Assembly: GCF_014195485.1 (NCBI RefSeq)
Contig: NZ_JACIBU010000001.1
Location: forward strand, 3,100,001 to 3,164,000
DNA length: 64,000 nucleotides
Source of the DNA: Modestobacter versicolor
GTDB taxonomy: Bacteria > Actinomycetota > Actinomycetes > Mycobacteriales > Geodermatophilaceae
Direction of reading: 5' to 3'
Numbering within the stretch: the stretch's first letter is position 1; each line of letters starts with the position of its first letter. A model generated the notes under the pieces. That model was not told the DNA's origin and did not search any database. It was given only the letters and a program-made list of their open reading frames with translations. Below are positions 1 through 64,000 of the stretch, one piece after another. A program made the position numbers and the translations under genes.

Positions 1-504
1 ACCGCGCTGGAGAAGCTGGCCGAGGCGCGGGCCACGGGGAACTTCGACACGGTCAACCAGCAGGAGAAGAACCTCGCGTTCAACCTCGCCGGCCACGTCA
101 ACCACTCGGTGTTCTGGCCGAACATGACCCCCGACGGCGCCGGCCGCCCCGAGGGCGAGGTCGCCGCCGCCATCGACGACCAGTTCGGCGGGTTCGACGG
201 GTTCCAGGGGCACTTCACGGCCACCGCGCTGGGCGTGCAGGGGTCCGGCTGGGCGGCGCTGACCTGGGACTCGGTGGGCCAGAAGCTGCTGGTCAACCAG
301 TTCTACGACCACCAGGGCAACCTCGCGGCGGGGCTGGTGCCGCTGCTGCTGCTCGACATGTGGGAGCACTCGTTCTACCTGGACTACCAGAACGTGAAGG
401 CCGACTACGTGACGGCGTGGTGGAACGTCGTCAACTGGGCCGACGTCGAGCAGCGCCTGGCCCGGGCCCGGACGGCGACCAGCGGGCTGATCGTCCCGGC
501 GTGA
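1..504 (+). CDS. sodA: Superoxide dismutase (Fe/Mn), 3' part
   Basis: Converts superoxide to hydrogen peroxide and oxygen. The frame is open from the first base of the window, so the start lies upstream; 167 codons remain of a family usually about 200-210 residues long. Visible hallmarks are [12 protein letters not shown] near the start (the histidine is a metal ligand) and [13 protein letters not shown] near the end (Asp and His ligands), then the usual C-terminal helix. Metal choice (Mn or Fe) cannot be decided from this piece. The next gene is a manganese/iron transporter on the same strand, a sensible partner. A hairpin at 511-574 follows the stop. Confidence 0.95.
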
Positions 505-510
505 AGTGAG

Positions 511-574
511 CCTGTCCTGACCCCCGGGGGCCACAGGTCGGCCCGAGCGGCCCCCGCGGGTCGGGCAGGACAGG
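511..574 (+). terminator. Inverted repeat after superoxide dismutase
   Basis: Nine-base perfect arms CCTGTCCTG (511-519) and CAGGACAGG (566-574) enclose a GC-rich loop that can itself fold. It starts six bases past the sod stop and ends 39 bases before the transporter start. No T-run follows, as is usual for actinobacterial terminators. Confidence 0.5.
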
Positions 575-613
575 GGTGACCGCTCCTGCCCGACCGCCCC
601 CCGCGAGGTCACC

Positions 614-1906
614 GTGTACCTGTCGAAGACCGAGGCCGCCGTCCTCACCAGCACGCTCCCCCGCACCGTCACCCGGCCGGCGCCGTCGCCGTCGAAGCGG
701 CGGCTGTGGACCATGCTCGGACCGGCGTTCGTCGCCGCCGTCGCCTACGTCGACCCGGGCAACTTCGCGACCAACTTCTCCGGCGGCGCCTCGTTCGGCT
801 ACACGCTGCTGTGGGTGATCGTCGCGGCGAACCTGATGGCGATGCTCATCCAGTCGCTCACCGCGAAGCTGGGCCTGGCCACCGGGCGCGACCTGGCCAC
901 CAACTGCCGCGAGCGGCTCCCCCGGCCGGTCACCTGGGGCCTGTGGGCGCAGGCCGAGGCGGTCGCCATCGCCACCGACCTGGCCGAGATCGTCGGCGGC
1001 GCGGTGGCGCTGTACCTGCTCTTCGGCGTGCCGCTGCCGATCGGCGGGCTGATCACCGCCGTCGTCGCGTTCGTGCTGCTGGCGGCGCAGTCGCGAGGGC
1101 ACCGCCCGTTCGAGCGGGTGATCACCGGGCTGCTGCTGGTCATCGGCGGCGGGTTCGCGTACACGCTGGTGGGCTCCGGGGTCGACATGGGCGGGGTCGC
1201 CTCCGGGATGGTGCCGAGCTTCGCCGGCAGCGACAGCCTGCTGCTGGCCACCGGCATCCTCGGCGCCACGGTCATGCCGCACGTCATCTACGTGCACTCC
1301 GCGCTCACCCCCGGCCGGTACGGCGACGCCGTCACCGCCGGGAAGACGCACACCGGACGGCGCCGCCTGCTGCGCGCCCAGCGGCTCGACGTGCTGCTGG
1401 CGATGGGCCTGGCCGGGCTGGTCAACGCCGCGATGCTGGTCATCGCCGCGCAGCTGTTCACCGGCGACGCCTCGATGGACTCGCTGGAGGCCGTGCACGC
1501 CGGGCTCGGCGACCAGCTGGGCACCGGTGCCGCGCTGGCCTTCGCGCTGGCCCTGCTCGCGTCCGGGTTCGCCAGCTCCTCGGTCGGCACGCACGCCGGC
1601 CAGGTCGTGATGGCCGGGTTCCTGCGCAAGCACATCCCGGTGCTGGTGCGCCGGCTGGTCACCCTGGCCCCGGCGCTGCTGGTGCTGGGCCTGGGCGGCG
1701 ACCCGACCACCGCGCTGGTCTGGTCCCAGGTGGTGCTCTGCTTCGGCATCCCGTTCGCGCTGGTGCCGCTGCTCTGGCTCACCTCACGCAAGGACCTGAT
1801 GGGCGGGTGGGTGAACCGGCGGGTCACCACGCTCACCGGGTCGGTCGTCGCCGCCCTGATCATCGGGCTCAACGGCTACCTGCTGACCAGCACCTTCCTC
1901 GGCTGA
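614..1906 (+). CDS. mntH: NRAMP family divalent metal transporter
   Basis: Proton-coupled uptake of Mn2+/Fe2+ across the inner membrane. The 430-residue protein carries the family signatures: DPGN in the first membrane segment (AYVDPGNFATNF) and MPH in the sixth (ATVMPHVIYVHSAL). About eleven hydrophobic helices are visible, and the length is normal. The GTG start follows a GAGG ribosome-binding motif. It lies 109 bases behind superoxide dismutase, and manganese supply to that enzyme is a plausible link. It converges with the next gene, leaving three bases between the two stop codons. Confidence 0.93.
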   Translation: MYLSKTEAAVLTSTLPRTVTRPAPSPSKRRLWTMLGPAFVAAVAYVDPGNFATNFSGGASFGYTLLWVIVAANLMAMLIQSLTAKLGLATGRDLATNCRERLPRPVTWGLWAQAEAVAIATDLAEIVGGAVALYLLFGVPLPIGGLITAVVAFVLLAAQSRGHRPFERVITGLLLVIGGGFAYTLVGSGVDMGGVASGMVPSFAGSDSLLLATGILGATVMPHVIYVHSALTPGRYGDAVTAGKTHTGRRRLLRAQRLDVLLAMGLAGLVNAAMLVIAAQLFTGDASMDSLEAVHAGLGDQLGTGAALAFALALLASGFASSSVGTHAGQVVMAGFLRKHIPVLVRRLVTLAPALLVLGLGGDPTTALVWSQVVLCFGIPFALVPLLWLTSRKDLMGGWVNRRVTTLTGSVVAALIIGLNGYLLTSTFLG

Positions 1907-1909
1907 GCG

Positions 1910-2536
1910 TCAGATCGGGACGACCGGGCCCTCCGCGCGGGGGAAGAGCGGGAAGCGGCTGACGATGCCGTGCCGGGCCAGCGCCTCGTGGAGCCCGCCC
2001 GCCGCCTCGACCACCTCCGGGTGGATCATCACGTCGATCCCGTCGTCGCGGGGCGACGTGCTGGTGACCGCGGGGTGCTCCGTCAGCAACCGGCCCGCCT
2101 CCTCGAACACCTCTCCCGGCGGGAACGGCACCGAGCGCACCTCGACGGTGAACGGGGCGCCGGCGTACCGGTCGACGACCGCTTGGACGGCCGCCGGAAC
2201 CGGGCCGTGCCAGCGGAGGTACACCTGGGTGCGGTCCAGGCTGATCCCCGGCCCGCCCGAGTCCGGGGAGTCCCCCGCGGCGGCCCGCAGGCGGTCGACT
2301 GCCTCGATCATCGCCATGGTCACCGGCGGGGCCTCCAGGCTCTCCAGCAGCTCGTCAGGCAGCGGTCGGACCAGCTCCTCCGGGGCCCGCACCGGCTCCG
2401 AGGGCATCGGTCGCAGCTCGACGTACCGCGGGGTGCCCGCGGGGCCGCCGGGACGCTGCCCGGGCTGCTGCGCACACGCGGCCAGCCCCAGGAGGGCGGC
2501 GGACACCGCCGCGCAGCGCACCAGCCGGCTCGTCAC
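1910..2536 (-). CDS. Putative lipoprotein, paralogue of the gene at 3252-3734
   Basis: A 208-residue protein of unknown function. The N-terminus has a lipoprotein signal: arginine, a hydrophobic run and the lipobox LLGLAAC, so it is predicted to be anchored outside the membrane. The GTG start at 2536 places the lipobox cysteine about 20 residues in; longer in-frame extensions lack a start with a ribosome site. The mature part contains AAGDSPDSGGPGISLDR, a short beta-rich stretch and EHPAV...DDGIDV, all of which recur in the cytosolic protein encoded at 3252-3734. I recognise no named family. Confidence 0.7.
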   Translation of the reverse strand: MTSRLVRCAAVSAALLGLAACAQQPGQRPGGPAGTPRYVELRPMPSEPVRAPEELVRPLPDELLESLEAPPVTMAMIEAVDRLRAAAGDSPDSGGPGISLDRTQVYLRWHGPVPAAVQAVVDRYAGAPFTVEVRSVPFPPGEVFEEAGRLLTEHPAVTSTSPRDDGIDVMIHPEVVEAAGGLHEALARHGIVSRFPLFPRAEGPVVPI

Positions 2537-2692
2537 GCCCGGGATGCTGCTGGTCAGGCCGTCGCCCGGCCACCGATCGGACGGATCCGTGACCGAACGG
2601 AGACCAGCGCACCGATGAGAAGCTGGCGCACCCGCCGTCTCAACGGGTGACCCCACCGGCACGGCCGGTCCTGACGCTGAGGAGCACTGCAC

Positions 2693-3247
2693 ATGGGCGC
2701 CATCAAGGTCCACGAGTTCACCACCGTCGACGGCGTGGTCGACGTCCCGATGTGGACGGTCGACTACGGCTTCCCCGACGACCTGTCCGCCTCGATCGGG
2801 CAGCTCACCGGGTCCTCGGCGGGCATCCTGCTCGGCCGCACCACCTTCGAGATGTTCGCGCCCGCCTGGTCGACCCGCACCGTCGAGGACGACCCGGGCG
2901 CACCGTTCTTCAACGACACCCGCAAGTACGTCGTCAGCTCGACCCTCACCGACGCCGAGTCCGTCTGGCGGAACTCCACCGTGCTCGGCGGCTACTCCGC
3001 CGACCGGGTCCGCGCGCTCAAGGGCGAGGTGGACGGCGACCTGTACGTCAGCGGCAGCGCCACGCTGGTGCGCGCCCTGCTGGCCGACGGGCTGGTCGAC
3101 GAGCTGCACCTCTACGTCTACCCGCTCGCCACCGGGACGGGGATCCGGCTGTTCCCCGAGGGGACCGCGCAGCAGCTGTCCCTGGTGGGGGTGGAGAGCC
3201 TCAGCAACGGGGTGGCGCACCTGACCTACGGACCGGCCGCCGCCTGA
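2693..3247 (+). CDS. RibD C-terminal/dihydrofolate reductase-like protein
   Basis: A 184-residue single-domain protein of the RibD_C (DHFR-like fold) family, which are NADPH-linked reductases. Family features are the N-terminal HEFTTVDGVVD strand, ILLGRTTFEMFAPAW, the nucleotide-binding GDLYVSGSATLVRALLADGLVDEL and the LYVYPLATGTGIRLFP end. The length is normal. The substrate is unknown, and such genes often stand outside riboflavin operons, as here. The ATG start follows a GAGGAG-like stretch. It sits between the two paralogous unknown genes, on the opposite strand. Confidence 0.88.
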   Translation: MGAIKVHEFTTVDGVVDVPMWTVDYGFPDDLSASIGQLTGSSAGILLGRTTFEMFAPAWSTRTVEDDPGAPFFNDTRKYVVSSTLTDAESVWRNSTVLGGYSADRVRALKGEVDGDLYVSGSATLVRALLADGLVDELHLYVYPLATGTGIRLFPEGTAQQLSLVGVESLSNGVAHLTYGPAAA

Positions 3248-3251
3248 CGGC

Positions 3252-3734
3252 TCACTCCGGGGCGACCTCGGCGGACAGCGGGAAGGCGCTGGCCACCCCG
3301 GCCAGCGCCTGCTCCGCGCCGCCGGCCGCCCCGGCCACCGCCGGCGGCACCAGCACCTCGATGCCGTCCCCCTCCGGCCGGGCGGTGGCCGCCTGGACGA
3401 CGTCCGGGTGCTCCCGCACCAGCCGCTCGGCCTCGGCGCGCAGGTCGCCGGGGCGGAAGGCGGTGGGCTGCACGGTCACCGTCACGCCCTCGGCCGAGTC
3501 GACGACCTGCCGGACGGCGGCCGGGAGCTCGCCGGACCAGCGGACGGTGAGCCGGCTGCGGTCCAGGCTCAGCCCCGGGGTGCCGAAGTCCGGCGAGTCG
3601 CCCGCGGCGGCCGACAGCCGCTCCAGCAGGTCGTAGACCTCCGCCCGGGTGCCCGGGTAGACGACGTACTCGCCGTGGCCCAGCCCCGGCGCGGCGGGCG
3701 CCGTCCTCTTCGCCGACCCCTTGCGCGCTGCCAT
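3252..3734 (-). CDS. Unknown cytosolic protein, paralogue of the lipoprotein at 1910-2536
   Basis: A 160-residue protein with no signal peptide and a basic N-terminus (MAARKGSAKR). It shares with the upstream lipoprotein the block AAGDSPDFGTPGLSLDR, then a strand-rich segment ending in ELPAAVRQVVDS, then AERLVREHPDVV and GDGIEVLVPP. The shared part spans roughly residues 35-140. No catalytic motif is obvious. Its ATG is only 25 bases from the divergent SDR start, so there is no room for a normal leader. Function unknown. Confidence 0.75.
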   Translation of the reverse strand: MAARKGSAKRTAPAAPGLGHGEYVVYPGTRAEVYDLLERLSAAAGDSPDFGTPGLSLDRSRLTVRWSGELPAAVRQVVDSAEGVTVTVQPTAFRPGDLRAEAERLVREHPDVVQAATARPEGDGIEVLVPPAVAGAAGGAEQALAGVASAFPLSAEVAPE

Positions 3735-3759
3735 GCCGCCATCATCCAGGCTGGGCGCC

Positions 3760-4545
3760 ATGGAGATCGCAGGAGCACGGATCTGGGTCACCGGCGCCTC
3801 GACCGGGATCGGCGCGGCGCTGGCCCGCGAGCTGGCCGACCGCGGGGCGCGGGTGGCGATCAGCGCCCGCAGCGCCGACCAGCTCGCCGAGGTGGCCGGT
3901 GACCGGATGGCCGTCGTCCCGGTCGACGTCACCGACCGGGCGGCCACCGTGGCCGCGGGCCAGGCGGTGCGGGACGCGCTGGGCGGGCTGGACGTCGCGG
4001 TGCTCAACGCCGGCACCTGGTCGCAGTTCCACGTGGAACCGTGGGACTCCTCGCTGTTCGCCGACCACCTGCAGGTCAACCTGATGGGCGCGGTGCACAC
4101 CATGGAGGCCGTCGTCCCGCGGATGCTGGCCGAGGGGCGCGGCCGGGTCGTCGGGATGGCCTCGGTCGCCGGCTACCGCGGGCTGCCGGGCTCGGAGGCC
4201 TACGGGGCCGGCAAGGCGGCGCTGCTCAACCTGCTCGAGGCGCTGCGCGGGTCGCTGGGGCCGCGCGGCGTCGTCGTCCAGACGCTGTCGCCGGGGTTCG
4301 TGCGCACCCGGATGACCGACCGCAACCGCTTCCCGATGCCGTTCATGGTCGAGCCGGAGGCCGCCGCCCGGACCATCGCCGACGGCATCGCCCGGGACAA
4401 GGCGGAGATCGTCTTCCCGGTGCCGATGATGCTGGTGATGAAGGCCGCCCGGCTGGTGCCGACCCGGGCCTGGACCGCGCTGACGGCGACGATGGCCCGC
4501 CGGGGCCTGCACGGCGGGCCGAGCCGCCGTGCAGACCCCAGGTGA
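3760..4545 (+). CDS. Short-chain dehydrogenase/reductase
   Basis: NAD(P)-dependent oxidoreductase of the classical SDR family, 261 residues. Rossmann motif TGASTGIG is near residue 11; NAG is in the middle (AVLNAGTW); the active-site Ser and Y-x-x-x-K are in GMASVAGYRGLPGSEAYGAGKAAL. The C-terminus (RFPMPFMVEPEAAARTIADGI) resembles SDRs acting on lipid or sterol-like substrates, but the substrate is not known. An ATG 39 bases upstream in frame is less likely because it would overlap the divergent gene. A parS-like site lies inside the coding sequence at 4026-4039. Confidence 0.9.
   Translation: MEIAGARIWVTGASTGIGAALARELADRGARVAISARSADQLAEVAGDRMAVVPVDVTDRAATVAAGQAVRDALGGLDVAVLNAGTWSQFHVEPWDSSLFADHLQVNLMGAVHTMEAVVPRMLAEGRGRVVGMASVAGYRGLPGSEAYGAGKAALLNLLEALRGSLGPRGVVVQTLSPGFVRTRMTDRNRFPMPFMVEPEAAARTIADGIARDKAEIVFPVPMMLVMKAARLVPTRAWTALTATMARRGLHGGPSRRADPR
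4026..4039. promoter_or_regulatory. parS-like ParB binding site 1
   Basis: Exact 14-base palindrome GTTCCACGTGGAAC, identical to three others at 20461, 36377 and 49468. It matches the core of known chromosomal parS sites (Pseudomonas TGTTCCACGTGGAACA; actinobacterial form GTTTCACGTGAAAC). It is embedded in the SDR gene and read as Q-F-H-V-E-P. Confidence 0.72.
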
Positions 4546-4558
4546 GGCGCTGGACTGG

Positions 4559-4610
4559 CCCCCTCGCAGGGACCCGGCCCGAGCGGAGCGAGGGTCGGGG
4601 GGCGAGGGGG
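4559..4610. terminator. Bidirectional terminator, member of a dispersed repeat family
   Basis: Arms CCCCCTCGC (4559-4567) and GCGAGGGGG (4602-4610) with inner GACCC/GGGTC pairing, between the convergent stops at 4545 and 4618. On the minus strand it begins GAAGGACCCCCTCGCCCCCC, nearly the same as the element at 43379-43429, so it belongs to a repeat family. Confidence 0.65.
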
Positions 4611-4617
4611 TCCTTCT

Positions 4618-5373
4618 TCAGTCGCGGGGGCCGCCGGCGACGTAGATGACCTGACCGGAGACGAAGCCGGCGCCCTCGCTGCAGAGGAACGACGCGGTGT
4701 GCGCGATGTCCTCGGGCTGGCCGACCCGGGCGACCGGGATCTGCTTGGCGGCCATCTCCTTGAACTGCTCGAACGGCACGCCCACCCGCTCGGCGGTCTG
4801 CGCGGTCATCTCGGTCTCGATGAAGCCCGGCGCGATCGCGTTCGCGGTGACGTTGTAGCGGCCCAGCTCGATGGCGAGGGTCTTGGTGAACCCCTGCATG
4901 CCGGCCTTGGCCGCGGAGTAGTTGACCTGGCCGCGGTTGCCCAGCGCCGAGACGCTGGACAGGTTCACGATCCGGCCGTACTCGGCCTGGACCATGTGCT
5001 TCTGGGCGGCCTTGGTCATCAGGAACGCGCCCCGCAGGTGCACGCCGAGCACGGCGTCCCAGTCCTCGACGCTCATCTTGAACAGCAGGTTGTCCCGGGT
5101 GATCCCGGCGTTGTTCACCAGCACGGTGGGGGCGCCGAGCTCCTGGGCGACCCGCTCCACGGCGGCGTTGACCGACTCCTCGTCGGCGACGTTCGCGCCC
5201 ACGGCCAGCGCCTCGCCGCCGGCGGAGGTGATCGCCTCCACGGTGCCCGCGCAGGCCGCCTCGTCGAGGTCGAGCACCGCGACCTGCATCCCGTCCTGGG
5301 CGAACCGCCGTGCGACGGCCGCGCCGATCCCGCGTGCCGCTCCGGTGATGATCGCCGTCCGCTGCTCTGCCAC
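4618..5373 (-). CDS. fabG: 3-oxoacyl-ACP reductase-like SDR
   Basis: A 251-residue NAD(P)H-dependent reductase of the FabG type, which reduces 3-oxoacyl thioesters. TGAARGIG binds the cofactor; NNAG is followed by NLSSVSALGNRGQVNYSAAKAG, giving the Ser-Tyr-Lys triad; the C-terminal FVSGQVIYVAGG is typical of FabG and PhaB/FabG4-like proteins. The GTG start at 5373 follows GAGGAG with good spacing; longer in-frame starts lack this. It is not beside other fatty-acid genes, so it may serve a side pathway. Confidence 0.9.
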   Translation of the reverse strand: MAEQRTAIITGAARGIGAAVARRFAQDGMQVAVLDLDEAACAGTVEAITSAGGEALAVGANVADEESVNAAVERVAQELGAPTVLVNNAGITRDNLLFKMSVEDWDAVLGVHLRGAFLMTKAAQKHMVQAEYGRIVNLSSVSALGNRGQVNYSAAKAGMQGFTKTLAIELGRYNVTANAIAPGFIETEMTAQTAERVGVPFEQFKEMAAKQIPVARVGQPEDIAHTASFLCSEGAGFVSGQVIYVAGGPRD

Positions 5374-5501
5374 TGCGTCTCCTCGTCGAGTTCGCCAGCG
5401 GGCCGCCGCGGATCCCCGCCGCGGCCCGTCTTCCTGGCTCACTGCATAGCACCAGGCGCCCGGACGGCGCGCACCCGGCCGGTCGGCGGCAGGATCGGCG
5501 C

Positions 5502-5825
5502 GTGGCCTACCTCCTGCTCGCCTGCGCCATCGCCACCGAGGTCGCGGCGACCTCGCTGCTGCCGAGGACGGCCGGGTTCACCGTGCTGCTGCCCAGCCTG
5601 GCGGTGGTGGCCGGCTACGCGCTGTCGTTCGTGCTGCTGTCCCAGGTGGTGAAGACGGTGCCGGTGGCGGTGGCGTACGCGATCTGGTCGGCAGCCGGCA
5701 CCGCGGCCGTGGCGGCCATCGGCGCCACCTTCCTCGGCCAGCCGCTCAGCCCCTGGCAGGTGGCCGGCCTGGCGCTCGTCATCACCGGCGTCGTGCTGCT
5801 CCAGCTCGGCGGCGCCACCCACTGA
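5502..5825 (+). CDS. Small multidrug resistance (SMR) family transporter
   Basis: A 107-residue, four-helix membrane protein that exchanges protons for cationic compounds or guanidinium as a dimer. The membrane-embedded glutamate is present at residue 13 (LLLACAIATEVAATSLL). AVAYAIWSAAGTA and the C-terminal GVVLLQLG are also family-typical. The GTG start has no ribosome-binding motif; a CAGGAT hexamer ends six bases before it, so a leaderless transcript is possible. It could be a drug pump or a guanidinium exporter; the sequence alone does not decide. Confidence 0.9.
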   Translation: MAYLLLACAIATEVAATSLLPRTAGFTVLLPSLAVVAGYALSFVLLSQVVKTVPVAVAYAIWSAAGTAAVAAIGATFLGQPLSPWQVAGLALVITGVVLLQLGGATH

Positions 5826-5874
5826 CCGGAGACACCGGTCGAGGATGAGGTGTGAGTCACAGGTTGGTCGAGGT

Positions 5875-5897
5875 TTGGCCCGCTCCTGCCGGGCCAA
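5875..5897 (+). terminator. Inverted repeat between SMR gene and RsbW-like gene
   Basis: Eight-base perfect arms TTGGCCCG (5875-5882) and CGGGCCAA (5890-5897) with a seven-base loop, 50 bases past the SMR stop and 50 before the next start. It is a likely terminator, though a leader structure of the next gene cannot be excluded. Confidence 0.4.
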
Positions 5898-5947
5898 GAC
5901 AGGGGTTCGCCGTTCGTCGGTCAGCGGCCAGAGTGCGAGGAGACGTG

Positions 5948-6388
5948 GTGACGGGCGAGTCGGCGGGCCTGGCGTGGCCGTCGTCCCCACCGCCGCCGGC
6001 GGTCGACGGCTGGAGCTGGGAGCTCGAGCACGTCGCGCAGCTGCCCGGGGTCCGCGCCCAGCTGCGCCGGGGCCTGGCCCAGCACTCCGCGGGCGACCCG
6101 GTCGCCACCGAGCGCGACGAGGCCGTCGTCCTGGCCTTCGACGAGATGGCCTCCAACGCCCTGCGGCACGGCGGTGGGGGTGTCCGCGCCCGCGTGCAGC
6201 AGACACCCGACGCGTGGCTGATCGAGGTCCGGGACTCCGCCCCGCAGACGCCGCCCCGGCCGGCGGTCGGCCGCGACCCCAGCCAGGGCGGCCTCGGGCT
6301 CTACCTGATCGCCGAGATGGCCCACGACCACGGCTGGCACCTCACCGAGGGCCAGAAGGGCGTCTGGGCGCTGCTCCCCCGCCGCTGA
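5948..6388 (+). CDS. RsbW-like ATP-binding protein (anti-sigma kinase family)
   Basis: A 146-residue HATPase_c protein of the RsbW/SpoIIAB type, which in partner-switching systems phosphorylates a STAS anti-antisigma factor and sequesters a sigma factor. N-box FDEMASNALRHGGG and the glycine-rich lid GGLGLYLIAEM are clear; the G1 box is the reduced form DSAPQTPP common in actinobacteria. I take the GTG at 5948, five bases after AGGAG; GTG 5945 or an upstream GTG at 5852 are alternatives. It is a paralogue of the protein at 13615-14097. It converges with the SpoIIE phosphatase gene with one base between stops. Confidence 0.85.
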   Translation: MTGESAGLAWPSSPPPPAVDGWSWELEHVAQLPGVRAQLRRGLAQHSAGDPVATERDEAVVLAFDEMASNALRHGGGGVRARVQQTPDAWLIEVRDSAPQTPPRPAVGRDPSQGGLGLYLIAEMAHDHGWHLTEGQKGVWALLPRR

Positions 6389-6389
6389 C

Positions 6390-8936
6390 TCAGGGCGTCG
6401 GCGGCACGACCTCCGGCCCGGCCTCCGCCGGGCGCGGCCCGTCCTCCCAGTGCAACCGGACGGCGACCAGCGCGACGTCGTCCTCCGAGCCCCGCGGTCG
6501 CATCCGGGTCAGCACCTGGTCGCAGAGCTCCTCCAGCTCCAGCTCCCCGAGCTCGGCGAGCAGCTCGGCCAGCCGCGCGACGCCGTCGTCCAGCGGCAGG
6601 TCCGGCCCCTCGACCAGGCCGTCGGTGTACATCAGGACCGTCGCTCCCCGGCTCAGCACGACCACGTGCTCGCGGCGGACGGCGAGCGGGTCGACGCCGA
6701 GCATCAGGTCCGCCCGCTCGGTGGCGAGAACCTGCACGTGGCCGTCGGGGTGCAGCACCAGCAGCGGTGGGTGGCCGGCGTTCGACCAGCGCAGCCGGGT
6801 CTCCCCGCGCTCCCGGTCGACCGCCTCCTGCTCCAGCCGGGCCACCGCCGCGGTGGCCAGGGTGTGCACCTGCAGCCCCTCCATCGCCCGGTCCAGGGCC
6901 GCCAGGACGGCGGCCGGGCCGTTCCCGCCGCTGTAGGCGATCCCGCGCAGCAGGCTGCGCAGCTGGCCCATCGCGGCCGCGGCGACCGTGTCGTGGCCGA
7001 CGACGTCGCCGATGGCCAGCACGGTGGCCCCGCCCGGCTGGAGGAACGCGTCGTACCAGTCGCCGCCGACCTGGGCGGCCTGGACGGCGGGGACGTAGCG
7101 CACCGCGACCTGCGAGTGGTCGGGCTCGGGCGGGTCGGTGAGCAGGCTGCGCTGCAGCTCCTCCGCCATCCGGCGCTGCTGCTCGTGCAGCGCGGCGCTG
7201 TCCAGGGCCAGGGCGGCCCGGTCGGCGACCTCGCGCAGGGTGGCCCGGTCGACGGCGTCCATCGGGTCGCGGCCCTTGTCCCGGTACAGGCTCATCGCGC
7301 CGAGCACCCGGCCGCGGGCGACCAGCGCCAGGGCGACCGCCGTCCCGGGGTCCAGCTGCCAGTAGACGTCGCGCGCCGGCCCGTCGGGCAGCCCCCGGCC
7401 GACCGCGGCGGCGACGTCGGGCACCACGACGACCTCGCCGGTGGCCAGCGCGTCGACGATCGGCGCCGTCGAGTTCAGCGCCCCCAGCCGGACCCGGGCG
7501 TACTCGGCCGCCACCGGCCGGAGCTCGGGGTCGGCGTGCCAGCTGCCGACGTCGTGCAGCCGGCCGTCCTCCCCCACCAGGCTGGCGATCGCCCAGTCGG
7601 CGAGCTCGGGGACGACGGCGTGCAGCAGCTCCTGCAGCGCCCCGTGCCCGCCGCGCCGGTCGATCAGCGCGGTGGAGAGGGTGTCGGAGACCCGGGCGAT
7701 GAGCGCCAGCCGGCGGGCGTCCCGCCGGGCGGTCTCCTCCGCGCGCCGGCGCTCGGTGATGTCCAGGAAGTAGACCGACAGGCCGTCGGGGGCCGGCCAC
7801 ACCCGCAGCTCGTACCAGCCGTCCAGCGGCGGCGGGTAGTAGGCCTCGAACACGGTGGGCCGGCCGGTCTCCCGCGCGGCCCGGTAGTGCTCCTCGAACG
7901 GGCTGCCGACGGCGGCCGGGAACAGCTCCCAGATCGACCCGCCCAGCAGCTCTTCCCGGGACCGCCCCAGCAGCCGCTCGGCCTCGGCGTTGACGTAGCT
8001 GAAGGTCCAGTCCTCGGCGAGGGAGTAGAAGGCCGCCGACATCGACTCCAGCACCCGCGCCACCTGCGCCTCGCCCTCCCGGCGCCGGGTGGTGTCGTAG
8101 GCGGCGCCGAGCATCCGCACGCCGGCACCGCGCTCGTCGGGCAGCACCCGGCCCCGGCTGACCATCCAGCGGGTGCCGCCGGTGGGCAGCTGGACGCGGT
8201 ACTCGACCTCGAAGTCGCCGCACCGGTCGATGGCGGCCTGCAGCACGTCGCCGACCCGGGTGGCGTCGTCGGGGTGCAGCCGGTCGGTGAAGGCGTCGAT
8301 GCTCGCGGAGAAGCCGTCGGCCCCGTACCCGAACAGCTCCAGCAGCCGGTCGTCCCAGGCCAGCCGCCCGGAGACCAGGTCCCAGTCGAAGCTGCCGATG
8401 CCGGCCGCGTCGATGGCCAGGCCCCAGCGCAGCCGGCTGGCCTCGAACTCGGCGGTCAGCGCGGCCAGCTCCAGCTCGGTGGCCACCGGCATCGCCAGCT
8501 GGCCCAGCAGGACGACGTCGCCCTCGGTCCAGGTCCGGGGCTCGGGGCCGAAGACCGACAGGACGCCGATCACGTGGTCGCGGGCGGGGTCGACGAGCGG
8601 GACGCCGAGGAAGGCGACCGCGGCGCCCTCGCGGACCAGGGCCAGCTGCGCCGTCCGGGGGTCGGCGCGGGCGTCGCTGACGGCGAGGGGCGCCCGGTCG
8701 GCCGCGACCAGGCCGCTGAGGGTGTCGCCCGGGGGCAGCACGGTGCCGAGGGGACGCACGTGCGGCCCGGTGCCGCCGGCCATGGTCTGCACCTCGCCCA
8801 CGACGGCGACCCCCGCCGACGGCATGCCCAGCAGGGCGGCTGCCAGGTCGGTCAGCCGCTGCAGGCCCGGGGAGCCGACCGCCGTCGTCGCGACCCGGCG
8901 GGCCGCGGCGAGCCGCTCGGGGTCCAGCCGCACCAT
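6390..8936 (-). CDS. GAF-PAS-PAS-GAF-SpoIIE protein phosphatase
   Basis: An 848-residue multi-domain sensor phosphatase (PP2C/SpoIIE type), expected to dephosphorylate a STAS anti-antisigma factor. Approximate order: GAF (20-165), PAS (175-285; WDLVSGRLAWDDRLLELFGY), PAS (295-400; ending DITERRRAEE), GAF (410-590), SpoIIE (615-825). The catalytic part shows VGGDWYDAF, AIGDVVGHD, SNAGHPPLLVL, LMYTDGLVE and EDDVALVAVRL, so the metal-binding aspartates are intact. No transmembrane segment is seen, so it should sense cytoplasmic signals. Partner candidates are the RsbW-like proteins at 5948 and 13615 and the STAS protein at 13090. Confidence 0.93.
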   Translation of the reverse strand: MVRLDPERLAAARRVATTAVGSPGLQRLTDLAAALLGMPSAGVAVVGEVQTMAGGTGPHVRPLGTVLPPGDTLSGLVAADRAPLAVSDARADPRTAQLALVREGAAVAFLGVPLVDPARDHVIGVLSVFGPEPRTWTEGDVVLLGQLAMPVATELELAALTAEFEASRLRWGLAIDAAGIGSFDWDLVSGRLAWDDRLLELFGYGADGFSASIDAFTDRLHPDDATRVGDVLQAAIDRCGDFEVEYRVQLPTGGTRWMVSRGRVLPDERGAGVRMLGAAYDTTRRREGEAQVARVLESMSAAFYSLAEDWTFSYVNAEAERLLGRSREELLGGSIWELFPAAVGSPFEEHYRAARETGRPTVFEAYYPPPLDGWYELRVWPAPDGLSVYFLDITERRRAEETARRDARRLALIARVSDTLSTALIDRRGGHGALQELLHAVVPELADWAIASLVGEDGRLHDVGSWHADPELRPVAAEYARVRLGALNSTAPIVDALATGEVVVVPDVAAAVGRGLPDGPARDVYWQLDPGTAVALALVARGRVLGAMSLYRDKGRDPMDAVDRATLREVADRAALALDSAALHEQQRRMAEELQRSLLTDPPEPDHSQVAVRYVPAVQAAQVGGDWYDAFLQPGGATVLAIGDVVGHDTVAAAAMGQLRSLLRGIAYSGGNGPAAVLAALDRAMEGLQVHTLATAAVARLEQEAVDRERGETRLRWSNAGHPPLLVLHPDGHVQVLATERADLMLGVDPLAVRREHVVVLSRGATVLMYTDGLVEGPDLPLDDGVARLAELLAELGELELEELCDQVLTRMRPRGSEDDVALVAVRLHWEDGPRPAEAGPEVVPPTP

Positions 8937-9009
8937 GACCCCCTGCTCCCGTGGTCGTCCGGTGCGGGGGTCCTCCCCGCGCGTGCCGACCCGATCATGC
9001 CTGGTCCGG

Positions 9010-10830
9010 TCAGCGGCCGACGGCGTAGCCCTGCATCCCGCGCGGGTTGGCCGCGGCCCGCAGCACCCCGGTCTCCGGGTCGATCGACACCGCCGACAGC
9101 CGGCCGAGCGACCAGCCGTCGGAGACGGTGACGGTGTGCCCGCGGCGGCGGAGCTCGGCGATGGTCTGCTCGCCGAGCCGGTCCTCCACGACGATCTCGC
9201 CCGGCGTCATGTCCCTCGGGTAGAACGAGGACGGGAAGCTCGTCGTGTGCCAGGCCGGGGCGTCGATCGCCGCCTGCAGGTCCAGGCCGCCGAGCACGTG
9301 GGCCAGCCAGAAGCAGAGCTGCCACTGCTCCTGCTGGTCACCGCCGGGCGTGCCGAAGGCGAGGGTGGGGACGCCGCCGCGCAGCGCGAGCGACGGGGTG
9401 AGCGTGGTGCGCGGGCGCTTGCCCGGGAGCAGCGAGTTGGGCAGGCCCGGCTCGAGCCAGAACATCTGCGCCCGGGTGCCCAGCGCGAAGCCCAGCGACG
9501 GGATCACCGGCGAGCTCTGCAGCCAGCCGCCCGAGGGGGTGGCCGAGACGATGTTGCCCCAGCGGTCGACGACGTCGACGTGGCAGGTGTCGCCGCGGGT
9601 GGTGCCGCGGGTGTCGACCGTGGGCTCGCCGACCCCGGCGATCGTGCCGGCCGCGGGGCGGAGCCCGGCCGAGGCCTCCGTGACGAAGGCCGGCAACCGC
9701 GGCGGGCGCCCCCCTGGCGAGCCGGGCCGCAGCTCGGTGCTGGCCCGGTCGCTGATGAGCGCCCGCCGTTGCTCGGTGTAGGTGGCCGACAGCAGGTCGT
9801 CCACCGGTGCCGCTGCCGTGTCGCCGTACCAGGCCTCGCGGTCGGCCATCGCCAGCTTCACCGCCTCGGCGCTGGCGTGGACCAGGTCGGCGTCGGCGGT
9901 GCCCGACGCGTACCCGGACCCAGCACCCGCCGCCGGGTGGCCGTCCAGCATCGCGAGCGCCTGGAGCAGCGCCGGGCCCTGGGACCACGGCCCGGCCTTC
10001 GCGAGCGTCCACCCACGCCAGTCGAGGGTGACCGGCGGCTCGTACGTCGCCTGCCAGCTGGCCAGGTCCTCACCCGTGAGGAAGCCGCGGTGCGGGCGAC
10101 CGGAGTCGTCCATGACCGGGGAACGGGAGAACTCGTCGATCGCCTCGGCGACGAACCCCGTGTACCAGGCCGCCAGGGCCGCGTCGATCTGCGCCTCTCG
10201 GGAGGGTCCGCGCGCTGCGTCGAGCAGTCGGCGGTAGGTCGAGGCGAGGACCGGGTTGCGGAACAGGCGGCCGGCGGTGGGGGGTGCTCCGTCGGGGGCG
10301 AGCCAGGTGGCGGCCGAGGTAGGCCAGTGGGTACGGAAGTGCTCGGAGACCGAGGCGACGGTCGCGGCGACCCGCGGGAGGAGCGGGTGGCCGTGCTCGG
10401 CGTACTCGATGGCGAAGCGGAGGACGGCGTCCAGCGGCAGGGTGCCGTGGTCGCGCAGGAGGGTCAGCCAGGCGCCGAGGGCGCCCGGCACGGTGGCGGC
10501 GAGGAGCCCGGTGCCCGGGACGAGGTCGAGCCCCAGCTGGCTGTAGGACTCGATCGTCGCTGCGGCGGGGGCGACCCCCTGACCGGACAGGACGACGGGG
10601 ACCCCCGCACCGGTGGCTGCCCGCGGGCTCCGGGCGAAGAGGACGGGGACCTCGCCCCCGGGGCCGTTGAGGTGCGGTTCGACCACCTGCAGCGTGAGGC
10701 CCGCAGCGACCGCGGCATCGAAAGCGTTGCCACCGGCCTCGAGGGTCGCCATGCCCGCTGCGCTGGCGAGCCAGTGCGTCGAGGCGACCATCCCGAAGGT
10801 GCCGGCGAGTTCCGGGCGCGTGGTGAACAC
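9010..10830 (-). CDS. ggt: Gamma-glutamyltransferase family protein
   Basis: A 606-residue Ntn-hydrolase precursor of the gamma-glutamyltranspeptidase family, which cleaves or transfers gamma-glutamyl groups, classically of glutathione. The N-terminal family block GMVASTHWLASAAGMATLEAGGNAFDAAVA is present. The self-cleavage/nucleophile threonine is Thr415 in GDTCHVDVVDRWGNIV, where most relatives have GTTH. There is no clear signal peptide, so it may be cytoplasmic. The GTG start at 10830 lies six bases after a TAGGGT hexamer, suggesting a leaderless mRNA. Actinobacteria mostly lack glutathione, so the real substrate may be another gamma-glutamyl compound. Confidence 0.92.
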   Translation of the reverse strand: MFTTRPELAGTFGMVASTHWLASAAGMATLEAGGNAFDAAVAAGLTLQVVEPHLNGPGGEVPVLFARSPRAATGAGVPVVLSGQGVAPAAATIESYSQLGLDLVPGTGLLAATVPGALGAWLTLLRDHGTLPLDAVLRFAIEYAEHGHPLLPRVAATVASVSEHFRTHWPTSAATWLAPDGAPPTAGRLFRNPVLASTYRRLLDAARGPSREAQIDAALAAWYTGFVAEAIDEFSRSPVMDDSGRPHRGFLTGEDLASWQATYEPPVTLDWRGWTLAKAGPWSQGPALLQALAMLDGHPAAGAGSGYASGTADADLVHASAEAVKLAMADREAWYGDTAAAPVDDLLSATYTEQRRALISDRASTELRPGSPGGRPPRLPAFVTEASAGLRPAAGTIAGVGEPTVDTRGTTRGDTCHVDVVDRWGNIVSATPSGGWLQSSPVIPSLGFALGTRAQMFWLEPGLPNSLLPGKRPRTTLTPSLALRGGVPTLAFGTPGGDQQEQWQLCFWLAHVLGGLDLQAAIDAPAWHTTSFPSSFYPRDMTPGEIVVEDRLGEQTIAELRRRGHTVTVSDGWSLGRLSAVSIDPETGVLRAAANPRGMQGYAVGR

Positions 10831-11726
10831 GAGGCCACCCTAGGGACAGCGCACGCCCCCAGCCCGAGGAGCGACCGGCGGTGCGCCCGCTGCCAGGACT
10901 GCTGGCGGGCCGGGCGGGGTGCCGTGGGCGTGCTGGGCAGCTCCCGCACCGGCACCGGCCCGTCGTCGTCCGGGGCTCTGTGCCGGAGGTCGATGTCCGA
11001 GTGCCGGAGGTCGGCGGCGCGGCGCGGCCGGTCCGCCGGCTCGGGCAGCGGCGGCAGCGTCAGCCCGTAGACCGTCGGCGCGACGGGCCGGTCCCAGCTC
11101 AGCCGGTCGCCGTGCGTGCCACCGCCCCAGCCCGCGGCCTGCCGGGCGAGACCGCGCAGCCCGGTGACCAGCGACCGCACCGGTGCGGTCAACCGCGGCG
11201 CCGGGGGAGCCAGCCGGGCCCGCGTGCGCAGCAGGTCGACGGAGAAGTCGGTGGCGAACTCGATCGCCGCCTCGAGCTCGTGGTCGACGGGACGGGCGGC
11301 GGCCCGGCCGGACGGCGCGACGGGCGCGGCCGGGACGGCGGGCCGGGCGGGGAGGGACGCCGGGGTGGACCGGTCCGCACCGCCGCCGAGCCGGTGGACC
11401 CGCAGCGGTGTCGCCCGCCAGGCCAGGTGGGCGCCGTCCGGGCCGGCACCCCAGGTGGCGATCCGGCGGCCCAGCTGCTGCCAGCGGGAGGGCGCGGGCG
11501 GCGCGGGGACGGCGGCCGGCGCGCGGGTCGCGGCCCGGGACGGCACGCTGCCCGGGTCGACGCCCAGCACCCCGACGGCCAGGCCGAACGCCAGGCCGCG
11601 AGCCAGGTCACCGGTGGTGTGCGCCTCGGCCGGCTGCACCGGTCCGGTGCCGAACAGGCCGGGGCGGCCGGCGGTGCGGGAGGCGGGCACGTCGGTACGC
11701 CCGACCGCTGCCGTCTGGATCGCCAT
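10464..11726 (-). CDS. Hypothetical protein; frame runs on into ggt, true end uncertain
   Basis: ATG at 11726 is preceded by GGAGGG with good spacing, and codon use has strong third-position GC down to about 10845. There the frame lacks a stop and stays open 367 bases into ggt, ending formally at 10464 (420 residues). The credible part is about the first 293 residues. It has an alanine/proline-rich N-terminal third with a short GLAFGLAVGVLGVD segment, ELEAAIEFATDFSVDLLRTRARL in the middle, and a charged tail (DLRHSDIDLRHRAPDDDG). A TAG sits at 10840-10842 in another frame, so a frameshift or lost stop is possible. No family recognised. Confidence 0.5.
   Translation of the reverse strand: MAIQTAAVGRTDVPASRTAGRPGLFGTGPVQPAEAHTTGDLARGLAFGLAVGVLGVDPGSVPSRAATRAPAAVPAPPAPSRWQQLGRRIATWGAGPDGAHLAWRATPLRVHRLGGGADRSTPASLPARPAVPAAPVAPSGRAAARPVDHELEAAIEFATDFSVDLLRTRARLAPPAPRLTAPVRSLVTGLRGLARQAAGWGGGTHGDRLSWDRPVAPTVYGLTLPPLPEPADRPRRAADLRHSDIDLRHRAPDDDGPVPVRELPSTPTAPRPARQQSWQRAHRRSLLGLGACAVPRVASCSPRARNSPAPSGWSPRRTGSPAQRAWRPSRPVATLSMPRSLRASRCRWSNRTSTAPGARSPSSSPGARGQPPVRGSPSSCPVRGSPPPQRRSSPTASWGSTSSRAPGSSPPPCRAPSAPG
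10837..10842 (-). promoter_or_regulatory. Putative -10 element for leaderless ggt mRNA
   Basis: TAGGGT on the minus strand ends exactly six bases before the ggt GTG codon. It fits the TANNNT -10 pattern, and transcription would then start at or next to the start codon. The same layout is seen at cinA and glycerate kinase. Confidence 0.45.
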
Positions 11727-12013
11727 GTTCCGCCCTCCCGGGAAGTAGTCGCCGCGGCCGGGGAAGGGACCGCGGGCAAGGAGAAACCTAGGGACGACGG
11801 CGCCTCCGGACCCGTTCCCGGGACGCTCCGGTCCGGCCGCGTGACCGAACCGTTGCCCGACCCCCTCGCAGCGGTCGACGACCCACCCGTCACACCGGTC
11901 ACATGTCGACACCCACCGGGGAAACCGCAGGTCGCGCCCCTGGTCCGGGGTCGATGACCTCGGCGGACCGGGCGACGCACCGGCGTGTCGCGTGCGTCTG
12001 GTGGGATGTGGGC

Positions 12014-12979
12014 ATGGCCGCCACCCCGCTGGTGATCGACACCGACCCCGGCATCGACGACGCGCTGGCCCTGCTGCTCGCCCTGGCCAGCCCCGAGGTC
12101 GACCTGCGCCTGGTGACCACCGTGCACGGCAACGTCGACCTGGCGCAGACCACGGAGAACGCGCTGCGGGTGCTGCACCTGGCCGGCCGCTCCGACGTGC
12201 CGGTGGCGGTCGGGGCGCGCAGCTCGCTCGTCGTCCCGCAGGCCGAGCGGGCCGGGCACGTGCACGGGACGGCCGGGCTGGGCGGCGTCGTCCTGCCGGC
12301 GTCACCGGCCGCCGTCGACCCGCGGCCGGCGGTCGTCGCGCTGGCCGAGCTGCTGCTGACCAGCGAGGAGCCGGTCACCGTGGCGGCGATCGGCCCGCTG
12401 ACCAACATCGCCCTGCTGCTGGCGGTCTACCCCGACGCCGCGGCGCGGATCGGCCGGCTGGTGGTGATGGGCGGCTCCGCGGCCCGCGGCGGCAACGTCA
12501 CCGGGGCCGCCGAGTTCAACGTCTGGGCCGACCCGGAGGCGGCGGCGGTGGTGTTCTCCTCCGGCCTGCGCACGGTGATGGTGGGCCTGGACGTCACGCT
12601 CCCGACCGTGCTGACCGCCGAGGGCATCGCCCGGTTCGCCACGGCGGGGCCGGTGGGGGCGCAGGCCGCGGCCGTCGTCGCGCAGTACGTCGACCACGCC
12701 CGCACCGCGTACGGCATCGACGGGGTCGCCGTCCACGACGCCCTGGCGCTCACCGAGGCGATCGTCCCGGGCACGCTGCGCACGGTCCGCCGCGACGTCG
12801 TCGTCGACACCGGGCACGGTGCCGGACGGGGGCAGACGCTGGTCGACCGGCGGGCCCCCTCGGACGCCGTCACCGCGGTCGAGGTGGCCGAGGGCGTCGA
12901 CAGCGAGGCGGCCGTGGAGTTCCTGGTCAGCCGGCTCGCCGCGTTCGGCTCCGGGGCGGGCACGTCCGGGGGGCGGTGA
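12014..12979 (+). CDS. Nucleoside hydrolase (IUNH family)
   Basis: Hydrolyses the N-glycosidic bond of ribonucleosides for salvage. The 321-residue protein begins with the calcium-binding DTDPGIDDALALLLAL signature, continues with TTVHGNVDLAQTTENALRVL, AIGPLTNIALLL, VMGGSAARGGNVTGAAEFNVWADPEAA, and ends with VHDALAL holding the catalytic-site histidine. The length is typical. I chose the ATG at 12014 because DTDPGIDD normally lies within the first 10-15 residues; a longer in-frame extension to 11903 adds non-conserved sequence. Base specificity (inosine/uridine or pyrimidine) is not clear. The divergent 287-base gap upstream holds no other gene. Confidence 0.92.
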   Translation: MAATPLVIDTDPGIDDALALLLALASPEVDLRLVTTVHGNVDLAQTTENALRVLHLAGRSDVPVAVGARSSLVVPQAERAGHVHGTAGLGGVVLPASPAAVDPRPAVVALAELLLTSEEPVTVAAIGPLTNIALLLAVYPDAAARIGRLVVMGGSAARGGNVTGAAEFNVWADPEAAAVVFSSGLRTVMVGLDVTLPTVLTAEGIARFATAGPVGAQAAAVVAQYVDHARTAYGIDGVAVHDALALTEAIVPGTLRTVRRDVVVDTGHGAGRGQTLVDRRAPSDAVTAVEVAEGVDSEAAVEFLVSRLAAFGSGAGTSGGR

Positions 12980-13089
12980 ACCGTCCCCCCATGGGAGGAC
13001 GATCGACCAGGACGGGTTCCGGAACCGGACTCCGGGAACCGAGGATCGGCACGCAGGACCCGTCGAGCACACGGCGGGGACCAGGCCGG

Positions 13090-13518
13090 GTGGCGAGGAC
13101 GCCCCCGCGAGGAGGACTCATCAACACGGTCAGGTCGGGAGACGACGCGGCACCGTTCCAGGTGACGCTGGTCGACGGGCCCGAGGAGGGCCAGGTCGTC
13201 GCGCAGGTGCGCGGCGAGCTCGACGCCGCCGGCAACCCGCTGCTCCAGCAGACGCTGCTCAAGGCGCTGCGCCGGGCCGGACGGCTGCTCACCCTCGACC
13301 TGTCCGGCGTGACCTTCTTCGGCTCGGCCGGCGTCACGGCGCTGGTCTGGCTCAGCCAGCACCCCGAGGCCGAGGGCAAGCACGTCAAGGTGGTCGCGAC
13401 CAGCCGGATCGTCACCGGCCCGCTCGAGCTGACCGGCCTGCTGGACCGGCTCGACGTCCAGGGCATGCCCGGCGAGCCCCCGCGCCCCGGCGACCCGAGG
13501 ACCCCCTCCGCCGGCTGA
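13090..13518 (+). CDS. STAS domain anti-anti-sigma factor
   Basis: A small SpoIIAA/RsbV-like protein. VVAQVRGELDAAGNPLL and LDLSGVTFFGSAGVTALVWL match the STAS core, including the serine in FFGSAG that RsbW-type kinases phosphorylate. It lies 96 bases before an RsbW-like gene, a classic switch pair. The start is unclear: the GTG at 13090 (142 residues) has no ribosome site, while a perfect AGGAGG at 13110-13115 is followed four bases later by ATC in frame (132 residues, beginning I-N-T). If ATC was ATG or serves as a start, the shorter protein is correct. Confidence 0.8.
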   Translation: MARTPPRGGLINTVRSGDDAAPFQVTLVDGPEEGQVVAQVRGELDAAGNPLLQQTLLKALRRAGRLLTLDLSGVTFFGSAGVTALVWLSQHPEAEGKHVKVVATSRIVTGPLELTGLLDRLDVQGMPGEPPRPGDPRTPSAG

Positions 13519-13614
13519 GCGACGGCGCCCCGATCGGACCCCCGTGGTGCACGAGACCGCGGTGTCGGCCACGATGGGTGCCGGCGGACACCCGGCGGGA
13601 GGAGGACCTCGATC

Positions 13615-14097
13615 GTGAGCGCACTGGTCTGGCCCTCGGCAGCGATCCCGCAGGAGGACGGCGACGTCTGGCGGTGGGAGCTGCCGACGGTGCACGACGC
13701 CTCCCGGGTGCGGATGGACCTGCGCGCGCGGCTGGCCCACCCCTCGCTCGCCTCACGGTCGACCGAGGACGCCCGCGAGGGGCTGCTGCTGGTCTTCGAG
13801 GAGCTGTCGTCCAACGCGCTGCGGCACGGCGGCGGGGCGGTCGAGGCGCTGATCGTCGCCGTCCCCACGGGCTGGCTGATCGTGCTCACCGACGGGGCGC
13901 CCGACGCGCCGCCCCGCCCGGCCGTCGACCGCGACCCCGCCTTCGGCGGGATGGGGCTGCCGATGGTCGCCCAGCTGTCGGTCGACTACGGCTGGTGCAG
14001 CGAGCCCGGCCGCAAGCACGTCTGGGCCCGGCTTCCCTCCGGGATGACCGTCGCCTCGGTGCCGCAGCCGCGGTCGTCGTCCGGCCCGGCCGCCTAG
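13615..14097 (+). CDS. RsbW-like ATP-binding protein (anti-sigma kinase family)
   Basis: A 160-residue HATPase_c protein with N-box FEELSSNALRHGGG, a reduced G1 box DGAPDAPP and the lid FGGMGLPMVAQL. It aligns along its length with the protein at 5948-6388 (shared NALRHGGG, PPRPAVxRDP, and final KHVWARLP/KGVWALLP), so the two are paralogues. The GTG start follows GGAGGAGG. The STAS gene just upstream is the likely substrate. Its stop overlaps the stop of the convergent kinase gene in a CTAG at 14094-14097. Confidence 0.87.
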   Translation: MSALVWPSAAIPQEDGDVWRWELPTVHDASRVRMDLRARLAHPSLASRSTEDAREGLLLVFEELSSNALRHGGGAVEALIVAVPTGWLIVLTDGAPDAPPRPAVDRDPAFGGMGLPMVAQLSVDYGWCSEPGRKHVWARLPSGMTVASVPQPRSSSGPAA

Positions 14098-14549
14098 CGA
14101 AGGACCCGCCGGCGTGCACCGTCCACCTGCTCCACCTGCACGAAGCCCTCGGCGATGGACGGCGGGACCAGCCGGGCCGCGGTGCTGAACAGCCCGACGT
14201 CGGGCACCCTCGCGCGGCCGGTGCGGGCGTCGTTGCGACGCCGGCAGACCTCCAGCGGCGTGTCCAGGACGACCGCACGCACCGGGACGCCGGCCTCGCG
14301 GGCCAGCTCCACCAGCGGGGCGCGCTCTCCCGGAGCCGGGTTGGTGTTGTCGACGACGACGCTCCGGCCCGCGGCGAGCAGCTCGGCGACGACGCGGTGC
14401 TGCCGCTCCTCGCGACGCCGGGCGTTGGGCCAGTGGTCCTTGCTGACGACCACGTGCGTCCCGGCCAGGTGCTCGGCGACCCACGTCGACTTGCCCGACC
14501 CCTGCAGCCCGACCATCACGACGAGCTCCTGCACCGGCCGCGCGCCCAC
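14094..14549 (-). CDS. AAA-type P-loop kinase, polynucleotide kinase-like
   Basis: A 151-residue protein with Walker A GLQGSGKST near the N-terminus, VSKDHW, and DNTNPAPGERAPLVELAREAG with RRRNDARTGRARVP. This is the pattern of the AAA_33/T4 polynucleotide-kinase-like family that phosphorylates nucleic acid ends or small molecules. The GTG start at 14549 is two bases after the stop of the gene upstream, so the pair is co-transcribed. An internal GTG (reading VQELVV) would still keep the P-loop. The substrate is unknown. Confidence 0.82.
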   Translation of the reverse strand: MGARPVQELVVMVGLQGSGKSTWVAEHLAGTHVVVSKDHWPNARRREERQHRVVAELLAAGRSVVVDNTNPAPGERAPLVELAREAGVPVRAVVLDTPLEVCRRRNDARTGRARVPDVGLFSTAARLVPPSIAEGFVQVEQVDGARRRVLR

Positions 14550-14551
14550 TC

Positions 14552-14818
14552 CTAGGCGGCGCGCACCGGGCGGACCGGCGCGCTGACCTCGTCATCCTCG
14601 GCCCGCCGGGGGGCGGGGTGCTCCACCAGCGCCAGCACCCGGCCGGCCATGAACCGGGCGGTGCGCACCGGTGTGCCGCCACGGGTCACCTCCGTGACCT
14701 CGACGACCCCGCGGCCGTGCGTCGTCTCCACCCGGCGGCCTGCCCGGGTGGCCTCGATCTCGTAGGTGCGGCTGCTGCCGCCGGCGTCCACGACGACCTC
14801 GACCCGATCACCCTTCAC
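14552..14818 (-). CDS. Hypothetical protein, 88 residues
   Basis: A small protein with beta-rich character (VEVVVDAGGSSRTYEIEATRAGRRVETTHGRGVVEVTEVTR) and a proline/acidic tail. It is the first gene of a two-gene unit with the P-loop kinase, separated by two bases. Its ATG follows an A/G-rich stretch (GGGGAGGACGCTGTG). I recognise no family; coding bias and the tight spacing support it as real. Confidence 0.7.
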   Translation of the reverse strand: MKGDRVEVVVDAGGSSRTYEIEATRAGRRVETTHGRGVVEVTEVTRGGTPVRTARFMAGRVLALVEHPAPRRAEDDEVSAPVRPVRAA

Positions 14819-14949
14819 AGCGTCCTCCCCGTCCTCGTCCCCACCAGGTTGAACACCCCCTGGGGGTACCGGATTCCGCAGGTCAACGGTTCAGCGGGGG
14901 CCGGAGCGGGCACGGTGGAACAGTTGCCCGCGACCAGAGGAGGACCCCC

Positions 14950-15297
14950 GTGTTCCCGGCCGAGAACATCCGCGACTGGCGTCTGAAGGACGTCGTCGAC
15001 CCCGACGGCAGCAAGATCGGGTCGCTGGAGTCGGTGTACGTGGACACCACCACCGACCAGCCGTTCTTCGCCGCCGTGACCACCGGCTTCATCGGCCGGC
15101 ACAAGCTCACCTTCGTGCCGCTGACCAACGCCACCGTGGCCCCCGGCCACATCCGGGTGACGGTCAGCAAGGACCTCGCGAAGAACGCCCCGTCCATCGA
15201 GACCGACGGCGAGCTCTCGATCGAGGACGAGCCGGCCGTCTTCGAGCACTACGGGCTGCCGTACACCCCCGGCGTCCGGCGCCTCGCCCGCCGCTGA
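14950..15297 (+). CDS. PRC-barrel domain protein
   Basis: A 115-residue PRC-barrel protein. ENIRDWRLKDVVDPDGSKIGSLESVYVD is the typical first half, with strands around FFAAVTTGFIGRHKLTFVPL and HIRVTVSKDLAKNAP. Free-standing actinobacterial PRC-barrel proteins are stress-associated and of uncertain role. The GTG start follows AGAGGAGG. Upstream at 14848-14869 a GTTGAA...GGGTAC arrangement resembles a SigB-type promoter, though the spacer is short, so this is only suggestive. It converges with the NYN gene across a hairpin. Confidence 0.88.
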   Translation: MFPAENIRDWRLKDVVDPDGSKIGSLESVYVDTTTDQPFFAAVTTGFIGRHKLTFVPLTNATVAPGHIRVTVSKDLAKNAPSIETDGELSIEDEPAVFEHYGLPYTPGVRRLARR

Positions 15298-15300
15298 CGC

Positions 15301-15349
15301 CCCCGTTCCGAGGATCACCGCGAGCCTGCGAGTGGTGAGGAGAACGGGG
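15301..15349. terminator. Bidirectional terminator, repeat-family member
   Basis: Arms CCCCGTTC (15301-15308) and GAACGGGG (15342-15349) with an inner TCACC/GGTGA stem, filling the gap between convergent stops at 15297 and 15357. The core on the minus strand, CACCACTCGCAGGCTCGCGG, matches the core of the element at 43379. Confidence 0.65.
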
Positions 15350-15356
15350 TCCGTCC

Positions 15357-16037
15357 TCAGTTCCTCCGGGCGGTGAACGCGCCGGCTGCGTCCCGCAGGC
15401 TCTTGGTGGGGCGCAGCCACGCGCCGTCGACCGGCAGGGCGTCGAGCCGGACGCGGTCCAGCGGCGCGGCGAACGCCCCGGGCACGTCCTCGATGTCGAC
15501 GAACTGCAGCAGCTCGGAGCTGATCGCGTAGCCGGCGACCTCGCTGAACGCGACGACGACGACCTGGGTCCCGGCGCGGGCGAGGTCCTCCAGCGGCTCG
15601 GCGAAGTTGCGGCCGTCGCCGGAGAAGACCACCAGCCGGCGCAGCTCGTGGCTGTGCGCCCGCACGCTGATGTGGTCGAGCATCGACTGGTCGATGTCGT
15701 CGTCCGGCTGCAGCTTGGGCCGGGCGAAGACCGCGTAGCCGAAGCTGCGCAGCGCCTCCACCCAGCGCTGCAGCGAGGTGGCGTGCTGCGGCGGCACGTT
15801 GGCGAAGACGCAGGCCTCCACCTCCGGCTGCTGCGCCGCACCCGGTTCCTCGGCGCCGTCGACGAACCAGGCGGCGATGGCGTCGAAGCGCGGCCGCGAG
15901 GCGGCGGTCGGCCGGGCCCCGATCACGTTCGCCAGGGTCATGTCGATGTTGGGCGCGTCCCAGACCAGCAGGTCCAGCGCCTGCCGGGGAGCACCGTCGG
16001 CCGGGAACGCGCCCGCGTCGTACCCGTCGGTCGTCAT
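15357..16037 (-). CDS. NYN domain (LabA/DUF88-like) protein
   Basis: A 226-residue protein of the PIN-like NYN family, related to RNases. LLVWDAPNIDMTLANVIG holds the first acidic site, DQSMLDHISVRA the middle one, and VVFSGDGRNFAEPLEDLARAGTQVVVVAF the third (SGDGDF-like), so the likely metal-binding carboxylates are kept. ATG 16037 is used; in-frame GTGs at 16046 and 16064 would add 3 or 9 residues. It follows the acyl-CoA dehydrogenase gene on the same strand after about 95 bases. The RNA target is unknown. Confidence 0.85.
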   Translation of the reverse strand: MTTDGYDAGAFPADGAPRQALDLLVWDAPNIDMTLANVIGARPTAASRPRFDAIAAWFVDGAEEPGAAQQPEVEACVFANVPPQHATSLQRWVEALRSFGYAVFARPKLQPDDDIDQSMLDHISVRAHSHELRRLVVFSGDGRNFAEPLEDLARAGTQVVVVAFSEVAGYAISSELLQFVDIEDVPGAFAAPLDRVRLDALPVDGAWLRPTKSLRDAAGAFTARRN

Positions 16038-16132
16038 CGTCTCCACGGCTGGGCTCTCGGTCACCGGGTCAGTGTGCCGGTCGGTCGGGGTGACCGCGGG
16101 ACTGGTCGCCCGGCGGCGCCGTCGGCGGTCGG

Positions 16133-17773
16133 TCACCCGGCGCGCCCGGCCGGGACCACGGCGGCCCGGTCGACCAGCTGGGCCACCGGCGTCCCGGGCG
16201 GCAGCGTGCCCAGCACCGCGCCCCAGTCGCCGCCCAGCCGGGTGGCGCAGAAGGCGTCGGCGACGGCGGCCGGCGCGTGCTGCAGCAGCAGCGCGGCCTG
16301 CAGGCACAGCGCGAGCCGACCGGCGATCCGGCGGGCCCGCAGCGGGAGCTGGTCCGGGTCGCCGAGCTCGGCGGCGAGCTGTGCGAGCGCGGCGTCGTAC
16401 CGCGGGTCGGCACCGCGGGCGAGGTCCAGCTCGGCGGTCACCGCGGCCAGTGACGCCGACCCGGACCCCAGCGCGCGGAGCACGTCCAGGGCGATGACGT
16501 TGCCCGAGCCCTCCCAGATGGAGTTGAGCGGCGCCTGGCGGTAGAGCCGCGGCATGCCCGACTCCTCCACGTAGCCGTTCCCGCCGAGCACCTCCAGCGC
16601 CTCGGCGACCGCGGTGGGGGTGCGCTTGCAGACCCAGAACTTCGCCACCGCGCCGGCCAGCCGCAGGTAGTCGCGCTCGCCGGCGTCCTGGGCGGCGGCC
16701 AGCCGGACGGCGAGCGCGGTCGCCGCCTCGCTCTCCAGCGCCAGGTCGGCCAGCACGTTCTGCATCAGCGGCTGGTCGGCGAGCAGGGCGCCGAAGGCCC
16801 GGCGGTGCCGGGCGTGGTGCACCGCCTGGGTGAGCGCCGCGCGCACGGTCGCCGCCGAGCCCAGCACGCAGTCCAGCCGGGTGGTGGCGACCATCTCGAT
16901 GATCGCCGGGACGCCGCGGCCGGGCTCGCCCACCAGCCACCCCGTCGTCCGGTCGAACTCCACCTCGCTGGAGGCGTTGGACCGGTCGCCCAGCTTGTCC
17001 TTGAGCCGCTGCAGGGCCAGCGGGTTGCGCTCGCCGCCGGGCAGCACCCGCGGCACCAGGAAGCAGGAGACCCCCTCGGCGGTCTGCGCGAGCACCAGGA
17101 AGAGGTCGCTCATCGGCGCGGAGGTGAACCACTTGTGCCCGGTCAGCGACCAGCTGCCGTCACCGTTCGGCGTCGCCCGGGTGGTGTTGGCGCGGACGTC
17201 GGAGCCGCCCTGCTTCTCTGTCATGCCCATCCCGGCGACCAGGCCGCGCTTGGTCTGCGGGTCGGCCAGCCCGAACTGGTACTCCCGGCTGGTCAACCCG
17301 GGCTCGAGCGCCTCGGCCAGGTCGGGGGCGCGGCGCAGCGCGGGGACGACGGCGTAGGTCATCGTGACCGGGCAGCCGTGGCCCATCTCCACCTGCGTCC
17401 AGCCCAGGTAGCCCACCGCGCGCCGCACGTGCGCGTGCCGGTCCCCGGCCGCCTGGTCGGCCCACGGGACGCCGGCCAGCCCGTGCCCGACCGCGGTGCC
17501 CATCAGCTCGTGCCAGGCCGGGTGGAACTCCACCTCGTCGACCCGGTGCCCGTACCGGTCGTGGGTGCGCAGCCGCGGCGGGTTCTCGTTCGCCAGCCGG
17601 CCCCACTCCTGCGCCTGCTCGCTGCCGGCGAGCGCGCCCAGCTCCGCGAGCGAGGCGAGCGCGGCCGCGTCGGCGTGCCGCAGGCAGGCCTCGGACAGCG
17701 CGGCGTCCCCGGCGATCGGGTCGTGGCCCACGAGCGGCGGGGCCTGGTTGGTCACCTCGTGCGTGACGCTCAT
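16133..17773 (-). CDS. AidB-like acyl-CoA dehydrogenase
   Basis: A 546-residue flavoprotein of the acyl-CoA dehydrogenase superfamily, close to the AidB/isovaleryl-CoA dehydrogenase-like branch. Evidence: GMGMTEKQGGSDVRANTT, LTGHKWFTSAPMSD (FAD contacts), EVLGGNGYVEESGMPRLYRQAPLNSIWEGSGNV with the base glutamate in IWEGSGN, and the long C-terminal helical domain. AidB is linked to alkylation stress in E. coli; no DNA-repair gene is adjacent, so that role is only possible. The ATG at 17773 gives the normal length; the frame upstream is non-conserved. Confidence 0.9.
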   Translation of the reverse strand: MSVTHEVTNQAPPLVGHDPIAGDAALSEACLRHADAAALASLAELGALAGSEQAQEWGRLANENPPRLRTHDRYGHRVDEVEFHPAWHELMGTAVGHGLAGVPWADQAAGDRHAHVRRAVGYLGWTQVEMGHGCPVTMTYAVVPALRRAPDLAEALEPGLTSREYQFGLADPQTKRGLVAGMGMTEKQGGSDVRANTTRATPNGDGSWSLTGHKWFTSAPMSDLFLVLAQTAEGVSCFLVPRVLPGGERNPLALQRLKDKLGDRSNASSEVEFDRTTGWLVGEPGRGVPAIIEMVATTRLDCVLGSAATVRAALTQAVHHARHRRAFGALLADQPLMQNVLADLALESEAATALAVRLAAAQDAGERDYLRLAGAVAKFWVCKRTPTAVAEALEVLGGNGYVEESGMPRLYRQAPLNSIWEGSGNVIALDVLRALGSGSASLAAVTAELDLARGADPRYDAALAQLAAELGDPDQLPLRARRIAGRLALCLQAALLLQHAPAAVADAFCATRLGGDWGAVLGTLPPGTPVAQLVDRAAVVPAGRAG

Positions 17774-17796
17774 GGACGCACGGTACGAGACCCCGG

Positions 17797-18198
17797 TCAG
17801 CTCGCGGTGCGGACCGTGACCAGCCGCTTGAGCGCCAGCAGGGCCAGCGGGGCGTAGCCGACCACCAGCGGCCCGAAGCCGCTGATCCGGAGGCCGGCGG
17901 TGGTGCCGCCGTCCGGGGCCGGGCTCACCCAGTGCACCAGCCCGAGCCGGGTCGGGCCGACGACGACCTGCCAGACCCACCGGCGCTGCACCTCGGACAC
18001 CTCGTCGACCACGAAGGGCACCGAGGTGCCGATCGGGTCGTACACCCGGCCGGTCACCCCCTGCTCGATCCGGTCGGCCGACGCCTCCACCCGCTTGATC
18101 TGCGGCGACCACCCGGACCATCGCGAGGGGTGCAGGTAGCGGTCCCACACCTCGGCCGGGTCGACCGGGCCGGTGGCGTGCAGCGTCAGGGAGGTCAC
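17797..18198 (-). CDS. SRPBCC family protein
   Basis: A 133-residue START-like/polyketide cyclase fold protein. PAEVWDRYLHPSRWSGWSPQIKRVEAS is the typical first helix-strand region, followed by TGRVYDPIGTSVPFVVDEV, RRWVWQVVVGPTRLGLVHWV and the long C-terminal helix. Such proteins bind small hydrophobic ligands. The GTG at 18198 is the only start that keeps the fold intact; upstream sequence in frame is not conserved-looking. It lies 23 bases before the acyl-CoA dehydrogenase start, so the two probably share a transcript. Confidence 0.8.
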   Translation of the reverse strand: MTSLTLHATGPVDPAEVWDRYLHPSRWSGWSPQIKRVEASADRIEQGVTGRVYDPIGTSVPFVVDEVSEVQRRWVWQVVVGPTRLGLVHWVSPAPDGGTTAGLRISGFGPLVVGYAPLALLALKRLVTVRTAS

Positions 18199-18525
18199 CG
18201 GACGGGGGTGCCCGCCCGGGTGCCTCTCGACACCCGGGCGGGCGGGGAGCCGGGATCCGCCCCCGAGGATGACCCCGGCCGATGTGCGGTCGAGGCCCCG
18301 CCCCCCGTGCACGGGGCCCCGACCGGTACAGGGGTGGTCGACCGGGCCGAGGACGGTGCGTCGCTGCGGCCGGGACCACCGGTCTGGTGTTCCGGAGGTG
18401 GTGGCGACCCGCGCTGCCCGGGGGCGCGCAGGGGTCACCGCTCTCGCTGGTGCGAGAGGCAGGTGCGGCGGGGGCTCAGGCGCGCAGCGGCGCGCCGGCC
18501 GGGGCCGGACCTGCGGGAGGGGCCG
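18199..18525. other. Intergenic region with several hairpins, no gene seen
   Basis: The 327 bases between the SRPBCC start and the stop of the repeat protein hold no frame with convincing codon bias. They contain at least three inverted repeats, including the strong one at 18210-18243 and CTCTCGC/GCGAGAG near 18441-18458. The region is probably a long 3' untranslated region of the repeat-protein mRNA plus the promoter of the downstream unit. Confidence 0.5.
18210..18243 (-). terminator. Strong hairpin between repeat-protein gene and SRPBCC gene
   Basis: Thirteen-base perfect arms GCCCGCCCGGGTG (18210-18222) and CACCCGGGCGGGC (18231-18243) with an eight-base loop. It could end the transcript of the repeat protein, whose stop is 283 bases upstream, or form the leader of the SRPBCC mRNA. 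Confidence 0.5.
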
Positions 18526-20385
18526 TCAGGCGGGGGAGACGGAGGGCTCGGTGTCCGAGCCGTCCTGGAGGGTCTGGAGCGGGGCGCTCGAGACCAGGTC
18601 GGCCAGCGAGGGCTGGACCGGGGGTGCGGGGAGCGTGGCGAGCACCAGGGCGCCGCCCGAGCGGGAACCGTCGGACGGCGCGGCCGGAGCCGGGGGGACC
18701 GACACCGGCGTGACCAGCGGCCGGTCGGGCACCTGCGACGGCGCCGGGACGGACGATCCGGCCTGCACCGGCTCGGTCGGGGTCACGCCCGCGGCGGTGC
18801 CGGGGCGCGGGCCAGCGAGCTCGTGCGGCCGGGCGCCGGCCGGGGTCACCGGCCCGGTCGCCGTGACCGGGGAGGGGGCTGCGGTGAGGTCCGCGGGCCC
18901 GGCCGGGACGACGAGCGGCGGGACGGGCTGGGCAGCCGGGGCCGGCGCGGGCTCGACCGTGGTGCGGACGGGCTGGACCGCAGCCGGGACGACGGGGGTG
19001 CGGACGGCGCCCTGCACCGGGGCCAGGACGGCGACGGCGGGGGCCACGACCGGGTCCGGCGCGTGCGCGGCGGGCGCCAGGACCGGGCGCACGGCGTCGA
19101 CCACCGGCGCGACGACGGGGGCTGCTGCCTCGGTCACGGGCGCCACGACCGGGGTCACGGCGACGACCACCGGGGCCACCGCGCCGGTGACCGGGGCGGC
19201 CACGGGTGCGACGGTCTCGACCACGGGCGCGACCACGTTCTCGGTGACCGGCGTGACCACCGGCGCCAGGGCCTCGACCACGGGTACGACGACCTGCTCG
19301 CTCACCGGCGCCACGACCGGGACGACCACCTCGGCCACCGGCACGACCACGTCGACCACGGGCGCGACCACGTTCTCGGTGACCGGCGCGACGACGGGGG
19401 CAACGACCTCGGCCACCGGCGCGACGACCTCGGCGACGGGCTCCACGACCGCTTCGACCACGGGTACGACGACCTGCTCGGTCACCGGTGCCACGACCGG
19501 TGCGACGACCTCGGCCACCGGCGCGACGACCTCGGCGACGGGCTCCACGACCGCTTCGACCACGGGCACGACGACCTGCTCGGTCACCGGTGCCACGACC
19601 GGTGCGACGACCTCGGCCACCGGCGCGACGACCTCGGCGACGGGCTCCACGACCGCTTCGACCACGGGCACGAGGACCTGCTCGGTCACCGGTGCCACGA
19701 CCGGTGCGACGACCTCGGCCACCGGCGCGACGACCTCGGCGACGGGCTCCACGACCGCGTCGACCACGGGTACGACGACCTGCTCGGTCACCGGTGCCAC
19801 GACCTGTGCGACGACCGCGGCCACCGGCGCGACGACCTCGGCCGCGGGCTCGACGACCACCTCGGTGACCGGCTCGGTGACCGGCTCGGTGACCGGGGCG
19901 ATCTCCGTCACCGGCTCGACCACGGCCTCCACGACCGGAGCGACCTCGGCCGGGACGACCTCCTCGACGACCGGGGCGACCTCCTCGACGACCTCGGCCA
20001 CGGGCTCGACGGCGTCCTCGACGACCGGCGCGACCTCCTCGGCCGGCACGACCTCGTCGACCGGTGCGACCTCGTCGACCACCTCGACGACCGGCTCCAC
20101 CGTCTCCGCGACCGGCTCCACCGCCTCCGCGACCGGCTCGACGGCCTCGACGACGGGCTCCACGGCCTCGGCAGCGCCCTCGACCACCGGCTCGGCAGGT
20201 GCGGTGACGGTCGTGACGACGCCGTCCACCGGCGCCAGCAGGCCGGGCTCGGCCGCGGACGCCCCGCCGGCCGCGAGCCCGATCGCCAGGTAGCCACCGG
20301 CGGTGCAGCCCAGCGTCACCAGGACGCGACGGGGCCACGAGCCGGGGACCCAGCGGCGTGCCACACGGAGCCGGTTCCCACTCAC
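18526..20385 (-). CDS. Secreted Val/Pro/Glu-rich tandem repeat protein
   Basis: A 619-residue protein with a Sec-type signal peptide (RRVLVTLGCTAGG, hydrophobic core, cleavage near ASA-AEP). The mature part is built from short VAPVxEVV/VEPVAEVV units. The central part repeats a 34-residue unit, APVTEQVVVPVV followed by EAVVEPVAEVVAPVAEVVAPVV, about four times. The C-terminal 200 residues are less regular (Pro, Ala, Thr, Val) and end without LPxTG, so sortase anchoring is not evident. Start choice: GTG 20385; TTG 20397 is an alternative. No enzyme domain is visible; the role is unknown, perhaps a surface or matrix component. Confidence 0.8.
   Translation of the reverse strand: MSGNRLRVARRWVPGSWPRRVLVTLGCTAGGYLAIGLAAGGASAAEPGLLAPVDGVVTTVTAPAEPVVEGAAEAVEPVVEAVEPVAEAVEPVAETVEPVVEVVDEVAPVDEVVPAEEVAPVVEDAVEPVAEVVEEVAPVVEEVVPAEVAPVVEAVVEPVTEIAPVTEPVTEPVTEVVVEPAAEVVAPVAAVVAQVVAPVTEQVVVPVVDAVVEPVAEVVAPVAEVVAPVVAPVTEQVLVPVVEAVVEPVAEVVAPVAEVVAPVVAPVTEQVVVPVVEAVVEPVAEVVAPVAEVVAPVVAPVTEQVVVPVVEAVVEPVAEVVAPVAEVVAPVVAPVTENVVAPVVDVVVPVAEVVVPVVAPVSEQVVVPVVEALAPVVTPVTENVVAPVVETVAPVAAPVTGAVAPVVVAVTPVVAPVTEAAAPVVAPVVDAVRPVLAPAAHAPDPVVAPAVAVLAPVQGAVRTPVVPAAVQPVRTTVEPAPAPAAQPVPPLVVPAGPADLTAAPSPVTATGPVTPAGARPHELAGPRPGTAAGVTPTEPVQAGSSVPAPSQVPDRPLVTPVSVPPAPAAPSDGSRSGGALVLATLPAPPVQPSLADLVSSAPLQTLQDGSDTEPSVSPA
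19400..19830 (-). repeat. 102-base in-frame tandem repeat
   Basis: About 4.2 copies of a 102-base unit (34 codons). The landmark CGGTCACCGGTGCCACGACC recurs every 102 bases near 19480, 19582, 19684 and 19786. Copies differ at only a few bases, and the last one is more diverged (GACCTGTGC, GACCGCGG). It lies inside the secreted repeat protein and keeps the frame. Confidence 0.9.
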
Positions 20386-20460
20386 ACCCGTCCGCAATCA
20401 CAGCCGGGTGGTTCTCGGTGCGCCGTCACCCTCCGCCAGGAGAGGTCGACGCACCGACCT

Positions 20461-20474
20461 GTTCCACGTGGAAC
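20461..20474. promoter_or_regulatory. parS-like ParB binding site 2
   Basis: GTTCCACGTGGAAC preceded by T, giving TGTTCCACGTGGAACC, which differs by one base from the Pseudomonas 16-base consensus. It lies between the cinA stop (20478) and the start of the repeat-protein gene, in non-coding DNA. Confidence 0.78.
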
Positions 20475-20477
20475 CGG

Positions 20478-21758
20478 TCAGGCGGGCGGACCGCCCAGCA
20501 GCAGCTGCCGGAGCAGGTGGACGGCGTGCGCCGTCGTCCGCTGCCGGATCGAGTCCCGCGACCCCATCAGGACCACCGACTTCGCGACCTCGCCGTCCGG
20601 ACCGACAGCGGCCAGGTGGACGGTGCCGACCGGCTTCTCGGCGGTGCCGCCGCCCGGTCCGGCGATGCCGGTCAGCCCGATTCCCACGTCGGAGCCGAAC
20701 CGGCTGCGCGCACCCTCGGCCAGTGCGCGGGCGACCTCGGGGCTCACCGCACCGGCCTGGGCCAGCGTCGCGGCGGGCACGTCGAGCAGCTGCTCCTTGG
20801 CGCTGTTCGCGTAGGCCGCCACCCCGCCGAGCACCCACGCCGAGGAGCCCTCGACCGCGGTCAGCCGGGCGGTGAGCAGCCCGCCGGTGCACGACTCCCC
20901 CACCGCGACCGTCCAGCCGCGGTCCGCGAACGCGGTGGCGACCAGCGCGTCGGCGGTGGGCCCGTCGCTGAACAGCGTGTCCCCGAAGTCGGCGGTGACC
21001 GCCTGCTCCAGCCGCCCGTAGGCCGGCTCGGCGCCCGCGTCGTAGCGGGTGACGATCTCCAGCTCGCCGTCGCGGAGGCAGGTGGTGACCTCCAGCCCGG
21101 CCAGCTCGTCGTCGACCCGGCGCAGGGTGGCCGCGAGCTCCGACTCCGGGGTGCCCCACAGCCGCAGGGTCCGCTGCCGCAGCTCGGTGGCACCGGCCAG
21201 CGCTGCGCGCACCGGGGCGGAGTCGACGGCAGCGGGCCACATGCCCTGCAGCTCCGACGGCGGCCCGGGCAGCACCAGCACCGGCGGCCCGCTGCGCCCC
21301 TCGGCCACCGGCACGACCAGCCCCGGCGCCGTCCCGACCGGTTCCAGCACGGTCGCCCCGGCGGGCACCTGCGCCTGCTTGCGGACGCCGGCTGCGGTCG
21401 CTCCCGGGTCCATCCGCCAGCCGCGGCGGGCGGAGAGCCGGGCCACCACGGCTGCGATCCGCTCCTCCAGCGCCTCGTCGACGATCGAGGGCCGGCCCTG
21501 GAAGTCGCCGACGACGGCCGCGGTGAGGTCGTCGGCGGTCGGCCCGAGGCCCCCGCTGGTGATGACCAGGTCGACGCTGCCGGCCAGGAAGCCCAGCGCC
21601 GCGCGCAGGTCCTCCGGCCGGTCGCCGACCACGACGACCGACCCGACGTCGACCCCGCGGGCCCGGAGCGCCTCGGCCAGCCAGGGGCCGTTGCGGTCGC
21701 TCACCCGCCCGGTGAGCACCTCGGTACCGGTGACCACGATGCCCGCACGCACTGCCAC
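20478..21758 (-). CDS. cinA: CinA family nicotinamide-nucleotide amidohydrolase
   Basis: A 426-residue two-domain protein. The N-terminal MoCF-like domain (VVTGTEVLTGRVSDRNGPWLAEALRARG, ITSGGLGPTADDLTA, LVLPGPPSELQGMW) hydrolyses ADP-ribose-type compounds in relatives. The C-terminal domain (VAVGESCTGGLLTARLTAVEGSS, VLGGVAAYANSAKEQLLDVP, GIAGPGGGTAEKPVGTVHLA) deamidates nicotinamide mononucleotide. Both look intact. The GTG start lies six bases after TAGGGT, suggesting a leaderless mRNA. In other actinobacteria cinA sits near pgsA/recA; that context is absent here. Confidence 0.94.
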   Translation of the reverse strand: MAVRAGIVVTGTEVLTGRVSDRNGPWLAEALRARGVDVGSVVVVGDRPEDLRAALGFLAGSVDLVITSGGLGPTADDLTAAVVGDFQGRPSIVDEALEERIAAVVARLSARRGWRMDPGATAAGVRKQAQVPAGATVLEPVGTAPGLVVPVAEGRSGPPVLVLPGPPSELQGMWPAAVDSAPVRAALAGATELRQRTLRLWGTPESELAATLRRVDDELAGLEVTTCLRDGELEIVTRYDAGAEPAYGRLEQAVTADFGDTLFSDGPTADALVATAFADRGWTVAVGESCTGGLLTARLTAVEGSSAWVLGGVAAYANSAKEQLLDVPAATLAQAGAVSPEVARALAEGARSRFGSDVGIGLTGIAGPGGGTAEKPVGTVHLAAVGPDGEVAKSVVLMGSRDSIRQRTTAHAVHLLRQLLLGGPPA

Positions 21759-21764
21759 GGACCG

Positions 21765-21770
21765 ACCCTA
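21765..21770 (-). promoter_or_regulatory. Putative -10 element for leaderless cinA mRNA
   Basis: TAGGGT on the minus strand, separated from the cinA GTG by six bases, identical in sequence and spacing to the ggt case at 10837-10842. It fits TANNNT. Confidence 0.45.
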
Positions 21771-21869
21771 GGGGGCGGCGCCGCTACGGTGGCATGCCCC
21801 TGCCTGCCGTCCGGACCCCCGGCATCCACTGCCGGGGCCGCACCCCGACGCCCGCCACCAGGAGGACAG

Positions 21870-22676
21870 ATGAGCTCCCCGCACCCGCCGATCCCCGAGC
21901 CGCAGCCGCACACCGACGGCGACGACCCGCGGACCCAGTCGATTCTGCTCCCGCCCAGCCAGCGGCAGGAGACCCTGGACCCCTCGCCGGCGGAGGTGCC
22001 GGCCGGTGAGCCACCGACCCAGCCGGCGCCCGGGTGGACCCCGGCCGCCGCCCCCGGCCAGCCGCTGCCCGGCCAGCCCGGCCCGGGCGCCGGTCAGCAC
22101 GAGCAGCCGACCGCCCACCAGCCGGGGTACTACGACCCCGCGTCGTCCACGCAGGTGACCGGGCCGGTCGACTTCGTGCCGGGGTTCACCCCGGAGGCCG
22201 CGCACGGCAGCAGCGCGGCGAGCCCGCCGCCGTCCCCGGGGCCGTCCACCTCCGTCGGCATGCCGGCGACCCCTCCTCCGGGGCAGCGCCGCTCACCGCT
22301 CGCCGCGCTGCAGGGCGCCGGCCGCCACGGCAGCGCGCTGCTGCCGCTGGGCCTGGGCGTGCTCGCGCTGGTGCTGCTGCAGGTGGGGCTGGCCCTCGAC
22401 TTCGGCAACCAGTCGCTGTGGGAGGTCGTCCCGACCTGGTCGGCCTTCGCCACGCTGGGCGCGCTGCTGGTGCTGGTCCCGGCGGTCGCCGCGCTGACCG
22501 GCCGGCTGCCGGCCCGGACCGCCTGGCGGGCCGGTGCGGTCGGCCTGGCGGCGCTGGCCGCCGCGTGGGTGCTGGTGGCGCTGCCGCTGGCCGCCAGCGA
22601 CCGCGGGTTCTGGCTGACGGCCGCCGTCGCGGCAGCCGGCGCCGCGCTGTGGCTGGCCCCCGGACGCGACGAGTGA
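21870..22676 (+). CDS. Proline-rich membrane protein, unknown
   Basis: A 268-residue protein. The first 150 residues are disordered and rich in Pro, Gln and Gly (EPQPHTDGDDPRTQSILLPP, PGWTPAAAPGQPLPGQPGPG). They are followed by four hydrophobic segments (LLPLGLGVLALVLLQVGLAL, LGALLVLVPAVAAL, VGLAALAAAWVLVALPLA, GFWLTAAVAAAGAALWL). AGGAGG precedes the ATG at 21870. Its stop overlaps the GTG of the next gene by four bases (GTGA), so the two are translationally coupled. No named family recognised. Confidence 0.78.
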   Translation: MSSPHPPIPEPQPHTDGDDPRTQSILLPPSQRQETLDPSPAEVPAGEPPTQPAPGWTPAAAPGQPLPGQPGPGAGQHEQPTAHQPGYYDPASSTQVTGPVDFVPGFTPEAAHGSSAASPPPSPGPSTSVGMPATPPPGQRRSPLAALQGAGRHGSALLPLGLGVLALVLLQVGLALDFGNQSLWEVVPTWSAFATLGALLVLVPAVAALTGRLPARTAWRAGAVGLAALAAAWVLVALPLAASDRGFWLTAAVAAAGAALWLAPGRDE

Positions 22677-22999
22677 GCGGCGGGCGCAGCTGGTTCCTCG
22701 GGGCCGCCGTGCTCGCCGTGGCCGCGCTCGGCCTGCCGTGGTCCGGTCAGCTGGCCGGCGCCGCGCACCCCGCTCGGGTCGCGGTCGTCGCGGGGCTGCT
22801 GCTCGCCGTGGTCGGCCTGCGCACCGGTCGGGAACGGCTGCTCGCCGCGGCCGCCGGTGCGGGCGCCGTCGGCGTGCTGCTCGGCGGGGTGGACGCGTCG
22901 CCGGGTCGGCTCGCGCTGGCCGGCGCCGTGGCGTGCCTGGCCCTCGGTTGCCGCGCCACCGGCCTGCCCCTGCTGCCGCGCCGGGCCGTCAGCCGCTGA
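22673..22999 (+). CDS. Small membrane protein, unknown
   Basis: A 108-residue protein that is almost entirely hydrophobic, with four short membrane segments (FLGAAVLAVAALGLPW, ARVAVVAGLLLAVVGL, AAAGAGAVGVLLGG, LALAGAVACLALGC). It starts at a GTG overlapping the upstream stop and probably works with the upstream membrane protein. Its 3' end overlaps the convergent SpoIIE gene by 11 bases. Confidence 0.7.
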   Translation: MSGGRSWFLGAAVLAVAALGLPWSGQLAGAAHPARVAVVAGLLLAVVGLRTGRERLLAAAAGAGAVGVLLGGVDASPGRLALAGAVACLALGCRATGLPLLPRRAVSR

Positions 23000-24878
23000 C
23001 CGCGCTGTGCCCGGCCGGCAGCCGGCTGCGGCCCGCCTCGGCGGGGCGCGGCCGGTCCTGCGGGTGGGCCCGGACGGCGAGCAGCGCGACGTCGTCCTCC
23101 ACGGCCCCCTCCAGCGCGCCCAGCAGCCGGTCGCAGACCTCCTCCAGCGGCAGCCGGCCCACCCGGCCGACCTCGGCGACCAGCCAGGCGAGCCCGGCGT
23201 CCAGCGAGGACCCCCGCCGCTCGACCAGGCCGTCGGTGTAGAGCAGCACCGTCGCCCCGGCGCGCAGCTCGGCGACGTGGTCAGCGCGCGACGCCGAGGG
23301 GTCCAGGCCCAGCAGCAGGTCCGGCTCGTGCTCGAGCACGGACACCTCCCCCTCCGGCGAGACCAGCAGCGGTGGCGGGTGGCCGGCGTTGCTCCAGCGG
23401 AGCAGCCGCACCCCCCGGGCCTCCTCCGCCGGCCCCTGCTCGATCGTCGCCAGCACCGCGGTGGCCAGCGTGTCGACCGCGAGGTCGCACATCGCCCGGT
23501 CCAGCGCGGTCAGGACGGCGGCCGGTGGCTCCTGCAGGCTGTGCGCCACCCCGCGGAGCACGTTGCGCACCTGGGCCATCGCCGCCGCGGCGTGCCGGTC
23601 GTGCCCGGTGACGTCGCCGATGACCAGGGCGGTGCGGCCGTCGCCGAGCAGGAAGGCGTCGTACCAGTCGCCGCCGACCTGGGCCTGGGACGCCGCGGGG
23701 AGGTAGCGGACGGCGATCTCCAGGTGGTCGGGCTCCGGCGGCTCGGTGAGCAGGCTGCGCTGCAGCGCCTCGGCCATCCCCTGGACGGCGGCGTGCCGTT
23801 CCTGCTCGGCCTGCCGGGCCCGGATCCGCTCCAGCGCCTGGGCGCACTGCGCGGCCAGCGCGACCAGCAGCTCCAGCTCGCCCTCGTCCAGCGTCCGCGG
23901 CCGGTCCCAGGCGACGCTGAGCGAGCCGATCCGCCGCCCGCCGCTCTCCAGCGGCACCGCCGCCCAGGCCTGCCCGACCGTGTCGGCCATCAGCGCCGCC
24001 CACTCGGCGGAGAACGCGAGGCTGGCTGCGGTGTCCGGCAGCAGCACCCGCTGCCCGGTGCGGGCCGCCACGCAGCCGGGGTAGCCGGCCTCGAGGGGCA
24101 GCAGGGTGTCCGCACCCGCCTGGGCGGCACCCAGGTCCTCCGTCAGCACGATGCGCAGGTGGTCGCCCTCGCGGACGCCGACCGCCCCGCCGATCGCGCC
24201 GAGGCCCACCAGACCGCGGTGGGTGACCACCCGGGCCAGCTCGTCGAGCGTCTCCGCCTCGCCGAGGGCCAGGGCGACCGCGGAGAGGGCGGCCAGCCGG
24301 CGGGCGGTCTCGGCCTCCGCCTCCCGCGATGCCCGGAGCTCGGCGGCTCGGGCGAACAGGTCGCTCTCCACCTCGAGCACGCGGCGCCGCCACTTCTTGC
24401 CGGTGCCGCTCGGGTGCCCTGCCTGGGCCTGCTCGCGGACGTAGTCGGTGATGTCCTCGGCCCGCTGGAGCACGTACCGGCACCCGCCGGCCGCGTCGAG
24501 CACCGGGACGCTGATCAGGCTCCAGAAGCGCTTGACGAAGCCCCCGGCACGGTCCGGGATGTCGTACTGCTGCACCGGCATGGTGTGCGGCCGGCCGGTG
24601 TCCCTGGCCCGCAGGATCGCCGCGCGCACCTTGGCCGCCCCGCCGTCCGGCTCGTGGTCGTTGGGGTTGCCCGGGAAGGCGTCGAAGAGGTCCCGGCCGA
24701 CGAGCTCGGCCAGCGCCCGGCCCGTGCTGGCCAGGAAGGCGTCGTTGGCGTCGGCGATCACCAGGTCGGGCGTCAGCACCAGGTAGGGCGTCGGCATCGC
24801 CCGGAAGACGGCGGTGTGGTCGATGCGGGCCGCGCTCGGGCCGGCTGCGTGCTCCGGCTCGTCCGCTCGCGTGACCAC
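22989..24878 (-). CDS. PAS-GAF-SpoIIE protein phosphatase
   Basis: A 629-residue sensor phosphatase. Order: PAS (about 20-150; PTPYLVLTPDLVIADANDAFL, ending AEDITDYVREQ), a short coiled linker, GAF (195-355) and SpoIIE/PP2C (395-600; VGGDWYDAF, VIGDVTGHD, SNAGHPPPLLV, LLYTDGLVERRG, EDDVALLAVRAH). The catalytic half is clearly paralogous to the enzyme at 6390-8936; both share QRSLLTxPPEPDH and QVGGDWYDAF. A STAS protein is the expected substrate, but none is next to it. No membrane segment. Confidence 0.93.
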   Translation of the reverse strand: MVTRADEPEHAAGPSAARIDHTAVFRAMPTPYLVLTPDLVIADANDAFLASTGRALAELVGRDLFDAFPGNPNDHEPDGGAAKVRAAILRARDTGRPHTMPVQQYDIPDRAGGFVKRFWSLISVPVLDAAGGCRYVLQRAEDITDYVREQAQAGHPSGTGKKWRRRVLEVESDLFARAAELRASREAEAETARRLAALSAVALALGEAETLDELARVVTHRGLVGLGAIGGAVGVREGDHLRIVLTEDLGAAQAGADTLLPLEAGYPGCVAARTGQRVLLPDTAASLAFSAEWAALMADTVGQAWAAVPLESGGRRIGSLSVAWDRPRTLDEGELELLVALAAQCAQALERIRARQAEQERHAAVQGMAEALQRSLLTEPPEPDHLEIAVRYLPAASQAQVGGDWYDAFLLGDGRTALVIGDVTGHDRHAAAAMAQVRNVLRGVAHSLQEPPAAVLTALDRAMCDLAVDTLATAVLATIEQGPAEEARGVRLLRWSNAGHPPPLLVSPEGEVSVLEHEPDLLLGLDPSASRADHVAELRAGATVLLYTDGLVERRGSSLDAGLAWLVAEVGRVGRLPLEEVCDRLLGALEGAVEDDVALLAVRAHPQDRPRPAEAGRSRLPAGHSAVSG

Positions 24879-24971
24879 GGCCCCTCACGACCAGCGAGGT
24901 CCGCCGCCACGGTGCGGCGGCCCTGTCGGGCTGGACGATACCGGCGCGCGGGCCCGACGGGCCCGGCGAGC

Positions 24972-26585
24972 TCAGCGCAGCGTCGTCGCGGCGGTGCTGG
25001 TCGGCGTGGCCGTCGTGGTGGGGGCGGTGGTCACCGGGGTGCCGCCGTCCTCGTCGTCGTCGTCGTCCTCGTCCGGCTCGTCGGTCTCCACCGGCTCGGT
25101 CTCCACGGGCTCGGTGGTCACCGTGGGGGTCGGCGTGGCGGTCGGGCTGGGGGTCGGCGTGCTGGTGGTCGCCCGCGGCGTCGGGCTGGCCGACGGCGTC
25201 GCCTTCTCCGGGGACTGGACGACGGCCTCGGCCGGCGCGCGCGAGGAGCCGCCCGCGGAGCTGCTGCGCGGCTCGGCGGCGGCCGCGTAGCTGACCAGCA
25301 CGGTCTGGCCGGGCTGCAGCCGGACCGACAGCGGCGCGACGTCGACGACGGTGCCCGGGGACACCTCGTCGGTCTCGACGGCCTCCAGCTGCACCTGGAG
25401 GTCCATCGCCTCCAGCTGGATGCGCACGGCGTCGACCGGGCGGCCCACGTAGTCGGCCCGCTCCAGCACCAGCTCGTCGGCCGCCGGGGACGCGGTCACC
25501 TGGAGCGTGGAGGCGGTGGTCGCCGGCGGCGCGGTCGGGGTCAGCGCCTGGAGCACGCCCGCGGCGAGCCCGGCGCCGACCAGCAGCGCCACGAGCGGCA
25601 CCAGCAGCCGGCCGACCCGGCCCTGCGGCGCCGGGCGGGGCGGGCGCCGCGTCTCGCCGGTGGCCGGGGCCGCCCCGGCGAGCGCCGCGGCGTCGGGCAG
25701 CAGCCAGAAGCTCTGCGTGTCGGTGCGCTGCACCGGCGGCAGCTGCCGGCCGGCGAGCACCTCGTCAACGGCGGCCACGAACGCCGCGCCGTCCGGGTAG
25801 CGCTGCGCCGGGTCCTTGACCAGGGCGTGCTCGATGAGCGTGCGGATGCCGGCCGGGACCTCGTCGGGCAGCGGGTCGGGGGTGTCGCGCAGGTGCCGCA
25901 GCGCGATGGTGACCGAGTTGTCGCCGTCGAACGCCCGCCGACCGGCCAGGCACTCGTAGCCGACCATGCCCAGGGCGTAGACGTCGCTCGCCGGGGTGGC
26001 GTGCGCGCCGGCCGCCTGCTCCGGGGAGAGGTAGGAGGCGGTGCCGATCACCTGGCCGGTCTGGGTCAGCGGCACGCTGCCCGCCGACCACGCGATCCCG
26101 AAGTCGGTGATCTTGACGGTGCCGTCCCAGCGGACGAGCACGTTGCCCGGCTTCACGTCCCGGTGGACGACGCCGGCCTCGTGGGCGACGGCCAGCGCGG
26201 CGGCGGTCTGCCGGAGCAGGTCGAGCGTGCGGTCGGGGGTGAGCGCGCCGCCGCGGGCGAGCAGGGAGGACAGCGACTCGCCCTCGACCAGCTCCATGAC
26301 CAGGTAGGCGAGGTGCTCGCCCGACCCGTCGATCGCCGGCTCCTCGCCGTAGTCGTAGACGGCGGCGATGTTCGGGTGGCCCAGCGCCGCGGCGTGCTGC
26401 GCCTCGGCCCGGAAGCGGGCCAGGAAGAGCTCGTCGCCGGTGTACTCGCTGCGCAGCACCTTGACCGCGACCGGGCGGCCGAGCAGCTGGTCGTGCGCCC
26501 GCCAGACCTGGCCCATGCCGCCGGCGGCGAGCAGGGCGCGCAGTTCGTAGCGGTCGGCGAGGATCTTCCTCGCTGGCTCCACCAC
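24972..26585 (-). CDS. PknA-like Ser/Thr protein kinase with one PASTA-like domain
   Basis: A 537-residue receptor-type kinase. The kinase domain (10-275) has GGMGQVW (glycine loop), VAVKVL (lysine), HRDVKPGN (catalytic loop) and DFGIAWS. A membrane helix is near residues 325-345, then one PASTA-like extracellular module (LERADYVGRPVDAVRIQLEAM to TVLVSYAAA), then a Thr/Pro/acidic tail (DEPDEDDDDDEDGG). VLRSEYTGDELFLARFRAEA and HPNIAAVYDYGE match PknA at 56919, so it is a PknA paralogue. GTG 26585 is used; GTG 26582 is next. Gap upstream to glycerate kinase: 143 bases. Confidence 0.9.
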   Translation of the reverse strand: MVEPARKILADRYELRALLAAGGMGQVWRAHDQLLGRPVAVKVLRSEYTGDELFLARFRAEAQHAAALGHPNIAAVYDYGEEPAIDGSGEHLAYLVMELVEGESLSSLLARGGALTPDRTLDLLRQTAAALAVAHEAGVVHRDVKPGNVLVRWDGTVKITDFGIAWSAGSVPLTQTGQVIGTASYLSPEQAAGAHATPASDVYALGMVGYECLAGRRAFDGDNSVTIALRHLRDTPDPLPDEVPAGIRTLIEHALVKDPAQRYPDGAAFVAAVDEVLAGRQLPPVQRTDTQSFWLLPDAAALAGAAPATGETRRPPRPAPQGRVGRLLVPLVALLVGAGLAAGVLQALTPTAPPATTASTLQVTASPAADELVLERADYVGRPVDAVRIQLEAMDLQVQLEAVETDEVSPGTVVDVAPLSVRLQPGQTVLVSYAAAAEPRSSSAGGSSRAPAEAVVQSPEKATPSASPTPRATTSTPTPSPTATPTPTVTTEPVETEPVETDEPDEDDDDDEDGGTPVTTAPTTTATPTSTAATTLR

Positions 26586-26728
26586 GTCGCGCCGTCCCCT
26601 CGTCCTGCCTGCTCGTCCGGTGCACACCCGGGCCGGCCGGCGCTGGCTGGACGCTCCGCGTGGGTGATGCCCCGCGAGGGCGTTCGTACACATGCGTTCG
26701 GACGGCTGGGTGACCCTAGCCGCCAACG

Positions 26729-27850
26729 TCACCGTGTGACGGACTGTTCCCGCGCGAGCTGACGACCTGCCTCGGCGAGCCACCGCGCGGGCTCGGCCAT
26801 CGCCGCCGGGACGTCCCCGGCCAGGTCGGTGAGGGAGACCGCCCGCTGCACCGGCAGCTCGCCGTCGGCGTCCACCCGGCCGGCGACGACGGTGACCGGC
26901 ACCCCGGCGCGGCCGGCCCGCTCGACCAGCTCGCCGACGACCTTGCCGCGCAGCGACTGGGCGTCGAACTGCCCCTCCCCGGTGACCACCAGGGCAGCGC
27001 CGGCCAGCGCGTCGTCGAGCCCGGCGGCCGCGGCCACGGCGGCAGCCCCGCTGACGAAGTCGGCACCCCAGCAGGCGGCGAACCCGTACGCCGTCCCCCC
27101 GGCCGCACCCGCGCCGGGCGCCGCCCGGTCGCCGCCGAGCAGGTCGGCCAGCCGGGCGAGCGCAGCGTCGAGCTCGGCGACCTGCGCCGGGGAGGCGCCC
27201 TTCTGCGGTCCGAACTGGCCGGCCGCGCCCAGCGGGCCGAGCAGCGGTGCGGTGACGTCGACCAGGCACTGGACGCCGCCGGGCGGCGGCGGGGTGAGCC
27301 CGCCGAGGTCGACCCGGTGCAGCCGGGCCAGCGCACCGCCGCCGGGCGGCAGGTCGGCGCCGTCGGCGTCCAGGAAGCGGGCGCCCAGCGCGGCCAGCGC
27401 GCCGGTGCCGCCGTCGGTCGTGGCCGACCCGCCCAGCGTCAGCAGCACCCGGTCGACGCCCGCGGCGACGACGGCGGCCAGCAGCTCGCCCAGCCCCCGG
27501 GTGGTCGCGCCCAGCGGGTCGGGGCGCTCGAGCAGCGGCAGCCCGGCCGCCCGGGCCATCTCGACCACGGCGGTGCCGTCGGGCAGCAGCAGCCAGGCGG
27601 CCTCCATCGGCCGGCCGTCGGGACCTGTCACCTGCGCGCTCCGCCAGCACCCCGGTGGGAGGTCGTGCCCGAGCGCCTCGAGCGTGCCCTCGCCGCCGTC
27701 GGCCAGCGGGAGGGTGAGCACCTCGTCGTCCGGGCGCACCTCGCGCCAGCCGGCGGCCAGCGCGTCGGCGGCCTCGGCCGCCCCCAGCGTGCCCTTGAAG
27801 GAGTCCGGCGCGATGACCACGCGCATCGGCTGCTGGGCGTCGGCGACCAT
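26729..27850 (-). CDS. glxK: Glycerate kinase
   Basis: A 373-residue glycerate kinase of the GarK/GlxK family, phosphorylating glycerate to 2-phosphoglycerate with ATP. Signatures: VVIAPDSFKGTLGAAEAADALAAGW, PLADGGEGTLEAL, LGGSATTDGGTGALAALGARFLD, QFGPQKGAS, VVTGEGQFDAQSLRGKVVG. The length is normal. ATG 27850 lies seven bases after TAGGGT, so the mRNA may be leaderless; an internal ATG (MRVVIAPD) is an alternative. No glyoxylate pathway gene is adjacent. Confidence 0.93.
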   Translation of the reverse strand: MVADAQQPMRVVIAPDSFKGTLGAAEAADALAAGWREVRPDDEVLTLPLADGGEGTLEALGHDLPPGCWRSAQVTGPDGRPMEAAWLLLPDGTAVVEMARAAGLPLLERPDPLGATTRGLGELLAAVVAAGVDRVLLTLGGSATTDGGTGALAALGARFLDADGADLPPGGGALARLHRVDLGGLTPPPPGGVQCLVDVTAPLLGPLGAAGQFGPQKGASPAQVAELDAALARLADLLGGDRAAPGAGAAGGTAYGFAACWGADFVSGAAAVAAAAGLDDALAGAALVVTGEGQFDAQSLRGKVVGELVERAGRAGVPVTVVAGRVDADGELPVQRAVSLTDLAGDVPAAMAEPARWLAEAGRQLAREQSVTR

Positions 27851-27857
27851 GGGCCGA

Positions 27858-27863
27858 ACCCTA
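27858..27863 (-). promoter_or_regulatory. Putative -10 element for leaderless glycerate kinase mRNA
   Basis: TAGGGT on the minus strand with seven bases to the ATG, the same hexamer as upstream of ggt and cinA. Confidence 0.42.
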
Positions 27864-27883
27864 GGGCCGCGCCGTTCCGCCCG

Positions 27884-29272
27884 TCAGCCGGTGCGGGCCG
27901 GCCGGATCACCGCGACCAGCAGCGCACCGAGCAGGGTGAGCACCGCCCCGCCCAGCGCCGCCCGGTCCCAACCGGCCAGCAGCTCCACCGGGGTGCCCGA
28001 GCCGGCCACCAGGACGACGACGGTCACCCCGACCGCGGCGCCGAGGTAGCGCGCGGTGTTGTTGGCGCCGCTGCCCATCCCGGCCTGCGCGGGCGGCACG
28101 TGCGCCACCGCCTCCCGGCCCAGCGCGGCGTTGGCGGCCCCGTAGCCGACGCCCAGGACGACGAGCCCCGGCAGCAGCCGGGCGCCGGAGGAGCCCGCGT
28201 CGAGCACCGCGTACGCGCCCAGCCCCACCGCGCAGACGGCCAGGGCGATCGCCAGCAGCACCCGGCCGTCCAGCCCGGGCACCAGCCGGACGGCGAGCGC
28301 GGTGGCGGTGCTGACCGCCGACCACACCAGCACCAGCAGAGTGGCGCTGAGCAGGCTCTCGCCCAGGCCGCGCTGGAGCACCGTGGGCACGTAGGAGCTC
28401 AGGCCCACCACCGTCGCGCCGGTGACGAACGCCCCGACCGTGGCGGCCAGGAAGCCGGGGATGCGGAACAGCCGCAGGTCGATCATCGGCGCGGTCTGCC
28501 GCAGCTCGGCGGGGACGAAGGCAGCCAGCAGTGCGACGCCGAGCACGAGCAGGACGGCGACCGAGGGCTGCCCCCACCCGCCGCGGGACTGCACCAGGCC
28601 GGCGAGCAGGGCGCTCATCCCGCCGGCGAGCAGCACGATCCCGGCGAGGTCGACCCGCCGGTCGGCGCGGCCACCGGACTCGGCCAGCGTCCACCGCGCG
28701 ACGCCGGCCAGCAGCACGGCCGCGGCGGCGGTCGCCCAGTACGTCGTCCGCCAGCCCTGCCCGTGGTCCAGCGCGACGGTGACCAGGCCGCCCAGCCCGG
28801 TGCCCGCCCCGACGCTGGCGCCCCAGACGGCGGCCGCCCGGCTGCGGGCGGGGCCCGGCGGGAACGCCGCCCCGATCAGGCCGAGGGCGCAGGCGAGCAC
28901 CGCCGCGCCACCCACCCCCTGCAGCAGCCGGCCGGCGATGAAGACGCCCGGGGAGCCGGACACCGCGACGAGCACCGCACCCAGGCCGAGCACGACCAGC
29001 CCGGCGGTGAAGACCCGGCGCCGGCCGAGGTCGTCGGCGAGCACGCCGGCGGTGAGCAGCGCGGTGGCCAGGCCCACGCTCATCGCGCTGAGCAGCCACG
29101 CCTGGGCGCCCGGTCCGGCGTCCAGGGCCACCGTCGTCCGGACGGCGGTGGCCAGCGGCGTGACGAAGGTGATCAGCACCAGCAGCGTGGCCAGCGACGC
29201 CATGAGCAGGGTGCGGACCTGCTGCGGGGTGGCCCGCAGGACCGGCGTGGCAGCGGCGACGGCGCTGGGCAT
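27884..29272 (-). CDS. MFS transporter, drug-efflux type
   Basis: A 462-residue major facilitator with about 12-14 membrane segments. The loop motif ADDLGRRRVFTAGL (motif A) and the motif C-like GASVGAGTGLGGLV indicate a proton-driven exporter of the DHA family. ATG 29272 gives a short N-terminal tail before the first helix. It is divergent from the HxlR regulator gene at 29364; two 17-base operator-like sites lie between them, so this pump is the likely target. The substrate is unknown. Confidence 0.9.
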   Translation of the reverse strand: MPSAVAAATPVLRATPQQVRTLLMASLATLLVLITFVTPLATAVRTTVALDAGPGAQAWLLSAMSVGLATALLTAGVLADDLGRRRVFTAGLVVLGLGAVLVAVSGSPGVFIAGRLLQGVGGAAVLACALGLIGAAFPPGPARSRAAAVWGASVGAGTGLGGLVTVALDHGQGWRTTYWATAAAAVLLAGVARWTLAESGGRADRRVDLAGIVLLAGGMSALLAGLVQSRGGWGQPSVAVLLVLGVALLAAFVPAELRQTAPMIDLRLFRIPGFLAATVGAFVTGATVVGLSSYVPTVLQRGLGESLLSATLLVLVWSAVSTATALAVRLVPGLDGRVLLAIALAVCAVGLGAYAVLDAGSSGARLLPGLVVLGVGYGAANAALGREAVAHVPPAQAGMGSGANNTARYLGAAVGVTVVVLVAGSGTPVELLAGWDRAALGGAVLTLLGALLVAVIRPARTG

Positions 29273-29289
29273 GGGTCCCCCGACGGGAT

Positions 29290-29306
29290 GGTTTGACGAT
29301 CGAACC
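29290..29306. promoter_or_regulatory. Operator-like inverted repeat 1 between MFS and HxlR genes
   Basis: GGTTTGACGATCGAACC, an imperfect palindrome (outer GGTT/AACC arms plus one more pair), 17 bases long. It shares GGTTTGA...AACC with the site at 29331-29347; the starts are 41 bases apart, close to four helix turns. Confidence 0.5.
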
Positions 29307-29330
29307 GAGAGGCGGACGTTAGCGGTCGTC

Positions 29331-29347
29331 GGTTTGATGTGCAAACC
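29331..29347. promoter_or_regulatory. Operator-like inverted repeat 2 between MFS and HxlR genes
   Basis: GGTTTGATGTGCAAACC, six-base perfect arms GGTTTG/CAAACC around five bases. It lies 17 bases before the chosen HxlR start and overlaps the alternative ATG at 29337, which argues against that ATG as the start. Confidence 0.55.
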
Positions 29348-29363
29348 TGGAGGTGTGACGCTG

Positions 29364-29792
29364 GTGTCGGAGCTGCCCGGACGCTTCTGCTCGATCGCCG
29401 CCGCCCTGGAGGTGGTCGGCGACCGCTGGTCGCTGCTCGCCGTCCGCGAGGTGTCGCTGGGCAACCACCGGTTCAGCGAGATCCTCGCCGGCACCGGCGC
29501 CCCCCGGGACCGGCTCTCCGCCCGGCTCAAGGCGCTGGTCGAGGCCGAGGTGCTGGAGCGGCGGCAGTACTCCGACGCGCCCCCGCGGTTCGACTACCAC
29601 CTGACGCCGGCCGGCAAGGACCTCCTGCCGGTGCTCCGCTCGCTGATGGCCTGGGGCGACCGCTGGGCGGTGGAGACCCCGCCGGTGACGCTGCTGCACC
29701 ACGACCACGAGCTGCAGGCGACGACCACCTGCGCGGCCTGCGGCGAGCGGGTCCGCGGCGCCGACGTGCACCGGCGGTCCAACACCGCCTGA
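29364..29792 (+). CDS. HxlR family transcriptional regulator
   Basis: A 142-residue winged-helix regulator. RFCSIAAALEVVGDRWSLLAVREVSLGNHRFSEIL is the HxlR signature with its conserved cysteine (Cys9), followed by RDRLSARLKALVEAEVLERRQY, the recognition helix and wing. The C-terminal extension has CAACGERV, a possible CxxC metal or redox site. GTG 29364 is chosen: GGAGG lies ten bases upstream and the protein begins like its relatives. It probably controls the divergent MFS pump through the two inverted repeats. Confidence 0.88.
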   Translation: MSELPGRFCSIAAALEVVGDRWSLLAVREVSLGNHRFSEILAGTGAPRDRLSARLKALVEAEVLERRQYSDAPPRFDYHLTPAGKDLLPVLRSLMAWGDRWAVETPPVTLLHHDHELQATTTCAACGERVRGADVHRRSNTA

Positions 29793-29796
29793 CCGG

Positions 29797-31161
29797 TCAG
29801 CTCGCCGGCGGCCCGTAGATCCCGGTGCCCTGAGCGGCGGCGAGCCGCGCGTCCTCCGGCCGGACGACGTCGAGCTGGGTGCTCTCCGGCGGCAGCACCG
29901 CCTGCCACAGCCAGTCGGTCGCCACCCGCAGCCGGTTGGCCATCGCCGGCAGGGCGTACAGGTGGTAGGCGCGGGTCACGAACTTGGCCAGCGGCCCGGT
30001 CAGCGGCACCCCGAGCGGCTTGGCGACGGCGTCCCGGCCGCCCAGGTCGGCGACCAGGCCGAGGTCGCGGTGCCGGTAGGGCCTCGCGGTGCCCACCCCC
30101 AGGCTGGCGGCGATGTTCCGGCCCAGCGCCGTGCCCTGCCGCTGGGCGTGCTGCGCGGTCGGCGGGGTGTCCGGCGGGGTCGCCGCGGGCAGCGCCGCGG
30201 CGAGGTCGGGCACGGCGGCGGCGTCGCCGGCCGCCCAGACGTGCGGCACCCCGGGCACCGAGAGGTCGGCGTCGACGACGACCCGGCCCTTGCGGGTGGG
30301 TAGGTCGAGCCCGGCGACCAGCGGGCTGGGCGCCACCCCGGCGCCCCACACCAGCGTCCGGGTGGCGACGACGGTGCCGTCGGTGAGGGTGACGCTGCGC
30401 GCGTCGGCCGACGCCACGCTCACCCCGAGCCGGACGTCGACGCCGCGGTCGTGCAGCAGGTCCAGGGCGAGGCGGCCGAGCTCCGGGCCGAGCTCGGGCA
30501 GCACCGTCGGGGCCACGTCGACCAGGATCCAGCGGATGTCCTCGGTGCCGGTGCGGTTCCAGCGGCGCTCGATCGTGCGCAGCCAGCGCTGGGTCTGGGC
30601 GACGAACTCCGTCCCGGTGTAGCCGGCCCCGACCGCGACGACGGTGAGCCGTTCCCGGCGCCGGGCGCGGCCCTCCTCGGTGTCCGGCTCGGCGTCGGCC
30701 GCGTCCAGCTGGTGCATCAGGTGGTCGCGCAGGTAGACCGCCTCGACCAGCGTCTTCAGCCCGCGGGCATGCTCGGCGACACCGGGGATGTCGAACTGCC
30801 GGGTGACCGAACCCGGCACCAGCACCAGCCGGTCCCAGTGCTCCTGGTGCACCTCCCGCGGGCCGGAGGCCGGCGCGGAGGTCACCGTCACGGTGCGGGC
30901 GGCCAGGTCGGCGCCGGTGACGTGGCCGAGCACCAGCCGCACCCGCGGCAGCGCGCGCCGCAGCGAGACGGCGATGTGCCGGGCCTCGATGACACCGGTC
31001 GCCACCTCGGGCAGCAGCGGGCTGTAGAGCAGGTAGTCGGTGGGGTTCACCAGCACCAGCTCGGCCTGCTCGGGCGCCAGGTGCCGGTGCAGGTGGCGCA
31101 GTGCGTAGAACCCGGCGAACCCGCCGCCGACGACCACGATGCGGGGAGTGCCCTCAGCCAT
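29797..31161 (-). CDS. ndh: Type II NADH dehydrogenase
   Basis: A 454-residue single-subunit NADH:quinone oxidoreductase, non-proton-pumping, on the inner face of the membrane. FAD-binding GxGxxG is in IVVVGGGFAGFYALRHL; the NADH-binding motif is VVAVGAGYTGTEFVAQ; HVWAAGDAAAVPD and the AQxAxxQG-like AQHAQRQGTALGRNIAA are family landmarks. The C-terminal helix FVTRAYHLYALPAMANRL would hold it to the membrane. ATG 31161. It follows the Dyp peroxidase gene at 31200-32477 with a 38-base gap, on the same strand. Confidence 0.92.
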   Translation of the reverse strand: MAEGTPRIVVVGGGFAGFYALRHLHRHLAPEQAELVLVNPTDYLLYSPLLPEVATGVIEARHIAVSLRRALPRVRLVLGHVTGADLAARTVTVTSAPASGPREVHQEHWDRLVLVPGSVTRQFDIPGVAEHARGLKTLVEAVYLRDHLMHQLDAADAEPDTEEGRARRRERLTVVAVGAGYTGTEFVAQTQRWLRTIERRWNRTGTEDIRWILVDVAPTVLPELGPELGRLALDLLHDRGVDVRLGVSVASADARSVTLTDGTVVATRTLVWGAGVAPSPLVAGLDLPTRKGRVVVDADLSVPGVPHVWAAGDAAAVPDLAAALPAATPPDTPPTAQHAQRQGTALGRNIAASLGVGTARPYRHRDLGLVADLGGRDAVAKPLGVPLTGPLAKFVTRAYHLYALPAMANRLRVATDWLWQAVLPPESTQLDVVRPEDARLAAAQGTGIYGPPAS

Positions 31162-31199
31162 GGTGACCAGCCTGGCCACCGGGCACCCGTCCCGTCCAG

Positions 31200-32477
31200 T
31201 CAGGAGAAGAGCGCGCGACCCCACCAGTCGTCGTCCCCGGTGACGCCCGGCGGGCAGGCGAACACCGCCGAGGAGGTGTGCTGGATGTACTCGTTCATCG
31301 CGTCCGTGCGCAGGTTCCGCTGCACCTGCACGAAGCCGGTCTCCGGGTTCCGCTGGTAGGCGATGAAGAACAGCCCGGCGGCCAGCCGGCCCAGCCCGTC
31401 GGAGCCGTCGACGAAGCTGTAGCCGCGCCGCAGGATCGCCGTCCCGGAGTTGGTCGGGTGGGCGAGGAAGACGTGCGAGGTGGGCGGGACGGCGAACTCG
31501 CCGTCGACCTGCTTGGTGAAGTCGACCGGGTCGAACTCCGCCCGCTGGCCCAGCGGCGCCCCCGCCTTCTTGGTGCGGCCGATGGTGGCCTCCTGCTCGG
31601 CCAGCGTCGAGGTGTCCCACGGCTCGATCCGCATCCGGATCTTGCGGGTCACCACGTAGGAACCGCCGGCCAGCCAGTCCGCGCCCGGGTCGCCGTCGGC
31701 CACCCAGACGAACTGGTCCAGCGCCTTCGGGCTCTCGGCCTTGAGGTTGTCGGTGCCGTCCTTGAAGCCGAACAGGTTCCGCGGGGTGGCCTGCGCGCTG
31801 GAGGTGGACGACGTCCGGCCGAAGCCCAGCTGCGACCAGCGGACGCTGACCACGCCCGCCCCCAGCCGGACCAGGTTGCGGATGGCGTGCACCGCGACCT
31901 GCGGGTCGTTGGCGCAGGCCTGCACGCACAGGTCGCCGCCGCTGATCGCCTCGTCGATGGCGTCGCCGGGGAAGCTCGGCAGCGGGGCCAGCGGCGCCGG
32001 CCGGCGCGCGGCCAGCCCGAAGCGGTCGACGCCGTCGGCGGTCGTGAACAGCGTCGGCCCGAAGCCGACGGTCAGGGTCAGCCCGCTGGCGGGCAGGCCC
32101 AGCGCCTCACCGGTGTCGTCGGGGACGTCGTACTGCCCGCCGCCGACCGCGCCGACCTCGCCGGCGTCCTGCCCCGCGGTCATCCGCCGGGCGGCCGCCG
32201 TCCACGCCTGCAGCACCTCGACCAGCTCGGCGCGGTCGTCGGTGATGACGTCGAAGGCGACGAAGTGCAGCCGGTCCTGCGCCGGGGTGACGATCCCGGC
32301 CTGGTGCGCGCCGGTGAACGGGACCGCGTCGTCGGCGGCGGCGCCGGCCGGGGCGGCCGGCTCCTCGGCCGTGGCCCGCCCGATGACCCCGCCGGCGGCA
32401 CCGGCGGCGATGACGCCGGCGGTGCCGGCGCCGGCGAGGCCGAAGAAGCGGCGGCGGGACAGACCGTCAGTGCTCAT
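31200..32477 (-). CDS. efeB: Dyp-type heme peroxidase EfeB
   Basis: A 425-residue, Tat-exported deferrochelatase/peroxidase. The twin-arginine signal SRRRFFGLAGAG is at residue 7. The distal GxxDG motif is GFKDGTDNLK; the proximal heme histidine region is TSHVFLAHPTNSG; the distal arginine region is ILRRGYSFVDG. It is last in the efeU-efeO-efeB order. In E. coli EfeB this peroxidase provides iron to the EfeU permease, oxidising ferrous iron or acting on heme. The start ATG 32477 is 13 bases after the efeO stop. Confidence 0.95.
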   Translation of the reverse strand: MSTDGLSRRRFFGLAGAGTAGVIAAGAAGGVIGRATAEEPAAPAGAAADDAVPFTGAHQAGIVTPAQDRLHFVAFDVITDDRAELVEVLQAWTAAARRMTAGQDAGEVGAVGGGQYDVPDDTGEALGLPASGLTLTVGFGPTLFTTADGVDRFGLAARRPAPLAPLPSFPGDAIDEAISGGDLCVQACANDPQVAVHAIRNLVRLGAGVVSVRWSQLGFGRTSSTSSAQATPRNLFGFKDGTDNLKAESPKALDQFVWVADGDPGADWLAGGSYVVTRKIRMRIEPWDTSTLAEQEATIGRTKKAGAPLGQRAEFDPVDFTKQVDGEFAVPPTSHVFLAHPTNSGTAILRRGYSFVDGSDGLGRLAAGLFFIAYQRNPETGFVQVQRNLRTDAMNEYIQHTSSAVFACPPGVTGDDDWWGRALFS

Positions 32478-32490
32478 GCAGGCTCAGGAC

Positions 32491-33639
32491 TCACTCTCCG
32501 GCGACGACCGAGGCCACCTGGCTGACCGACTCGGTCAGGGCGGTGATGCTGTCGCTCAGGCCGCGCAGCTGCTCTTCGGTCAGCTGGTCGTAGAGGGTCC
32601 AACCGTCGCCCGATCGGTACTGTTCCAGCTCCGCCTCGGTCGCGGCGAACCGCTCGTCGATCTCGGCGACCAGGTCGGCGTCGTTCTCCTCCAGGTAGGG
32701 GCGGAGCGCCTGGACGGCGGCCTCGGAGCCCTCGAGGTTGGCGGCGAAGTCCCAGAGGTCGGTGTGCGAGTACCGGTCCTCCTCGCCGGTGATCTTCCCG
32801 GTGGCGATCTCGTCGAGCAGCGCCTTGGCACCGTTGGCCAGCTGCAGCGGGTCGAGGGTGACGTCGTTGGCCAGCGCCACGATCTCCTCGACGTCGGCCT
32901 TCAGCTGGTCGGCGTAGGGGCCCATGTCGGAGACGTCGCCGGTCTCCCACAGCGCCTTCTCGATCCGGTGGAACCCGGTGAAGTCCTCACCCTCGGCCTG
33001 GTCGCCCTCGCGGCCGTCGATGATCGGGTCGAGGTCGCCGAAGATCTCCGCGACCGGCTCGATCCGCTCCCAGTAGGTGCGCGAGACCGGGAAGAGCGCC
33101 TTGGCGCCCTCGATGTCGCCGGCCTTGACCGCGTCGGTGAAGGCGGTGGTCTGCTCCAGCAGCGCGCCGGTCTGCGACTGCACGTAGCGCTGGTAGTCGA
33201 CCCCGGCCTGGGCGAGCGTCTCGTCCTCGGACAGCGTGGAGGCCTCGCCGGAGACGGTGAGGTCAGAGCGGATGCCGTCGCCGACCATGCCCGGCTTGCA
33301 GGCGGTCTCGTACTCGCCGGCCGGCAGCTCGACCCGCAGCTCGCGGGCGACGCCCGGGGCGATGTTCTCCACCTCGCCCATCACCCGGTCGCCGTCGGCG
33401 TAGACGTAGAACTCCGTCACCTTGCTGCCGGAGTTGGTGACGGTGAACTGGTGCACGCCGGCGTCCAGCTCGGTGGTGGCGACGTCGCAGGCGTCGTCGC
33501 TGGCGGCCACCGCGATGTCGTCGGCGGCAGCCGACGAGCCGCCGGAGGAGGGGTCGTCACCGCCGCAGGCGGCCAGGGTGACGGCGGTCAGCCCGGTGAG
33601 GGTGGCGAGGGCGAGGCGCTTACGCGCGGGCTTGGACAT
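32491..33639 (-). CDS. efeO: Iron uptake lipoprotein EfeO
   Basis: A 382-residue lipoprotein: the signal ends in the lipobox VTLAAC. The N-terminal cupredoxin-like domain (ELDAGVHQFTVTNSGSKVTEFYVYADGDRV, ETACKPGMVGDG) precedes a C-terminal M75/imelysin-like domain with GFHRIEKALWE, carrying the conserved HxxE metal site. It is thought to bind iron outside the cell and pass it to EfeU. It overlaps the end of efeU by 20 bases, so translation is probably coupled. Confidence 0.95.
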   Translation of the reverse strand: MSKPARKRLALATLTGLTAVTLAACGGDDPSSGGSSAAADDIAVAASDDACDVATTELDAGVHQFTVTNSGSKVTEFYVYADGDRVMGEVENIAPGVARELRVELPAGEYETACKPGMVGDGIRSDLTVSGEASTLSEDETLAQAGVDYQRYVQSQTGALLEQTTAFTDAVKAGDIEGAKALFPVSRTYWERIEPVAEIFGDLDPIIDGREGDQAEGEDFTGFHRIEKALWETGDVSDMGPYADQLKADVEEIVALANDVTLDPLQLANGAKALLDEIATGKITGEEDRYSHTDLWDFAANLEGSEAAVQALRPYLEENDADLVAEIDERFAATEAELEQYRSGDGWTLYDQLTEEQLRGLSDSITALTESVSQVASVVAGE

Positions 33640-34510
33640 GCGGGGTGTTCTCCGAGACGACGTCAGGGGCCGGCGCCGGGGCGGCGGCCGGGGTCGAGCG
33701 GGTGCGGGCGGGGAGCAGGAACAGCACGAGCACCGGCACCAGGTACGCCAGCCAGGCGACCGTCTCCAGCACGCTGGGCTGCGGGGTGATGTTGAACAGC
33801 CCGGCGGCCAGCGCGCCGTACCAGCTGGTGGGGTCCAGCCAGCCGCTGGCGTCGAAGGCGAGGGTGGACAGGCCGGGCAGGACGCCGGCCTCCTGGAAGT
33901 CGTGCACCGCGTACTTGAAGATCCCGGCGGCGACCAGCACGAGCAGGGCGCCGCTGACCATGAAGAAGCGGGAGAGGTTGATCCGGATCGCCCCGGCGTA
34001 CAGGCCGACGCCCACGACGACCGCGGTCAGCAGGCCGGCACCCAGCCCGAGCAGCGGGGAAGACGAGGTGGCGCCCTGGGCGGAGGCGAAGAAGAGCAGC
34101 GTCGTCTCCAGGCCCTCGCGGGCGACGGAGAGGAAGGCGATGCCGACGACCGCGCCGACCCCGAGGCCGATCGCGCCGTCCAGCCGGCCGCGCAGCTCAC
34201 CGGAGAGCCGGCGGGCGGTGCGGCGCATCCAGAACACCATCCAGGTGACCAGCGCGACGGCGAGCACCGAGGTGATCGCGTCGAACAGCTCCTGGCCGGG
34301 GCCGCCGAGCACCGTCGTGGAGACGTAGCTGAGCGCCCAGCCGAACCCGATCGAGAGCGCGGCGGCCGCGCCCACACCGGCCCAGACCGGCAGCAGGTGC
34401 TGGCGGCGGCCGGTCTTCACCAGGTAGGCCACGAGCACGCTGACGATGAGGACCATCTCCAGGCCCTCACGCAGACCGATGAGGTAGCTGGCGGTGAACA
34501 CCGGCCCCAT
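33620..34510 (-). CDS. efeU: Iron permease EfeU (Ftr1-like)
   Basis: A 296-residue membrane permease with seven predicted helices. Both REGLE iron-binding motifs are present (LIGLREGLEMVL and SVAREGLETTLLF), as in yeast Ftr1 and E. coli EfeU. ATG 34510 follows GGAGG. It is first of the efeUOB operon. An IdeR/DtxR-type box lies upstream at 34553-34571 over a TAAGGT -10-like hexamer, so iron repression is expected. Confidence 0.95.
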   Translation of the reverse strand: MGPVFTASYLIGLREGLEMVLIVSVLVAYLVKTGRRQHLLPVWAGVGAAAALSIGFGWALSYVSTTVLGGPGQELFDAITSVLAVALVTWMVFWMRRTARRLSGELRGRLDGAIGLGVGAVVGIAFLSVAREGLETTLLFFASAQGATSSSPLLGLGAGLLTAVVVGVGLYAGAIRINLSRFFMVSGALLVLVAAGIFKYAVHDFQEAGVLPGLSTLAFDASGWLDPTSWYGALAAGLFNITPQPSVLETVAWLAYLVPVLVLFLLPARTRSTPAAAPAPAPDVVSENTPHVQARA

Positions 34511-34552
34511 GGCTGCACCTCCGGACACAGCAGGATCCCTGCGTCCGGTGAC

Positions 34553-34571
34553 GAAGGGCAGGCTCACCTTA
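34553..34571 (-). promoter_or_regulatory. Putative iron box (IdeR/DtxR type) upstream of efeU
   Basis: On the minus strand TAAGGTGAGCCTGCCCTTC matches the 19-base IdeR consensus TWAGGTWAGSCTWACCTWA at 15 positions by eye. Its first six bases, TAAGGT, also fit a TANNNT -10, so a bound repressor would block the promoter. It lies 43 bases before the efeU ATG. Confidence 0.5.
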
Positions 34572-34717
34572 GGCGCGCGATCCGGTTGCGTACACACCGG
34601 GTGACCGGGACCACTCATCGGTCCCCGGCCCGCGCTCCGGCGCCGGCCCCTGCTCGGCATGATGGCGGCAGGTCCGGCGGGCGACGGTGCCCGGCGGGGA
34701 ACCGAGGAGACGATGAG

Positions 34718-35578
34718 ATGAGCGACGTCCCGGACCGGGTGGGGGTCATCGGCGGCGGCCGGATGGGCGCCGGCATCGCGCAGGCCTTCCTCCTCGCCGG
34801 CGCCCGGGTGGAGGTCGTCGAGGCCGGCGACGAGGCCGCGGAGGCCGCCCGCGGCCGGGTGGCCGAGGGCCTCGAGGAGTCCGCCCGACGCGGGAAGCTC
34901 ACCGGCGACGTCGCCGACGTGCTGGCCCGGCTCTCGCTGGTCGACTCCCCGGCGCAGCTGGCCGGCGGCACCGGCCTGGTGGTCGAGGCCGTGCCGGAGT
35001 GGGCCGACCTGAAGGTCGCCGTGCTCACCGCCGCCGAGGCGGTGCTGGGGCCGGACGCCGTGCTGGCGACGAACACCTCGTCGCTGTCGATCACCGAGCT
35101 CGCGGCGGCGCTGCAGCGGCCGGCCCGGTTCCTCGGCATGCACTTCTTCAACCCGGTGCCGGCGTCGAAGCTGGTCGAGGTGGTGGTCGCCCCGGAGACC
35201 GCCGAGGACGTCGTCACGGCCACCCGGGGCTGGGTGCGCGCGCTGGGCAAGACCGACGTCGTGGTGCGCGACTCCCCCGGCTTCGCCTCCTCCCGGCTGG
35301 GCGTGCTGCTCGGCCTGGAGGCGATCCGGATGCTCGAGGAGGGCGTCGCCGACGCCGAGGCGATCGACGCGGCGATGGAGCTGGGCTACCGGCACCCGAT
35401 GGGCCCGCTGCGCTCCACCGACCTGGTCGGGCTGGACGTGCGGCTGGCCATCGCCGAGCACCTGGCCGGCACGCTGGGCGAACGGTTCAGCCCACCGCAG
35501 CTGCTGCGTGACAAGGTGGCGGCCGGGGAGCTGGGCCGCAAGACCGGCCGCGGCTTCCACGACTACGCCCAGGACTGA
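34718..35578 (+). CDS. 3-hydroxyacyl-CoA (3-hydroxybutyryl-CoA) dehydrogenase
   Basis: A 286-residue NAD-dependent dehydrogenase that oxidises 3-hydroxyacyl-CoA. GVIGGGRMGAGIAQAFLLAG is the NAD motif; ATNTSSLSITELA and GMHFFNPVPASKLVEVV hold the active-site serine and histidine; the C-terminal domain has DSPGFASSRLGV and GYRHPMGPLRSTDLVGLDV. It fits PaaH/FadB2 in length. ATG 34718 follows GAGGAG. The enoyl-CoA hydratase gene begins 11 bases after its stop, forming a two-gene operon. Confidence 0.93.
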   Translation: MSDVPDRVGVIGGGRMGAGIAQAFLLAGARVEVVEAGDEAAEAARGRVAEGLEESARRGKLTGDVADVLARLSLVDSPAQLAGGTGLVVEAVPEWADLKVAVLTAAEAVLGPDAVLATNTSSLSITELAAALQRPARFLGMHFFNPVPASKLVEVVVAPETAEDVVTATRGWVRALGKTDVVVRDSPGFASSRLGVLLGLEAIRMLEEGVADAEAIDAAMELGYRHPMGPLRSTDLVGLDVRLAIAEHLAGTLGERFSPPQLLRDKVAAGELGRKTGRGFHDYAQD

Positions 35579-35588
35579 GAGGACGACG

Positions 35589-36368
35589 ATGTCCGAGCCC
35601 ACCGTCACCCGCAGCGACGCCGGCGGGGTCGCGACGCTGACCCTGCAGCGCCCCGCGCTCTCCCACCAGCTGCGCACCGAGCTGATGGACCACGTGCAGG
35701 CGGTGGCCGCGGACGGGTCGGTGCGCGCCGTGCTGCTCACCGGCAGCGGCCGGGCCTTCTGCGTGGGGCAGGACCTCGCCGAGCACGTCGAGGTGCTCCG
35801 CGGGAACGCGGAGAGCTCCCTGTCGGTGGTCGAGGCCGAGTACAACCCGCTGATCCGGGCGCTGGCCGCGCTCCGGGTGCCGCTCGTGGTCGGCATCAAC
35901 GGCGCCTGCGCCGGCGCCGGGATGGGCATCGCGCTCGCCGGTGACCTGCGGGTGGCGGCGGCCGGGGCGAAGTTCACCACCGCGTTCGCCGGCATCGGGC
36001 TGTCCAGCGACTCGGCGCTGGCCTCCCGGCTGGTGCACTGCGTCGGCGGGTCGCGGGCCACCGAGCTGCTGCTGTTCCCCGAGCCGTTCACCGCCGAGAT
36101 GGCCGGCCACTGGGGGCTGGTGCACCGGGTGGTGCCGCCGGAGCAGGTGCTGGCCGAGTCGCAGGCGCTGGCCGCCCGGCTCGCGACCGGACCGACGCTG
36201 GCCTACCGGGCGATCAAGACCGTGCTGGCCACCGCCGCGACCGACTCGCTGGAGGACACCCTGGCGCTGGAGGCGAGCCTGCAGACCGAGCTGGGTGGGA
36301 GCGCCGACCACCGCGAGGCGGTGGAGGCGTTCCTGGCCAAGCGCCCCGCGGAGTTCACCGGCAGGTGA
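35589..36368 (+). CDS. Enoyl-CoA hydratase/isomerase family protein
   Basis: A 259-residue crotonase-fold enzyme. GSGRAFCVGQDLAEH and GINGACAGAGMGIALAGDLRVAAAGAKFTTAFAGIGLSSDS form the oxyanion pocket region. The aspartate in VGQDL and the absence of the canonical hydratase glutamate pair suggest a PaaG-like isomerase (2-(1,2-epoxy-1,2-dihydrophenyl)acetyl-CoA isomerase branch) rather than a standard hydratase. It is co-transcribed with the dehydrogenase upstream. The ATG at 35589 is right for the fold. A parS-like palindrome follows immediately after its stop. Confidence 0.9.
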   Translation: MSEPTVTRSDAGGVATLTLQRPALSHQLRTELMDHVQAVAADGSVRAVLLTGSGRAFCVGQDLAEHVEVLRGNAESSLSVVEAEYNPLIRALAALRVPLVVGINGACAGAGMGIALAGDLRVAAAGAKFTTAFAGIGLSSDSALASRLVHCVGGSRATELLLFPEPFTAEMAGHWGLVHRVVPPEQVLAESQALAARLATGPTLAYRAIKTVLATAATDSLEDTLALEASLQTELGGSADHREAVEAFLAKRPAEFTGR

Positions 36369-36398
36369 CGCCCGGCGTTCCACGTGGAACGCCGGGCG
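36369..36398. terminator. 30-base perfect palindrome containing parS-like site
   Basis: A perfect palindrome of 30 bases centred between 36383 and 36384, directly after the hydratase stop (36368) and six bases before the stop of the convergent DUF4394 gene (36405). As RNA it could form a GC-rich stem on either strand. The central 14 bases are the parS-like site. Confidence 0.6.
36377..36390. promoter_or_regulatory. parS-like ParB binding site 3
   Basis: GTTCCACGTGGAAC, exact copy, flanked symmetrically by GGC/GCC so that the palindrome extends to 30 bases. It lies in the 36-base gap between two convergent genes. Confidence 0.75.
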
Positions 36399-36404
36399 GT
36401 CGGC

Positions 36405-37301
36405 TCAGAGCTGGCCGGGCACGAGGGCGATGTCGCTCACCTGCCGGTCGCGCGGGAAGGTGCCCTCCGGCGTGACCCGGCCGGTCAGCAGGGAGACCTC
36501 GTAGAGGCCGTAGCGACCACCCACCTGCAGCACCAGGTAGGGGAAGAGCTCGACCGCGCTGCCCCGGCGGACCTCGCTGTAGATGTCGAAGCCGGCGTCA
36601 CCGGTGGCGTCCACGCCGAGCTTGCCGGTGGCGGCGAGCAGGCCGGCGTTGGCCGGGGACTGGATCACGACCTGGTCCAGCACCGTGTCGACGTCGAAGA
36701 GGGTCGTGGCCGTGGCCGGGTCCGCGTCGTTGTTGGTGTACGCGGCACCGGTGACCCCGGTGGCCGTCGTCGGCGTGGTGGCCGGCGGGGCAGCCGGGTA
36801 GCTCAGCACGCCGTCGGTCGACGTGCCGCCCTGCGCGCCCACGTCGTGCCGCAGGTTCTGGCCGGCGTCGCTGACGATCCGCAGCCGGTCGACGACCGGG
36901 TTGAAGTCGATGTCGAAGGCGGTGCCGGAGAGCGCGACGCTGAGCTGGGAGACCTTGGTGGCCGTGGCCCCGGCGATCGTGTAGACCCCGCCCTTGTCGC
37001 CGACGCCGTAGAGCAGGCCGTTGGCCGGGCGGTGGTCGATGCCGACGAGCCGGCCGTCACCGACCAGGCCCTGCACGACGCCCAGGTCGCGGGCCCGCTC
37101 CGGGCGATCGGTGTCGAAGGAGACGAGCCGCTTCCCGTCGGGGGTCAGGCCGATCGCGGCCAGGTTCTCCCCGTCGTGCCGGCCGTCCGAGGACTGCCCC
37201 CCACGCGGGGCGTCGCCGTCGGCGAGGGCCGCCGGGGCGGTGGCCGCCATGAACCCGAGCACGGCTGCTCCGGCGATGATGCGGGTGCGCTTCGAGGACA
37301 T
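36405..37301 (-). CDS. Secreted DUF4394 domain protein
   Basis: A 298-residue exported protein. The signal peptide (KRTRIIAGAAVLGFMAATAPAALA) has a cleavage site near ALA-DGD. The mature part carries the DUF4394 pattern: AIGLTPDGKRLVSFDTDRPE, VGIDHRPANGLLYGVGDKGGVYTI, FDIDFNPVVDRLRIVSDAGQNLRHDV, AAYTNNDADPATATTLFDVD. It probably folds as a beta-propeller. The function of the family is not known to me. ATG 37301 follows a GGAG-like site. Confidence 0.88.
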   Translation of the reverse strand: MSSKRTRIIAGAAVLGFMAATAPAALADGDAPRGGQSSDGRHDGENLAAIGLTPDGKRLVSFDTDRPERARDLGVVQGLVGDGRLVGIDHRPANGLLYGVGDKGGVYTIAGATATKVSQLSVALSGTAFDIDFNPVVDRLRIVSDAGQNLRHDVGAQGGTSTDGVLSYPAAPPATTPTTATGVTGAAYTNNDADPATATTLFDVDTVLDQVVIQSPANAGLLAATGKLGVDATGDAGFDIYSEVRRGSAVELFPYLVLQVGGRYGLYEVSLLTGRVTPEGTFPRDRQVSDIALVPGQL

Positions 37302-37441
37302 GGCTGACTCCGTCGTCTGGCAGGTGCCGGAGGTGGACGCTGCGTCCGTCCGGCGCGGGGCCGGGAGGGCCCTGCGACGAGGAGTACGGGGCTCCGCCGC
37401 CCGGCGTTCACACCGGGCGGCGGGTCCGTCTCAGTCCCCGG

Positions 37442-37660
37442 TCAGCGGGCCTGGGTGGTGCAGGCCGGGCAGACGTCGGTGCCGGTGGCCGGCCACGCCC
37501 GCTCGGTGCTGACGCGGGCCAGCGACCCGCAGACGGTGAGCTCGCAGGCGCCGTCCAGGTCGGCGACGGTCCGGTGCACCTCGACGGCGTGCCACAGGGC
37601 AGCCGTCGGGCCGTGCGCGCGGCTGCGGGCGGCGACGAAGGTGGTGGTGGTCGTGGTCAC
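37442..37660 (-). CDS. Small Cys-pair protein, unknown
   Basis: A 72-residue protein starting with GTG and a run of threonines (MTTTTTTFVAARS). The second half carries CELTVCG and CPAC about 30 residues apart, a spacing that could bind zinc. Similar tiny Cys-pair proteins are common orphans in actinobacteria. The start is not backed by a good ribosome site. Coding bias is good. Confidence 0.6.
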   Translation of the reverse strand: MTTTTTTFVAARSRAHGPTAALWHAVEVHRTVADLDGACELTVCGSLARVSTERAWPATGTDVCPACTTQAR

Positions 37661-37801
37661 ACCCTGGTTGTCGGCACCGCCGGCGTGCCTGGACAGCCGT
37701 CCGGCAGTGCCTCACCCGTCCGGGTCACGCCCCCGGGTCCACCCGCATCCCCGCCGCCGTGGCACCGTGCCGGTGTCGTCCCGCTCCCCGAGGAGGCCCC
37801 G

Positions 37802-38440
37802 GTGCAGCTCACCAAGCACGGCCACGCCTGTGTCGTCCTGTCCGACGGAGACCGCCGGCTGGTGGTCGACCCCGGCGCCTTCACCGCCGACGACGCCTGG
37901 GCCGGCGCCACGGCCCTGCTGGTCACCCACGAGCACGTCGACCACTTCGTCCCGGACAAGGTGCGCGCCGCGCTCTTCGCCGACCCCGCGCTGGAGCTGT
38001 GGACGAACAGCTCGGTGGCCGAGCAGCTCGCCGGCCTGGGCTCCCGGGTGCACGTGGTCGGCGACGGCGACCGCTTCACCGCCGCCGGGTTCGACGTCAC
38101 GGTGCACGGCGAGTGGCACGCGGTCATCCACCCGGAGATCCCGCGGGTGCGCAACGTCGGCTTCCTGGTCGAGGGGCGGGTCTTCCACCCGGGCGACGCC
38201 CTCACGGTGCCCGACGTCGCCGTCCCGACCCTGCTGCTGCCCGCGCACGCGCCGTGGTCGAAGACCGGCGAGCTGATCGACTACCTGCGGGCGGTGGAGG
38301 CCCAGCGGGCGGTGGCGGTGCACGACGGCCTGCTCAACGACACCGGCCTGACGCTGCTCCGGGGGCTGTTCGGCGAGCGCGGCCCCGGGCAGCCCACCCC
38401 CTACGCGCGCCTGGCCCCCGGGGAGTCGATCGACGTCTGA
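37802..38440 (+). CDS. Metallo-beta-lactamase fold hydrolase (UlaG-like)
   Basis: A 212-residue metallo-hydrolase. LLVTHEHVDHFVPD supplies the HxHxDH metal motif, VHGEWHAV and VFHPGDALTV the later histidine and aspartate, and LLPAHAPW the last metal region. It resembles the UlaG/YtnP-type single-domain group; the substrate is unknown. The GTG start at 37802 follows GAGGAGG by five bases. Its 3' end overlaps the convergent EAL-LOV gene by 40 bases. Confidence 0.87.
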   Translation: MQLTKHGHACVVLSDGDRRLVVDPGAFTADDAWAGATALLVTHEHVDHFVPDKVRAALFADPALELWTNSSVAEQLAGLGSRVHVVGDGDRFTAAGFDVTVHGEWHAVIHPEIPRVRNVGFLVEGRVFHPGDALTVPDVAVPTLLLPAHAPWSKTGELIDYLRAVEAQRAVAVHDGLLNDTGLTLLRGLFGERGPGQPTPYARLAPGESIDV

Positions 38441-40248
38441 CCCCGGTGGCCGTCGGCGGTGCGCCGGGTCCCCAGCTCGGCCAGCCGCGCCTCGTAGTCG
38501 CGGCAGCGGTCCCGCTCGGTGGCCAGCGCCCGCTCCGCCTCGACCCGCGCCGAGACGTCGGTCTGGATGCCGATGTACTGGACGACGGCGCCCGAGGCGT
38601 CGGTGACCGGGGTGAGCGAGCAGTCGTTCCACCAGGTGCTGCCCTCGGCCCGCAGGTTGAGCAGCACCTCCTGGACCGGCTCCCCCGCCGCGACGGCCGC
38701 CCGGATCCGCCCGACGGCAGCGGGGTCGGTGTCGGCGCCCTGCAGGAAGCGGCAGTTGCGGCCGAGCACCTCGCGCGCCCGGAAGCCGGACAGCTGCTCG
38801 AACGCCGGGTTGACGTAGACCAGCGGCTGGTCGGGCAGCCGCAGGTCGACGATGGTGACGCCCGACCCCACGGCGGCCAGCGCCCGTTCCAGCAGCGCCT
38901 CGCCGGGGTGGCCGGCCCCGCTGCCGGCGAGCAGCTGCCGCGCGGCGGCGACCGCCGGGGCCGAGGACGGCGCGGCTCCCGCCTCGGCGCCGCTGCGCGG
39001 GGCGACCCGGGACAGCAGCGCGTGCGCGGCCCGGACGACGGTGTCCCGCTCGTAGGTCAGCGCGAAGGCGAACCGGCGGTCCATGTCCGGGCCGTCGTCA
39101 CCGAGGTCGCGGGCCAGCAGCGCCGCGCTGAAGTGCGGGCTCAGCACGACGATGTCCCACTCGCCGCGCACCGGGTCGTCGGGCGCGAGGTGGGCGCCGC
39201 GGAGCCCGGGCAGCGGCTCGACCGGCAGGTCCTCACCCAGGGCGGCGACGAAGCCGACCCGCTCGACCAGGTCGCGGTAGCGCTGCCGGGTCGCCGGGGT
39301 GACGTGCCGCGCCTCCTGGAAGGCGGCGGCGACGACGCAGGTCTCGCCCAGCCGCATGGCCTGGCGCTCCAGCTGCTTGCTCAGCTCGATCAGCAGCGCC
39401 TTGGGCGCCTCCCGCACCGCCACCTCAGACGGCAGGCAGGCGAACGGCGAGATCATCGCCGCGTCGGCGTCCGACGGCCGGGCGTCGGGCAGCCGCAGCG
39501 CGCCGGTCCGCTGGCCGGGGACCGCGCCCGGGCCGGGGCGGCCGAACAGCCAGCCCTGGCCGAGGGTAGCGCCCAGCGCCCGCGCCATCGTCAGGTGCCG
39601 GCCGTCCTCGATGCCCGCGGCGAGCACCACGGCACCGGTCGACTCCGCGTAGGCGTTGACCGCGTTCATGATCTCGGCGATGGCCGGACCGGGGCGTTCC
39701 TGCACCAGCCGCAGGTCGAGCTTCACCACGTCGGGGCGCAGCAGCGGCATGAAGGCCAGCGACAGCGACTCGGCGCCCACGTCGTCCAGCGCGACGGCCC
39801 AGCCCAGCTCGCGCACCCGGGCCACCGTGCGCAGCAGCTCGGCCGGCCGGGCGGCCAGCGCCCGTTCGGTGATCTCCAGGACCACCTGCAGGCCGTCGGG
39901 GAAGCGGTCGGCGGGGTCGAACATCGCCGCCAGCGGGGCGTCGTCCAGCGCGTCGGGCTCGACGTTGACGAAGACGGTGAGCGGGGCGAGCAGGCCCTGG
40001 TCGACGGCGCCACGCAGCGCGGCGGCCCGGCAGGCCTGGTCCAGCTCGGTCAGGCAGCCCTCGGCGCGGGCGGCGGCGAACAGCGCGTCGGGCGAGCGCA
40101 ACACGCCCTCGGGCCCCCGCGCGAGGGCCTCGTAGGCGACCACCCGGCCGCTGTCCAGCTCGACGATCGGCTGGAACACGCTGGTCACCGCGCCGTCCCG
40201 GATCGCGGTGCGGGCCGCCGACGCGGGTGCGTCCTGGATCTCCTCCAC
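38401..40248 (-). CDS. EAL-DICT-LOV blue-light c-di-GMP phosphodiesterase candidate
   Basis: A 615-residue signalling protein. N-terminal EAL domain (about 15-250): VFQPIVELDSGRVVAYEALARG, VNVEPDAL, LEITERAL, ALDDVGAES and VVKLDLRLV are all kept, so c-di-GMP hydrolysis is plausible. The middle (about 255-410; SKQLERQAMRLGETCVVAAAFQEARH) fits a DICT sensory domain. The C-terminal PAS is a LOV domain: GRNCRFLQG holds the flavin-reactive Cys499, with NPAFEQLSGF before it and VQYIGIQTDVSARVEAERAL after it. GTG 40248 follows a GGGGG stretch. It is divergent from the GAF protein gene. Confidence 0.88.
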   Translation of the reverse strand: MEEIQDAPASAARTAIRDGAVTSVFQPIVELDSGRVVAYEALARGPEGVLRSPDALFAAARAEGCLTELDQACRAAALRGAVDQGLLAPLTVFVNVEPDALDDAPLAAMFDPADRFPDGLQVVLEITERALAARPAELLRTVARVRELGWAVALDDVGAESLSLAFMPLLRPDVVKLDLRLVQERPGPAIAEIMNAVNAYAESTGAVVLAAGIEDGRHLTMARALGATLGQGWLFGRPGPGAVPGQRTGALRLPDARPSDADAAMISPFACLPSEVAVREAPKALLIELSKQLERQAMRLGETCVVAAAFQEARHVTPATRQRYRDLVERVGFVAALGEDLPVEPLPGLRGAHLAPDDPVRGEWDIVVLSPHFSAALLARDLGDDGPDMDRRFAFALTYERDTVVRAAHALLSRVAPRSGAEAGAAPSSAPAVAAARQLLAGSGAGHPGEALLERALAAVGSGVTIVDLRLPDQPLVYVNPAFEQLSGFRAREVLGRNCRFLQGADTDPAAVGRIRAAVAAGEPVQEVLLNLRAEGSTWWNDCSLTPVTDASGAVVQYIGIQTDVSARVEAERALATERDRCRDYEARLAELGTRRTADGHRGQTSIDSPGARRA

Positions 40249-40377
40249 GTCGCCCCCATCGGACCCGGGCACCCCGCTCTGGAGTCTGACAGCATCCAGG
40301 TGACACCAACGGGTGAACGCCCGCGAGCGGAGCCCCCGCGGCGCCCACCGCACGAGCACGGACTGGGGGCGACGACC

Positions 40378-41508
40378 ATGCAGAGCACCGGCTGGGAGCT
40401 GCCCACCTGGGCCCCGCTGCCGGCGCGCCCGGACCCGGACTTCGACGAGCTGGCGCGGCGGCTGGCCGCCGAGCTGCAGGTCCACCGCGCGCTCGTGGTG
40501 CTCGTGTCCAAGGGCGGCCAGGTGTACCCGGGCGCGTACGGGCTGCCCGAGCCCTGGGAGTCCCGCCGGTCGATGCCGCTCGCCCAGTCGATGAGCCTGC
40601 GGGTCGTCGCCTCCGGCACGCCGTTGGTGCTGCGCGACGCCCGGCTGGACCCCGATCTCGCCGACCGCGTGGGGGTCCGCGAGCTGGCTGTGGTCGCCTA
40701 CGCCGCCGTGCCGCTCACCGACGTCCACGGCCACCCGATCGGCGTCCTCTCGGTCTCCGACGAGCGGCCCCGCGACTGGACGGCGGCCGAGCTGGCCGCG
40801 CTGCGGCTGGCGGCCGCCGAGGCCAGCCGGCGGCTGCAGTTCCGGGCGCTGGAGCTGGCCGAGCGCGAGGCGGCCGCCGCCGCGGCACGGGCCGACGATG
40901 CAGCGCGCAAGGCAGCCGCCGCCGCGCAGCGGGCCTTCGTCGAGGCCGAGGCGGCCGCCGACCGGGCGCGGGTGGTGGCCCGGCTCAGCCAGGAGCTGGT
41001 GCCCGCCGAGAGCCTGCTGGACGTGCTGCGGGCCGTCGACCGGTTCCTGCGGTCGCCGCTGGGCGCGGTGGTCGCGCTGCTCGGGGTCTCCGAGGCCGGC
41101 TGCGACGACCTGCAGGTCTGGGCGCTGGCGGCGGGCGCCCCGCCGTCCAACACGCCGCGGGCCGGCCTGCAGCTCACCGACGCGCACCCGCTGGCCGCGG
41201 CCGTGCGGGAGCGCCGGCCGGTGCCGGTGACCAGCCGCGCCGCGGGCGAGGCGGAGTACGCGGGCCTGGTGCGGGCACCGACGGGTGGTGCGCAGACCTC
41301 GCTGTCGGTGCCGATGGTGCTGGGTCAGCACAGCGCGTCCGGCGGCCTGCTGGTGGGCTGGGGGCTGCCCCGGGAGGTCGACGCGCCGCTCGAGGAGGTC
41401 GTCGTCGACCTGGCCCGGCACGTGGGTCACGCGCTGGACCGGGTGCTGCTGCGCGACCAGCGCCTCGCCCTGGGGGCGCCCTCGGCACCGCTGTCGGTGC
41501 CGGCCTGA
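40378..41508 (+). CDS. GAF domain protein with alanine-rich coiled coil
   Basis: A 376-residue protein. An N-terminal GAF domain (about 20-160; LAAELQVHRALVVLVSKGG, VVAYAAVPLTDVHGHPIGVLSVSD) precedes an Ala/Glu/Arg-rich helix (AEREAAAAAARADDAARKAA, about 165-205). A second GAF-like domain follows (about 210-360; GAVVALLGVSEAGCDDLQVW). No kinase, phosphatase or DNA-binding domain follows, so it may act as a sensor partner. It is divergent from the EAL-LOV gene across 129 bases. ATG 40378 has a weak ribosome site (GGGGGCGACG). Confidence 0.82.
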   Translation: MQSTGWELPTWAPLPARPDPDFDELARRLAAELQVHRALVVLVSKGGQVYPGAYGLPEPWESRRSMPLAQSMSLRVVASGTPLVLRDARLDPDLADRVGVRELAVVAYAAVPLTDVHGHPIGVLSVSDERPRDWTAAELAALRLAAAEASRRLQFRALELAEREAAAAAARADDAARKAAAAAQRAFVEAEAAADRARVVARLSQELVPAESLLDVLRAVDRFLRSPLGAVVALLGVSEAGCDDLQVWALAAGAPPSNTPRAGLQLTDAHPLAAAVRERRPVPVTSRAAGEAEYAGLVRAPTGGAQTSLSVPMVLGQHSASGGLLVGWGLPREVDAPLEEVVVDLARHVGHALDRVLLRDQRLALGAPSAPLSVPA

Positions 41509-41517
41509 CCGGTGGGG

Positions 41518-42258
41518 TCAGCGACCGCCGACGGAGACCTCGAACTCGACCTGGCTGACGTCGGGCCGCAGCCGGGAGAAGCTGTGCACCAGCGGGTGGC
41601 CGGCGCTGTCGCGCACCGTCGTCCGGACGACCAGCAGCGGCGACCCGGCGATGACGTCGAGGATCTCCGCCTCGTCGGCGGCCGCCGTGCCGACGTCGAC
41701 GACCAGCCGGGCGTGGGCGAGGTCGGCCTGGTACTCGCGGCGGAGGAACTCGTACAGCGACCCGTGGCCGAAGTCCTCGGTGGCCGCCTTCGGGTACCGG
41801 TCGGCGGCGAGGAAGCTGCGCACCACGTGGTTGGGCAGGCCGTCGACGCTGCGCAGCCGGACCAGCTCGACCACGTCGTCGGCGGTGCCGATGGTCAGCT
41901 CGGCGGCGATCGGCGGCGCGGCCGGGACGACGCGCTGGGCGAGCACCGTGGTGCCGACCTGGGCGCCCTGCTCGGTCATCACCGAGTGGAACCCGGCGAT
42001 CCGGTGCACGAAGCTCTCGCGGTACTCGTGGCGGATGCCCGGGCGGCTGACGAACGTGCCACGGCCCTGCTCGCGGACCAGGTGACCGTCGGCGACCAGC
42101 CCGTCGACCGCCCGGCGCAGGGTGATCCGGCTGACGCCGTACTCGGCGCACAGCACCGGTTCCGGGGGGAGGAGGGTGTGCTCGGGCAGCGCGGACGCGC
42201 GACGCCGCAGCGCCTCACGGACGGCGAGGTACTTGGGCCCCGCCTCGACAGTCGCCAC
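41518..42258 (-). CDS. GntR family regulator, HutC/UTRA type
   Basis: A 246-residue regulator. N-terminal winged helix: PPEPVLCAEYGVSRITLRRAVDGLVADGHLVREQGRGTFV. C-terminal UTRA effector domain (about 95-240; FVHRIAGFHSVMTEQG, NHVVRSFLAADRYP, VVRTTVRDSAGHPLVHSFSRLRPD). The UTRA type usually senses sugar phosphates or amino acid derivatives. It is divergent from pfkA; the palindrome at 42291 is the likely operator. TACCTT ends seven bases before its GTG, suggesting a leaderless mRNA. It converges with the GAF gene, nine bases apart. Confidence 0.9.
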   Translation of the reverse strand: MATVEAGPKYLAVREALRRRASALPEHTLLPPEPVLCAEYGVSRITLRRAVDGLVADGHLVREQGRGTFVSRPGIRHEYRESFVHRIAGFHSVMTEQGAQVGTTVLAQRVVPAAPPIAAELTIGTADDVVELVRLRSVDGLPNHVVRSFLAADRYPKAATEDFGHGSLYEFLRREYQADLAHARLVVDVGTAAADEAEILDVIAGSPLLVVRTTVRDSAGHPLVHSFSRLRPDVSQVEFEVSVGGR

Positions 42259-42265
42259 GCCCAGA

Positions 42266-42271
42266 AAGGTA
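42266..42271 (-). promoter_or_regulatory. Putative -10 element for leaderless gntR-type mRNA
   Basis: TACCTT on the minus strand with seven bases to the GTG of the regulator. It fits TANNNT, and no ribosome-binding motif is present in between. Confidence 0.4.
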
Positions 42272-42290
42272 CTGCACCAGGAGACGTCTA

Positions 42291-42304
42291 TACGTCATGA
42301 CGTA
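42291..42304. promoter_or_regulatory. Operator-like palindrome between GntR-type gene and pfkA
   Basis: TACGTCATGACGTA, a perfect 14-base palindrome, immediately preceded by AGACGTCT (42282-42289), another perfect palindrome. It overlaps TACGGT (42302-42307), a possible -10 for pfkA. Confidence 0.55.
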
Positions 42305-42342
42305 CGGTTCAGCTGCCCGACCCCCCTTTCGGAGGAGAGCAC

Positions 42343-43371
42343 GTGCACATCGGAGTGCTGACCGGCGGCGGCGACTGCCCCGGCCTCAACGCCGTCCTGC
42401 GGGCCGTCGTCCGCACCGCGGAGAAGGAGTACGGCAGCACCGTCGTCGGCTTCCGGAACGGCTGGCGCGGCCTGCTCGAGGACGACGCCATGGTGCTCGA
42501 CCGGCCCGTGGTCAACGGGCTGCTGACCCGCGGCGGCACCGTGCTGGGCTCGGCCCGGGTGGCGCCGCAGAAGCTGCGGGACGGGCTGGGCCGGATGCGC
42601 GAGGTGCTCGACGCCCACGGGGTCGACGCGCTGCTGCCCATCGGCGGCGAGGGGACGCTGACCGCAGCGGCCTGGCTGGCGTCGGAGGGCGTGCCGGTGA
42701 TCGGCATCCCGAAGACCATCGACAACGACATCCACGGCACCGACCTGACCTTCGGCTTCGACACCGCGGTCAGCATCGCGACCGACCTGATCGACCGGCT
42801 GCACACCACCGCCGAGTCGCACCAGCGGGTGCTGCTGGTCGAGGTCATGGGCCGGCACGCCGGCTGGATCGCGCTGAACGCCGGGCTCGCCTCCGGGGCG
42901 CACCTGACCATCACCCCCGAGGAGCCCTTCGACATCGAGGAGGTGTGCCGGCTGGTGACCGCCCGGTTCGACCGGGGCCACCGGCACGTCATCGGGGTGG
43001 TCAGCGAGGGCGCCACGCCCAAGCCCGGCACCATGCCGCTGCGCGACGGCGGGCTGGACGAGTTCGGCCACCGGCGGTTCACCGGCGTCGCCCAGCAGCT
43101 GGGCGAGGAGCTGGAGCGGCGCACCGGCAAGGAGGTGCGGACGACGGTGCTCGGCCACGTGCAGCGCGGCGGCACCCCGACCTCCTTCGACCGGGTGCTG
43201 GCCACCCGGTTCGGCCTGCACGCGGCGATCGCCGCCCACGAGGGCCGGTTCGGTCAGATGGTGGCCCTGCACGGCACCGAGATCGGGCTGGTGCCGCTCG
43301 CCGACGCCGTCGCCGAGCTGAAGACGGTGCCCAAGACCCGGCTCGCGGAGACCACCGCCTTCACCGGCTGA
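42343..43371 (+). CDS. pfkA: 6-phosphofructokinase, ATP-type with Lys124
   Basis: A 342-residue glycolytic enzyme making fructose 1,6-bisphosphate. TGGGDCPGLNAVLR starts the nucleotide site; PKTIDNDI is the catalytic loop; VEVMGRHAGWIAL and HVQRGGTPTSFDRVLA bind sugar phosphate. Numbering coincides with E. coli: Gly104 (in GGEGT) and Lys124 (in IPKTID). Asp104 would indicate a PPi enzyme, so this is most likely ATP-dependent, of the actinobacterial Gly104/Lys124 type. The GTG follows CGGAGGAG. The divergent GntR-type regulator suggests sugar control. Confidence 0.93.
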   Translation: MHIGVLTGGGDCPGLNAVLRAVVRTAEKEYGSTVVGFRNGWRGLLEDDAMVLDRPVVNGLLTRGGTVLGSARVAPQKLRDGLGRMREVLDAHGVDALLPIGGEGTLTAAAWLASEGVPVIGIPKTIDNDIHGTDLTFGFDTAVSIATDLIDRLHTTAESHQRVLLVEVMGRHAGWIALNAGLASGAHLTITPEEPFDIEEVCRLVTARFDRGHRHVIGVVSEGATPKPGTMPLRDGGLDEFGHRRFTGVAQQLGEELERRTGKEVRTTVLGHVQRGGTPTSFDRVLATRFGLHAAIAAHEGRFGQMVALHGTEIGLVPLADAVAELKTVPKTRLAETTAFTG

Positions 43372-43378
43372 CGAAGGA

Positions 43379-43429
43379 CCCCCTTGCCCCCCACCACTCG
43401 CAAGCTCGCGGCGGGGCCCTGCAAGGGGG
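43379..43429. terminator. Bidirectional terminator, repeat-family member
   Basis: Arms CCCCCTTGC (43379-43387) and GCAAGGGGG (43421-43429) between convergent stops at 43371 and 43445. The sequence starts GAAGGACCCCCTTGCCCCCC, as in the element at 4559-4610 with C-to-T and matching G-to-A changes in the two arms. Confidence 0.65.
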
Positions 43430-43444
43430 CCGGGACGGGGGCCG

Positions 43445-44644
43445 TCAGCGGCGGGGGCGGACCGGGTCGCCGGGCTGGAGCTCGATGACGGTGACCTCCG
43501 GGCGCGCGCCCACCCGCATCGGCGGCCCCCAGTAGCCGGCGCCGGCGGTGACGTAGAGCTGGGTGTCGCCCTGCTGCGACCAGCCCTCGACGGCCGGCTG
43601 GTCGAGCAGCACGGCGTAGTCGAAGGGCCACAGCTGCCCGCCGTGGGTGTGCCCCGACAGCTGGAGGTCGACCCCGGCCGCCCGGGCCTGCTCGACCTGC
43701 ACCGGCTGGTGGGCCAGCAGGACGACGGGGACGTCGTCGTCCCGGCCGTCCAGCGCGGCGTCCAGGTCGGCGCCGTGCCCGGGCAGGCCGGAGGCGGCGG
43801 CGGTGCGGTCGTCGATGCCGGCCAGGTCGAACGACGCCCCACCCCGGCGGATCGGCACCCGCTCGTTGCGCAGCACGTCGATGCCCAGGGTCGGCAGGTG
43901 CGCCAGCCACCCCGCGGTGTCGACGAAGTACTCGTGGTTGCCGGTGACGAAGAAGACGCCCTGGTCGCTGACCAGGTCGGCCAGCGGGGCAGCGTCCTCG
44001 CGCAGCTCCTCGACGTCGCCGTCGACCAGGTCGCCGACGATCGCGACCACGTCGGGCCGCTGGGCGTTCACCGTCTCGACCAGCCGCTCGAACCGGCGGC
44101 CGCCGTAGGTGGCCGACAGGTGCCCGTCGGAGAAGGTGACGATCCGCAGCCCGGCCAGCGCCGGGTCCAGCCGGGGGATCCGGATGGGCACCCGGCGGAC
44201 CACCGGCGCGGAGTTGGCCAGCGCCACGCCGGTGCCCGCCACCCCCACGGCCACCACGCCCGCCCCCAGCGCGAGGAAGCGCCGCCGGGAGAGCTGGGTC
44301 TCGGCCGCCCGGGCCGCACCCGCCTCCCGGCTGCGGCGGAACAGGCGCAGCGCCACCCGGATCGGCTCGGTCGCCAGCACCGCGAGGAAGAGGTAGAACG
44401 CCAGCCCGAGCCAGGTGTAGCCGACCCAGTCCAGCGGCGCGGCGACGCCCATCGGCACCCGGCCCCGCAGCACCACCGCCAGCGTGGGCAGCAGGGCCAG
44501 CACGGCGGTGAGCAGGGTCAGGCGCCGCCGGGTGCGGCCGGGCCGGGTGGTGCCGCGGACCAGCCGCCACCACAGGTAGCCGTGCAGCAGCGCCATCGCC
44601 AGCAGCACGACGACACCGAAGCCGAGCACCTCGATGAGGGTCAC
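43445..44644 (-). CDS. Membrane-bound metallophosphoesterase (YkuE/YaeI-like)
   Basis: A 399-residue calcineurin-type phosphoesterase. Two or three N-terminal helices (VLGFGVVVLLAMALLHGYLWW, LLTAVLALLPTLAVVL, GLAFYLFLAVLA) precede LSRRRFLALGAG, a twin-arginine-like internal segment with a further helix. The catalytic domain has FSDGHLSATYGG, VGDLVDGD, GNHEYFVD, LLAHQPVQ and SGHTHGGQLWP. In FSDGHLS the usual metal aspartate-x-histidine (DxH) spacing is kept. The substrate in relatives is a lipid or nucleotide phosphoester; undefined here. Confidence 0.88.
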   Translation of the reverse strand: MTLIEVLGFGVVVLLAMALLHGYLWWRLVRGTTRPGRTRRRLTLLTAVLALLPTLAVVLRGRVPMGVAAPLDWVGYTWLGLAFYLFLAVLATEPIRVALRLFRRSREAGAARAAETQLSRRRFLALGAGVVAVGVAGTGVALANSAPVVRRVPIRIPRLDPALAGLRIVTFSDGHLSATYGGRRFERLVETVNAQRPDVVAIVGDLVDGDVEELREDAAPLADLVSDQGVFFVTGNHEYFVDTAGWLAHLPTLGIDVLRNERVPIRRGGASFDLAGIDDRTAAASGLPGHGADLDAALDGRDDDVPVVLLAHQPVQVEQARAAGVDLQLSGHTHGGQLWPFDYAVLLDQPAVEGWSQQGDTQLYVTAGAGYWGPPMRVGARPEVTVIELQPGDPVRPRR

Positions 44645-44669
44645 CGGCTGCTCCGCGGGCTCCCTCCGC

Positions 44670-46271
44670 CTACTTCGTCGACGTCCGGAGCACCGGGCGC
44701 AGCTGCGGCCAGCGCAACCAGAACTCGCGCTCGGCCTGCTCGCCCCGGGCCTGCTCCAGGGCGTGCAGCCGGCCCCAGGTCCAGGCGTTCTCCCCGGCGG
44801 CGAAGGCCTGCAGCCCCAGCTGGGTGCACAGCGGGCGGGTGACGAACGTGTCCTGCCGGTCGCCGAGCACCTCCTGCACGCCCTTCAGCGCGCTGACCAG
44901 CTCCGCGACCGGCCGGCCGAGCACCGGCACGGCCGCCTCGGCGGTGTAGCGCACCCGCTTGGCGGCCTTGCGCACCTCGTGCAGCGCCTCGGGGTCGTCG
45001 CTGTCCTGGGCGGCGTCGACCGCGTGCCGCAGCCGCTTGGCGGTGTGCGCCACGACCTCGCGCAGCACCTCGTCGGCGGGCCGGACGGCGTCCTCGGTGA
45101 GCGGCGGCTCGGCGACCAGCGCGTCCAGGTCGTCGCGCAGCTGCAGGTACTCCGGGGAGCTGAGCGCCTTGCGCGCCCGCACGTCACCGGCCTGCTCGTC
45201 CTTGAGCGCGGCCTGCTGCAGCCGGGCGGCGACCGGGCCGAGCACCAGCTCGACCGGCTGGGCGGCGACCAGCTCGCGCAGGTGGGCCAGCGCGACCTCG
45301 GCGTCCCGGGCCGGGGACAGCGCGGTGCCGACCGCGGCCAGCTCCTCGCGCAGCGGGTCGGTCTGCGAGCGGTCGAGCACCGGCCGGAAGGCGGCCAGCG
45401 TGCTGCGCAGCCGGCGGCAGGCGACCCGCACCTGGTGCACGCCGTCGGCCTGCCCGGTGCGCACCATCAGGTCGGCGTCCTGCAGCGCCCGCACCTGCAG
45501 CTGCAGCGCGGCGCGCACCACCTCGCCGGCCGGCGCGCTGGAGGTCCGGCCCTGCTCGGCCTTCCGCTTCTTGCCCTTCTTCGCCTTCTTGCCCTTCTTC
45601 GCGCCCTGCTCCTCGCGGGCCGCGGCCGGCGGGAGCTCGGGGCCGACCACGGCGGCCAGCCGGTCGGCGAGCACCCGGGTCAGCTTGGACGGCGCGTCGG
45701 CGGGCTGGGCGCCGGCCGCGACCACGGTCGTCGCCAGCGCGGCCAGCACCTCGTCGTCGCCGTCGACCAGCTCCACCTCGACCTCGCGCCAGACGGTGAC
45801 GACGGCGGCCTCGCCCGGCTCGGCCGGAAGTGCCGTGCCGGTCACGTGGTCGTCGGCGACCTCGGCCAGCACGCGGCCCTCGGCGTCGACGAGCTCGGTG
45901 ACCACCCGGCGGGTGCGCAGCAGCGCCACCTGCCCGGTGGGCGCGCGGCGCACGATGCCCAGCACCGGCTCCAGGACCGCCTTCGGCGGGGTCTTCGCGG
46001 CCCGGCCCAGCGGGGAGTGCAGCTCCCGGCGGGCACCGGCCACCGGTGGCAGCTTCACGTGCCACCCGGCGTCGGCGCCCCCGGTGCGGCGCCGCAGCGT
46101 CACCTTGGCGCGGGCCAGCCGCAGGTCGGCGGTGTCGTAGTAGGCGGCCTCCAGCTGGTGCTCGACCGGCTCGCGGACCTCCGCCACGCCCGGCACCCCG
46201 GTCAGGTCGGGGAGCACGAACGTCTCGTCGACGTCGAACTTCCGCTCGATCTCCAGATGCTGCACAGCCAC
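44670..46271 (-). CDS. CYTH and CHAD domain protein
   Basis: A 533-residue protein. The N-terminal CYTH domain (1-200) begins with the EIERKF triphosphate-binding motif and continues with YYDTADLRLARAKVTLRRRTGG. A lysine-rich linker (GAKKGKKAKKGKKRKAEQGR) connects to a CHAD domain (about 235-520) with its conserved histidine-rich helices (GVHQVRVACRRLRSTLAAFRPVL, LHEVRKAAKRVRYTAEA). CHAD domains bind polyphosphate, and CYTH enzymes hydrolyse triphosphate-type substrates, so a polyphosphate-related role is likely. GTG 46271 follows GAGGAG by seven bases. Confidence 0.9.
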   Translation of the reverse strand: MAVQHLEIERKFDVDETFVLPDLTGVPGVAEVREPVEHQLEAAYYDTADLRLARAKVTLRRRTGGADAGWHVKLPPVAGARRELHSPLGRAAKTPPKAVLEPVLGIVRRAPTGQVALLRTRRVVTELVDAEGRVLAEVADDHVTGTALPAEPGEAAVVTVWREVEVELVDGDDEVLAALATTVVAAGAQPADAPSKLTRVLADRLAAVVGPELPPAAAREEQGAKKGKKAKKGKKRKAEQGRTSSAPAGEVVRAALQLQVRALQDADLMVRTGQADGVHQVRVACRRLRSTLAAFRPVLDRSQTDPLREELAAVGTALSPARDAEVALAHLRELVAAQPVELVLGPVAARLQQAALKDEQAGDVRARKALSSPEYLQLRDDLDALVAEPPLTEDAVRPADEVLREVVAHTAKRLRHAVDAAQDSDDPEALHEVRKAAKRVRYTAEAAVPVLGRPVAELVSALKGVQEVLGDRQDTFVTRPLCTQLGLQAFAAGENAWTWGRLHALEQARGEQAEREFWLRWPQLRPVLRTSTK

Positions 46272-46397
46272 GCGTCCACTCCTCGTCCATGGGCCGTTCA
46301 CCTCAGCCCGTCGGTCCAGGGTCTACCCGACGGAGATGAACAGCCACGTGGGAGCGCGCGTCGCGGGCCGCACAGCCGGGGTCGGCAGGATGGCGGC

Positions 46398-47366
46398 GTG
46401 CTCCTCTCCCGTCGCGCTGCCCTGGCCCTCGCCCTCCCCTGGGCCGGCTGGGCGGCCGCCCGCGCGGCCGGTGCCGACCGCGGCTTCCCGCTGGTGCCGG
46501 CGATGGCGTTCACCCGGTACGCGGCCGGCACCAGCGTCCTGCCGGTGGCCGTCGCGGCGCTGACCCGCTCCCGGGCCGCGGCGCTGGTCGGCGGCGGAGC
46601 AGCGGCCGTGCTGGCCGGGTCCGTCCTCGGGCCCACCGTGCTCGCCGGCACCCGCCGGACCGTGGACGCCGGACCGCAGGGCCGCCCGCTGCGCGTGGTG
46701 ACGCTCAACATGCTGCACGGGCGGGCCGACCCGGCCGCCGTCGTCGCGCTCGCCCGCGGCACGGACGCCGACGTGCTGGCCCTCTCCGAGGTCACCCCGG
46801 ACGCGGTCACCGCGCTGCTGGGCACCGGCGTCGCCGACCTGCTCCCGCACGCCCACGTCGTGCCGGCCGCGGAGGGCCGACCGCCGGGCGGGGGCGGCGC
46901 GCTGTGGACCCGGCTGGAGGTGCTGTCCCGCAGCGTGGTGCCCGGCCGCTTCGGGCAGCCCGCCGTCCGGCTGGCGGTGCCCGGTGGAGCCGACGTCGAG
47001 GTGACCGCCGTGCACACCCACCCGCCGTCCCGGTCGACCCGCCACGTCCTCCGCTGGGAGGAGGACCTGCGGCTGCTCCCGGAGCCCGAGGACGACGTGC
47101 TCCGGGTGCTGGCCGGCGACTACAACGCGACCCCGGACCACACGGCGTTCCGGCGGCTGCTCCGCCGGGGCTGGGTGGACGCCGCCGCGGCCACCGGGCA
47201 GGCGCTGCGCCCGACCTGGTCGCTGGAGCACGCCCGGCTGCCCCGGTTGAGCCTGGACCACGTGCTCGTGGACCCGCGGATCGGCGTGGCCGGCTTCCAG
47301 GTGGTGCACGTGCCCGGGAGCGACCACCGGGCCCTCGTCGCCGACCTGCGGCTGCCACCGGGCTGA
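46398..47366 (+). CDS. Endonuclease/exonuclease/phosphatase family protein
   Basis: A 322-residue EEP-fold protein. Three N-terminal hydrophobic segments precede the catalytic domain: RVVTLNMLHGRADP, DVLALSEVTPDAV, VEVTAVHTHPP, LAGDYNATPDHTAFRRLL and SLDHVLVDPRIGV, ending GSDHRALVADL. The Asn, Glu, Asp-Asn and Asp-His residues of the family are present. Substrate may be a phospholipid, inositol phosphate or nucleic acid. GTG 46398 lies seven bases after AGGA; the divergent CYTH-CHAD start is 126 bases away. Confidence 0.85.
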   Translation: MLLSRRAALALALPWAGWAAARAAGADRGFPLVPAMAFTRYAAGTSVLPVAVAALTRSRAAALVGGGAAAVLAGSVLGPTVLAGTRRTVDAGPQGRPLRVVTLNMLHGRADPAAVVALARGTDADVLALSEVTPDAVTALLGTGVADLLPHAHVVPAAEGRPPGGGGALWTRLEVLSRSVVPGRFGQPAVRLAVPGGADVEVTAVHTHPPSRSTRHVLRWEEDLRLLPEPEDDVLRVLAGDYNATPDHTAFRRLLRRGWVDAAAATGQALRPTWSLEHARLPRLSLDHVLVDPRIGVAGFQVVHVPGSDHRALVADLRLPPG

Positions 47367-47381
47367 GCCGGGGAGGAGAGC

Positions 47382-47416
47382 CCCGGGCGGCGGGTTCCGC
47401 ACCACCGCCGCCCGGG
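47382..47416 (+). terminator. Hairpin after the EEP gene
   Basis: Twelve-base perfect arms CCCGGGCGGCGG (47382-47393) and CCGCCGCCCGGG (47405-47416), 15 bases past the stop. It lies between convergent genes and could serve both. Confidence 0.65.
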
Positions 47417-47535
47417 CCCCTCGGGCATGCCCGCATCGACGCGATGTGCACGCAGGGCGTGTTACGTCTCTGTGAACCGGCGTGTCGCCGCGCGCGGGGT
47501 CACGTTCTGCGAACGGGTCCGGACAGCGCGTCGGG

Positions 47536-47751
47536 TCAGTCGACCCGGACGTCCTCCTGGCCGACCACCGAGACGACGTCACCGCGGTGCAGCTGCCGGC
47601 CGCGGCGCTCCTCGGGCTCGCCGTTCACGGTGACGTCGCCGGAGGCGAGGACGTCCTTCACCTGGGCGCCGGAGGGCACGGCGTCGACCAGCTTCAGCAG
47701 CTGGCCCAGCCGGATGGACTCCTCGCCGGGACGGATCTCGATGGTGCGCAC
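47536..47751 (-). CDS. S4 domain RNA-binding protein
   Basis: A 71-residue free-standing S4 protein (YbcJ/RlbA-like). IRLGQLLKLVDAVPSGAQVKDVLASGDVTVNGEPEERRGRQLHRGD is the S4 fold with its conserved G-D-V-x-V-N-G turn. Such proteins bind structured RNA, often ribosomal. It is 19 bases downstream of the MOSC gene and probably in the same transcript. Gap 47367-47535 holds only the hairpin above. Confidence 0.85.
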   Translation of the reverse strand: MRTIEIRPGEESIRLGQLLKLVDAVPSGAQVKDVLASGDVTVNGEPEERRGRQLHRGDVVSVVGQEDVRVD

Positions 47752-47770
47752 GTCGTCGATCCTCCCCCGG

Positions 47771-48499
47771 TCAGGCCGGGGCGACGACGTCGCCCACGGC
47801 GAGCTCCCCCGGCCGGGCGACCAGCGCGCCGACCGCCAGCGCCCCGCCGAGCTCCCGGTGGATGGTCTTGAGCACCCCGGTGTCCCGGCCGATGCCGCCG
47901 GCCTGCGGCCGGGTGGTCATCACGCAGCGCGGCACCCGCCGGACGACGTCCAGCTCGGCGGTGCCCGCCCGCACCCGGGAGCCGACCAGCGCGTCCTCCC
48001 CGGCACCGGCCAGCAGCACGTTGGCCCGGAAGCGCCGCCGGTCCCAGCTGCCCAGCGACCCGGTCGACAGCAGGGTCACCCGGGCGTCGGCGTTGTCGTG
48101 GAAGGCGCCGTCGGCTCCGGCGAAGGGGTTCCACCGGCCGCCCTCACCCTGCTCGTCGTCGGCCGGGTCCTCGTAGCGCCGGGCGCCGGAGACCTCGGCG
48201 GCCGGGCGCAACGCCACCGGCCGGCCGGCCCAGCCGGAGAGCACCGCGTCGTCGCGGGTGACCGTGCCGTCGGGGAGCACGACCTCGGCCCGCCCGTCGG
48301 CCCGCAGCCGGCCGGTCGCGAACAGCAGGTCCGGCACCCGCCGGGCGGTCAGCCCGAAGCCGGTCGCCACGTCGAACAGCGCCCAGCCGCGGTCGCCGGC
48401 GATCCCCTCCGGACCCAGCTCGGCGCGGTCCAGGCGCTCGCCCTGCAGCGACTTCACCGGGAACCGCCACAGCTCCAGCACCCGCAGCTCCGCGGTCAC
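47771..48499 (-). CDS. MOSC domain protein
   Basis: A 242-residue MOSC protein with the N-terminal beta-barrel extension (ELWRFPVKSLQGERLDRAELGPEGIAGDRGWALFD). The core FRANVLLAGAGEDALVGSRVRAGTAELDVVRRVPRCVMTTR contains the conserved cysteine thought to bind the molybdenum cofactor. It resembles YiiM/MTARC-like proteins that reduce N-hydroxylated compounds. GTG 48499 overlaps the upstream stop by four bases, so translation is coupled to the epimerase gene. Confidence 0.87.
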   Translation of the reverse strand: MTAELRVLELWRFPVKSLQGERLDRAELGPEGIAGDRGWALFDVATGFGLTARRVPDLLFATGRLRADGRAEVVLPDGTVTRDDAVLSGWAGRPVALRPAAEVSGARRYEDPADDEQGEGGRWNPFAGADGAFHDNADARVTLLSTGSLGSWDRRRFRANVLLAGAGEDALVGSRVRAGTAELDVVRRVPRCVMTTRPQAGGIGRDTGVLKTIHRELGGALAVGALVARPGELAVGDVVAPA

Positions 48500-49416
48500 G
48501 CCGGCGTCCACCCCAGGGTCCAGGTGCCCGACCAGGTCTCCCCCGGCTCCAGCACGACCAGGTCGGCGCCGTCGGCCAGCGCGTTCGGCGGGCAGGTCAT
48601 CGGCTCGACCGCCAGGCTCCGCCGCTGCTGCCCGGCCGGCAGGGTGTCGCCGGAGAAGACCTGCAGCCACGACCACGACCCGTCGACGGCGAGCTCCAGC
48701 GCCCCGGCCGGGCCGCTGAGCCGCACCCTGGCCCAGCCGTCGTCGTCCCGGACCAGGTCGGTCACCGGGTCGTCGAGCCGGCGGTCGCCGATCCGGCCGA
48801 CGGCGCCGTCGAACGGCCGGTTCTCGCCGGTCGGCAGGCCGCCGTCCACGACCATCGCCGTCCGCGCCGGGACGGTCAGCGACGCGTCGGCCAGCCCGCC
48901 GTCGGCGTCGGCGCCCACGTGCAGGTAGGGGTGCATGCCCACGCCGAACGGGGCCGCGGCGTCACCGGCGTTGCGCACCCGCACCGTGACCGTGAGGCGC
49001 CCGGGCGCGAGGTCGTAGTCCAGCGCGGCCGCGAGCCGGAACGGGTAGCCGGCCCGGGGCTCGACGACGGCGCCGACGGTCACCCCGGCCGGCCGCTCCG
49101 CGAGCACCGCGAACGGCTGCGCCGAGACCAGCCCGTGCACCGCGTTCGGGGAGGCCGGGCTGACCACGTCGAGCTGCAGGTCGCGGCCCGCCCACCGCCA
49201 GCTCCCGCCGCGCAGCCGGTTGGGCCAGGGCAGCAGCACGCCACCCCGCCGTCCGGCCGGCACGGTGCCCGAGGCGTAGCCGTCGAGCACGTGCCAGTCG
49301 CCGGTGACCAGCTCCCGCAGACCGCCGCCGCGCAGGTCGACGGCGAGCCGGGTGTTCCCCAGCGACACCTCGGCGTCCCGGGGCTCGGTGGGCGGGAAGG
49401 GCGGGTCCAGCGGCAT
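48496..49416 (-). CDS. Aldose 1-epimerase family protein
   Basis: A 306-residue galactose mutarotase-like protein interconverting sugar anomers. LPWPNRLRGGSWRWAGRDLQLDV, NAVHGLVSAQPFAVLAER (one catalytic His), GVGMHPYLHVGADADG (the second) and LAVEPMTCPPNALADG (the catalytic Glu) are all present. ATG 49416 follows GAGGAGG. It heads an operon with the MOSC and S4 genes. The divergent gene start is 148 bases away, with a parS-like site in between. Confidence 0.9.
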   Translation of the reverse strand: MPLDPPFPPTEPRDAEVSLGNTRLAVDLRGGGLRELVTGDWHVLDGYASGTVPAGRRGGVLLPWPNRLRGGSWRWAGRDLQLDVVSPASPNAVHGLVSAQPFAVLAERPAGVTVGAVVEPRAGYPFRLAAALDYDLAPGRLTVTVRVRNAGDAAAPFGVGMHPYLHVGADADGGLADASLTVPARTAMVVDGGLPTGENRPFDGAVGRIGDRRLDDPVTDLVRDDDGWARVRLSGPAGALELAVDGSWSWLQVFSGDTLPAGQQRRSLAVEPMTCPPNALADGADLVVLEPGETWSGTWTLGWTPA

Positions 49417-49467
49417 GGGTCCTCCTCGGCAGGCTCGCGGACAGCTCACCACAGCGGCCCGCCGCGC

Positions 49468-49481
49468 GTTCCACGTGGAAC
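49468..49481. promoter_or_regulatory. parS-like ParB binding site 4
   Basis: GTTCCACGTGGAAC, exact copy, in the divergent intergenic region between the epimerase and the DUF1707 gene. Confidence 0.75.
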
Positions 49482-49564
49482 CTGGCGAACTGGTGACAGA
49501 CGTCAGTGGTCCGCGGGGTCCGGCGGCGCCAGACTGGTGCCAGCGACCGACCGAGGAGTCCGGA

Positions 49565-50092
49565 ATGCCCGAGTCCCACCTGCGCGCCTCCGATGCCGAC
49601 CGTGCCGCGGTCGCCGACGTCCTGGGCGGCCACATGTCCGCCGGCCGGCTCACCGTCGCCGAGTACGACGAGCGGCTGGCCCGCGCCTACGCCGCCCGGA
49701 CCTACGGGGAGCTGGCCGAGCTGACCGCCGACCTGCCCGCTCCCGCGCCGACGGCCCCGGCGCAGGAGACCGCCCCGGCTCCCGCCCCGGGGGCCTGCGG
49801 CGGCCAGGACTGGTCGCGGTACTGGGCGCACGGCTGGTCCGGCGGCTGGACGGGCGGCTGGGCCGGGAGCACCGGCCTGCGCGCCGCCTGGGCCAGCTGG
49901 CTGACCACCGCGGTGATCGTGGTGGGCATCTGGGCGCTCAGCTCGGCGGCGTCCGGCGACCTCCTCTACCCCTGGCCGGTCTGGGTGATCGGGCCGTGGG
50001 GCGTCGTGCTGCTCGCCCAGTCCCTGGGTGCGGGCCCCGGCCGCGACCGGCAGCCGGCGCTGCACGGCGGGGCACCGCACCGGGACCGATGA
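49565..50092 (+). CDS. DUF1707 (SHOCT-like) membrane protein
   Basis: A 175-residue protein. The N-terminal DUF1707 motif is textbook: LRASDADRAAVADVLGGHMSAGRLTVAEYDERLARAYAARTYGELAELTADLP. After a Pro/Ala linker there is a Trp/Gly-rich stretch (RYWAHGWSGGWTGGWAGS) and two membrane segments. The ATG follows GAGGAG. Its stop overlaps the start of the CBS gene by four bases (ATGA), so the two are coupled. The role of DUF1707 proteins is not established. Confidence 0.87.
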   Translation: MPESHLRASDADRAAVADVLGGHMSAGRLTVAEYDERLARAYAARTYGELAELTADLPAPAPTAPAQETAPAPAPGACGGQDWSRYWAHGWSGGWTGGWAGSTGLRAAWASWLTTAVIVVGIWALSSAASGDLLYPWPVWVIGPWGVVLLAQSLGAGPGRDRQPALHGGAPHRDR

Positions 50093-50838
50093 CCGAGGGC
50101 TCCCGGGCCGCGGAGTTCCTGGGGCTGTTCAACGAGGTCGAGCAGCACCTGCGCAGCTCGCTCGGGCGGGCCGACCACGAGTCGTTCAGCAGCCTGGCCA
50201 GCGCCTACGCCGAGCGCACCCGCCTGCCGCGCAGCGTGCTGCGCGACCTGGGCACCTTCGCCGAGCTGCGCAACGTGATCAGCCACCAGCGCTACTACGA
50301 CGGCCGGCCGATCGCCGACCCGGCGCCCGGGGTGCTCGAGCACCTGGGCCAGGTGCGCGACCTGCTGCTGCGGCCGCCGACCGTGCTCAGCGTGCTGGCC
50401 GGCCGGGCGGTGGTGTCGGTGCGGGCCGACGACCCGGTCCGCGCGGTGCTGCACCAGGTGCGCACCCTGGACTACTCGCAGTTCCCGGTCTACGACGACG
50501 CCGGCTGGGCCGGGCTGGTCACCACCAACGCGATCGCCCGCTGGTTCGCCCGGCAGGTGGACGACGACGAGGTGACCACCGGCGAGGAGCCGGTGGCCGC
50601 GGTGCTGGCCTGCGCCGAGGACCAGGACGCCGCCCTGCACGTGCCGCGGACCACCACCGCCGCGGAGGCGATCGAGCTGCTCGGCCGGCCGCTGGCCCAC
50701 GGGCCCCGGCCGCGGGCGCTGGTGGTCACCGACTCCGGCCGGGAGGGCCAGGCGCCGCTCGGGGTGGTCGTGGACGAGGACCTGTCCGCGCTGCACCGGG
50801 CGCTGGACGTCCCCGCCGCGCCGGGCCGCCGGCGCTGA
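50089..50838 (+). CDS. CBS domain protein
   Basis: A 249-residue protein. An N-terminal helical part (LGLFNEVEQHLRSSLGR, LRDLGTFAELRNVISHQRYYDGRPIADPAPGVLEHLGQVRDLLLRPPTVL) precedes a CBS pair (about 115-240; VSVRADDPVRAVLHQVRTLDYSQFPVYDDAGWAGLVTTNAIARWF). CBS pairs bind adenine nucleotides and regulate partners. The N-terminal half resembles a DUF86/HEPN-like helical fold, but this is only an impression. It is coupled to the DUF1707 gene. Confidence 0.8.
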   Translation: MTEGSRAAEFLGLFNEVEQHLRSSLGRADHESFSSLASAYAERTRLPRSVLRDLGTFAELRNVISHQRYYDGRPIADPAPGVLEHLGQVRDLLLRPPTVLSVLAGRAVVSVRADDPVRAVLHQVRTLDYSQFPVYDDAGWAGLVTTNAIARWFARQVDDDEVTTGEEPVAAVLACAEDQDAALHVPRTTTAAEAIELLGRPLAHGPRPRALVVTDSGREGQAPLGVVVDEDLSALHRALDVPAAPGRRR

Positions 50839-50884
50839 GCCACCGAGCCCGACGGCCGCGCCCGGGACCGACCCCGGACGCGCG

Positions 50885-50918
50885 AGAGCGCCGGGACCCT
50901 GGGGGTCACCGGCGCTCT
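50885..50918 (+). terminator. Hairpin after the CBS gene
   Basis: Ten-base perfect arms AGAGCGCCGG (50885-50894) and CCGGCGCTCT (50909-50918), 47 bases past the stop. It faces the tRNA gene on the other strand and may serve both transcripts. Confidence 0.6.
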
Positions 50919-50945
50919 GGAGCCCTCCGGGGAGGGGACCGCGGG

Positions 50946-51028
50946 TGGGCAAGGGGGGAGTTGAACCCCCACGTCCTCTCGGACACACGGACCTGAACCG
51001 TGCGCGTCTGCCATTCCGCCACTTGCCC
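50946..51028 (-). tRNA. tRNA-Leu (CAG)
   Basis: Acceptor stem GGGCAAG/CTTGCCC. The anticodon stem-loop CACGG-TTCAGGT-CCGTG gives anticodon CAG. A long variable arm (GTGTCCGAGAGGACGT) is as expected for leucine. T arm is GGGGG-TTCAACT-CCCCC. Length is 83 bases with discriminator A; CCA is not encoded. A tRNA-Leu(CAG) gene also lies next to fhaA in mycobacteria, so position is conserved. Confidence 0.93.
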
Positions 51029-51137
51029 TGGCGAGGAAGAACAGTAGCAGCCGGCAACCGGCACCCTGCCCCCACCCCCGCCCCCCGCTCCGGCGCGCCC
51101 CGCCACCGCCGGCGCTCCCGCTGGTAGACAGTGCCCG

Positions 51138-51172
51138 GGACGCCGGACGGACGAAAGTCGTCCGGGGCGTCC
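51138..51172 (+). other. Stable hairpin upstream of the fhaA operon
   Basis: GGACGCC (51138) pairs with GGGCGTCC-like sequence (to 51172), and the inner stem is capped by a GAAA tetraloop (51153-51156). It lies between the tRNA and fhaA, about 90 bases before the start. It could be an upstream terminator, a leader element of the operon or a small RNA. The whole gap 51029-51261 (233 bases) contains no gene. Confidence 0.4.
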
Positions 51173-51261
51173 TGCGCTTCCCGACCGGTCCGGCGACCCT
51201 CCCCCGGTTACGATCAGCGCTCAAGGCAGTGGGAGGTCAGCCGAAACGCGAGGGAGCGACT

Positions 51262-52071
51262 GTGGGTGTGCTGCAGCGCTTCGAGCGACGCCTCGAGGGC
51301 ATGGTCGGTCTGGCGTTCGCCCGGGTCTTCAAGGGCAAGGTCCACCCGGCCGAGATCGCGCACGCCCTGCAGCGCGAGGCCGACGAGCAGCGCTCCGTGC
51401 TCAGCGGCGGCCGCGTGCTCTCCCCCAACCTGTTCGTGGTGAGCCTCGGCCCGGTCGACTTCGACAACCTGGCCGAGTGGTCCGAGCAGCTGGCCGGCGA
51501 GCTCGCCGACATGGTCGCCGAGCACATCGAGGCCGAGGGCTACCAGACCTTCGGCGACATCGAGGTACGCCTGGAGCGCGACGAGGAGCTGCGCACCGGC
51601 GTGTTCGAGGTCGCCTCGCACGTGGCCGGCGCCGGGGCCCCGCACCGCGCCGAGCCCGCCGCCCCGCCCGTACCCCCGGCCCCGCCCGGCCTGCCCCCGC
51701 TCCCGCCGCTGGCCGGGATGCGCGCGCACGCCACCGACACCGGCGCCCAGGACCCGCCCGTCGTCGGCCGGCCCGGCCAGCGGGTGTCCCACGTCCTGGT
51801 CGTCGACGGCCCGGGCACCAAGCACGTCCTGGAGCCGGGCAGCAACGTGCTCGGCCGCGGCACCGAGGCCGACATCCGGCTGCCCGACACCGGGGTGAGC
51901 CGCAAGCACGCCGACGTCCAGCTGCACGGCGGCACGGTCACCGTCGAGGACCTGGGCTCCACCAACGGCACGCTGGTCAACGGCCGCCGGGTGGCCAGCC
52001 AGGACCTCGCGGACGGCGACGTCATCAGGATCGGCCACTCCGTGCTGGTCTACCGGCAGGACGGCTCGTGA
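51262..52071 (+). CDS. fhaA: FHA domain protein FhaA
   Basis: A 269-residue cytoplasmic adaptor. The N-terminal FhaA-type domain (DUF3662; GVLQRFERRLEGMVGLAFARVFKGKVHPAEIAHALQREAD) precedes a Pro-rich linker. The C-terminal FHA domain (SHVLVVDGPGTKHVLEPGSNVLGRGTEADIRLPDTGVSRKHADV...EDLGSTNGTLVNG) has GRG, SRKH and STNGT for phosphothreonine binding. In mycobacteria FhaA binds PknB-phosphorylated MviN/CwlM. GTG 51262 follows GAGGGAG. It is first gene of the wall-kinase operon. Confidence 0.95.
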   Translation: MGVLQRFERRLEGMVGLAFARVFKGKVHPAEIAHALQREADEQRSVLSGGRVLSPNLFVVSLGPVDFDNLAEWSEQLAGELADMVAEHIEAEGYQTFGDIEVRLERDEELRTGVFEVASHVAGAGAPHRAEPAAPPVPPAPPGLPPLPPLAGMRAHATDTGAQDPPVVGRPGQRVSHVLVVDGPGTKHVLEPGSNVLGRGTEADIRLPDTGVSRKHADVQLHGGTVTVEDLGSTNGTLVNGRRVASQDLADGDVIRIGHSVLVYRQDGS

Positions 52072-52105
52072 TCGAGGCCGCACAGCAGCCGGGGGTGGTC
52101 GGCTG

Positions 52106-52567
52106 ATGGCGGAGATCGTCGTCCAGGCCTTCCGCTTCGGGTTCCTGCTGCTGCTGTGGCTGTTCATCTTCGCGGCGTTCCGCGTGGTCCGCGCCGACCT
52201 GTTCGGCGGTCGCGCCGGCCGGGTCGCCTCCGTCCCGCCCCGGGCCGCCGCGGCCGGCCGCAAGCGCGGCGCACGCGGCCCCCGCCACCTGGTCGTCACC
52301 GCGGGCCCGCTCTCGGGCACCCGCATCACCCTCGGGGAGCAGGCGATCCTGATCGGCCGTGCCGACGACTCCACGCTCGTGCTCACCGACGACTTCGCCT
52401 CGTCGCGGCACGCGCGCCTGACCAACCGCACCGGCCAGTGGTACGTCGAGGACCTCGGCTCCACCAACGGCACCTACCTCGACCAGCAGCGCGTGCAGGG
52501 CCCGCTGCTGGTCGCCCCCGGCCAGCCGATCCGGATCGGGCAGACCGTGCTGGAGCTGCGCTCATGA
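52106..52567 (+). CDS. fhaB: FHA domain protein FhaB (FipA)
   Basis: A 153-residue protein with an N-terminal membrane helix (FGFLLLLWLFIFAAFRVV) and a C-terminal FHA domain (AILIGRADDSTLVLTDDFASSRHARLTNRTGQWYVEDLGSTNGTYLDQQRV). GRA, SSRH and STNGT are the phosphopeptide-binding residues. The mycobacterial homologue links PknA/PknB signalling to division proteins. It lies 34 bases after fhaA and overlaps pstP by four bases. Confidence 0.95.
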   Translation: MAEIVVQAFRFGFLLLLWLFIFAAFRVVRADLFGGRAGRVASVPPRAAAAGRKRGARGPRHLVVTAGPLSGTRITLGEQAILIGRADDSTLVLTDDFASSRHARLTNRTGQWYVEDLGSTNGTYLDQQRVQGPLLVAPGQPIRIGQTVLELRS

Positions 52568-53985
52568 CACTCGTCCTGCGCTACGCCGCGCGCTCCGACC
52601 GCGGCCTCATCCGCGGCACCAACCAGGACTCCGTCTACGCCGGCCCTCGACTGCTCGCCGTCGCCGACGGGATGGGCGGCCACGCCGCCGGCGACGTCGC
52701 CAGCAAGGTGGTCATCGCCGCGCTGGAGCACCTGGACGACGACGCCCCCTCCGGCGACCTGCTGCAGGCGCTGCGCCAGGCGGTCTTCGACGGCAGTGAG
52801 CACCTGCGCGAGGTCATCCGGGAGGCGCCGCACCTGGAGGGCATGGGTACGACGCTCACCGCCGTCCTCTTCGCCGGCGGCCGGCTGGGGCTGTGCCACG
52901 TCGGCGACTCCCGCGCCTACCTGATGCGCGACGGCGAGCTCGCCCAGATCACCCACGACGACACCTTCGTGCAGACGCTGATCGACGACGGCCGGATCAC
53001 CGAGGAGGAGGCGAACAGCCACCCGCAGCGCTCGCTGCTGCTGCGCGCCCTCAACGGCCAGGACGTCGAGCCCGACCTGTCGATGCGCGACGCCCGCGCC
53101 GGCGACCGCTACCTGCTCTGCTCCGACGGTCTCTCCGGCGTCGTGACCTTCGAGACGCTGGCCTCGGCGATGCGCGACCCCGACCCGCAGGCCACCGCCG
53201 ACCGGCTGATCGAGCTGGCGCTGCGCAGCGGCGGGCCGGACAACATCACCTGCATCGTCGCCGACGTCGTCGAGGACGACGGCCGGGGCGCCCTGATCGA
53301 ACCGGTGGTCGACGGTGCTGCCGGTGACAACCGCGGCCAGCGGGACGTCGACCCGCGCTCGGCGGCCGGCCGGGCCGCGCTGGCCGACCCGCAGCCGGCG
53401 CAGCAGAGCTCGCCGGCGGCCAGCAGCTCCCCGCCGCCGCGCCGTCGCCGGCCGGCCCGCACCGCGCTGATCGCGCTGGCCACCGTCGTCGTCCTGGGCG
53501 CCGCCGCGATCGGCACCTACCTGTTCGTGATGGACCACTGGTTCGTCGGGGTGGCCGAGACCGCCGACGGCGACGAGGTCGCGGTGTTCCAGGGGGTCGA
53601 CGCCTCCATCGTCGGCATCGACCTGTACCGGCTGGACCGGTCCACCGGGCTGGCGACCAGCGACCTCACCCAGGCCGCGCGCAGCCGGGTCTCCGGCGGG
53701 ATCGACGCCAGCGACCGCGCGGACGCCGAGCGCATCCTGGCCAACCTGCGCGAGCAGCAGCTCGAGCCGTGCCGGCCCGCGTCGAGCACCGCCGCCAGCA
53801 CGACCTCCGCCGCCCCCTCGGGCGCGACCACCCCGGCACCGGCCCCCGGCGCACCGACCACCGCCGCCGACCCGGCCGCCACCGGTGCCCCCACCCCTCC
53901 CGCACCGACGACGACGGGCTCGACGACGAGCACGGGGCGGTCCAGCTCCGGTGAGCCGGGAGTGGACTGCCGGGAGGCCGACTGA
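52564..53985 (+). CDS. pstP: PP2C Ser/Thr protein phosphatase PstP
   Basis: A 473-residue membrane phosphatase that reverses PknA/PknB phosphorylation. PP2C motifs: RSDRGLIRGTNQDSVYAG, LLAVADGMGGHAAGDVAS, HVGDSRAYLMRDGELAQITHDDTFV, LLCSDGLSGVV and GGPDNITCIVADV; the metal-binding aspartates are intact. The membrane helix is at about 300-322, followed by a short outer domain and a Thr/Pro/Ala tail ending in VDCREAD. ATG overlaps the fhaB stop (ATGA). Confidence 0.95.
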   Translation: MTLVLRYAARSDRGLIRGTNQDSVYAGPRLLAVADGMGGHAAGDVASKVVIAALEHLDDDAPSGDLLQALRQAVFDGSEHLREVIREAPHLEGMGTTLTAVLFAGGRLGLCHVGDSRAYLMRDGELAQITHDDTFVQTLIDDGRITEEEANSHPQRSLLLRALNGQDVEPDLSMRDARAGDRYLLCSDGLSGVVTFETLASAMRDPDPQATADRLIELALRSGGPDNITCIVADVVEDDGRGALIEPVVDGAAGDNRGQRDVDPRSAAGRAALADPQPAQQSSPAASSSPPPRRRRPARTALIALATVVVLGAAAIGTYLFVMDHWFVGVAETADGDEVAVFQGVDASIVGIDLYRLDRSTGLATSDLTQAARSRVSGGIDASDRADAERILANLREQQLEPCRPASSTAASTTSAAPSGATTPAPAPGAPTTAADPAATGAPTPPAPTTTGSTTSTGRSSSGEPGVDCREAD

Positions 53986-54043
53986 TGGCCGGCCGCCTGA
54001 TGACCCCCCGAGCAACCGGTCGAGCGACCGGGCGGACCCGACG

Positions 54044-55456
54044 GTGACCGGTCCCGGGACCGACCCGCGGGCGGCCGCCGCCGGCACCACGCCCGTCCCG
54101 ACCAAGCGCGGCACCGAGCTGCTGCTGCTGGGCTTCGCGGTGCTCATCACCCTCGCCGCCCAGTGCATCGTCGACCTCACCGTGACCGGCTCGCTGAGCC
54201 CGGAGCTGGCCACCTTCGGCACCTGGTTCACCGCGCTGTGGGCGATCGCGCACGTCGTCGTCCGCCGGTTCGCGCCCTACGCCGACCCGCTGCTGCTGCC
54301 CTGCGTGGCGGTGCTGATGGGCCTGGGGCTGACGATGATCCACCGGCTGGACATCGCCGGTGACCAGCTCGGCGGCAACAGCAGCGGCGAGGACGCCCCG
54401 GTCCAGCTGCTGTGGGCCACGGTCGGCCTGGTGCTCTTCGTGGCCGTCGTGGTCGTCGTCCGCGACCACCGGGTGCTCGCCCGGTTCGCCTACACGCTGG
54501 CGCTGATCGGCCTGGTCCTGCTGGCCATCCCGGCGGTGCTGCCCAACTCCGAGATCAACGGCGCGAAGCTGTGGATCCGGGTCGCCGGCTTCTCCATCCA
54601 GCCCGGCGAGTTCGCCAAGATCTGCCTGGTCGTCTTCTTCGCCGCCTACCTCGTCGACAAGCGCGACGTGCTGGCGCTGGCCAGCCGCCGGGTGCTGCGG
54701 CTCGAGCTGCCCCGCGGGCGCGACCTCGGGCCGGTGCTGCTCGCCTGGGTGGCCTCGATCCTGGTGCTGGTCTTCGAGCGCGACCTGGGCAGCTCGCTGC
54801 TGCTGTTCGGGATCTTCGTGGTGATGCTCTACATCGCCACCGAGCGGGCCAGCTGGCTGGTCATCGGCGTGCTGCTCTTCGCCGGCGGCGCGTTCGTCGC
54901 CTACCAGGCGTTCAGCCACGTGCGGGTGCGCGTGGACACCTGGCTGGACCCCTTCGCCTACGTCGACACCGGCGGCTACCAGATCGTCCAGTCGCTGTTC
55001 AGCCTCGGCACCGGCGGGCTGTTCGGCGCCGGCCTCGGCGGCGGGCGCCCGGACCAGGTCCCGGTGGCCAAGAGCGACTTCATCGCCTCGGCGATCGGCG
55101 AGGAGCTGGGCCTGTTCGGCCTGGTCGCGGTGATCGTGCTCTACCTGGTGCTGGTCGAGCGCGGGCTGCGCACCTCGCTGGTGGTGCGCGACGGCTTCGG
55201 CAAGCTGCTGGCCGCCGGGCTCTCCTTCGCCGTCGCCTGGCAGGTGTTCGTCGTCCTCGGCGGTGTCACCGGCCTGCTGCCGCTGACCGGCCTGACCACC
55301 CCGTTCCTCGCCTACGGAGGCTCGTCGCTGGTCGCCAACTTCGGGCTCGTCGCGCTGCTCGTGCGGATCAGCGACGCCGCCCGCCGCCCGGCCGCCGTTC
55401 CCCAACCGACCCCACCCAAGCTGGTCGACGCCCCGACCGAGGTGGTCCGGCCGTGA
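54044..55456 (+). CDS. rodA: SEDS peptidoglycan polymerase RodA
   Basis: A 470-residue glycosyltransferase of the FtsW/RodA/SpoVE family that polymerises lipid II at the membrane. About ten to twelve helices; signatures include NGAKLWIRVAGFSIQPGEFAKI, FERDLGSSLLLFGIF, YQIVQSLFSLGTGGLFGAGLGGGRPDQVPVAKSDFIASAIGEELGLFGL and TPFLAYGGSSL. The length matches mycobacterial RodA. GTG 54044 is the best start; ATGs at 53985 and 54000 are in other frames. It overlaps pbpA by four bases, its likely transpeptidase partner. Confidence 0.94.
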   Translation: MTGPGTDPRAAAAGTTPVPTKRGTELLLLGFAVLITLAAQCIVDLTVTGSLSPELATFGTWFTALWAIAHVVVRRFAPYADPLLLPCVAVLMGLGLTMIHRLDIAGDQLGGNSSGEDAPVQLLWATVGLVLFVAVVVVVRDHRVLARFAYTLALIGLVLLAIPAVLPNSEINGAKLWIRVAGFSIQPGEFAKICLVVFFAAYLVDKRDVLALASRRVLRLELPRGRDLGPVLLAWVASILVLVFERDLGSSLLLFGIFVVMLYIATERASWLVIGVLLFAGGAFVAYQAFSHVRVRVDTWLDPFAYVDTGGYQIVQSLFSLGTGGLFGAGLGGGRPDQVPVAKSDFIASAIGEELGLFGLVAVIVLYLVLVERGLRTSLVVRDGFGKLLAAGLSFAVAWQVFVVLGGVTGLLPLTGLTTPFLAYGGSSLVANFGLVALLVRISDAARRPAAVPQPTPPKLVDAPTEVVRP

Positions 55457-56919
55457 ACGCCCCGCTGCGCAAGGTCGCCATCAGCGTGCTGGTGCTGTTC
55501 ACCCTGCTCATCGTCAACGTGAACGTCATCCAGGTGGTGCGCGCCGAGTCGCTGCGCGAGAACCCGCGCAACACCCGGGTGCTCACCGAGGAGTACGACC
55601 GCGAGCGCGGTGCGATCGTCGTCGCCGGCAACGAGATCGCCTCCTCGGTCGAGACCGACGACGCGCTGACCTACCTGCGGCAGTACGCCGACGGCCCGCT
55701 GTACGCGCCGGTGACCGGCTACTACTCGGTGATCTTCGGCAAGCGCGGCATGGAGGACGCCGAGAACGACGTGCTCGCCGGCACCGACGACCGGCTGGCG
55801 CTGCGCCGGCTCGGCGACCTGTTCACCGGCCGCGACCCCTCCGGCGGCAACGTCGAGCTGACCCTGGACCCGGCCGTGCAGCAGGCGGCGATGGAGGGCC
55901 TGGGCGACGCGACCGGTGCCGTCGTCGCGCTGGACCCCTCGACCGGCGCCGTCCTGGCCCTGGCCAGCACGCCGACCTACGACCCCAACCAGCTGTCCAG
56001 CCACGACCCGGCGGCGATGCGCGACTACCAGGCGTCGATCACCCCCGCGGAGGGCTCCGGCGACGCCGACCCCACGGTCAACCAGGCGACCTCCCAGCGC
56101 TACCCGGCGGGCTCGATCTTCAAGGTGGTGGTCTCCGCGGCGGCGCTGGCCAGCGGCGACTACACCCCTGAGTCGGTGCTGGCCGCCCCGCAGCGGCTCA
56201 CCCTGCCGGGCACGAGCACCGAGCTGCGGAACTTCGGCGACGACCCCTGCAGCTCCTCCGGTGAGCAGTCGCTGATCGACGCGCTGACGATCTCCTGCAA
56301 CACCGCCTTCGCCCAGCTGGGCATCGACCTCGGCGAGGACGCCGTGCGGGACATGGCCGCCGGCTTCGGCATCGACGGCGAGGGCTTCGACATCCCGCTG
56401 CCGGTGGCCGGCAGCCAGATCGGCGACATCGCCAACGACGCCGAGCTGGGCGTCACCTCGATCGGCCAGCAGGACGTCGCGCTCACCCCGCTGCAGGCGG
56501 CGATGATCGCCTCCGCGGTGGCCAACGACGGCCGGCTGATGAAGCCCCGCCTGGTCGACTCCATCCAGGCGCCCGACCTCACCGTGGTCGACCAGACCGA
56601 CCCCGAGGAGCTCGGCCGGCCGTTCTCCGCCGAGGTGGCCGACGACCTGACCGAGATGATGACCAGCGTCGTCGAGAACGGCAGCGGCCGCCGGGCCCAG
56701 ATCAGCGGCGTCACGGTCGCCGGCAAGACCGGGACGGCGGAGACCGGCACCGACGCGCCGGACCACAACTGGTTCATCGGCTTCGCACCCGCCGACGACC
56801 CGCAGATCGCCGTCGCCGTCTTCGTCAAGAACGGCGGCGGCACCGGTGGCGACACCTCGGCCCCGATCGCCCGGTCCGTCATCCAGGCCTTCCTCGACAG
56901 CCAGGGAGCCGGGGGCTGA
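55453..56919 (+). CDS. pbpA: Class B penicillin-binding protein PbpA
   Basis: A 488-residue transpeptidase cross-linking peptidoglycan. An N-terminal membrane helix (AISVLVLFTLLIVNVNVIQVV) precedes the dimerisation region and catalytic domain: S221-x-x-K in YPAGSIFKV, S281-C-N in ISCNTAFA, K425-T-G-T in VAGKTGTAE. The length matches mycobacterial PbpA (about 490). GTG 55453 overlaps the rodA stop, and its own stop overlaps the pknA ATG by one base, showing tight operon organisation. Confidence 0.95.
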   Translation: MNAPLRKVAISVLVLFTLLIVNVNVIQVVRAESLRENPRNTRVLTEEYDRERGAIVVAGNEIASSVETDDALTYLRQYADGPLYAPVTGYYSVIFGKRGMEDAENDVLAGTDDRLALRRLGDLFTGRDPSGGNVELTLDPAVQQAAMEGLGDATGAVVALDPSTGAVLALASTPTYDPNQLSSHDPAAMRDYQASITPAEGSGDADPTVNQATSQRYPAGSIFKVVVSAAALASGDYTPESVLAAPQRLTLPGTSTELRNFGDDPCSSSGEQSLIDALTISCNTAFAQLGIDLGEDAVRDMAAGFGIDGEGFDIPLPVAGSQIGDIANDAELGVTSIGQQDVALTPLQAAMIASAVANDGRLMKPRLVDSIQAPDLTVVDQTDPEELGRPFSAEVADDLTEMMTSVVENGSGRRAQISGVTVAGKTGTAETGTDAPDHNWFIGFAPADDPQIAVAVFVKNGGGTGGDTSAPIARSVIQAFLDSQGAGG

Positions 56920-58673
56920 TGGCCGTCCACGTGGGCAGCGTGCTGGCCGGCCGCTACGAGATCACCGCGCCCATCGCCACCGGTGGCATGGGCGAGGTCT
57001 GGAAGGCCCGGGACCGCACGCTGGGCCGCACCATCGCGGTCAAGGTGCTCAAGAGCGAGTACACCGGCGACTCCAGCTTCCTCATCCGCTTCCGCAACGA
57101 GGCCCGGCACACCGCGGCGCTGTCGCACCCCAACATCGCCTCGGTCTACGACTACGGCGAGACGACCGTCGAGGGCCAGCGGCTGGCCTACCTGATCATG
57201 GAGTTCGTCGAGGGCAAGCCGCTGGTGACGATCCTGGCCGAGCGCGGCCGGCTCACCCCCGAGCAGACCCTCGACGTCCTCGGCCAGGCCGGTGACGGCC
57301 TCTCCGCCGCGCACGCCGCCGGGATGGTGCACCGCGACATCAAGCCGGGCAACCTGCTGGTGCGCCCGGACGGCGTGGTGAAGCTGACCGACTTCGGCAT
57401 CGCCTACGCCCGGGACGCCGCACCCCTGACCCGCACCGGCATGGTCGTCGGCACTGCCCAGTACCTCTCCCCGGAGCAGGCCCAGGGGCACGTGGTCACC
57501 GCCGCCTCCGACGTCTACTCCCTCGGCGTGCTGGGCTACGAGTGCGTCGCCGGCGTGCGGCCCTTCGACGGCGAGTCGCAGGTCGCCATCGCGCTCGCCC
57601 AGATCAACCGGCCCCCGCCGCCGCTGCCCGCCGACGTCCCCCGGCAGGTGCGGGCGCTGATCGAGCGGGCGCTGGCCAAGGACCCGGCAGCCCGGTTCCC
57701 CGACGGCGGCGAGTTCGCCGACGCCGTCCGGGCGGTCGCGGCCGGTGGGCTCGTCCCCCCGCCGACCGCGATGACCACGGTGATCGGTGGCGACGACACC
57801 GCCACCTCGATGATCCCGGCGACCGGCGGGCCGGCCACGGCACCGCGGACGATGCCCCCGCTGCACGGCCCCCCGGTCGACGGCGACGATGGCGACCGCA
57901 GCTGGGACGACGACCCGGCCGGCGACCCGCGCACGCGCCGGCGCACCCGGCTGGTCTGGGCCGCGGCCGCGCTCACCCTGCTCCTGCTCGTGGCCGGCGG
58001 CATCGCGGTCGCGCTCTCCGGGGGCGACGACGACCGCGGCGGCACGGCGTCGCCCAGCGCCTCGACCTCCGCGCCCTCGGTGGCCCCGGCGACCACGAAC
58101 GCGACCGGCGGCATCGACTTCGACGTCCGGGCCTACGTCGGCCGGGACGCCGATGAGGTGGCGCTGGAGCTCGAGGGGCTGCAGCTGGTGGTCCTGCGCG
58201 AGGAGGCGGACGACGAGCAGCTGGTGGCCGCCGCGCAGCAGCTCGACGAGAACACCGTCGTGACCGCCGACCCCGCGCAGGGCACGTTCGCGCCGGGCAC
58301 GGAGATCACCCTGTTCGTCACCGGCGCCCCGTACACCCCCGAGGACGGGGAGGACGGCGAGGACGGCGAGGACGGCGGGACCGAGCCCACCGAGGGCGAG
58401 ACCGGTGCCCCGACCTCCGCGGCACCGACCGGTGGCGGGGGCGGCGGCGGTGGCGCCCCGGCCCCCAGCAGCACCTCGACGTCGCGGACGTCCACGGTGC
58501 CGTCGTCGCCCGTCGTGACGACGCCCACCACCCCGCCGCCCGCGACGACGACGGTCAGCACTCCGCCTCCGGAGACCACGACAGCGGCTCCGCCGTCGGA
58601 CCCCGACCCGAACGCCAGCGTGGGCTCGGGGACCCTGCAGAACGGGTCGACGCAGCTCGTGGGCACCGAGTGA
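56919..58673 (+). CDS. pknA: Ser/Thr protein kinase PknA
   Basis: A 584-residue receptor kinase. Kinase domain 1-275: GGMGEVWKARD, IAVKVLKSEYTGD, HRDIKPGN, DFGIAYARD, APE-like region SPEQAQG. Membrane helix near 345-365. The outer part has one PASTA-like module (VRAYVGRDADEVALELEGL to GTEITLFVTG), then acidic, Gly- and Thr/Pro-rich stretches. Mycobacterial PknA lacks a clear PASTA, so the module is a difference. It controls growth and division with PknB; PstP opposes it. Confidence 0.94.
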   Translation: MAVHVGSVLAGRYEITAPIATGGMGEVWKARDRTLGRTIAVKVLKSEYTGDSSFLIRFRNEARHTAALSHPNIASVYDYGETTVEGQRLAYLIMEFVEGKPLVTILAERGRLTPEQTLDVLGQAGDGLSAAHAAGMVHRDIKPGNLLVRPDGVVKLTDFGIAYARDAAPLTRTGMVVGTAQYLSPEQAQGHVVTAASDVYSLGVLGYECVAGVRPFDGESQVAIALAQINRPPPPLPADVPRQVRALIERALAKDPAARFPDGGEFADAVRAVAAGGLVPPPTAMTTVIGGDDTATSMIPATGGPATAPRTMPPLHGPPVDGDDGDRSWDDDPAGDPRTRRRTRLVWAAAALTLLLLVAGGIAVALSGGDDDRGGTASPSASTSAPSVAPATTNATGGIDFDVRAYVGRDADEVALELEGLQLVVLREEADDEQLVAAAQQLDENTVVTADPAQGTFAPGTEITLFVTGAPYTPEDGEDGEDGEDGGTEPTEGETGAPTSAAPTGGGGGGGGAPAPSSTSTSRTSTVPSSPVVTTPTTPPPATTTVSTPPPETTTAAPPSDPDPNASVGSGTLQNGSTQLVGTE

Positions 58674-58726
58674 CACACCCGCCCCGCGCACCCCGCGTCG
58701 CGCCCGGGAGGCGCCGTGCCAGCGAT

Positions 58727-58732
58727 TAGGCT
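58727..58732 (+). promoter_or_regulatory. Putative -10 element upstream of pknB
   Basis: TAGGCT within GATTAGGCTC, in the 119-base gap between pknA and pknB. It would give a leader of about 54 bases containing GAGAGGA just before the ATG. The same TTAGGCT occurs upstream of crgA at 62802. No clear -35 is seen. Confidence 0.35.
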
Positions 58733-58792
58733 CCCGGACGGCGTGGCCCAGCCCACCCCAGCCGACCGTCGCACAGCCCGAGAGGACCCCCG

Positions 58793-60571
58793 ATGACCAC
58801 GCCCTCAGTGCTCGGTGAGCGCTACGAGATCGGCGGGGTGCTCGGCCGTGGGGGGATGGCGGAGGTGCACCGCGGGCGGGATCTGCGGCTGGGCCGGGAG
58901 GTCGCGGTCAAGGTGCTGCGCCAAGACCTCGCCCGCGACCCGTCGTCCCAGGTCCGGTTCCGCCGCGAGGCGCAGGCCGCGGCCTCGCTGAACCACCCGG
59001 CGATCGTCGCCGTCTACGACACCGGCGAGGACCGCACCGCCAACGGCGCCACCCCCTACATCGTCATGGAGTACGTCGAGGGCGAGACGCTGCGCGACGT
59101 GCTGCGCCGCGAGGGGCGGCTGTCCCCCGACCGCGCCATGTCGCTCACCGCCGACATCTGCGCTGCGCTGGACTTCAGCCACCGCAACGGCATCGTGCAC
59201 CGGGACGTGAAGCCCGGGAACGTGATGATCACCCCGCAGGGCACCGTCAAGGTGATGGACTTCGGCATCGCCCGCGCGGTCTCCGACTCGGCCGCCACGA
59301 TGACCTCGACGGCCGCCGTCATCGGCACCGCCCAGTACCTCTCCCCCGAGCAGGCCCGCGGCGAGGGCGTCGACGCGCGCTCCGACGTCTACTCCGCCGG
59401 CTGCCTGCTCTACGAGCTCGTCACCGGGACCCCGCCGTTCACCGGTGACTCCCCGGTCGCGGTGGCCTACCAGCACGTGCGCGAGGACCCCCGGACGCCG
59501 TCGTCGATCAACCCGGAGATCCCGCCGGAGCTCGACGCGATCCTGCTCAAGGCGATGAGCAAGAACCCGGCCAACCGCTACCAGTCGGCCGCGGACATGC
59601 GGGCCGACCTGCTCCGCGCCGTCGCCGGCCAGCGGGTCGAGGCGACGCCGGTGATGAGCGACGCCGAGAAGACCACGATCATCGGCGCGACCCCCGGCGG
59701 GTACGGCTACGCCGAGGACTGGGACGACGACGAGCAGGCCGCCCGGAAGAAGAAGCGGAACCGGGTCATCGCGCTGGTGGTGGGCGCGCTGGTGCTCATC
59801 GGCGGCGCCGTGGGCATCGCGCTGGCCCTCAGCCAGGGTGACGACGACCCGCCGCCGGTCACCCAGGTGGCCGTGCCGGTCATCGCCAACAGCACCCAGG
59901 ACGAGGCGCGGGCCGCCCTCGCCCGCGTGGGGCTGGAGGTCGGCACCGTCTCCACCGAGGCCAGCTCGACGGTCCCGGTGGACCGGGTCATCAGCTCCGA
60001 CCCGGCCGCCGGCACCGAGGTCGACGAGGGCACCACCGTCGACCTGGTCGTCAGCGCCGGCCCGAACACCATCAACGTCCCGCAGGTCGTCGGGCTCACC
60101 CGCGACCGCGCGGTGAGCAACCTGCAGAACGCCGGGTTCACCGGTTCGATCAGCTCCGAGCAGGTCGACTCCCTCGAGCCCGAGGGCCAGGTCGTGTCGA
60201 TCGACCCGGGCGAGGGCACCGCGGCCGCGCCGGACGCCAGCTTCACGCTGGGCGTCTCCACCGGCACCGTGAGCATCCCGGCCGACCTGGTGGGCAAGTC
60301 CCCGGTCGAGGCCCGCGCCCAGCTGGTCGCCCTCGGCATCGCCTCCAGCGACATCACCGAGGTGAACGCCGAGACCGCCGACGTGGCGCCCGGCCTGGTC
60401 GCGGGCACCCAGCCCGGTGCCCGGTCCTCGGTCGCCGCGGGCGACGAGGTCACCCTGCTGGTGGCCGTGGCGGTGCCCGTCGACACCCCGACGACGTCCG
60501 CGCCGTCCACGCCGCCCTCGTCGTCCGCGCCGCCCGCCCCGTCGAGCAGCCCGACGACGACCACCGGCTGA
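58793..60571 (+). CDS. pknB: Ser/Thr protein kinase PknB with PASTA domains
   Basis: A 592-residue receptor kinase. Kinase domain 1-270: GRGGMAEVHRGRD, EVAVKVLRQDLARD, HRDVKPGN, DFGIARAVSDSAATMTSTAAVIGTAQYLSPEQ with the activation-loop threonines. Membrane helix about 323-345. Three PASTA repeats follow (from VAVPVIANSTQDEARAAL to EVTLLVAVAVP), which in homologues sense muropeptides or lipid II; M. tuberculosis PknB has four. A Ser/Pro/Thr tail ends the protein. The ATG follows GAGAGGA. Confidence 0.96.
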   Translation: MTTPSVLGERYEIGGVLGRGGMAEVHRGRDLRLGREVAVKVLRQDLARDPSSQVRFRREAQAAASLNHPAIVAVYDTGEDRTANGATPYIVMEYVEGETLRDVLRREGRLSPDRAMSLTADICAALDFSHRNGIVHRDVKPGNVMITPQGTVKVMDFGIARAVSDSAATMTSTAAVIGTAQYLSPEQARGEGVDARSDVYSAGCLLYELVTGTPPFTGDSPVAVAYQHVREDPRTPSSINPEIPPELDAILLKAMSKNPANRYQSAADMRADLLRAVAGQRVEATPVMSDAEKTTIIGATPGGYGYAEDWDDDEQAARKKKRNRVIALVVGALVLIGGAVGIALALSQGDDDPPPVTQVAVPVIANSTQDEARAALARVGLEVGTVSTEASSTVPVDRVISSDPAAGTEVDEGTTVDLVVSAGPNTINVPQVVGLTRDRAVSNLQNAGFTGSISSEQVDSLEPEGQVVSIDPGEGTAAAPDASFTLGVSTGTVSIPADLVGKSPVEARAQLVALGIASSDITEVNAETADVAPGLVAGTQPGARSSVAAGDEVTLLVAVAVPVDTPTTSAPSTPPSSSAPPAPSSSPTTTTG

Positions 60572-60573
60572 CA

Positions 60574-60636
60574 CCGCACACGACGACGAGGGCCCCTCCC
60601 GGGCGTACCGGGAGGGGCCCTCGTCGTCGTGTGCGG
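60574..60636. terminator. 29-base perfect stem between pknB and trpG
   Basis: Perfect arms at 60574-60602 and 60608-60636 with a five-base loop GCGTA. It fills nearly all of the 67 bases between the convergent stops at 60571 and 60639. It is the strongest hairpin in the window and must act as a two-way terminator. Confidence 0.85.
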
Positions 60637-60638
60637 GG

Positions 60639-61304
60639 CTACACCGTGGCGACAGTCAGCCGGCGGGCGGACGCGGCGGCCGCCTCGACCAGGGCCGGGT
60701 CCGGGGCGAGCCCGCAGCTGGTCAGCCAGTTGGCGAGCAGCTGGTGGCCGCCCTCGGTGAGCACCGACTCGGGGTGGAACTGGACGCCCTCGATCGGCAG
60801 CTCGCGGTGCCGCAGCGCCATGACGATCCCCGACGGGGTCCGGCCGGTCACCTCGAGCTCGGCGGGGACGGTGTCGGACTCCACCGCCAGCGAGTGGTAG
60901 CGGGTGGCCGTGAACGGCGAGTCGAGGCCGGCGAGCACGCCGACGCCGTCGTGGACGACCTGGCTGGTCTTCCCGTGCAGCAGCTCCGGCGCGCGGCCCA
61001 CGACGCCCCCGAAGGCCTCGGCGATGGCCTGGTGGCCCAGGCACACGCCCAGCACCGGCAGCCCGGCCTCAGCCGCGGCCCGCACCATCGGGACCGTCAC
61101 GCCGGCGTCCACGGGCGTTCCCGGGCCGGGGGAGAGCAGCACCCCGGCCACGTCGAGGTCGGCCAGCTCGTCGATCGTCACGGCGTCGTTGCGCCGCACC
61201 AGGCTGGGCACGCCGAGCTGGCCCAGGTACTGGACGAGGTTGTAGACGAAGCTGTCGAAGTTGTCGACGACGAGCACCGGTCGCGGGGCGTCGGGGAGGG
61301 CCAC
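60639..61304 (-). CDS. trpG: Anthranilate/aminodeoxychorismate synthase glutamine amidotransferase
   Basis: A 221-residue class I glutamine amidotransferase supplying ammonia for anthranilate or p-aminobenzoate synthesis. VLVVDNFDSFVYNLVQYL opens the domain; the nucleophile is Cys88 in GVCLGHQAIAEAFGG; FHPESVLTEGG supplies the His-Glu pair. SPGPGTP is the oxyanion loop. The mycobacterial homologue next to pknB is named trpG but may serve folate. ATG or GTG (GTGGCC) at 61304 is the start; no ribosome site is obvious. Confidence 0.92.
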   Translation of the reverse strand: MALPDAPRPVLVVDNFDSFVYNLVQYLGQLGVPSLVRRNDAVTIDELADLDVAGVLLSPGPGTPVDAGVTVPMVRAAAEAGLPVLGVCLGHQAIAEAFGGVVGRAPELLHGKTSQVVHDGVGVLAGLDSPFTATRYHSLAVESDTVPAELEVTGRTPSGIVMALRHRELPIEGVQFHPESVLTEGGHQLLANWLTSCGLAPDPALVEAAAASARRLTVATV

Positions 61305-61323
61305 GTGTCAGGTGTACACGGCC

Positions 61324-61362
61324 GCCCGCCGTTACGTCACACACACCTCCCCGTCCGGGGTC
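61324..61362 (+). repeat. Direct repeat copy A flanking a 590-base segment
   Basis: Begins GCCCGCCGTTACGTCACACA and runs into CACCTCCCCGTCCGGGGTC. Copy B at 61915-61952 differs by one substitution and one missing C. Offset between copies is 591 bases. Confidence 0.75.
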
Positions 61363-61914
61363 TGCAGGGGAGAGCGTCGCTCGCCCGTCGGTGCTGCCAA
61401 CAACGACCGTCTCGATCCCGCGGCTCAGCACCCCGACCGGACAGCGCACGAGCGGCGGATCTCCCGACCATCGTCACCGCCCACCCTTGACTGGGTCGCT
61501 CAAGGACACGGCCGCCGCAAGCGCACAGAGGACGACGCTAGATCGTTAAGAGTCCCGCGCCTTGCGCAGCGCGGACCACCTCACACCAACGACCAACAGC
61601 CCTCCCATGGCGAGGCCGCCCAGCGCGGCGACAAGGGCTGGGCGCGCGTCGACGACGATGGCGACGGCCGCGGCGACCGCAAACACCAGCGATCCGCCTG
61701 CACGCAAGCGCAGGTCGACCATCGGGTCCTCAGGCCTCCACCAGCTCATGGCCGGTCACCTTAGGTTGCCTGCACTCCGCCCGACCCATCGTGGCGTGCG
61801 CAGGGCACGTGGGCCGACCAGTGAGCCCCGTCAGGCTGGATGGCGACGTGCGCTCCGGGGACAGCGCCTACCACCGCTGCGACGAGCGAGTCGGCTTTCA
61901 GGCGGGATCTGCCC
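61363..61914. other. Segment between direct repeats, possibly acquired
   Basis: About 550 bases between the two copies of the direct repeat. Base composition looks less GC-biased than the surroundings (CTAGATCGTTAAGAG, CAACGACCAACAGCC), third-position bias is weak outside the 67-residue frame, and no transposase is visible. The equivalent position next to trpG in mycobacteria has nothing comparable that I know of. Confidence 0.4.
61546..61749 (-). CDS. Small membrane protein, unknown
   Basis: A 67-residue frame with two hydrophobic segments (GGSLVFAVAAAVAIVV and LVAALGGLAMGGLLVVGV) and charged ends. It uses TAA, unusual in this window. A TAAGGT hexamer ends eight bases before the ATG, allowing a leaderless mRNA. 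It is the only plausible gene in the 649 bases between the trpG start and the DUF881 stop, and lies in the segment bounded by the direct repeats. Real but unproven. Confidence 0.45.
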   Translation of the reverse strand: MSWWRPEDPMVDLRLRAGGSLVFAVAAAVAIVVDARPALVAALGGLAMGGLLVVGVRWSALRKARDS

Positions 61915-61952
61915 GCCCGCCGTTCCGTCACACACACCTCCCCGTCGGGGTC
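61915..61952 (+). repeat. Direct repeat copy B flanking a 590-base segment
   Basis: Begins GCCCGCCGTTCCGTCACACA and ends in CCCCGTCGGGGTC, one base before the stop codon of the DUF881 gene. Nearly identical to copy A at 61324-61362. Confidence 0.75.
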
Positions 61953-61953
61953 C

Positions 61954-62703
61954 TCAGCCGGCGCGACCGGCGTACTGCATCTCCAGGGTGCCCTCGTAGG
62001 CCGGCAGGTCGACCTCGCGCTCGTCGGCGACCTCGTAGGTGAGCCCGTACAGCTGGACGTACTGCTTGAGCAGCTGGACCTCCGCGGAGGCGGCGAGCTG
62101 CCGGCGCATCTCGTCGGCGTCACCGACCGCGGTGACGACGAACGGCGGGGAGTACTTGCGGCCCTGCAGCAGCAGGGTGTTGCCCACGCAGATCACCGCG
62201 CTGGTGCTGATCAGGCGCTGGCCCATGATCGCCACCCCGTCGGCCCCGGCCGCCCACATCGCGTTGACCACGCCCTGGACGTCGGACTGGTGGATGACCA
62301 GGTCGTCACCGGTCGCGCCGGAGGGCAGGTCGGCGCCGTCGCCCTGCGGTGCGTCGTCCAGCCGGACCGTGAGACCCGGGCCGCTGACCGGGGTGAGCCC
62401 GGCGGAGGCGAGCCCGACGGCGCCCTCGGCCGACGCCTCGGCGACCGCGCCGTTGCGGCTGGCCGCCTGGTCGGTGAGCTCCTGGACCTGCTGCTGGAGG
62501 AGGGCCAGCTCGTCCTGCTGCCGGGCGACCGCGTCGTCGCGCTGCTCGATGAGCCCGGACAGCTGGGAGCTCTCCCCGGCCCGCAGGTCGGTGCCGAGCG
62601 CGGTGCGGCTCGAGGTGGCGAAGAGCAGGCCGGCCACCAGGGCCACCACGGGGACGAGCACCGACCAGAGCGACGGGCGCTGCAGGCGTGGGGTCCGCGG
62701 CAT
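61954..62703 (-). CDS. DUF881 membrane protein
   Basis: A 249-residue protein: one N-terminal membrane helix (LWSVLVPVVALVAGLLFA), a coiled coil (LSGLIEQRDDAVARQQDELALLQQQVQELTDQ) and the DUF881 domain (TPVSGPGLTVRLDDAP, DLVIHQSDVQGVVNAMWAAGADGVAIMGQRLISTSAV). It corresponds to the gene between crgA and trpG in mycobacteria; its role there is not settled, and the neighbours suggest division or septum. The ATG follows AGGAGG by five bases. It is divergent from crgA. Confidence 0.9.
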   Translation of the reverse strand: MPRTPRLQRPSLWSVLVPVVALVAGLLFATSSRTALGTDLRAGESSQLSGLIEQRDDAVARQQDELALLQQQVQELTDQAASRNGAVAEASAEGAVGLASAGLTPVSGPGLTVRLDDAPQGDGADLPSGATGDDLVIHQSDVQGVVNAMWAAGADGVAIMGQRLISTSAVICVGNTLLLQGRKYSPPFVVTAVGDADEMRRQLAASAEVQLLKQYVQLYGLTYEVADEREVDLPAYEGTLEMQYAGRAG

Positions 62704-62801
62704 GGTCACCTCCTGGCTGGCGTCCGCGGCGGGCGCGTGCACACCCGGCCCCGGAGGGTGACGCGCGGCTGCCACGGGGCAGGTCTGCCCGGCCTGCAGC
62801 T

Positions 62802-62807
62802 TAGGCT
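62802..62807 (+). promoter_or_regulatory. Putative -10 element upstream of crgA
   Basis: TAGGCT within CTTAGGCTGG, 54 bases before the GTG, the same hexamer and distance as upstream of pknB. Confidence 0.35.
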
Positions 62808-62861
62808 GGTGGCAGTTCACGCCGGGGCGACAGGCCACCGGCCCGGGAGGGAGTCCGCACG

Positions 62862-63134
62862 GTGCCCAAGTCGAAGGTGCGCAAGAAGTCGGTGTACACA
62901 CCGCCGGAGGGCGTCCTGCCCTCGCGCGCGGCCCGCGCCAAGGCTGCGGAGCCGAGCCCCCGCTGGTACGCCGCCCTGATGGTCGCGCTGATGCTCATCG
63001 GGCTGCTGTGGATCGTCGTCTACTACGTGGCCGGCGACCGGATCGGCTTCATGGTGTCGCTGGGCGCCTGGAACTTCGCCATCGGCTTCGGCGCGATGGT
63101 CGCCGGACTGGTGATGTCGATGCGCTGGCGCTGA
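62862..63134 (+). CDS. crgA: Cell division protein CrgA
   Basis: A 90-residue actinobacterial division protein that binds FtsZ/FtsI-type proteins and coordinates septum formation. The basic N-terminus MPKSKVRKKSVYTPP is the family start. Two membrane helices follow (WYAALMVALMLIGLLWIVVYYV and FAIGFGAMVAGLVMSM), and the short tail ends RWR. GTG 62862 follows GGAGGGAG. Position next to the DUF881 gene, trpG and pknB is conserved in mycobacteria and streptomycetes. Confidence 0.96.
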   Translation: MPKSKVRKKSVYTPPEGVLPSRAARAKAAEPSPRWYAALMVALMLIGLLWIVVYYVAGDRIGFMVSLGAWNFAIGFGAMVAGLVMSMRWR

Positions 63135-63158
63135 CCGCGCCGGCACGACCCGTTCGTC

Positions 63159-63195
63159 CACAGGCCCCTGTCCCGCTCCGGGACGGGGGCCTGTG
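63159..63195 (+). terminator. crgA terminator
   Basis: Sixteen-base arms CACAGGCCCCTGTCCC (63159-63174) and GGGACGGGGGCCTGTG (63180-63195) with one G-T pair and a five-base loop, 24 bases after the crgA stop. Confidence 0.75.
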
Positions 63196-63648
63196 TCGTC
63201 CCCGGGGACGTGCGGTGACTCCCGGCCGCCCACGGTCACCGACCGGACGAGTCGACAAGGGGTCAACGTGCAGGTCAGCGCTGCGACCGGCACCGAGGGC
63301 GAAGATCGACTGTGCACAGCGCCCGCGTCCGTCCACAGGCCGCTGGATCGGCCGTCCTCAGGGTTGTCCACGACATGTGGAGTGCGGCGGGTGGTCGTCA
63401 CCGCTCTGACCTGCACGGACACCCCGCGTGTGACCACTGTGGCGGGAACGGCACAGCGGTAACTACATCGCTGGAACTTCGTCCCCAGCTGTGTACACAC
63501 CTGTGGGTAAACGTGGACGGCGAAGCCCCGCCAGAGCCCCTTACTACCCCCCGGCCCGGAGCGCAAACGGCCAGCGTGACGGGCCGGTCCGGCGCGTTCC
63601 CGGGCGTGTTGTCGACATCGGGCACGGGTCGTCGACGACCCGGACATG

Positions 63649-63682
63649 CCACAGCCCCCGTCGGTGGGGACGGGGGCTGTGG
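63649..63682 (-). terminator. Thiolase gene terminator
   Basis: Fourteen-base perfect arms CCACAGCCCCCGTC (63649-63662) and GACGGGGGCTGTGG (63669-63682) with a six-base loop, 11 bases past the thiolase stop on the minus strand. Confidence 0.75.
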
Positions 63683-63693
63683 ACGGACGCACG

Positions 63694-64000
63694 TCAGGAG
63701 GAGACGAGCTCCAGCAGGGTCGCGTTGGCCATCCCGCCGCCCTCGCACATCGTCTGCAGCCCGTAGCGGGTCCCCGACGCCTGCATGTGGTGCACGAGCG
63801 TGGTCGCGATCCGGGCACCCGAGGCGCCGAGGGGGTGTCCGAGCGCGATCGCGCCGCCGAGCGGGTTGACCCGGTCGAGGTCGGCCCCGAGGTCGTGCTG
63901 CCAGGCCAGCGGCACCGGGGCGAAGGCCTCGTTCACCTCGAGGACGCCGATGTCGGCCAGTGGCACCCCGGACCGCTCCAGCAGCTTCCGGGTGGCCGGG
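63694..64000 (-). CDS. Acetyl-CoA acetyltransferase (thiolase), C-terminal part
   Basis: The frame is open to the window edge, so the N-terminus (with the acyl-binding cysteine) lies beyond it. About 101 codons are visible of a family usually near 400. VLEVNEAFAPVPLAWQHDLG, NPLGGAIALGHPLGASGARI (active-site histidine) and MCEGGGMANATLLEL (the second catalytic cysteine) identify a type I/II thiolase that cleaves or forms 3-oxoacyl-CoA. The apparent GTG at 63966 is internal: residues upstream (RKLLERSGVPLADI) continue the fold. Confidence 0.93.
   Translation of the reverse strand, partial: PATRKLLERSGVPLADIGVLEVNEAFAPVPLAWQHDLGADLDRVNPLGGAIALGHPLGASGARIATTLVHHMQASGTRYGLQTMCEGGGMANATLLELVSS

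Follow-up and report, generated by a model that had tools for sequence, protein, structure and literature searches.

Four 14-bp palindromes in a stretch of Modestobacter versicolor DNA are very probably parS sites of a ParABS system, and belong to a two-tier region whose outer sites we infer to be weaker loaders of ParB. The four copies form the left part of a predicted centromere region centred on dnaA-gidB-parA-parB. ParABS itself is well known; what is new is a conserved second class of sites, separated from the first by distance from the origin.

Four exact palindromes in the window

The window, the whole 64-kb stretch of DNA that was analysed, corresponds to C1:3100001-3164000 in genome coordinates. 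A preliminary description reported four exact copies of GTTCCACGTGGAAC within it, spaced 16.4, 15.9 and 13.1 kb apart. The four copies were recovered at the same places and spacings, and none of 100 shuffles of the window reached four. The reported gene contexts were likewise reproduced using our own codon-usage gene caller rather than curated annotation, with the copy at 4026 inside an SDR gene and the other three in gaps between called genes. No further GTTCCACGTGGAAC-like match is present in the 64-kb window, even at two mismatches, a setting at which the shuffled window gave a mean of 0.08 matches (maximum 1, 100 shuffles). The sites and adjoining features are as follows.

3760..4545, plus strand: short-chain dehydrogenase/reductase (SDR) gene hosting the first site (PF00106, E 3.4e-42)
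4026..4039, no strand: predicted parS site, exact GTTCCACGTGGAAC, inside the SDR gene, 86 kb from parB
20461..20474, no strand: predicted parS site, exact, between genes, 3 bp beyond the stop codon of a CinA-family gene (20478-21752, minus strand)
35589-36368, plus strand: enoyl-CoA hydratase gene, left flank of the site at 36377
36371..36396, no strand: perfect 26-bp palindrome enclosing the third parS site, hairpin fold -22.8 kcal/mol
36377..36390, no strand: predicted parS site, exact, in the gap where the enoyl-CoA hydratase and DUF4394 genes converge with their 3' ends
36405-37301, minus strand: DUF4394 gene, right flank of the site at 36377
48496-49416, minus strand: aldose-epimerase gene, left of the site at 49468
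49468..49481, no strand: predicted parS site, exact, in the divergent gap between the aldose-epimerase and DUF1707 genes
49565-50092, plus strand: DUF1707 gene, right of the site at 49468

Where alignments with relatives cross a site, all 14 bases are kept: in 2/2 relatives at 4026, in 2/2 at 49468, and at 36377 in the single relative whose alignment extends across the site, out of three that gave a hit. At 20461, the alignments of all three relatives with a hit end before the site. The 26-bp palindrome at 36371..36396 could also form a terminator-like hairpin, and a role as terminator is our guess.

Exact sites cluster around parAB and dnaA

The whole genome contains 11 exact copies of GTTCCACGTGGAAC, all inside 160 kb that make up 3.5% of the assembly and include parA, parB and dnaA. 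The even scattering that the preliminary description had named as the outcome contradicting a parS role was thus not observed, and its expectation of a nearby origin is borne out by dnaA at C1:3183138 (minus strand), 19 kb past the window's right end. The parB gene lies 26 kb past the same end. GC skew gave no clear signal as an origin marker in this genome. Two exact sites, 23 bp apart, are located between gidB and parA.

Only one PF02195 gene, parB, was detected in the genome at a threshold of E 0.001. Its product contains ParB_N (PF02195, 5.8e-36), HTH_ParB (PF17762, 5.6e-35) and dimerisation (PF23552, 6.1e-7) domains, and ParA contains PF13614 (8.8e-55). The closest named ParBs are Modestobacter ParBs, and by its sequence the local protein reads as an ordinary actinobacterial ParB. 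The proposed match of the core to known ParB sites is exact for the parS core of Pseudomonas aeruginosa and Myxococcus xanthus, in which this 14-mer is documented as parS in the available parts of the reports (PMC4368675, PMC5098823, PMC3899335). As in parS sets, the sites are palindromes of 14-16 bp around CACGTG, cluster at dnaA/parAB, have a cognate ParA and ParB in the genome, and are conserved above flanking sequence.

A second tier of one-mismatch sites

Allowing one mismatch revealed 11 additional sites in the genome, comprising eight GTTGCACGTGGAAC, in which one half GTTCC is changed to GTTGC, and three with one half GCTCC. These outer-tier types, GTTGCACGTGGAAC and GCTCCACGTGGAAC, were absent from the preliminary description. 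The exact core, holding 11 perfect palindromes, spans ~-86 to +74 kb of parB; the one-mismatch sites extend from ~-341 to +241 kb and lie mostly beyond it, with one of the eight GTTG sites inside (+45 kb). No one-mismatch site occurs elsewhere in the genome, and every GTTNCACGTGNAAC site is ≤342 kb from parB. For this genome only, comparison of exact and one-mismatch sites by distance from parB gave P 1.5e-4. All 11 one-mismatch sites depart from the palindrome at position 4/11 or 2/13 and leave CACGTG unaltered.

When two mismatches are tolerated, the whole genome yields 29 matches, as many as the reversed-pattern control (29), and a looser pattern gave 29 matches versus 41 in its control. 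Two-mismatch sites were not counted as evidence by number because their total does not exceed the control; at looser matching, only clustering is evidence.

Intergenic positions account for 8/11 exact and 5/11 one-mismatch sites, versus 15% of equally GC-rich 14-mers in the 280-kb core region, and 7/13 intergenic sites adjoin the 3' end of a gene (≤10 bp) rather than a promoter; in both counts, the two tandem copies next to parA are entered separately. Variant sites inside genes are read in phase as TTG-CAC-GTG-GAA or CTC-CAC-GTG-GAA in 6/7 cases (3/4 for GTTG sites alone), using codons that are very rare here (GAA, 1.7% of Glu codons; TTG, 0.9% of Leu codons).

All 14 bases are kept in 33/38 aligned site pairs, versus 5.6 expected from flanking 14-mers, and in 18/19 variant-site pairs; these counts drop the 62/100 site-genome pairs in which no alignment spanned the site, and cover G034, G018 and G015 in part. 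On these alignments, the variant sites are conserved as such, and the outer GTTGCACGTGGAAC class both surrounds parB and is conserved.

It is possible, though improbable in our judgement, that the exact sites alone act as parS and that the outer GTTG/GCTCC sites are tolerated, decayed copies barely bound by ParB. In the available parts of the relevant reports, degenerate sites of P. aeruginosa are weaker in vitro and show no significant binding in vivo (PMC4368675, PMC5098823), and in Caulobacter crescentus extra parS insertion is rarer from ori to mid-arm (PMC5815017), which would favour distal weakening. However, decay would yield many different mismatches, and two kinds only are found among the 11. 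The near-complete retention of aligned variants, the recurrence of the same variant in 52/56 family genomes, and the use of very rare codons by in-gene variants also argue against decay. By the P. aeruginosa two-mismatch case the outer sites could be inert, but their conservation argues otherwise.

Distribution of the two classes in Geodermatophilaceae

Sites matching GTTNCACGTGNAAC were found in all 56 Geodermatophilaceae genomes searched, while the reversed-pattern control gave 0 in each. Among the sites listed, the C/G palindrome is the commonest form in 13 other family genomes; in four genomes, which belong to two genera (g7 and g9), the sites next to parAB are of T/A type. Among 117 genomes of the class from outside the family, 19 contain the exact form, at 1-5 copies each. 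The suggestion that the C/G form belongs to this lineage is therefore supported at the level of the family, and the form is scarce elsewhere in the class. GTTG sites are present in 52/56 family genomes versus 6/295 others of the class; they are absent from the four family genomes whose parS sites are few and of T/A type.

In 11 family genomes, 93/98 exact sites are ≤100 kb from parB versus 15/63 GTTG sites, with the cut-off picked after positions were seen and the genomes being related. The median distance from parB is larger for GTTG than for exact sites in 11/11 genomes. These are 11 of the 14 family genomes with positions listed in full or in part, G030, G051 and G055 being excluded as fragmented or incompletely listed. 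The count also excludes four GTTG sites off the contig carrying parB (G005 C12, G018 C7, G010 C10 and G025 C1) as well as every mixed site (GTTT/GAAC, GTTG/AAAC), the site types covered in relatives being exact and GTTG. Exceptions to the tiers, besides the GTTG site noted above, are GTTG sites between +42 and +57 kb in G005, G015 and G022, and exact sites at -203 kb in G005 and -115 kb in G025; the tiers are mingled in G020. In single-contig relatives, GTTNCACGTGNAAC sites are ≤451 kb from parB in 20/20 (G020), 13/13 (G034) and 10/10 (G048) cases, while in fragmented relatives a few lie on contigs of unknown place. From these searches, the two-tier layout seems special to Geodermatophilaceae.

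The asymmetric form is constant and, within the class, nearly confined to the family, which would suit a different DNA-binding protein recognising asymmetric GTTGCACGTGGAAC at the outer sites. We consider such a reader very unlikely, since ParB is the single PF02195 protein in the genome at E 0.001, the outer sites have the core of parS and are arranged around parB, and the four T/A-type family genomes lack GTTG sites, as would follow from one ParB reading both classes. A transcription-factor operator or other repeat unrelated to segregation is scarcely credible: three window sites are intergenic and CACGTG cores are also found in the sites of other regulators, but all GTTNCACGTGNAAC sites lie in the stated zones around parB here and in three single-contig relatives, the scanned hosts and neighbours are unrelated genes, and 3' gene ends rather than promoters adjoin 7/13 intergenic sites.

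Proposed model of a graded centromere

The two classes may form a graded centromere in Geodermatophilaceae. We regard as evenly balanced the proposal that a strong symmetric core (~±90 kb) is combined with a conserved asymmetric GTTCC/GTTGC class, mostly in the outer few hundred kb, with selection separating the classes in sequence and position. By analogy with well-studied relatives, a ParB dimer would bind parS and then close into a CTP clamp, the clamped ParB would slide into the flanks and recruit SMC, and ParA would pull the ParB-bound DNA. The one-mismatch outer sites, with their presumably weaker loading, would extend the loading of ParB and SMC further out at a reduced rate, leaving the main traction point at the origin. 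If selection holds the classes apart, the distance from the origin reached by ParB and SMC loading would also depend on the strength of the sites, as a second variable that is inherited.

Comparison with known systems

In the available parts of the cited reports, P. aeruginosa parS1-parS10 include four strong sites close to oriC that consist of this 14-mer (PMC4368675, PMC5098823). Its six less perfect sites lie elsewhere, differ in their letters, carry two mismatches in the 16-mer, and show no significant binding in vivo (PMC5098823); in vitro, ParB affinity depends on whether the CACGTG core is intact and on where the mismatches fall (PMC4368675, PMC5098823). In contrast to its four perfect sites, the present genome, from another phylum, has 11 spread across 160 kb, together with a one-mismatch variant that recurs and is conserved. 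M. xanthus, with consensus TGTTCCACGTGGAACG, similarly has many sites near the origin and parAB, but packs 22 of them in 3 kb, whereas the exact sites here, the tandem pair excepted, are ~11-28 kb apart (PMC3899335).

Streptomyces and other actinobacteria are alike in having several to many sites round oriC, with parAB near dnaA, but their parS letters, as tabulated in a review, differ: GTTTCACGTGAAAC in M. smegmatis, TGTTNCACGTGAAACA in C. glutamicum, and tGTTTCACCTGAAACa, as printed, in S. coelicolor. In Streptomyces, more of the sites fall to the right of oriC, and those of the origin island are spaced 5.6 kb apart on average. No conserved GTTG tier was met in the available parts of this actinobacterial literature (PMC7022226, PMC8743542 for these points). 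Neither strand of GTTGCACGTGGAAC occurs in the open-licence literature searched, and no ParB or parS study of Geodermatophilaceae was found in its accessible portion.

One parS suffices in P. aeruginosa, according to the accessible text (PMC4368675, PMC5098823), and the present results touch on the question of why bacteria keep many. A lineage with two conserved, distance-sorted site classes constitutes a natural test of joint strength-distance tuning; our analysis supplies exact sites to alter and widens the parS repertoire to Geodermatophilaceae.

Orientation, spacing and ParB sequence

The GTTG half is oriented towards parB in 43/63 sites from 11 genomes, including 6/8 here, 8/9 in G005, 6/7 in G015 and 5/6 in G022, with low proportions in G021 (2/5), G010 (2/4) and G025 (1/3). 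No claim of orientation is made, because common descent links the sites and most of the bias comes from a single genus. Spacing of the exact sites is more even than expected at random in this genome (CV 0.32, P 0.0008) and in five others (P 0.004-0.027); the 0.05 level was not reached in G005, G020, G021, G025 and G048. No claim of regular spacing is made either, because the sites are shared by descent. Comparison of ParB sequences yielded no simple code linking a ParB residue to C or T at position 4, the K/R difference being found also in other T-type genera. Within the family, the ParBs of C-type and T-type genomes form two groups, with HTH sequences LMKLPVKV (LLKLPVKV in G021) in the C-type versus LLRLPVRV in the T-type.

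Clustering of the palindrome around parAB and dnaA

The four copies of the 14-mer GTTCCACGTGGAAC listed in the preliminary description were recovered at 4026, 20461, 36377 and 49468, and the window contained no further match at up to two mismatches. Four matches were reached in 0 of 100 dinucleotide-preserving shuffles of the window. The T/A form GTTTCACGTGAAAC was absent from the window, its search at two mismatches returning only the four GTTCCACGTGGAAC places. Across the 4.59-Mb, two-contig genome (the window being bases 3100001-3164000 of the 4.10-Mb contig 1), 11 exact copies were found, all in 3104026-3263534; this span of 159,508 bases makes up 3.5% of the assembly, and a simple scan bound gives 3e-14 for such clustering of 11 random sites. 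The even scatter that would have refuted the preliminary reading is not observed. Eleven more sites carry one mismatch, all within 2848636-3431405.

Allowing two mismatches added seven sites, which carry no weight by number since the resulting total of 29 equals that of the reversed-pattern control (29). A pattern left free at positions 2, 4, 11 and 13 matched 29 places genome-wide, versus 41 for its control. The zone around parB holds 25 of these 29 places, and the other four are elsewhere, three being on contig 1 and one on contig 2. As the looser counts do not exceed their controls, what counts as evidence is how many exact and one-mismatch sites there are and how they cluster. The four off-zone sites (C1:1273935, 1422099 and 2227058, and C2:21463) are of type G[GC]TGCACGTGCA[GC]C, two of them being perfect palindromes GGTGCACGTGCACC, and are probably unrelated to parS.

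A single protein with a ParB N-terminal domain was detected in the genome at E 0.001, encoded at 3190063 on the plus strand, with dnaA at 3183138 on the minus strand. The parAB locus, L019, contains:

L019 5610-6872, ParB gene, with ParB_N, HTH_ParB and ParB dimerisation domains
L019, frame preceding the ParB frame, ParA gene
L019, frame preceding the ParA frame, GidB gene

The closest named ParB matches are from Modestobacter sp. VKM Ac-2977 (89%) and Ac-2986 (85%). A tandem pair of exact sites, 23 bp apart, lies between the gidB stop and the parA start. The gene order (dnaA, gidB, parA, parB) therefore places the origin some 20 kb to the right of the window, in agreement with its suggested nearness; GC skew of M. 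versicolor gave no clear origin mark.

Form of the site in the family and class

Among 80 named loci that surround related ParBs, taken with flanks of up to 10 kb, most have T/A sites and some have mixed C/A or T/G sites. C/G sites occur in six: both Modestobacter, Kineococcus vitellinus, Cellulomonas hominis, Sanguibacter suaedae and an Acidimicrobium MAG. The pattern GTTNCACGTGNAAC was present in all 56 Geodermatophilaceae genomes searched, M. versicolor included, with 1-23 sites each, and the reversed control had zero matches in all 56. Twenty of 118 genomes of the class contain the exact C/G form, with 11 copies in M. versicolor and 1-5 in each of the other 19. The proposal that the C/G palindrome may be this lineage's form is thus supported at the family level, the form being scarce elsewhere in the class.

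Four family genomes (G007, G009, G016 and G023, genera g7 and g9) have only 1-2 sites, all GTTTCACGTGAAAC and all adjoining parAB. These genomes are small (3.0-3.7 Mb) and fragmented, and their ParBs form a distinct group. A ParB tree of 26 rows places the 11 C-type genomes (one row, G048, being a fragment) and the four T-type genomes on opposite sides of a branch with support 100/99. The few T/A sites and the distinct ParB group indicate that sites were multiplied or lost within one family.

A second class of variant sites

The 11 one-mismatch sites comprise eight GTTG sites (GTTGCACGTGGAAC, on either strand) and three GCTCC sites (GCTCCACGTGGAAC), with CACGTG untouched in all. In M. versicolor their distances from parB exceed those of the exact sites (Mann-Whitney P 1.5e-4), one GTTG site falling inside the core, at +45 kb. 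In the 11 family genomes whose site positions were read, 93 of 98 exact sites versus 15 of 63 GTTG sites lie within 100 kb of parB. The pooled P (6e-22) overstates this evidence, since the genomes are relatives that have inherited sites in common and the 100-kb cut-off was chosen with the positions already known. Pooled median distances were 45 kb for exact and 122 kb for GTTG sites, and the GTTG median exceeded the exact median in 11 of 11 genomes.

GTTGCACGTGGAAC was found in 52 of 56 family genomes, the four lacking it being the T-type genomes, and in 6 of 295 other genomes of the class, one copy each; the related GTTGCACGTGAAAC was carried, also as a single copy, by 7 of 117 other genomes of the class. 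Some exact sites keep a near-constant distance from parB across genera: those at -1.4 and +13 kb are present in all 11 genomes, and one at about -13 to -15 kb is present in 10, all but G020.

Conservation

Twenty-five sites were sought by alignment in four relatives (G005, G015, G018 and G034), two of which belong to another genus. Of the 100 site-genome pairs, 38 aligned across the site; the 62 without such alignment include every pair of window site 20461 and every pair of the two sites farthest out, at -341 and +241 kb. All 14 bases were kept in 33 of the 38 aligned pairs, versus 5.6 predicted from flanking 14-mers (exact sites, 15/19; variants, 18/19). The four exact-site failures are at the tandem pair by parA, where relatives carry a GTTTCACGTGGAAC partner, and no aligned pair placed an exact site opposite a GTTG site.

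Two GTTG sites inside genes, at +197 kb (creatininase) and +111 kb (YaaA family), are intact in each of the four relatives. By the phases of the called genes, both, and the site at +45 kb, are read in the frame TTG-CAC-GTG-GAA. In this region 1.7% of Glu codons are GAA and 0.9% of those for Leu are TTG, so coding constraint alone explains retention of these sites poorly.

Placement relative to genes

With genes called by our own program, at a coverage of 0.90 over the 280-kb core region, intergenic positions hold 8 of 11 exact (P 3e-5) and 5 of 11 one-mismatch sites (P 0.016), where GC-matched 14-mers of the region give an expectation of 14.9%. Of the 13 intergenic parS-like sites, of which the window holds three, seven are no more than 10 bp from a gene 3' end, versus 7.4% expected (P 1e-5). 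This bias recurs in part in relatives, the counts being 4/12 (G005), 2/11 (G015, P 0.16), 3/8 (G018) and 1/1 (G034). Such placement perhaps spares promoters. Two exact sites are surrounded by a perfect 26-bp palindrome (window 36371-36396 and C1:3263515-3263540), each just past a gene 3' end with a predicted hairpin of -22.8 kcal/mol, and may double as terminators. The sole tRNA gene found in the window, at 50944-51028 on the minus strand, is tRNA-Leu (CAG).

Relation to known parS systems

Our observations establish the sequence, the restriction of its sites to the parAB-dnaA region, their conservation in relatives that align there, and two site classes. The same GTTCCACGTGGAAC 14-mer appears in nine published papers, including parS work in P. 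aeruginosa and M. xanthus. In the open-licence papers searched, the GTTG form was absent on either strand, the matches listed included no study of Geodermatophilaceae parS, and Modestobacter or Blastococcus ParB gave only an unrelated match. Both the observation and the parS reading of the preliminary description are upheld, the element being very probably an ordinary, known one in a family-specific form; for the specialist, what is new may be a conserved, distance-sorted second class of putative sites.

Published work describes ParB as binding parS as a CTP-bound dimer that closes into a clamp, slides and recruits SMC, with ParA giving force (PMC7022226, PMC12511625). Exact sites would load ParB well, and GTTG and GCTCC sites, with one half altered, would load it less. 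In P. aeruginosa, the ranking of sites by in vitro ParB affinity reflects how many mismatches they have and where these fall (PMC4368675), and parS has to lie inside a region of about 650 kb around oriC (PMC5098823). In C. crescentus, extra parS insertion declines gradually between ori and mid-arm, as a function of how far the insertion is from the native cluster (PMC5815017), a gradient into which a weak outer tier would fit.
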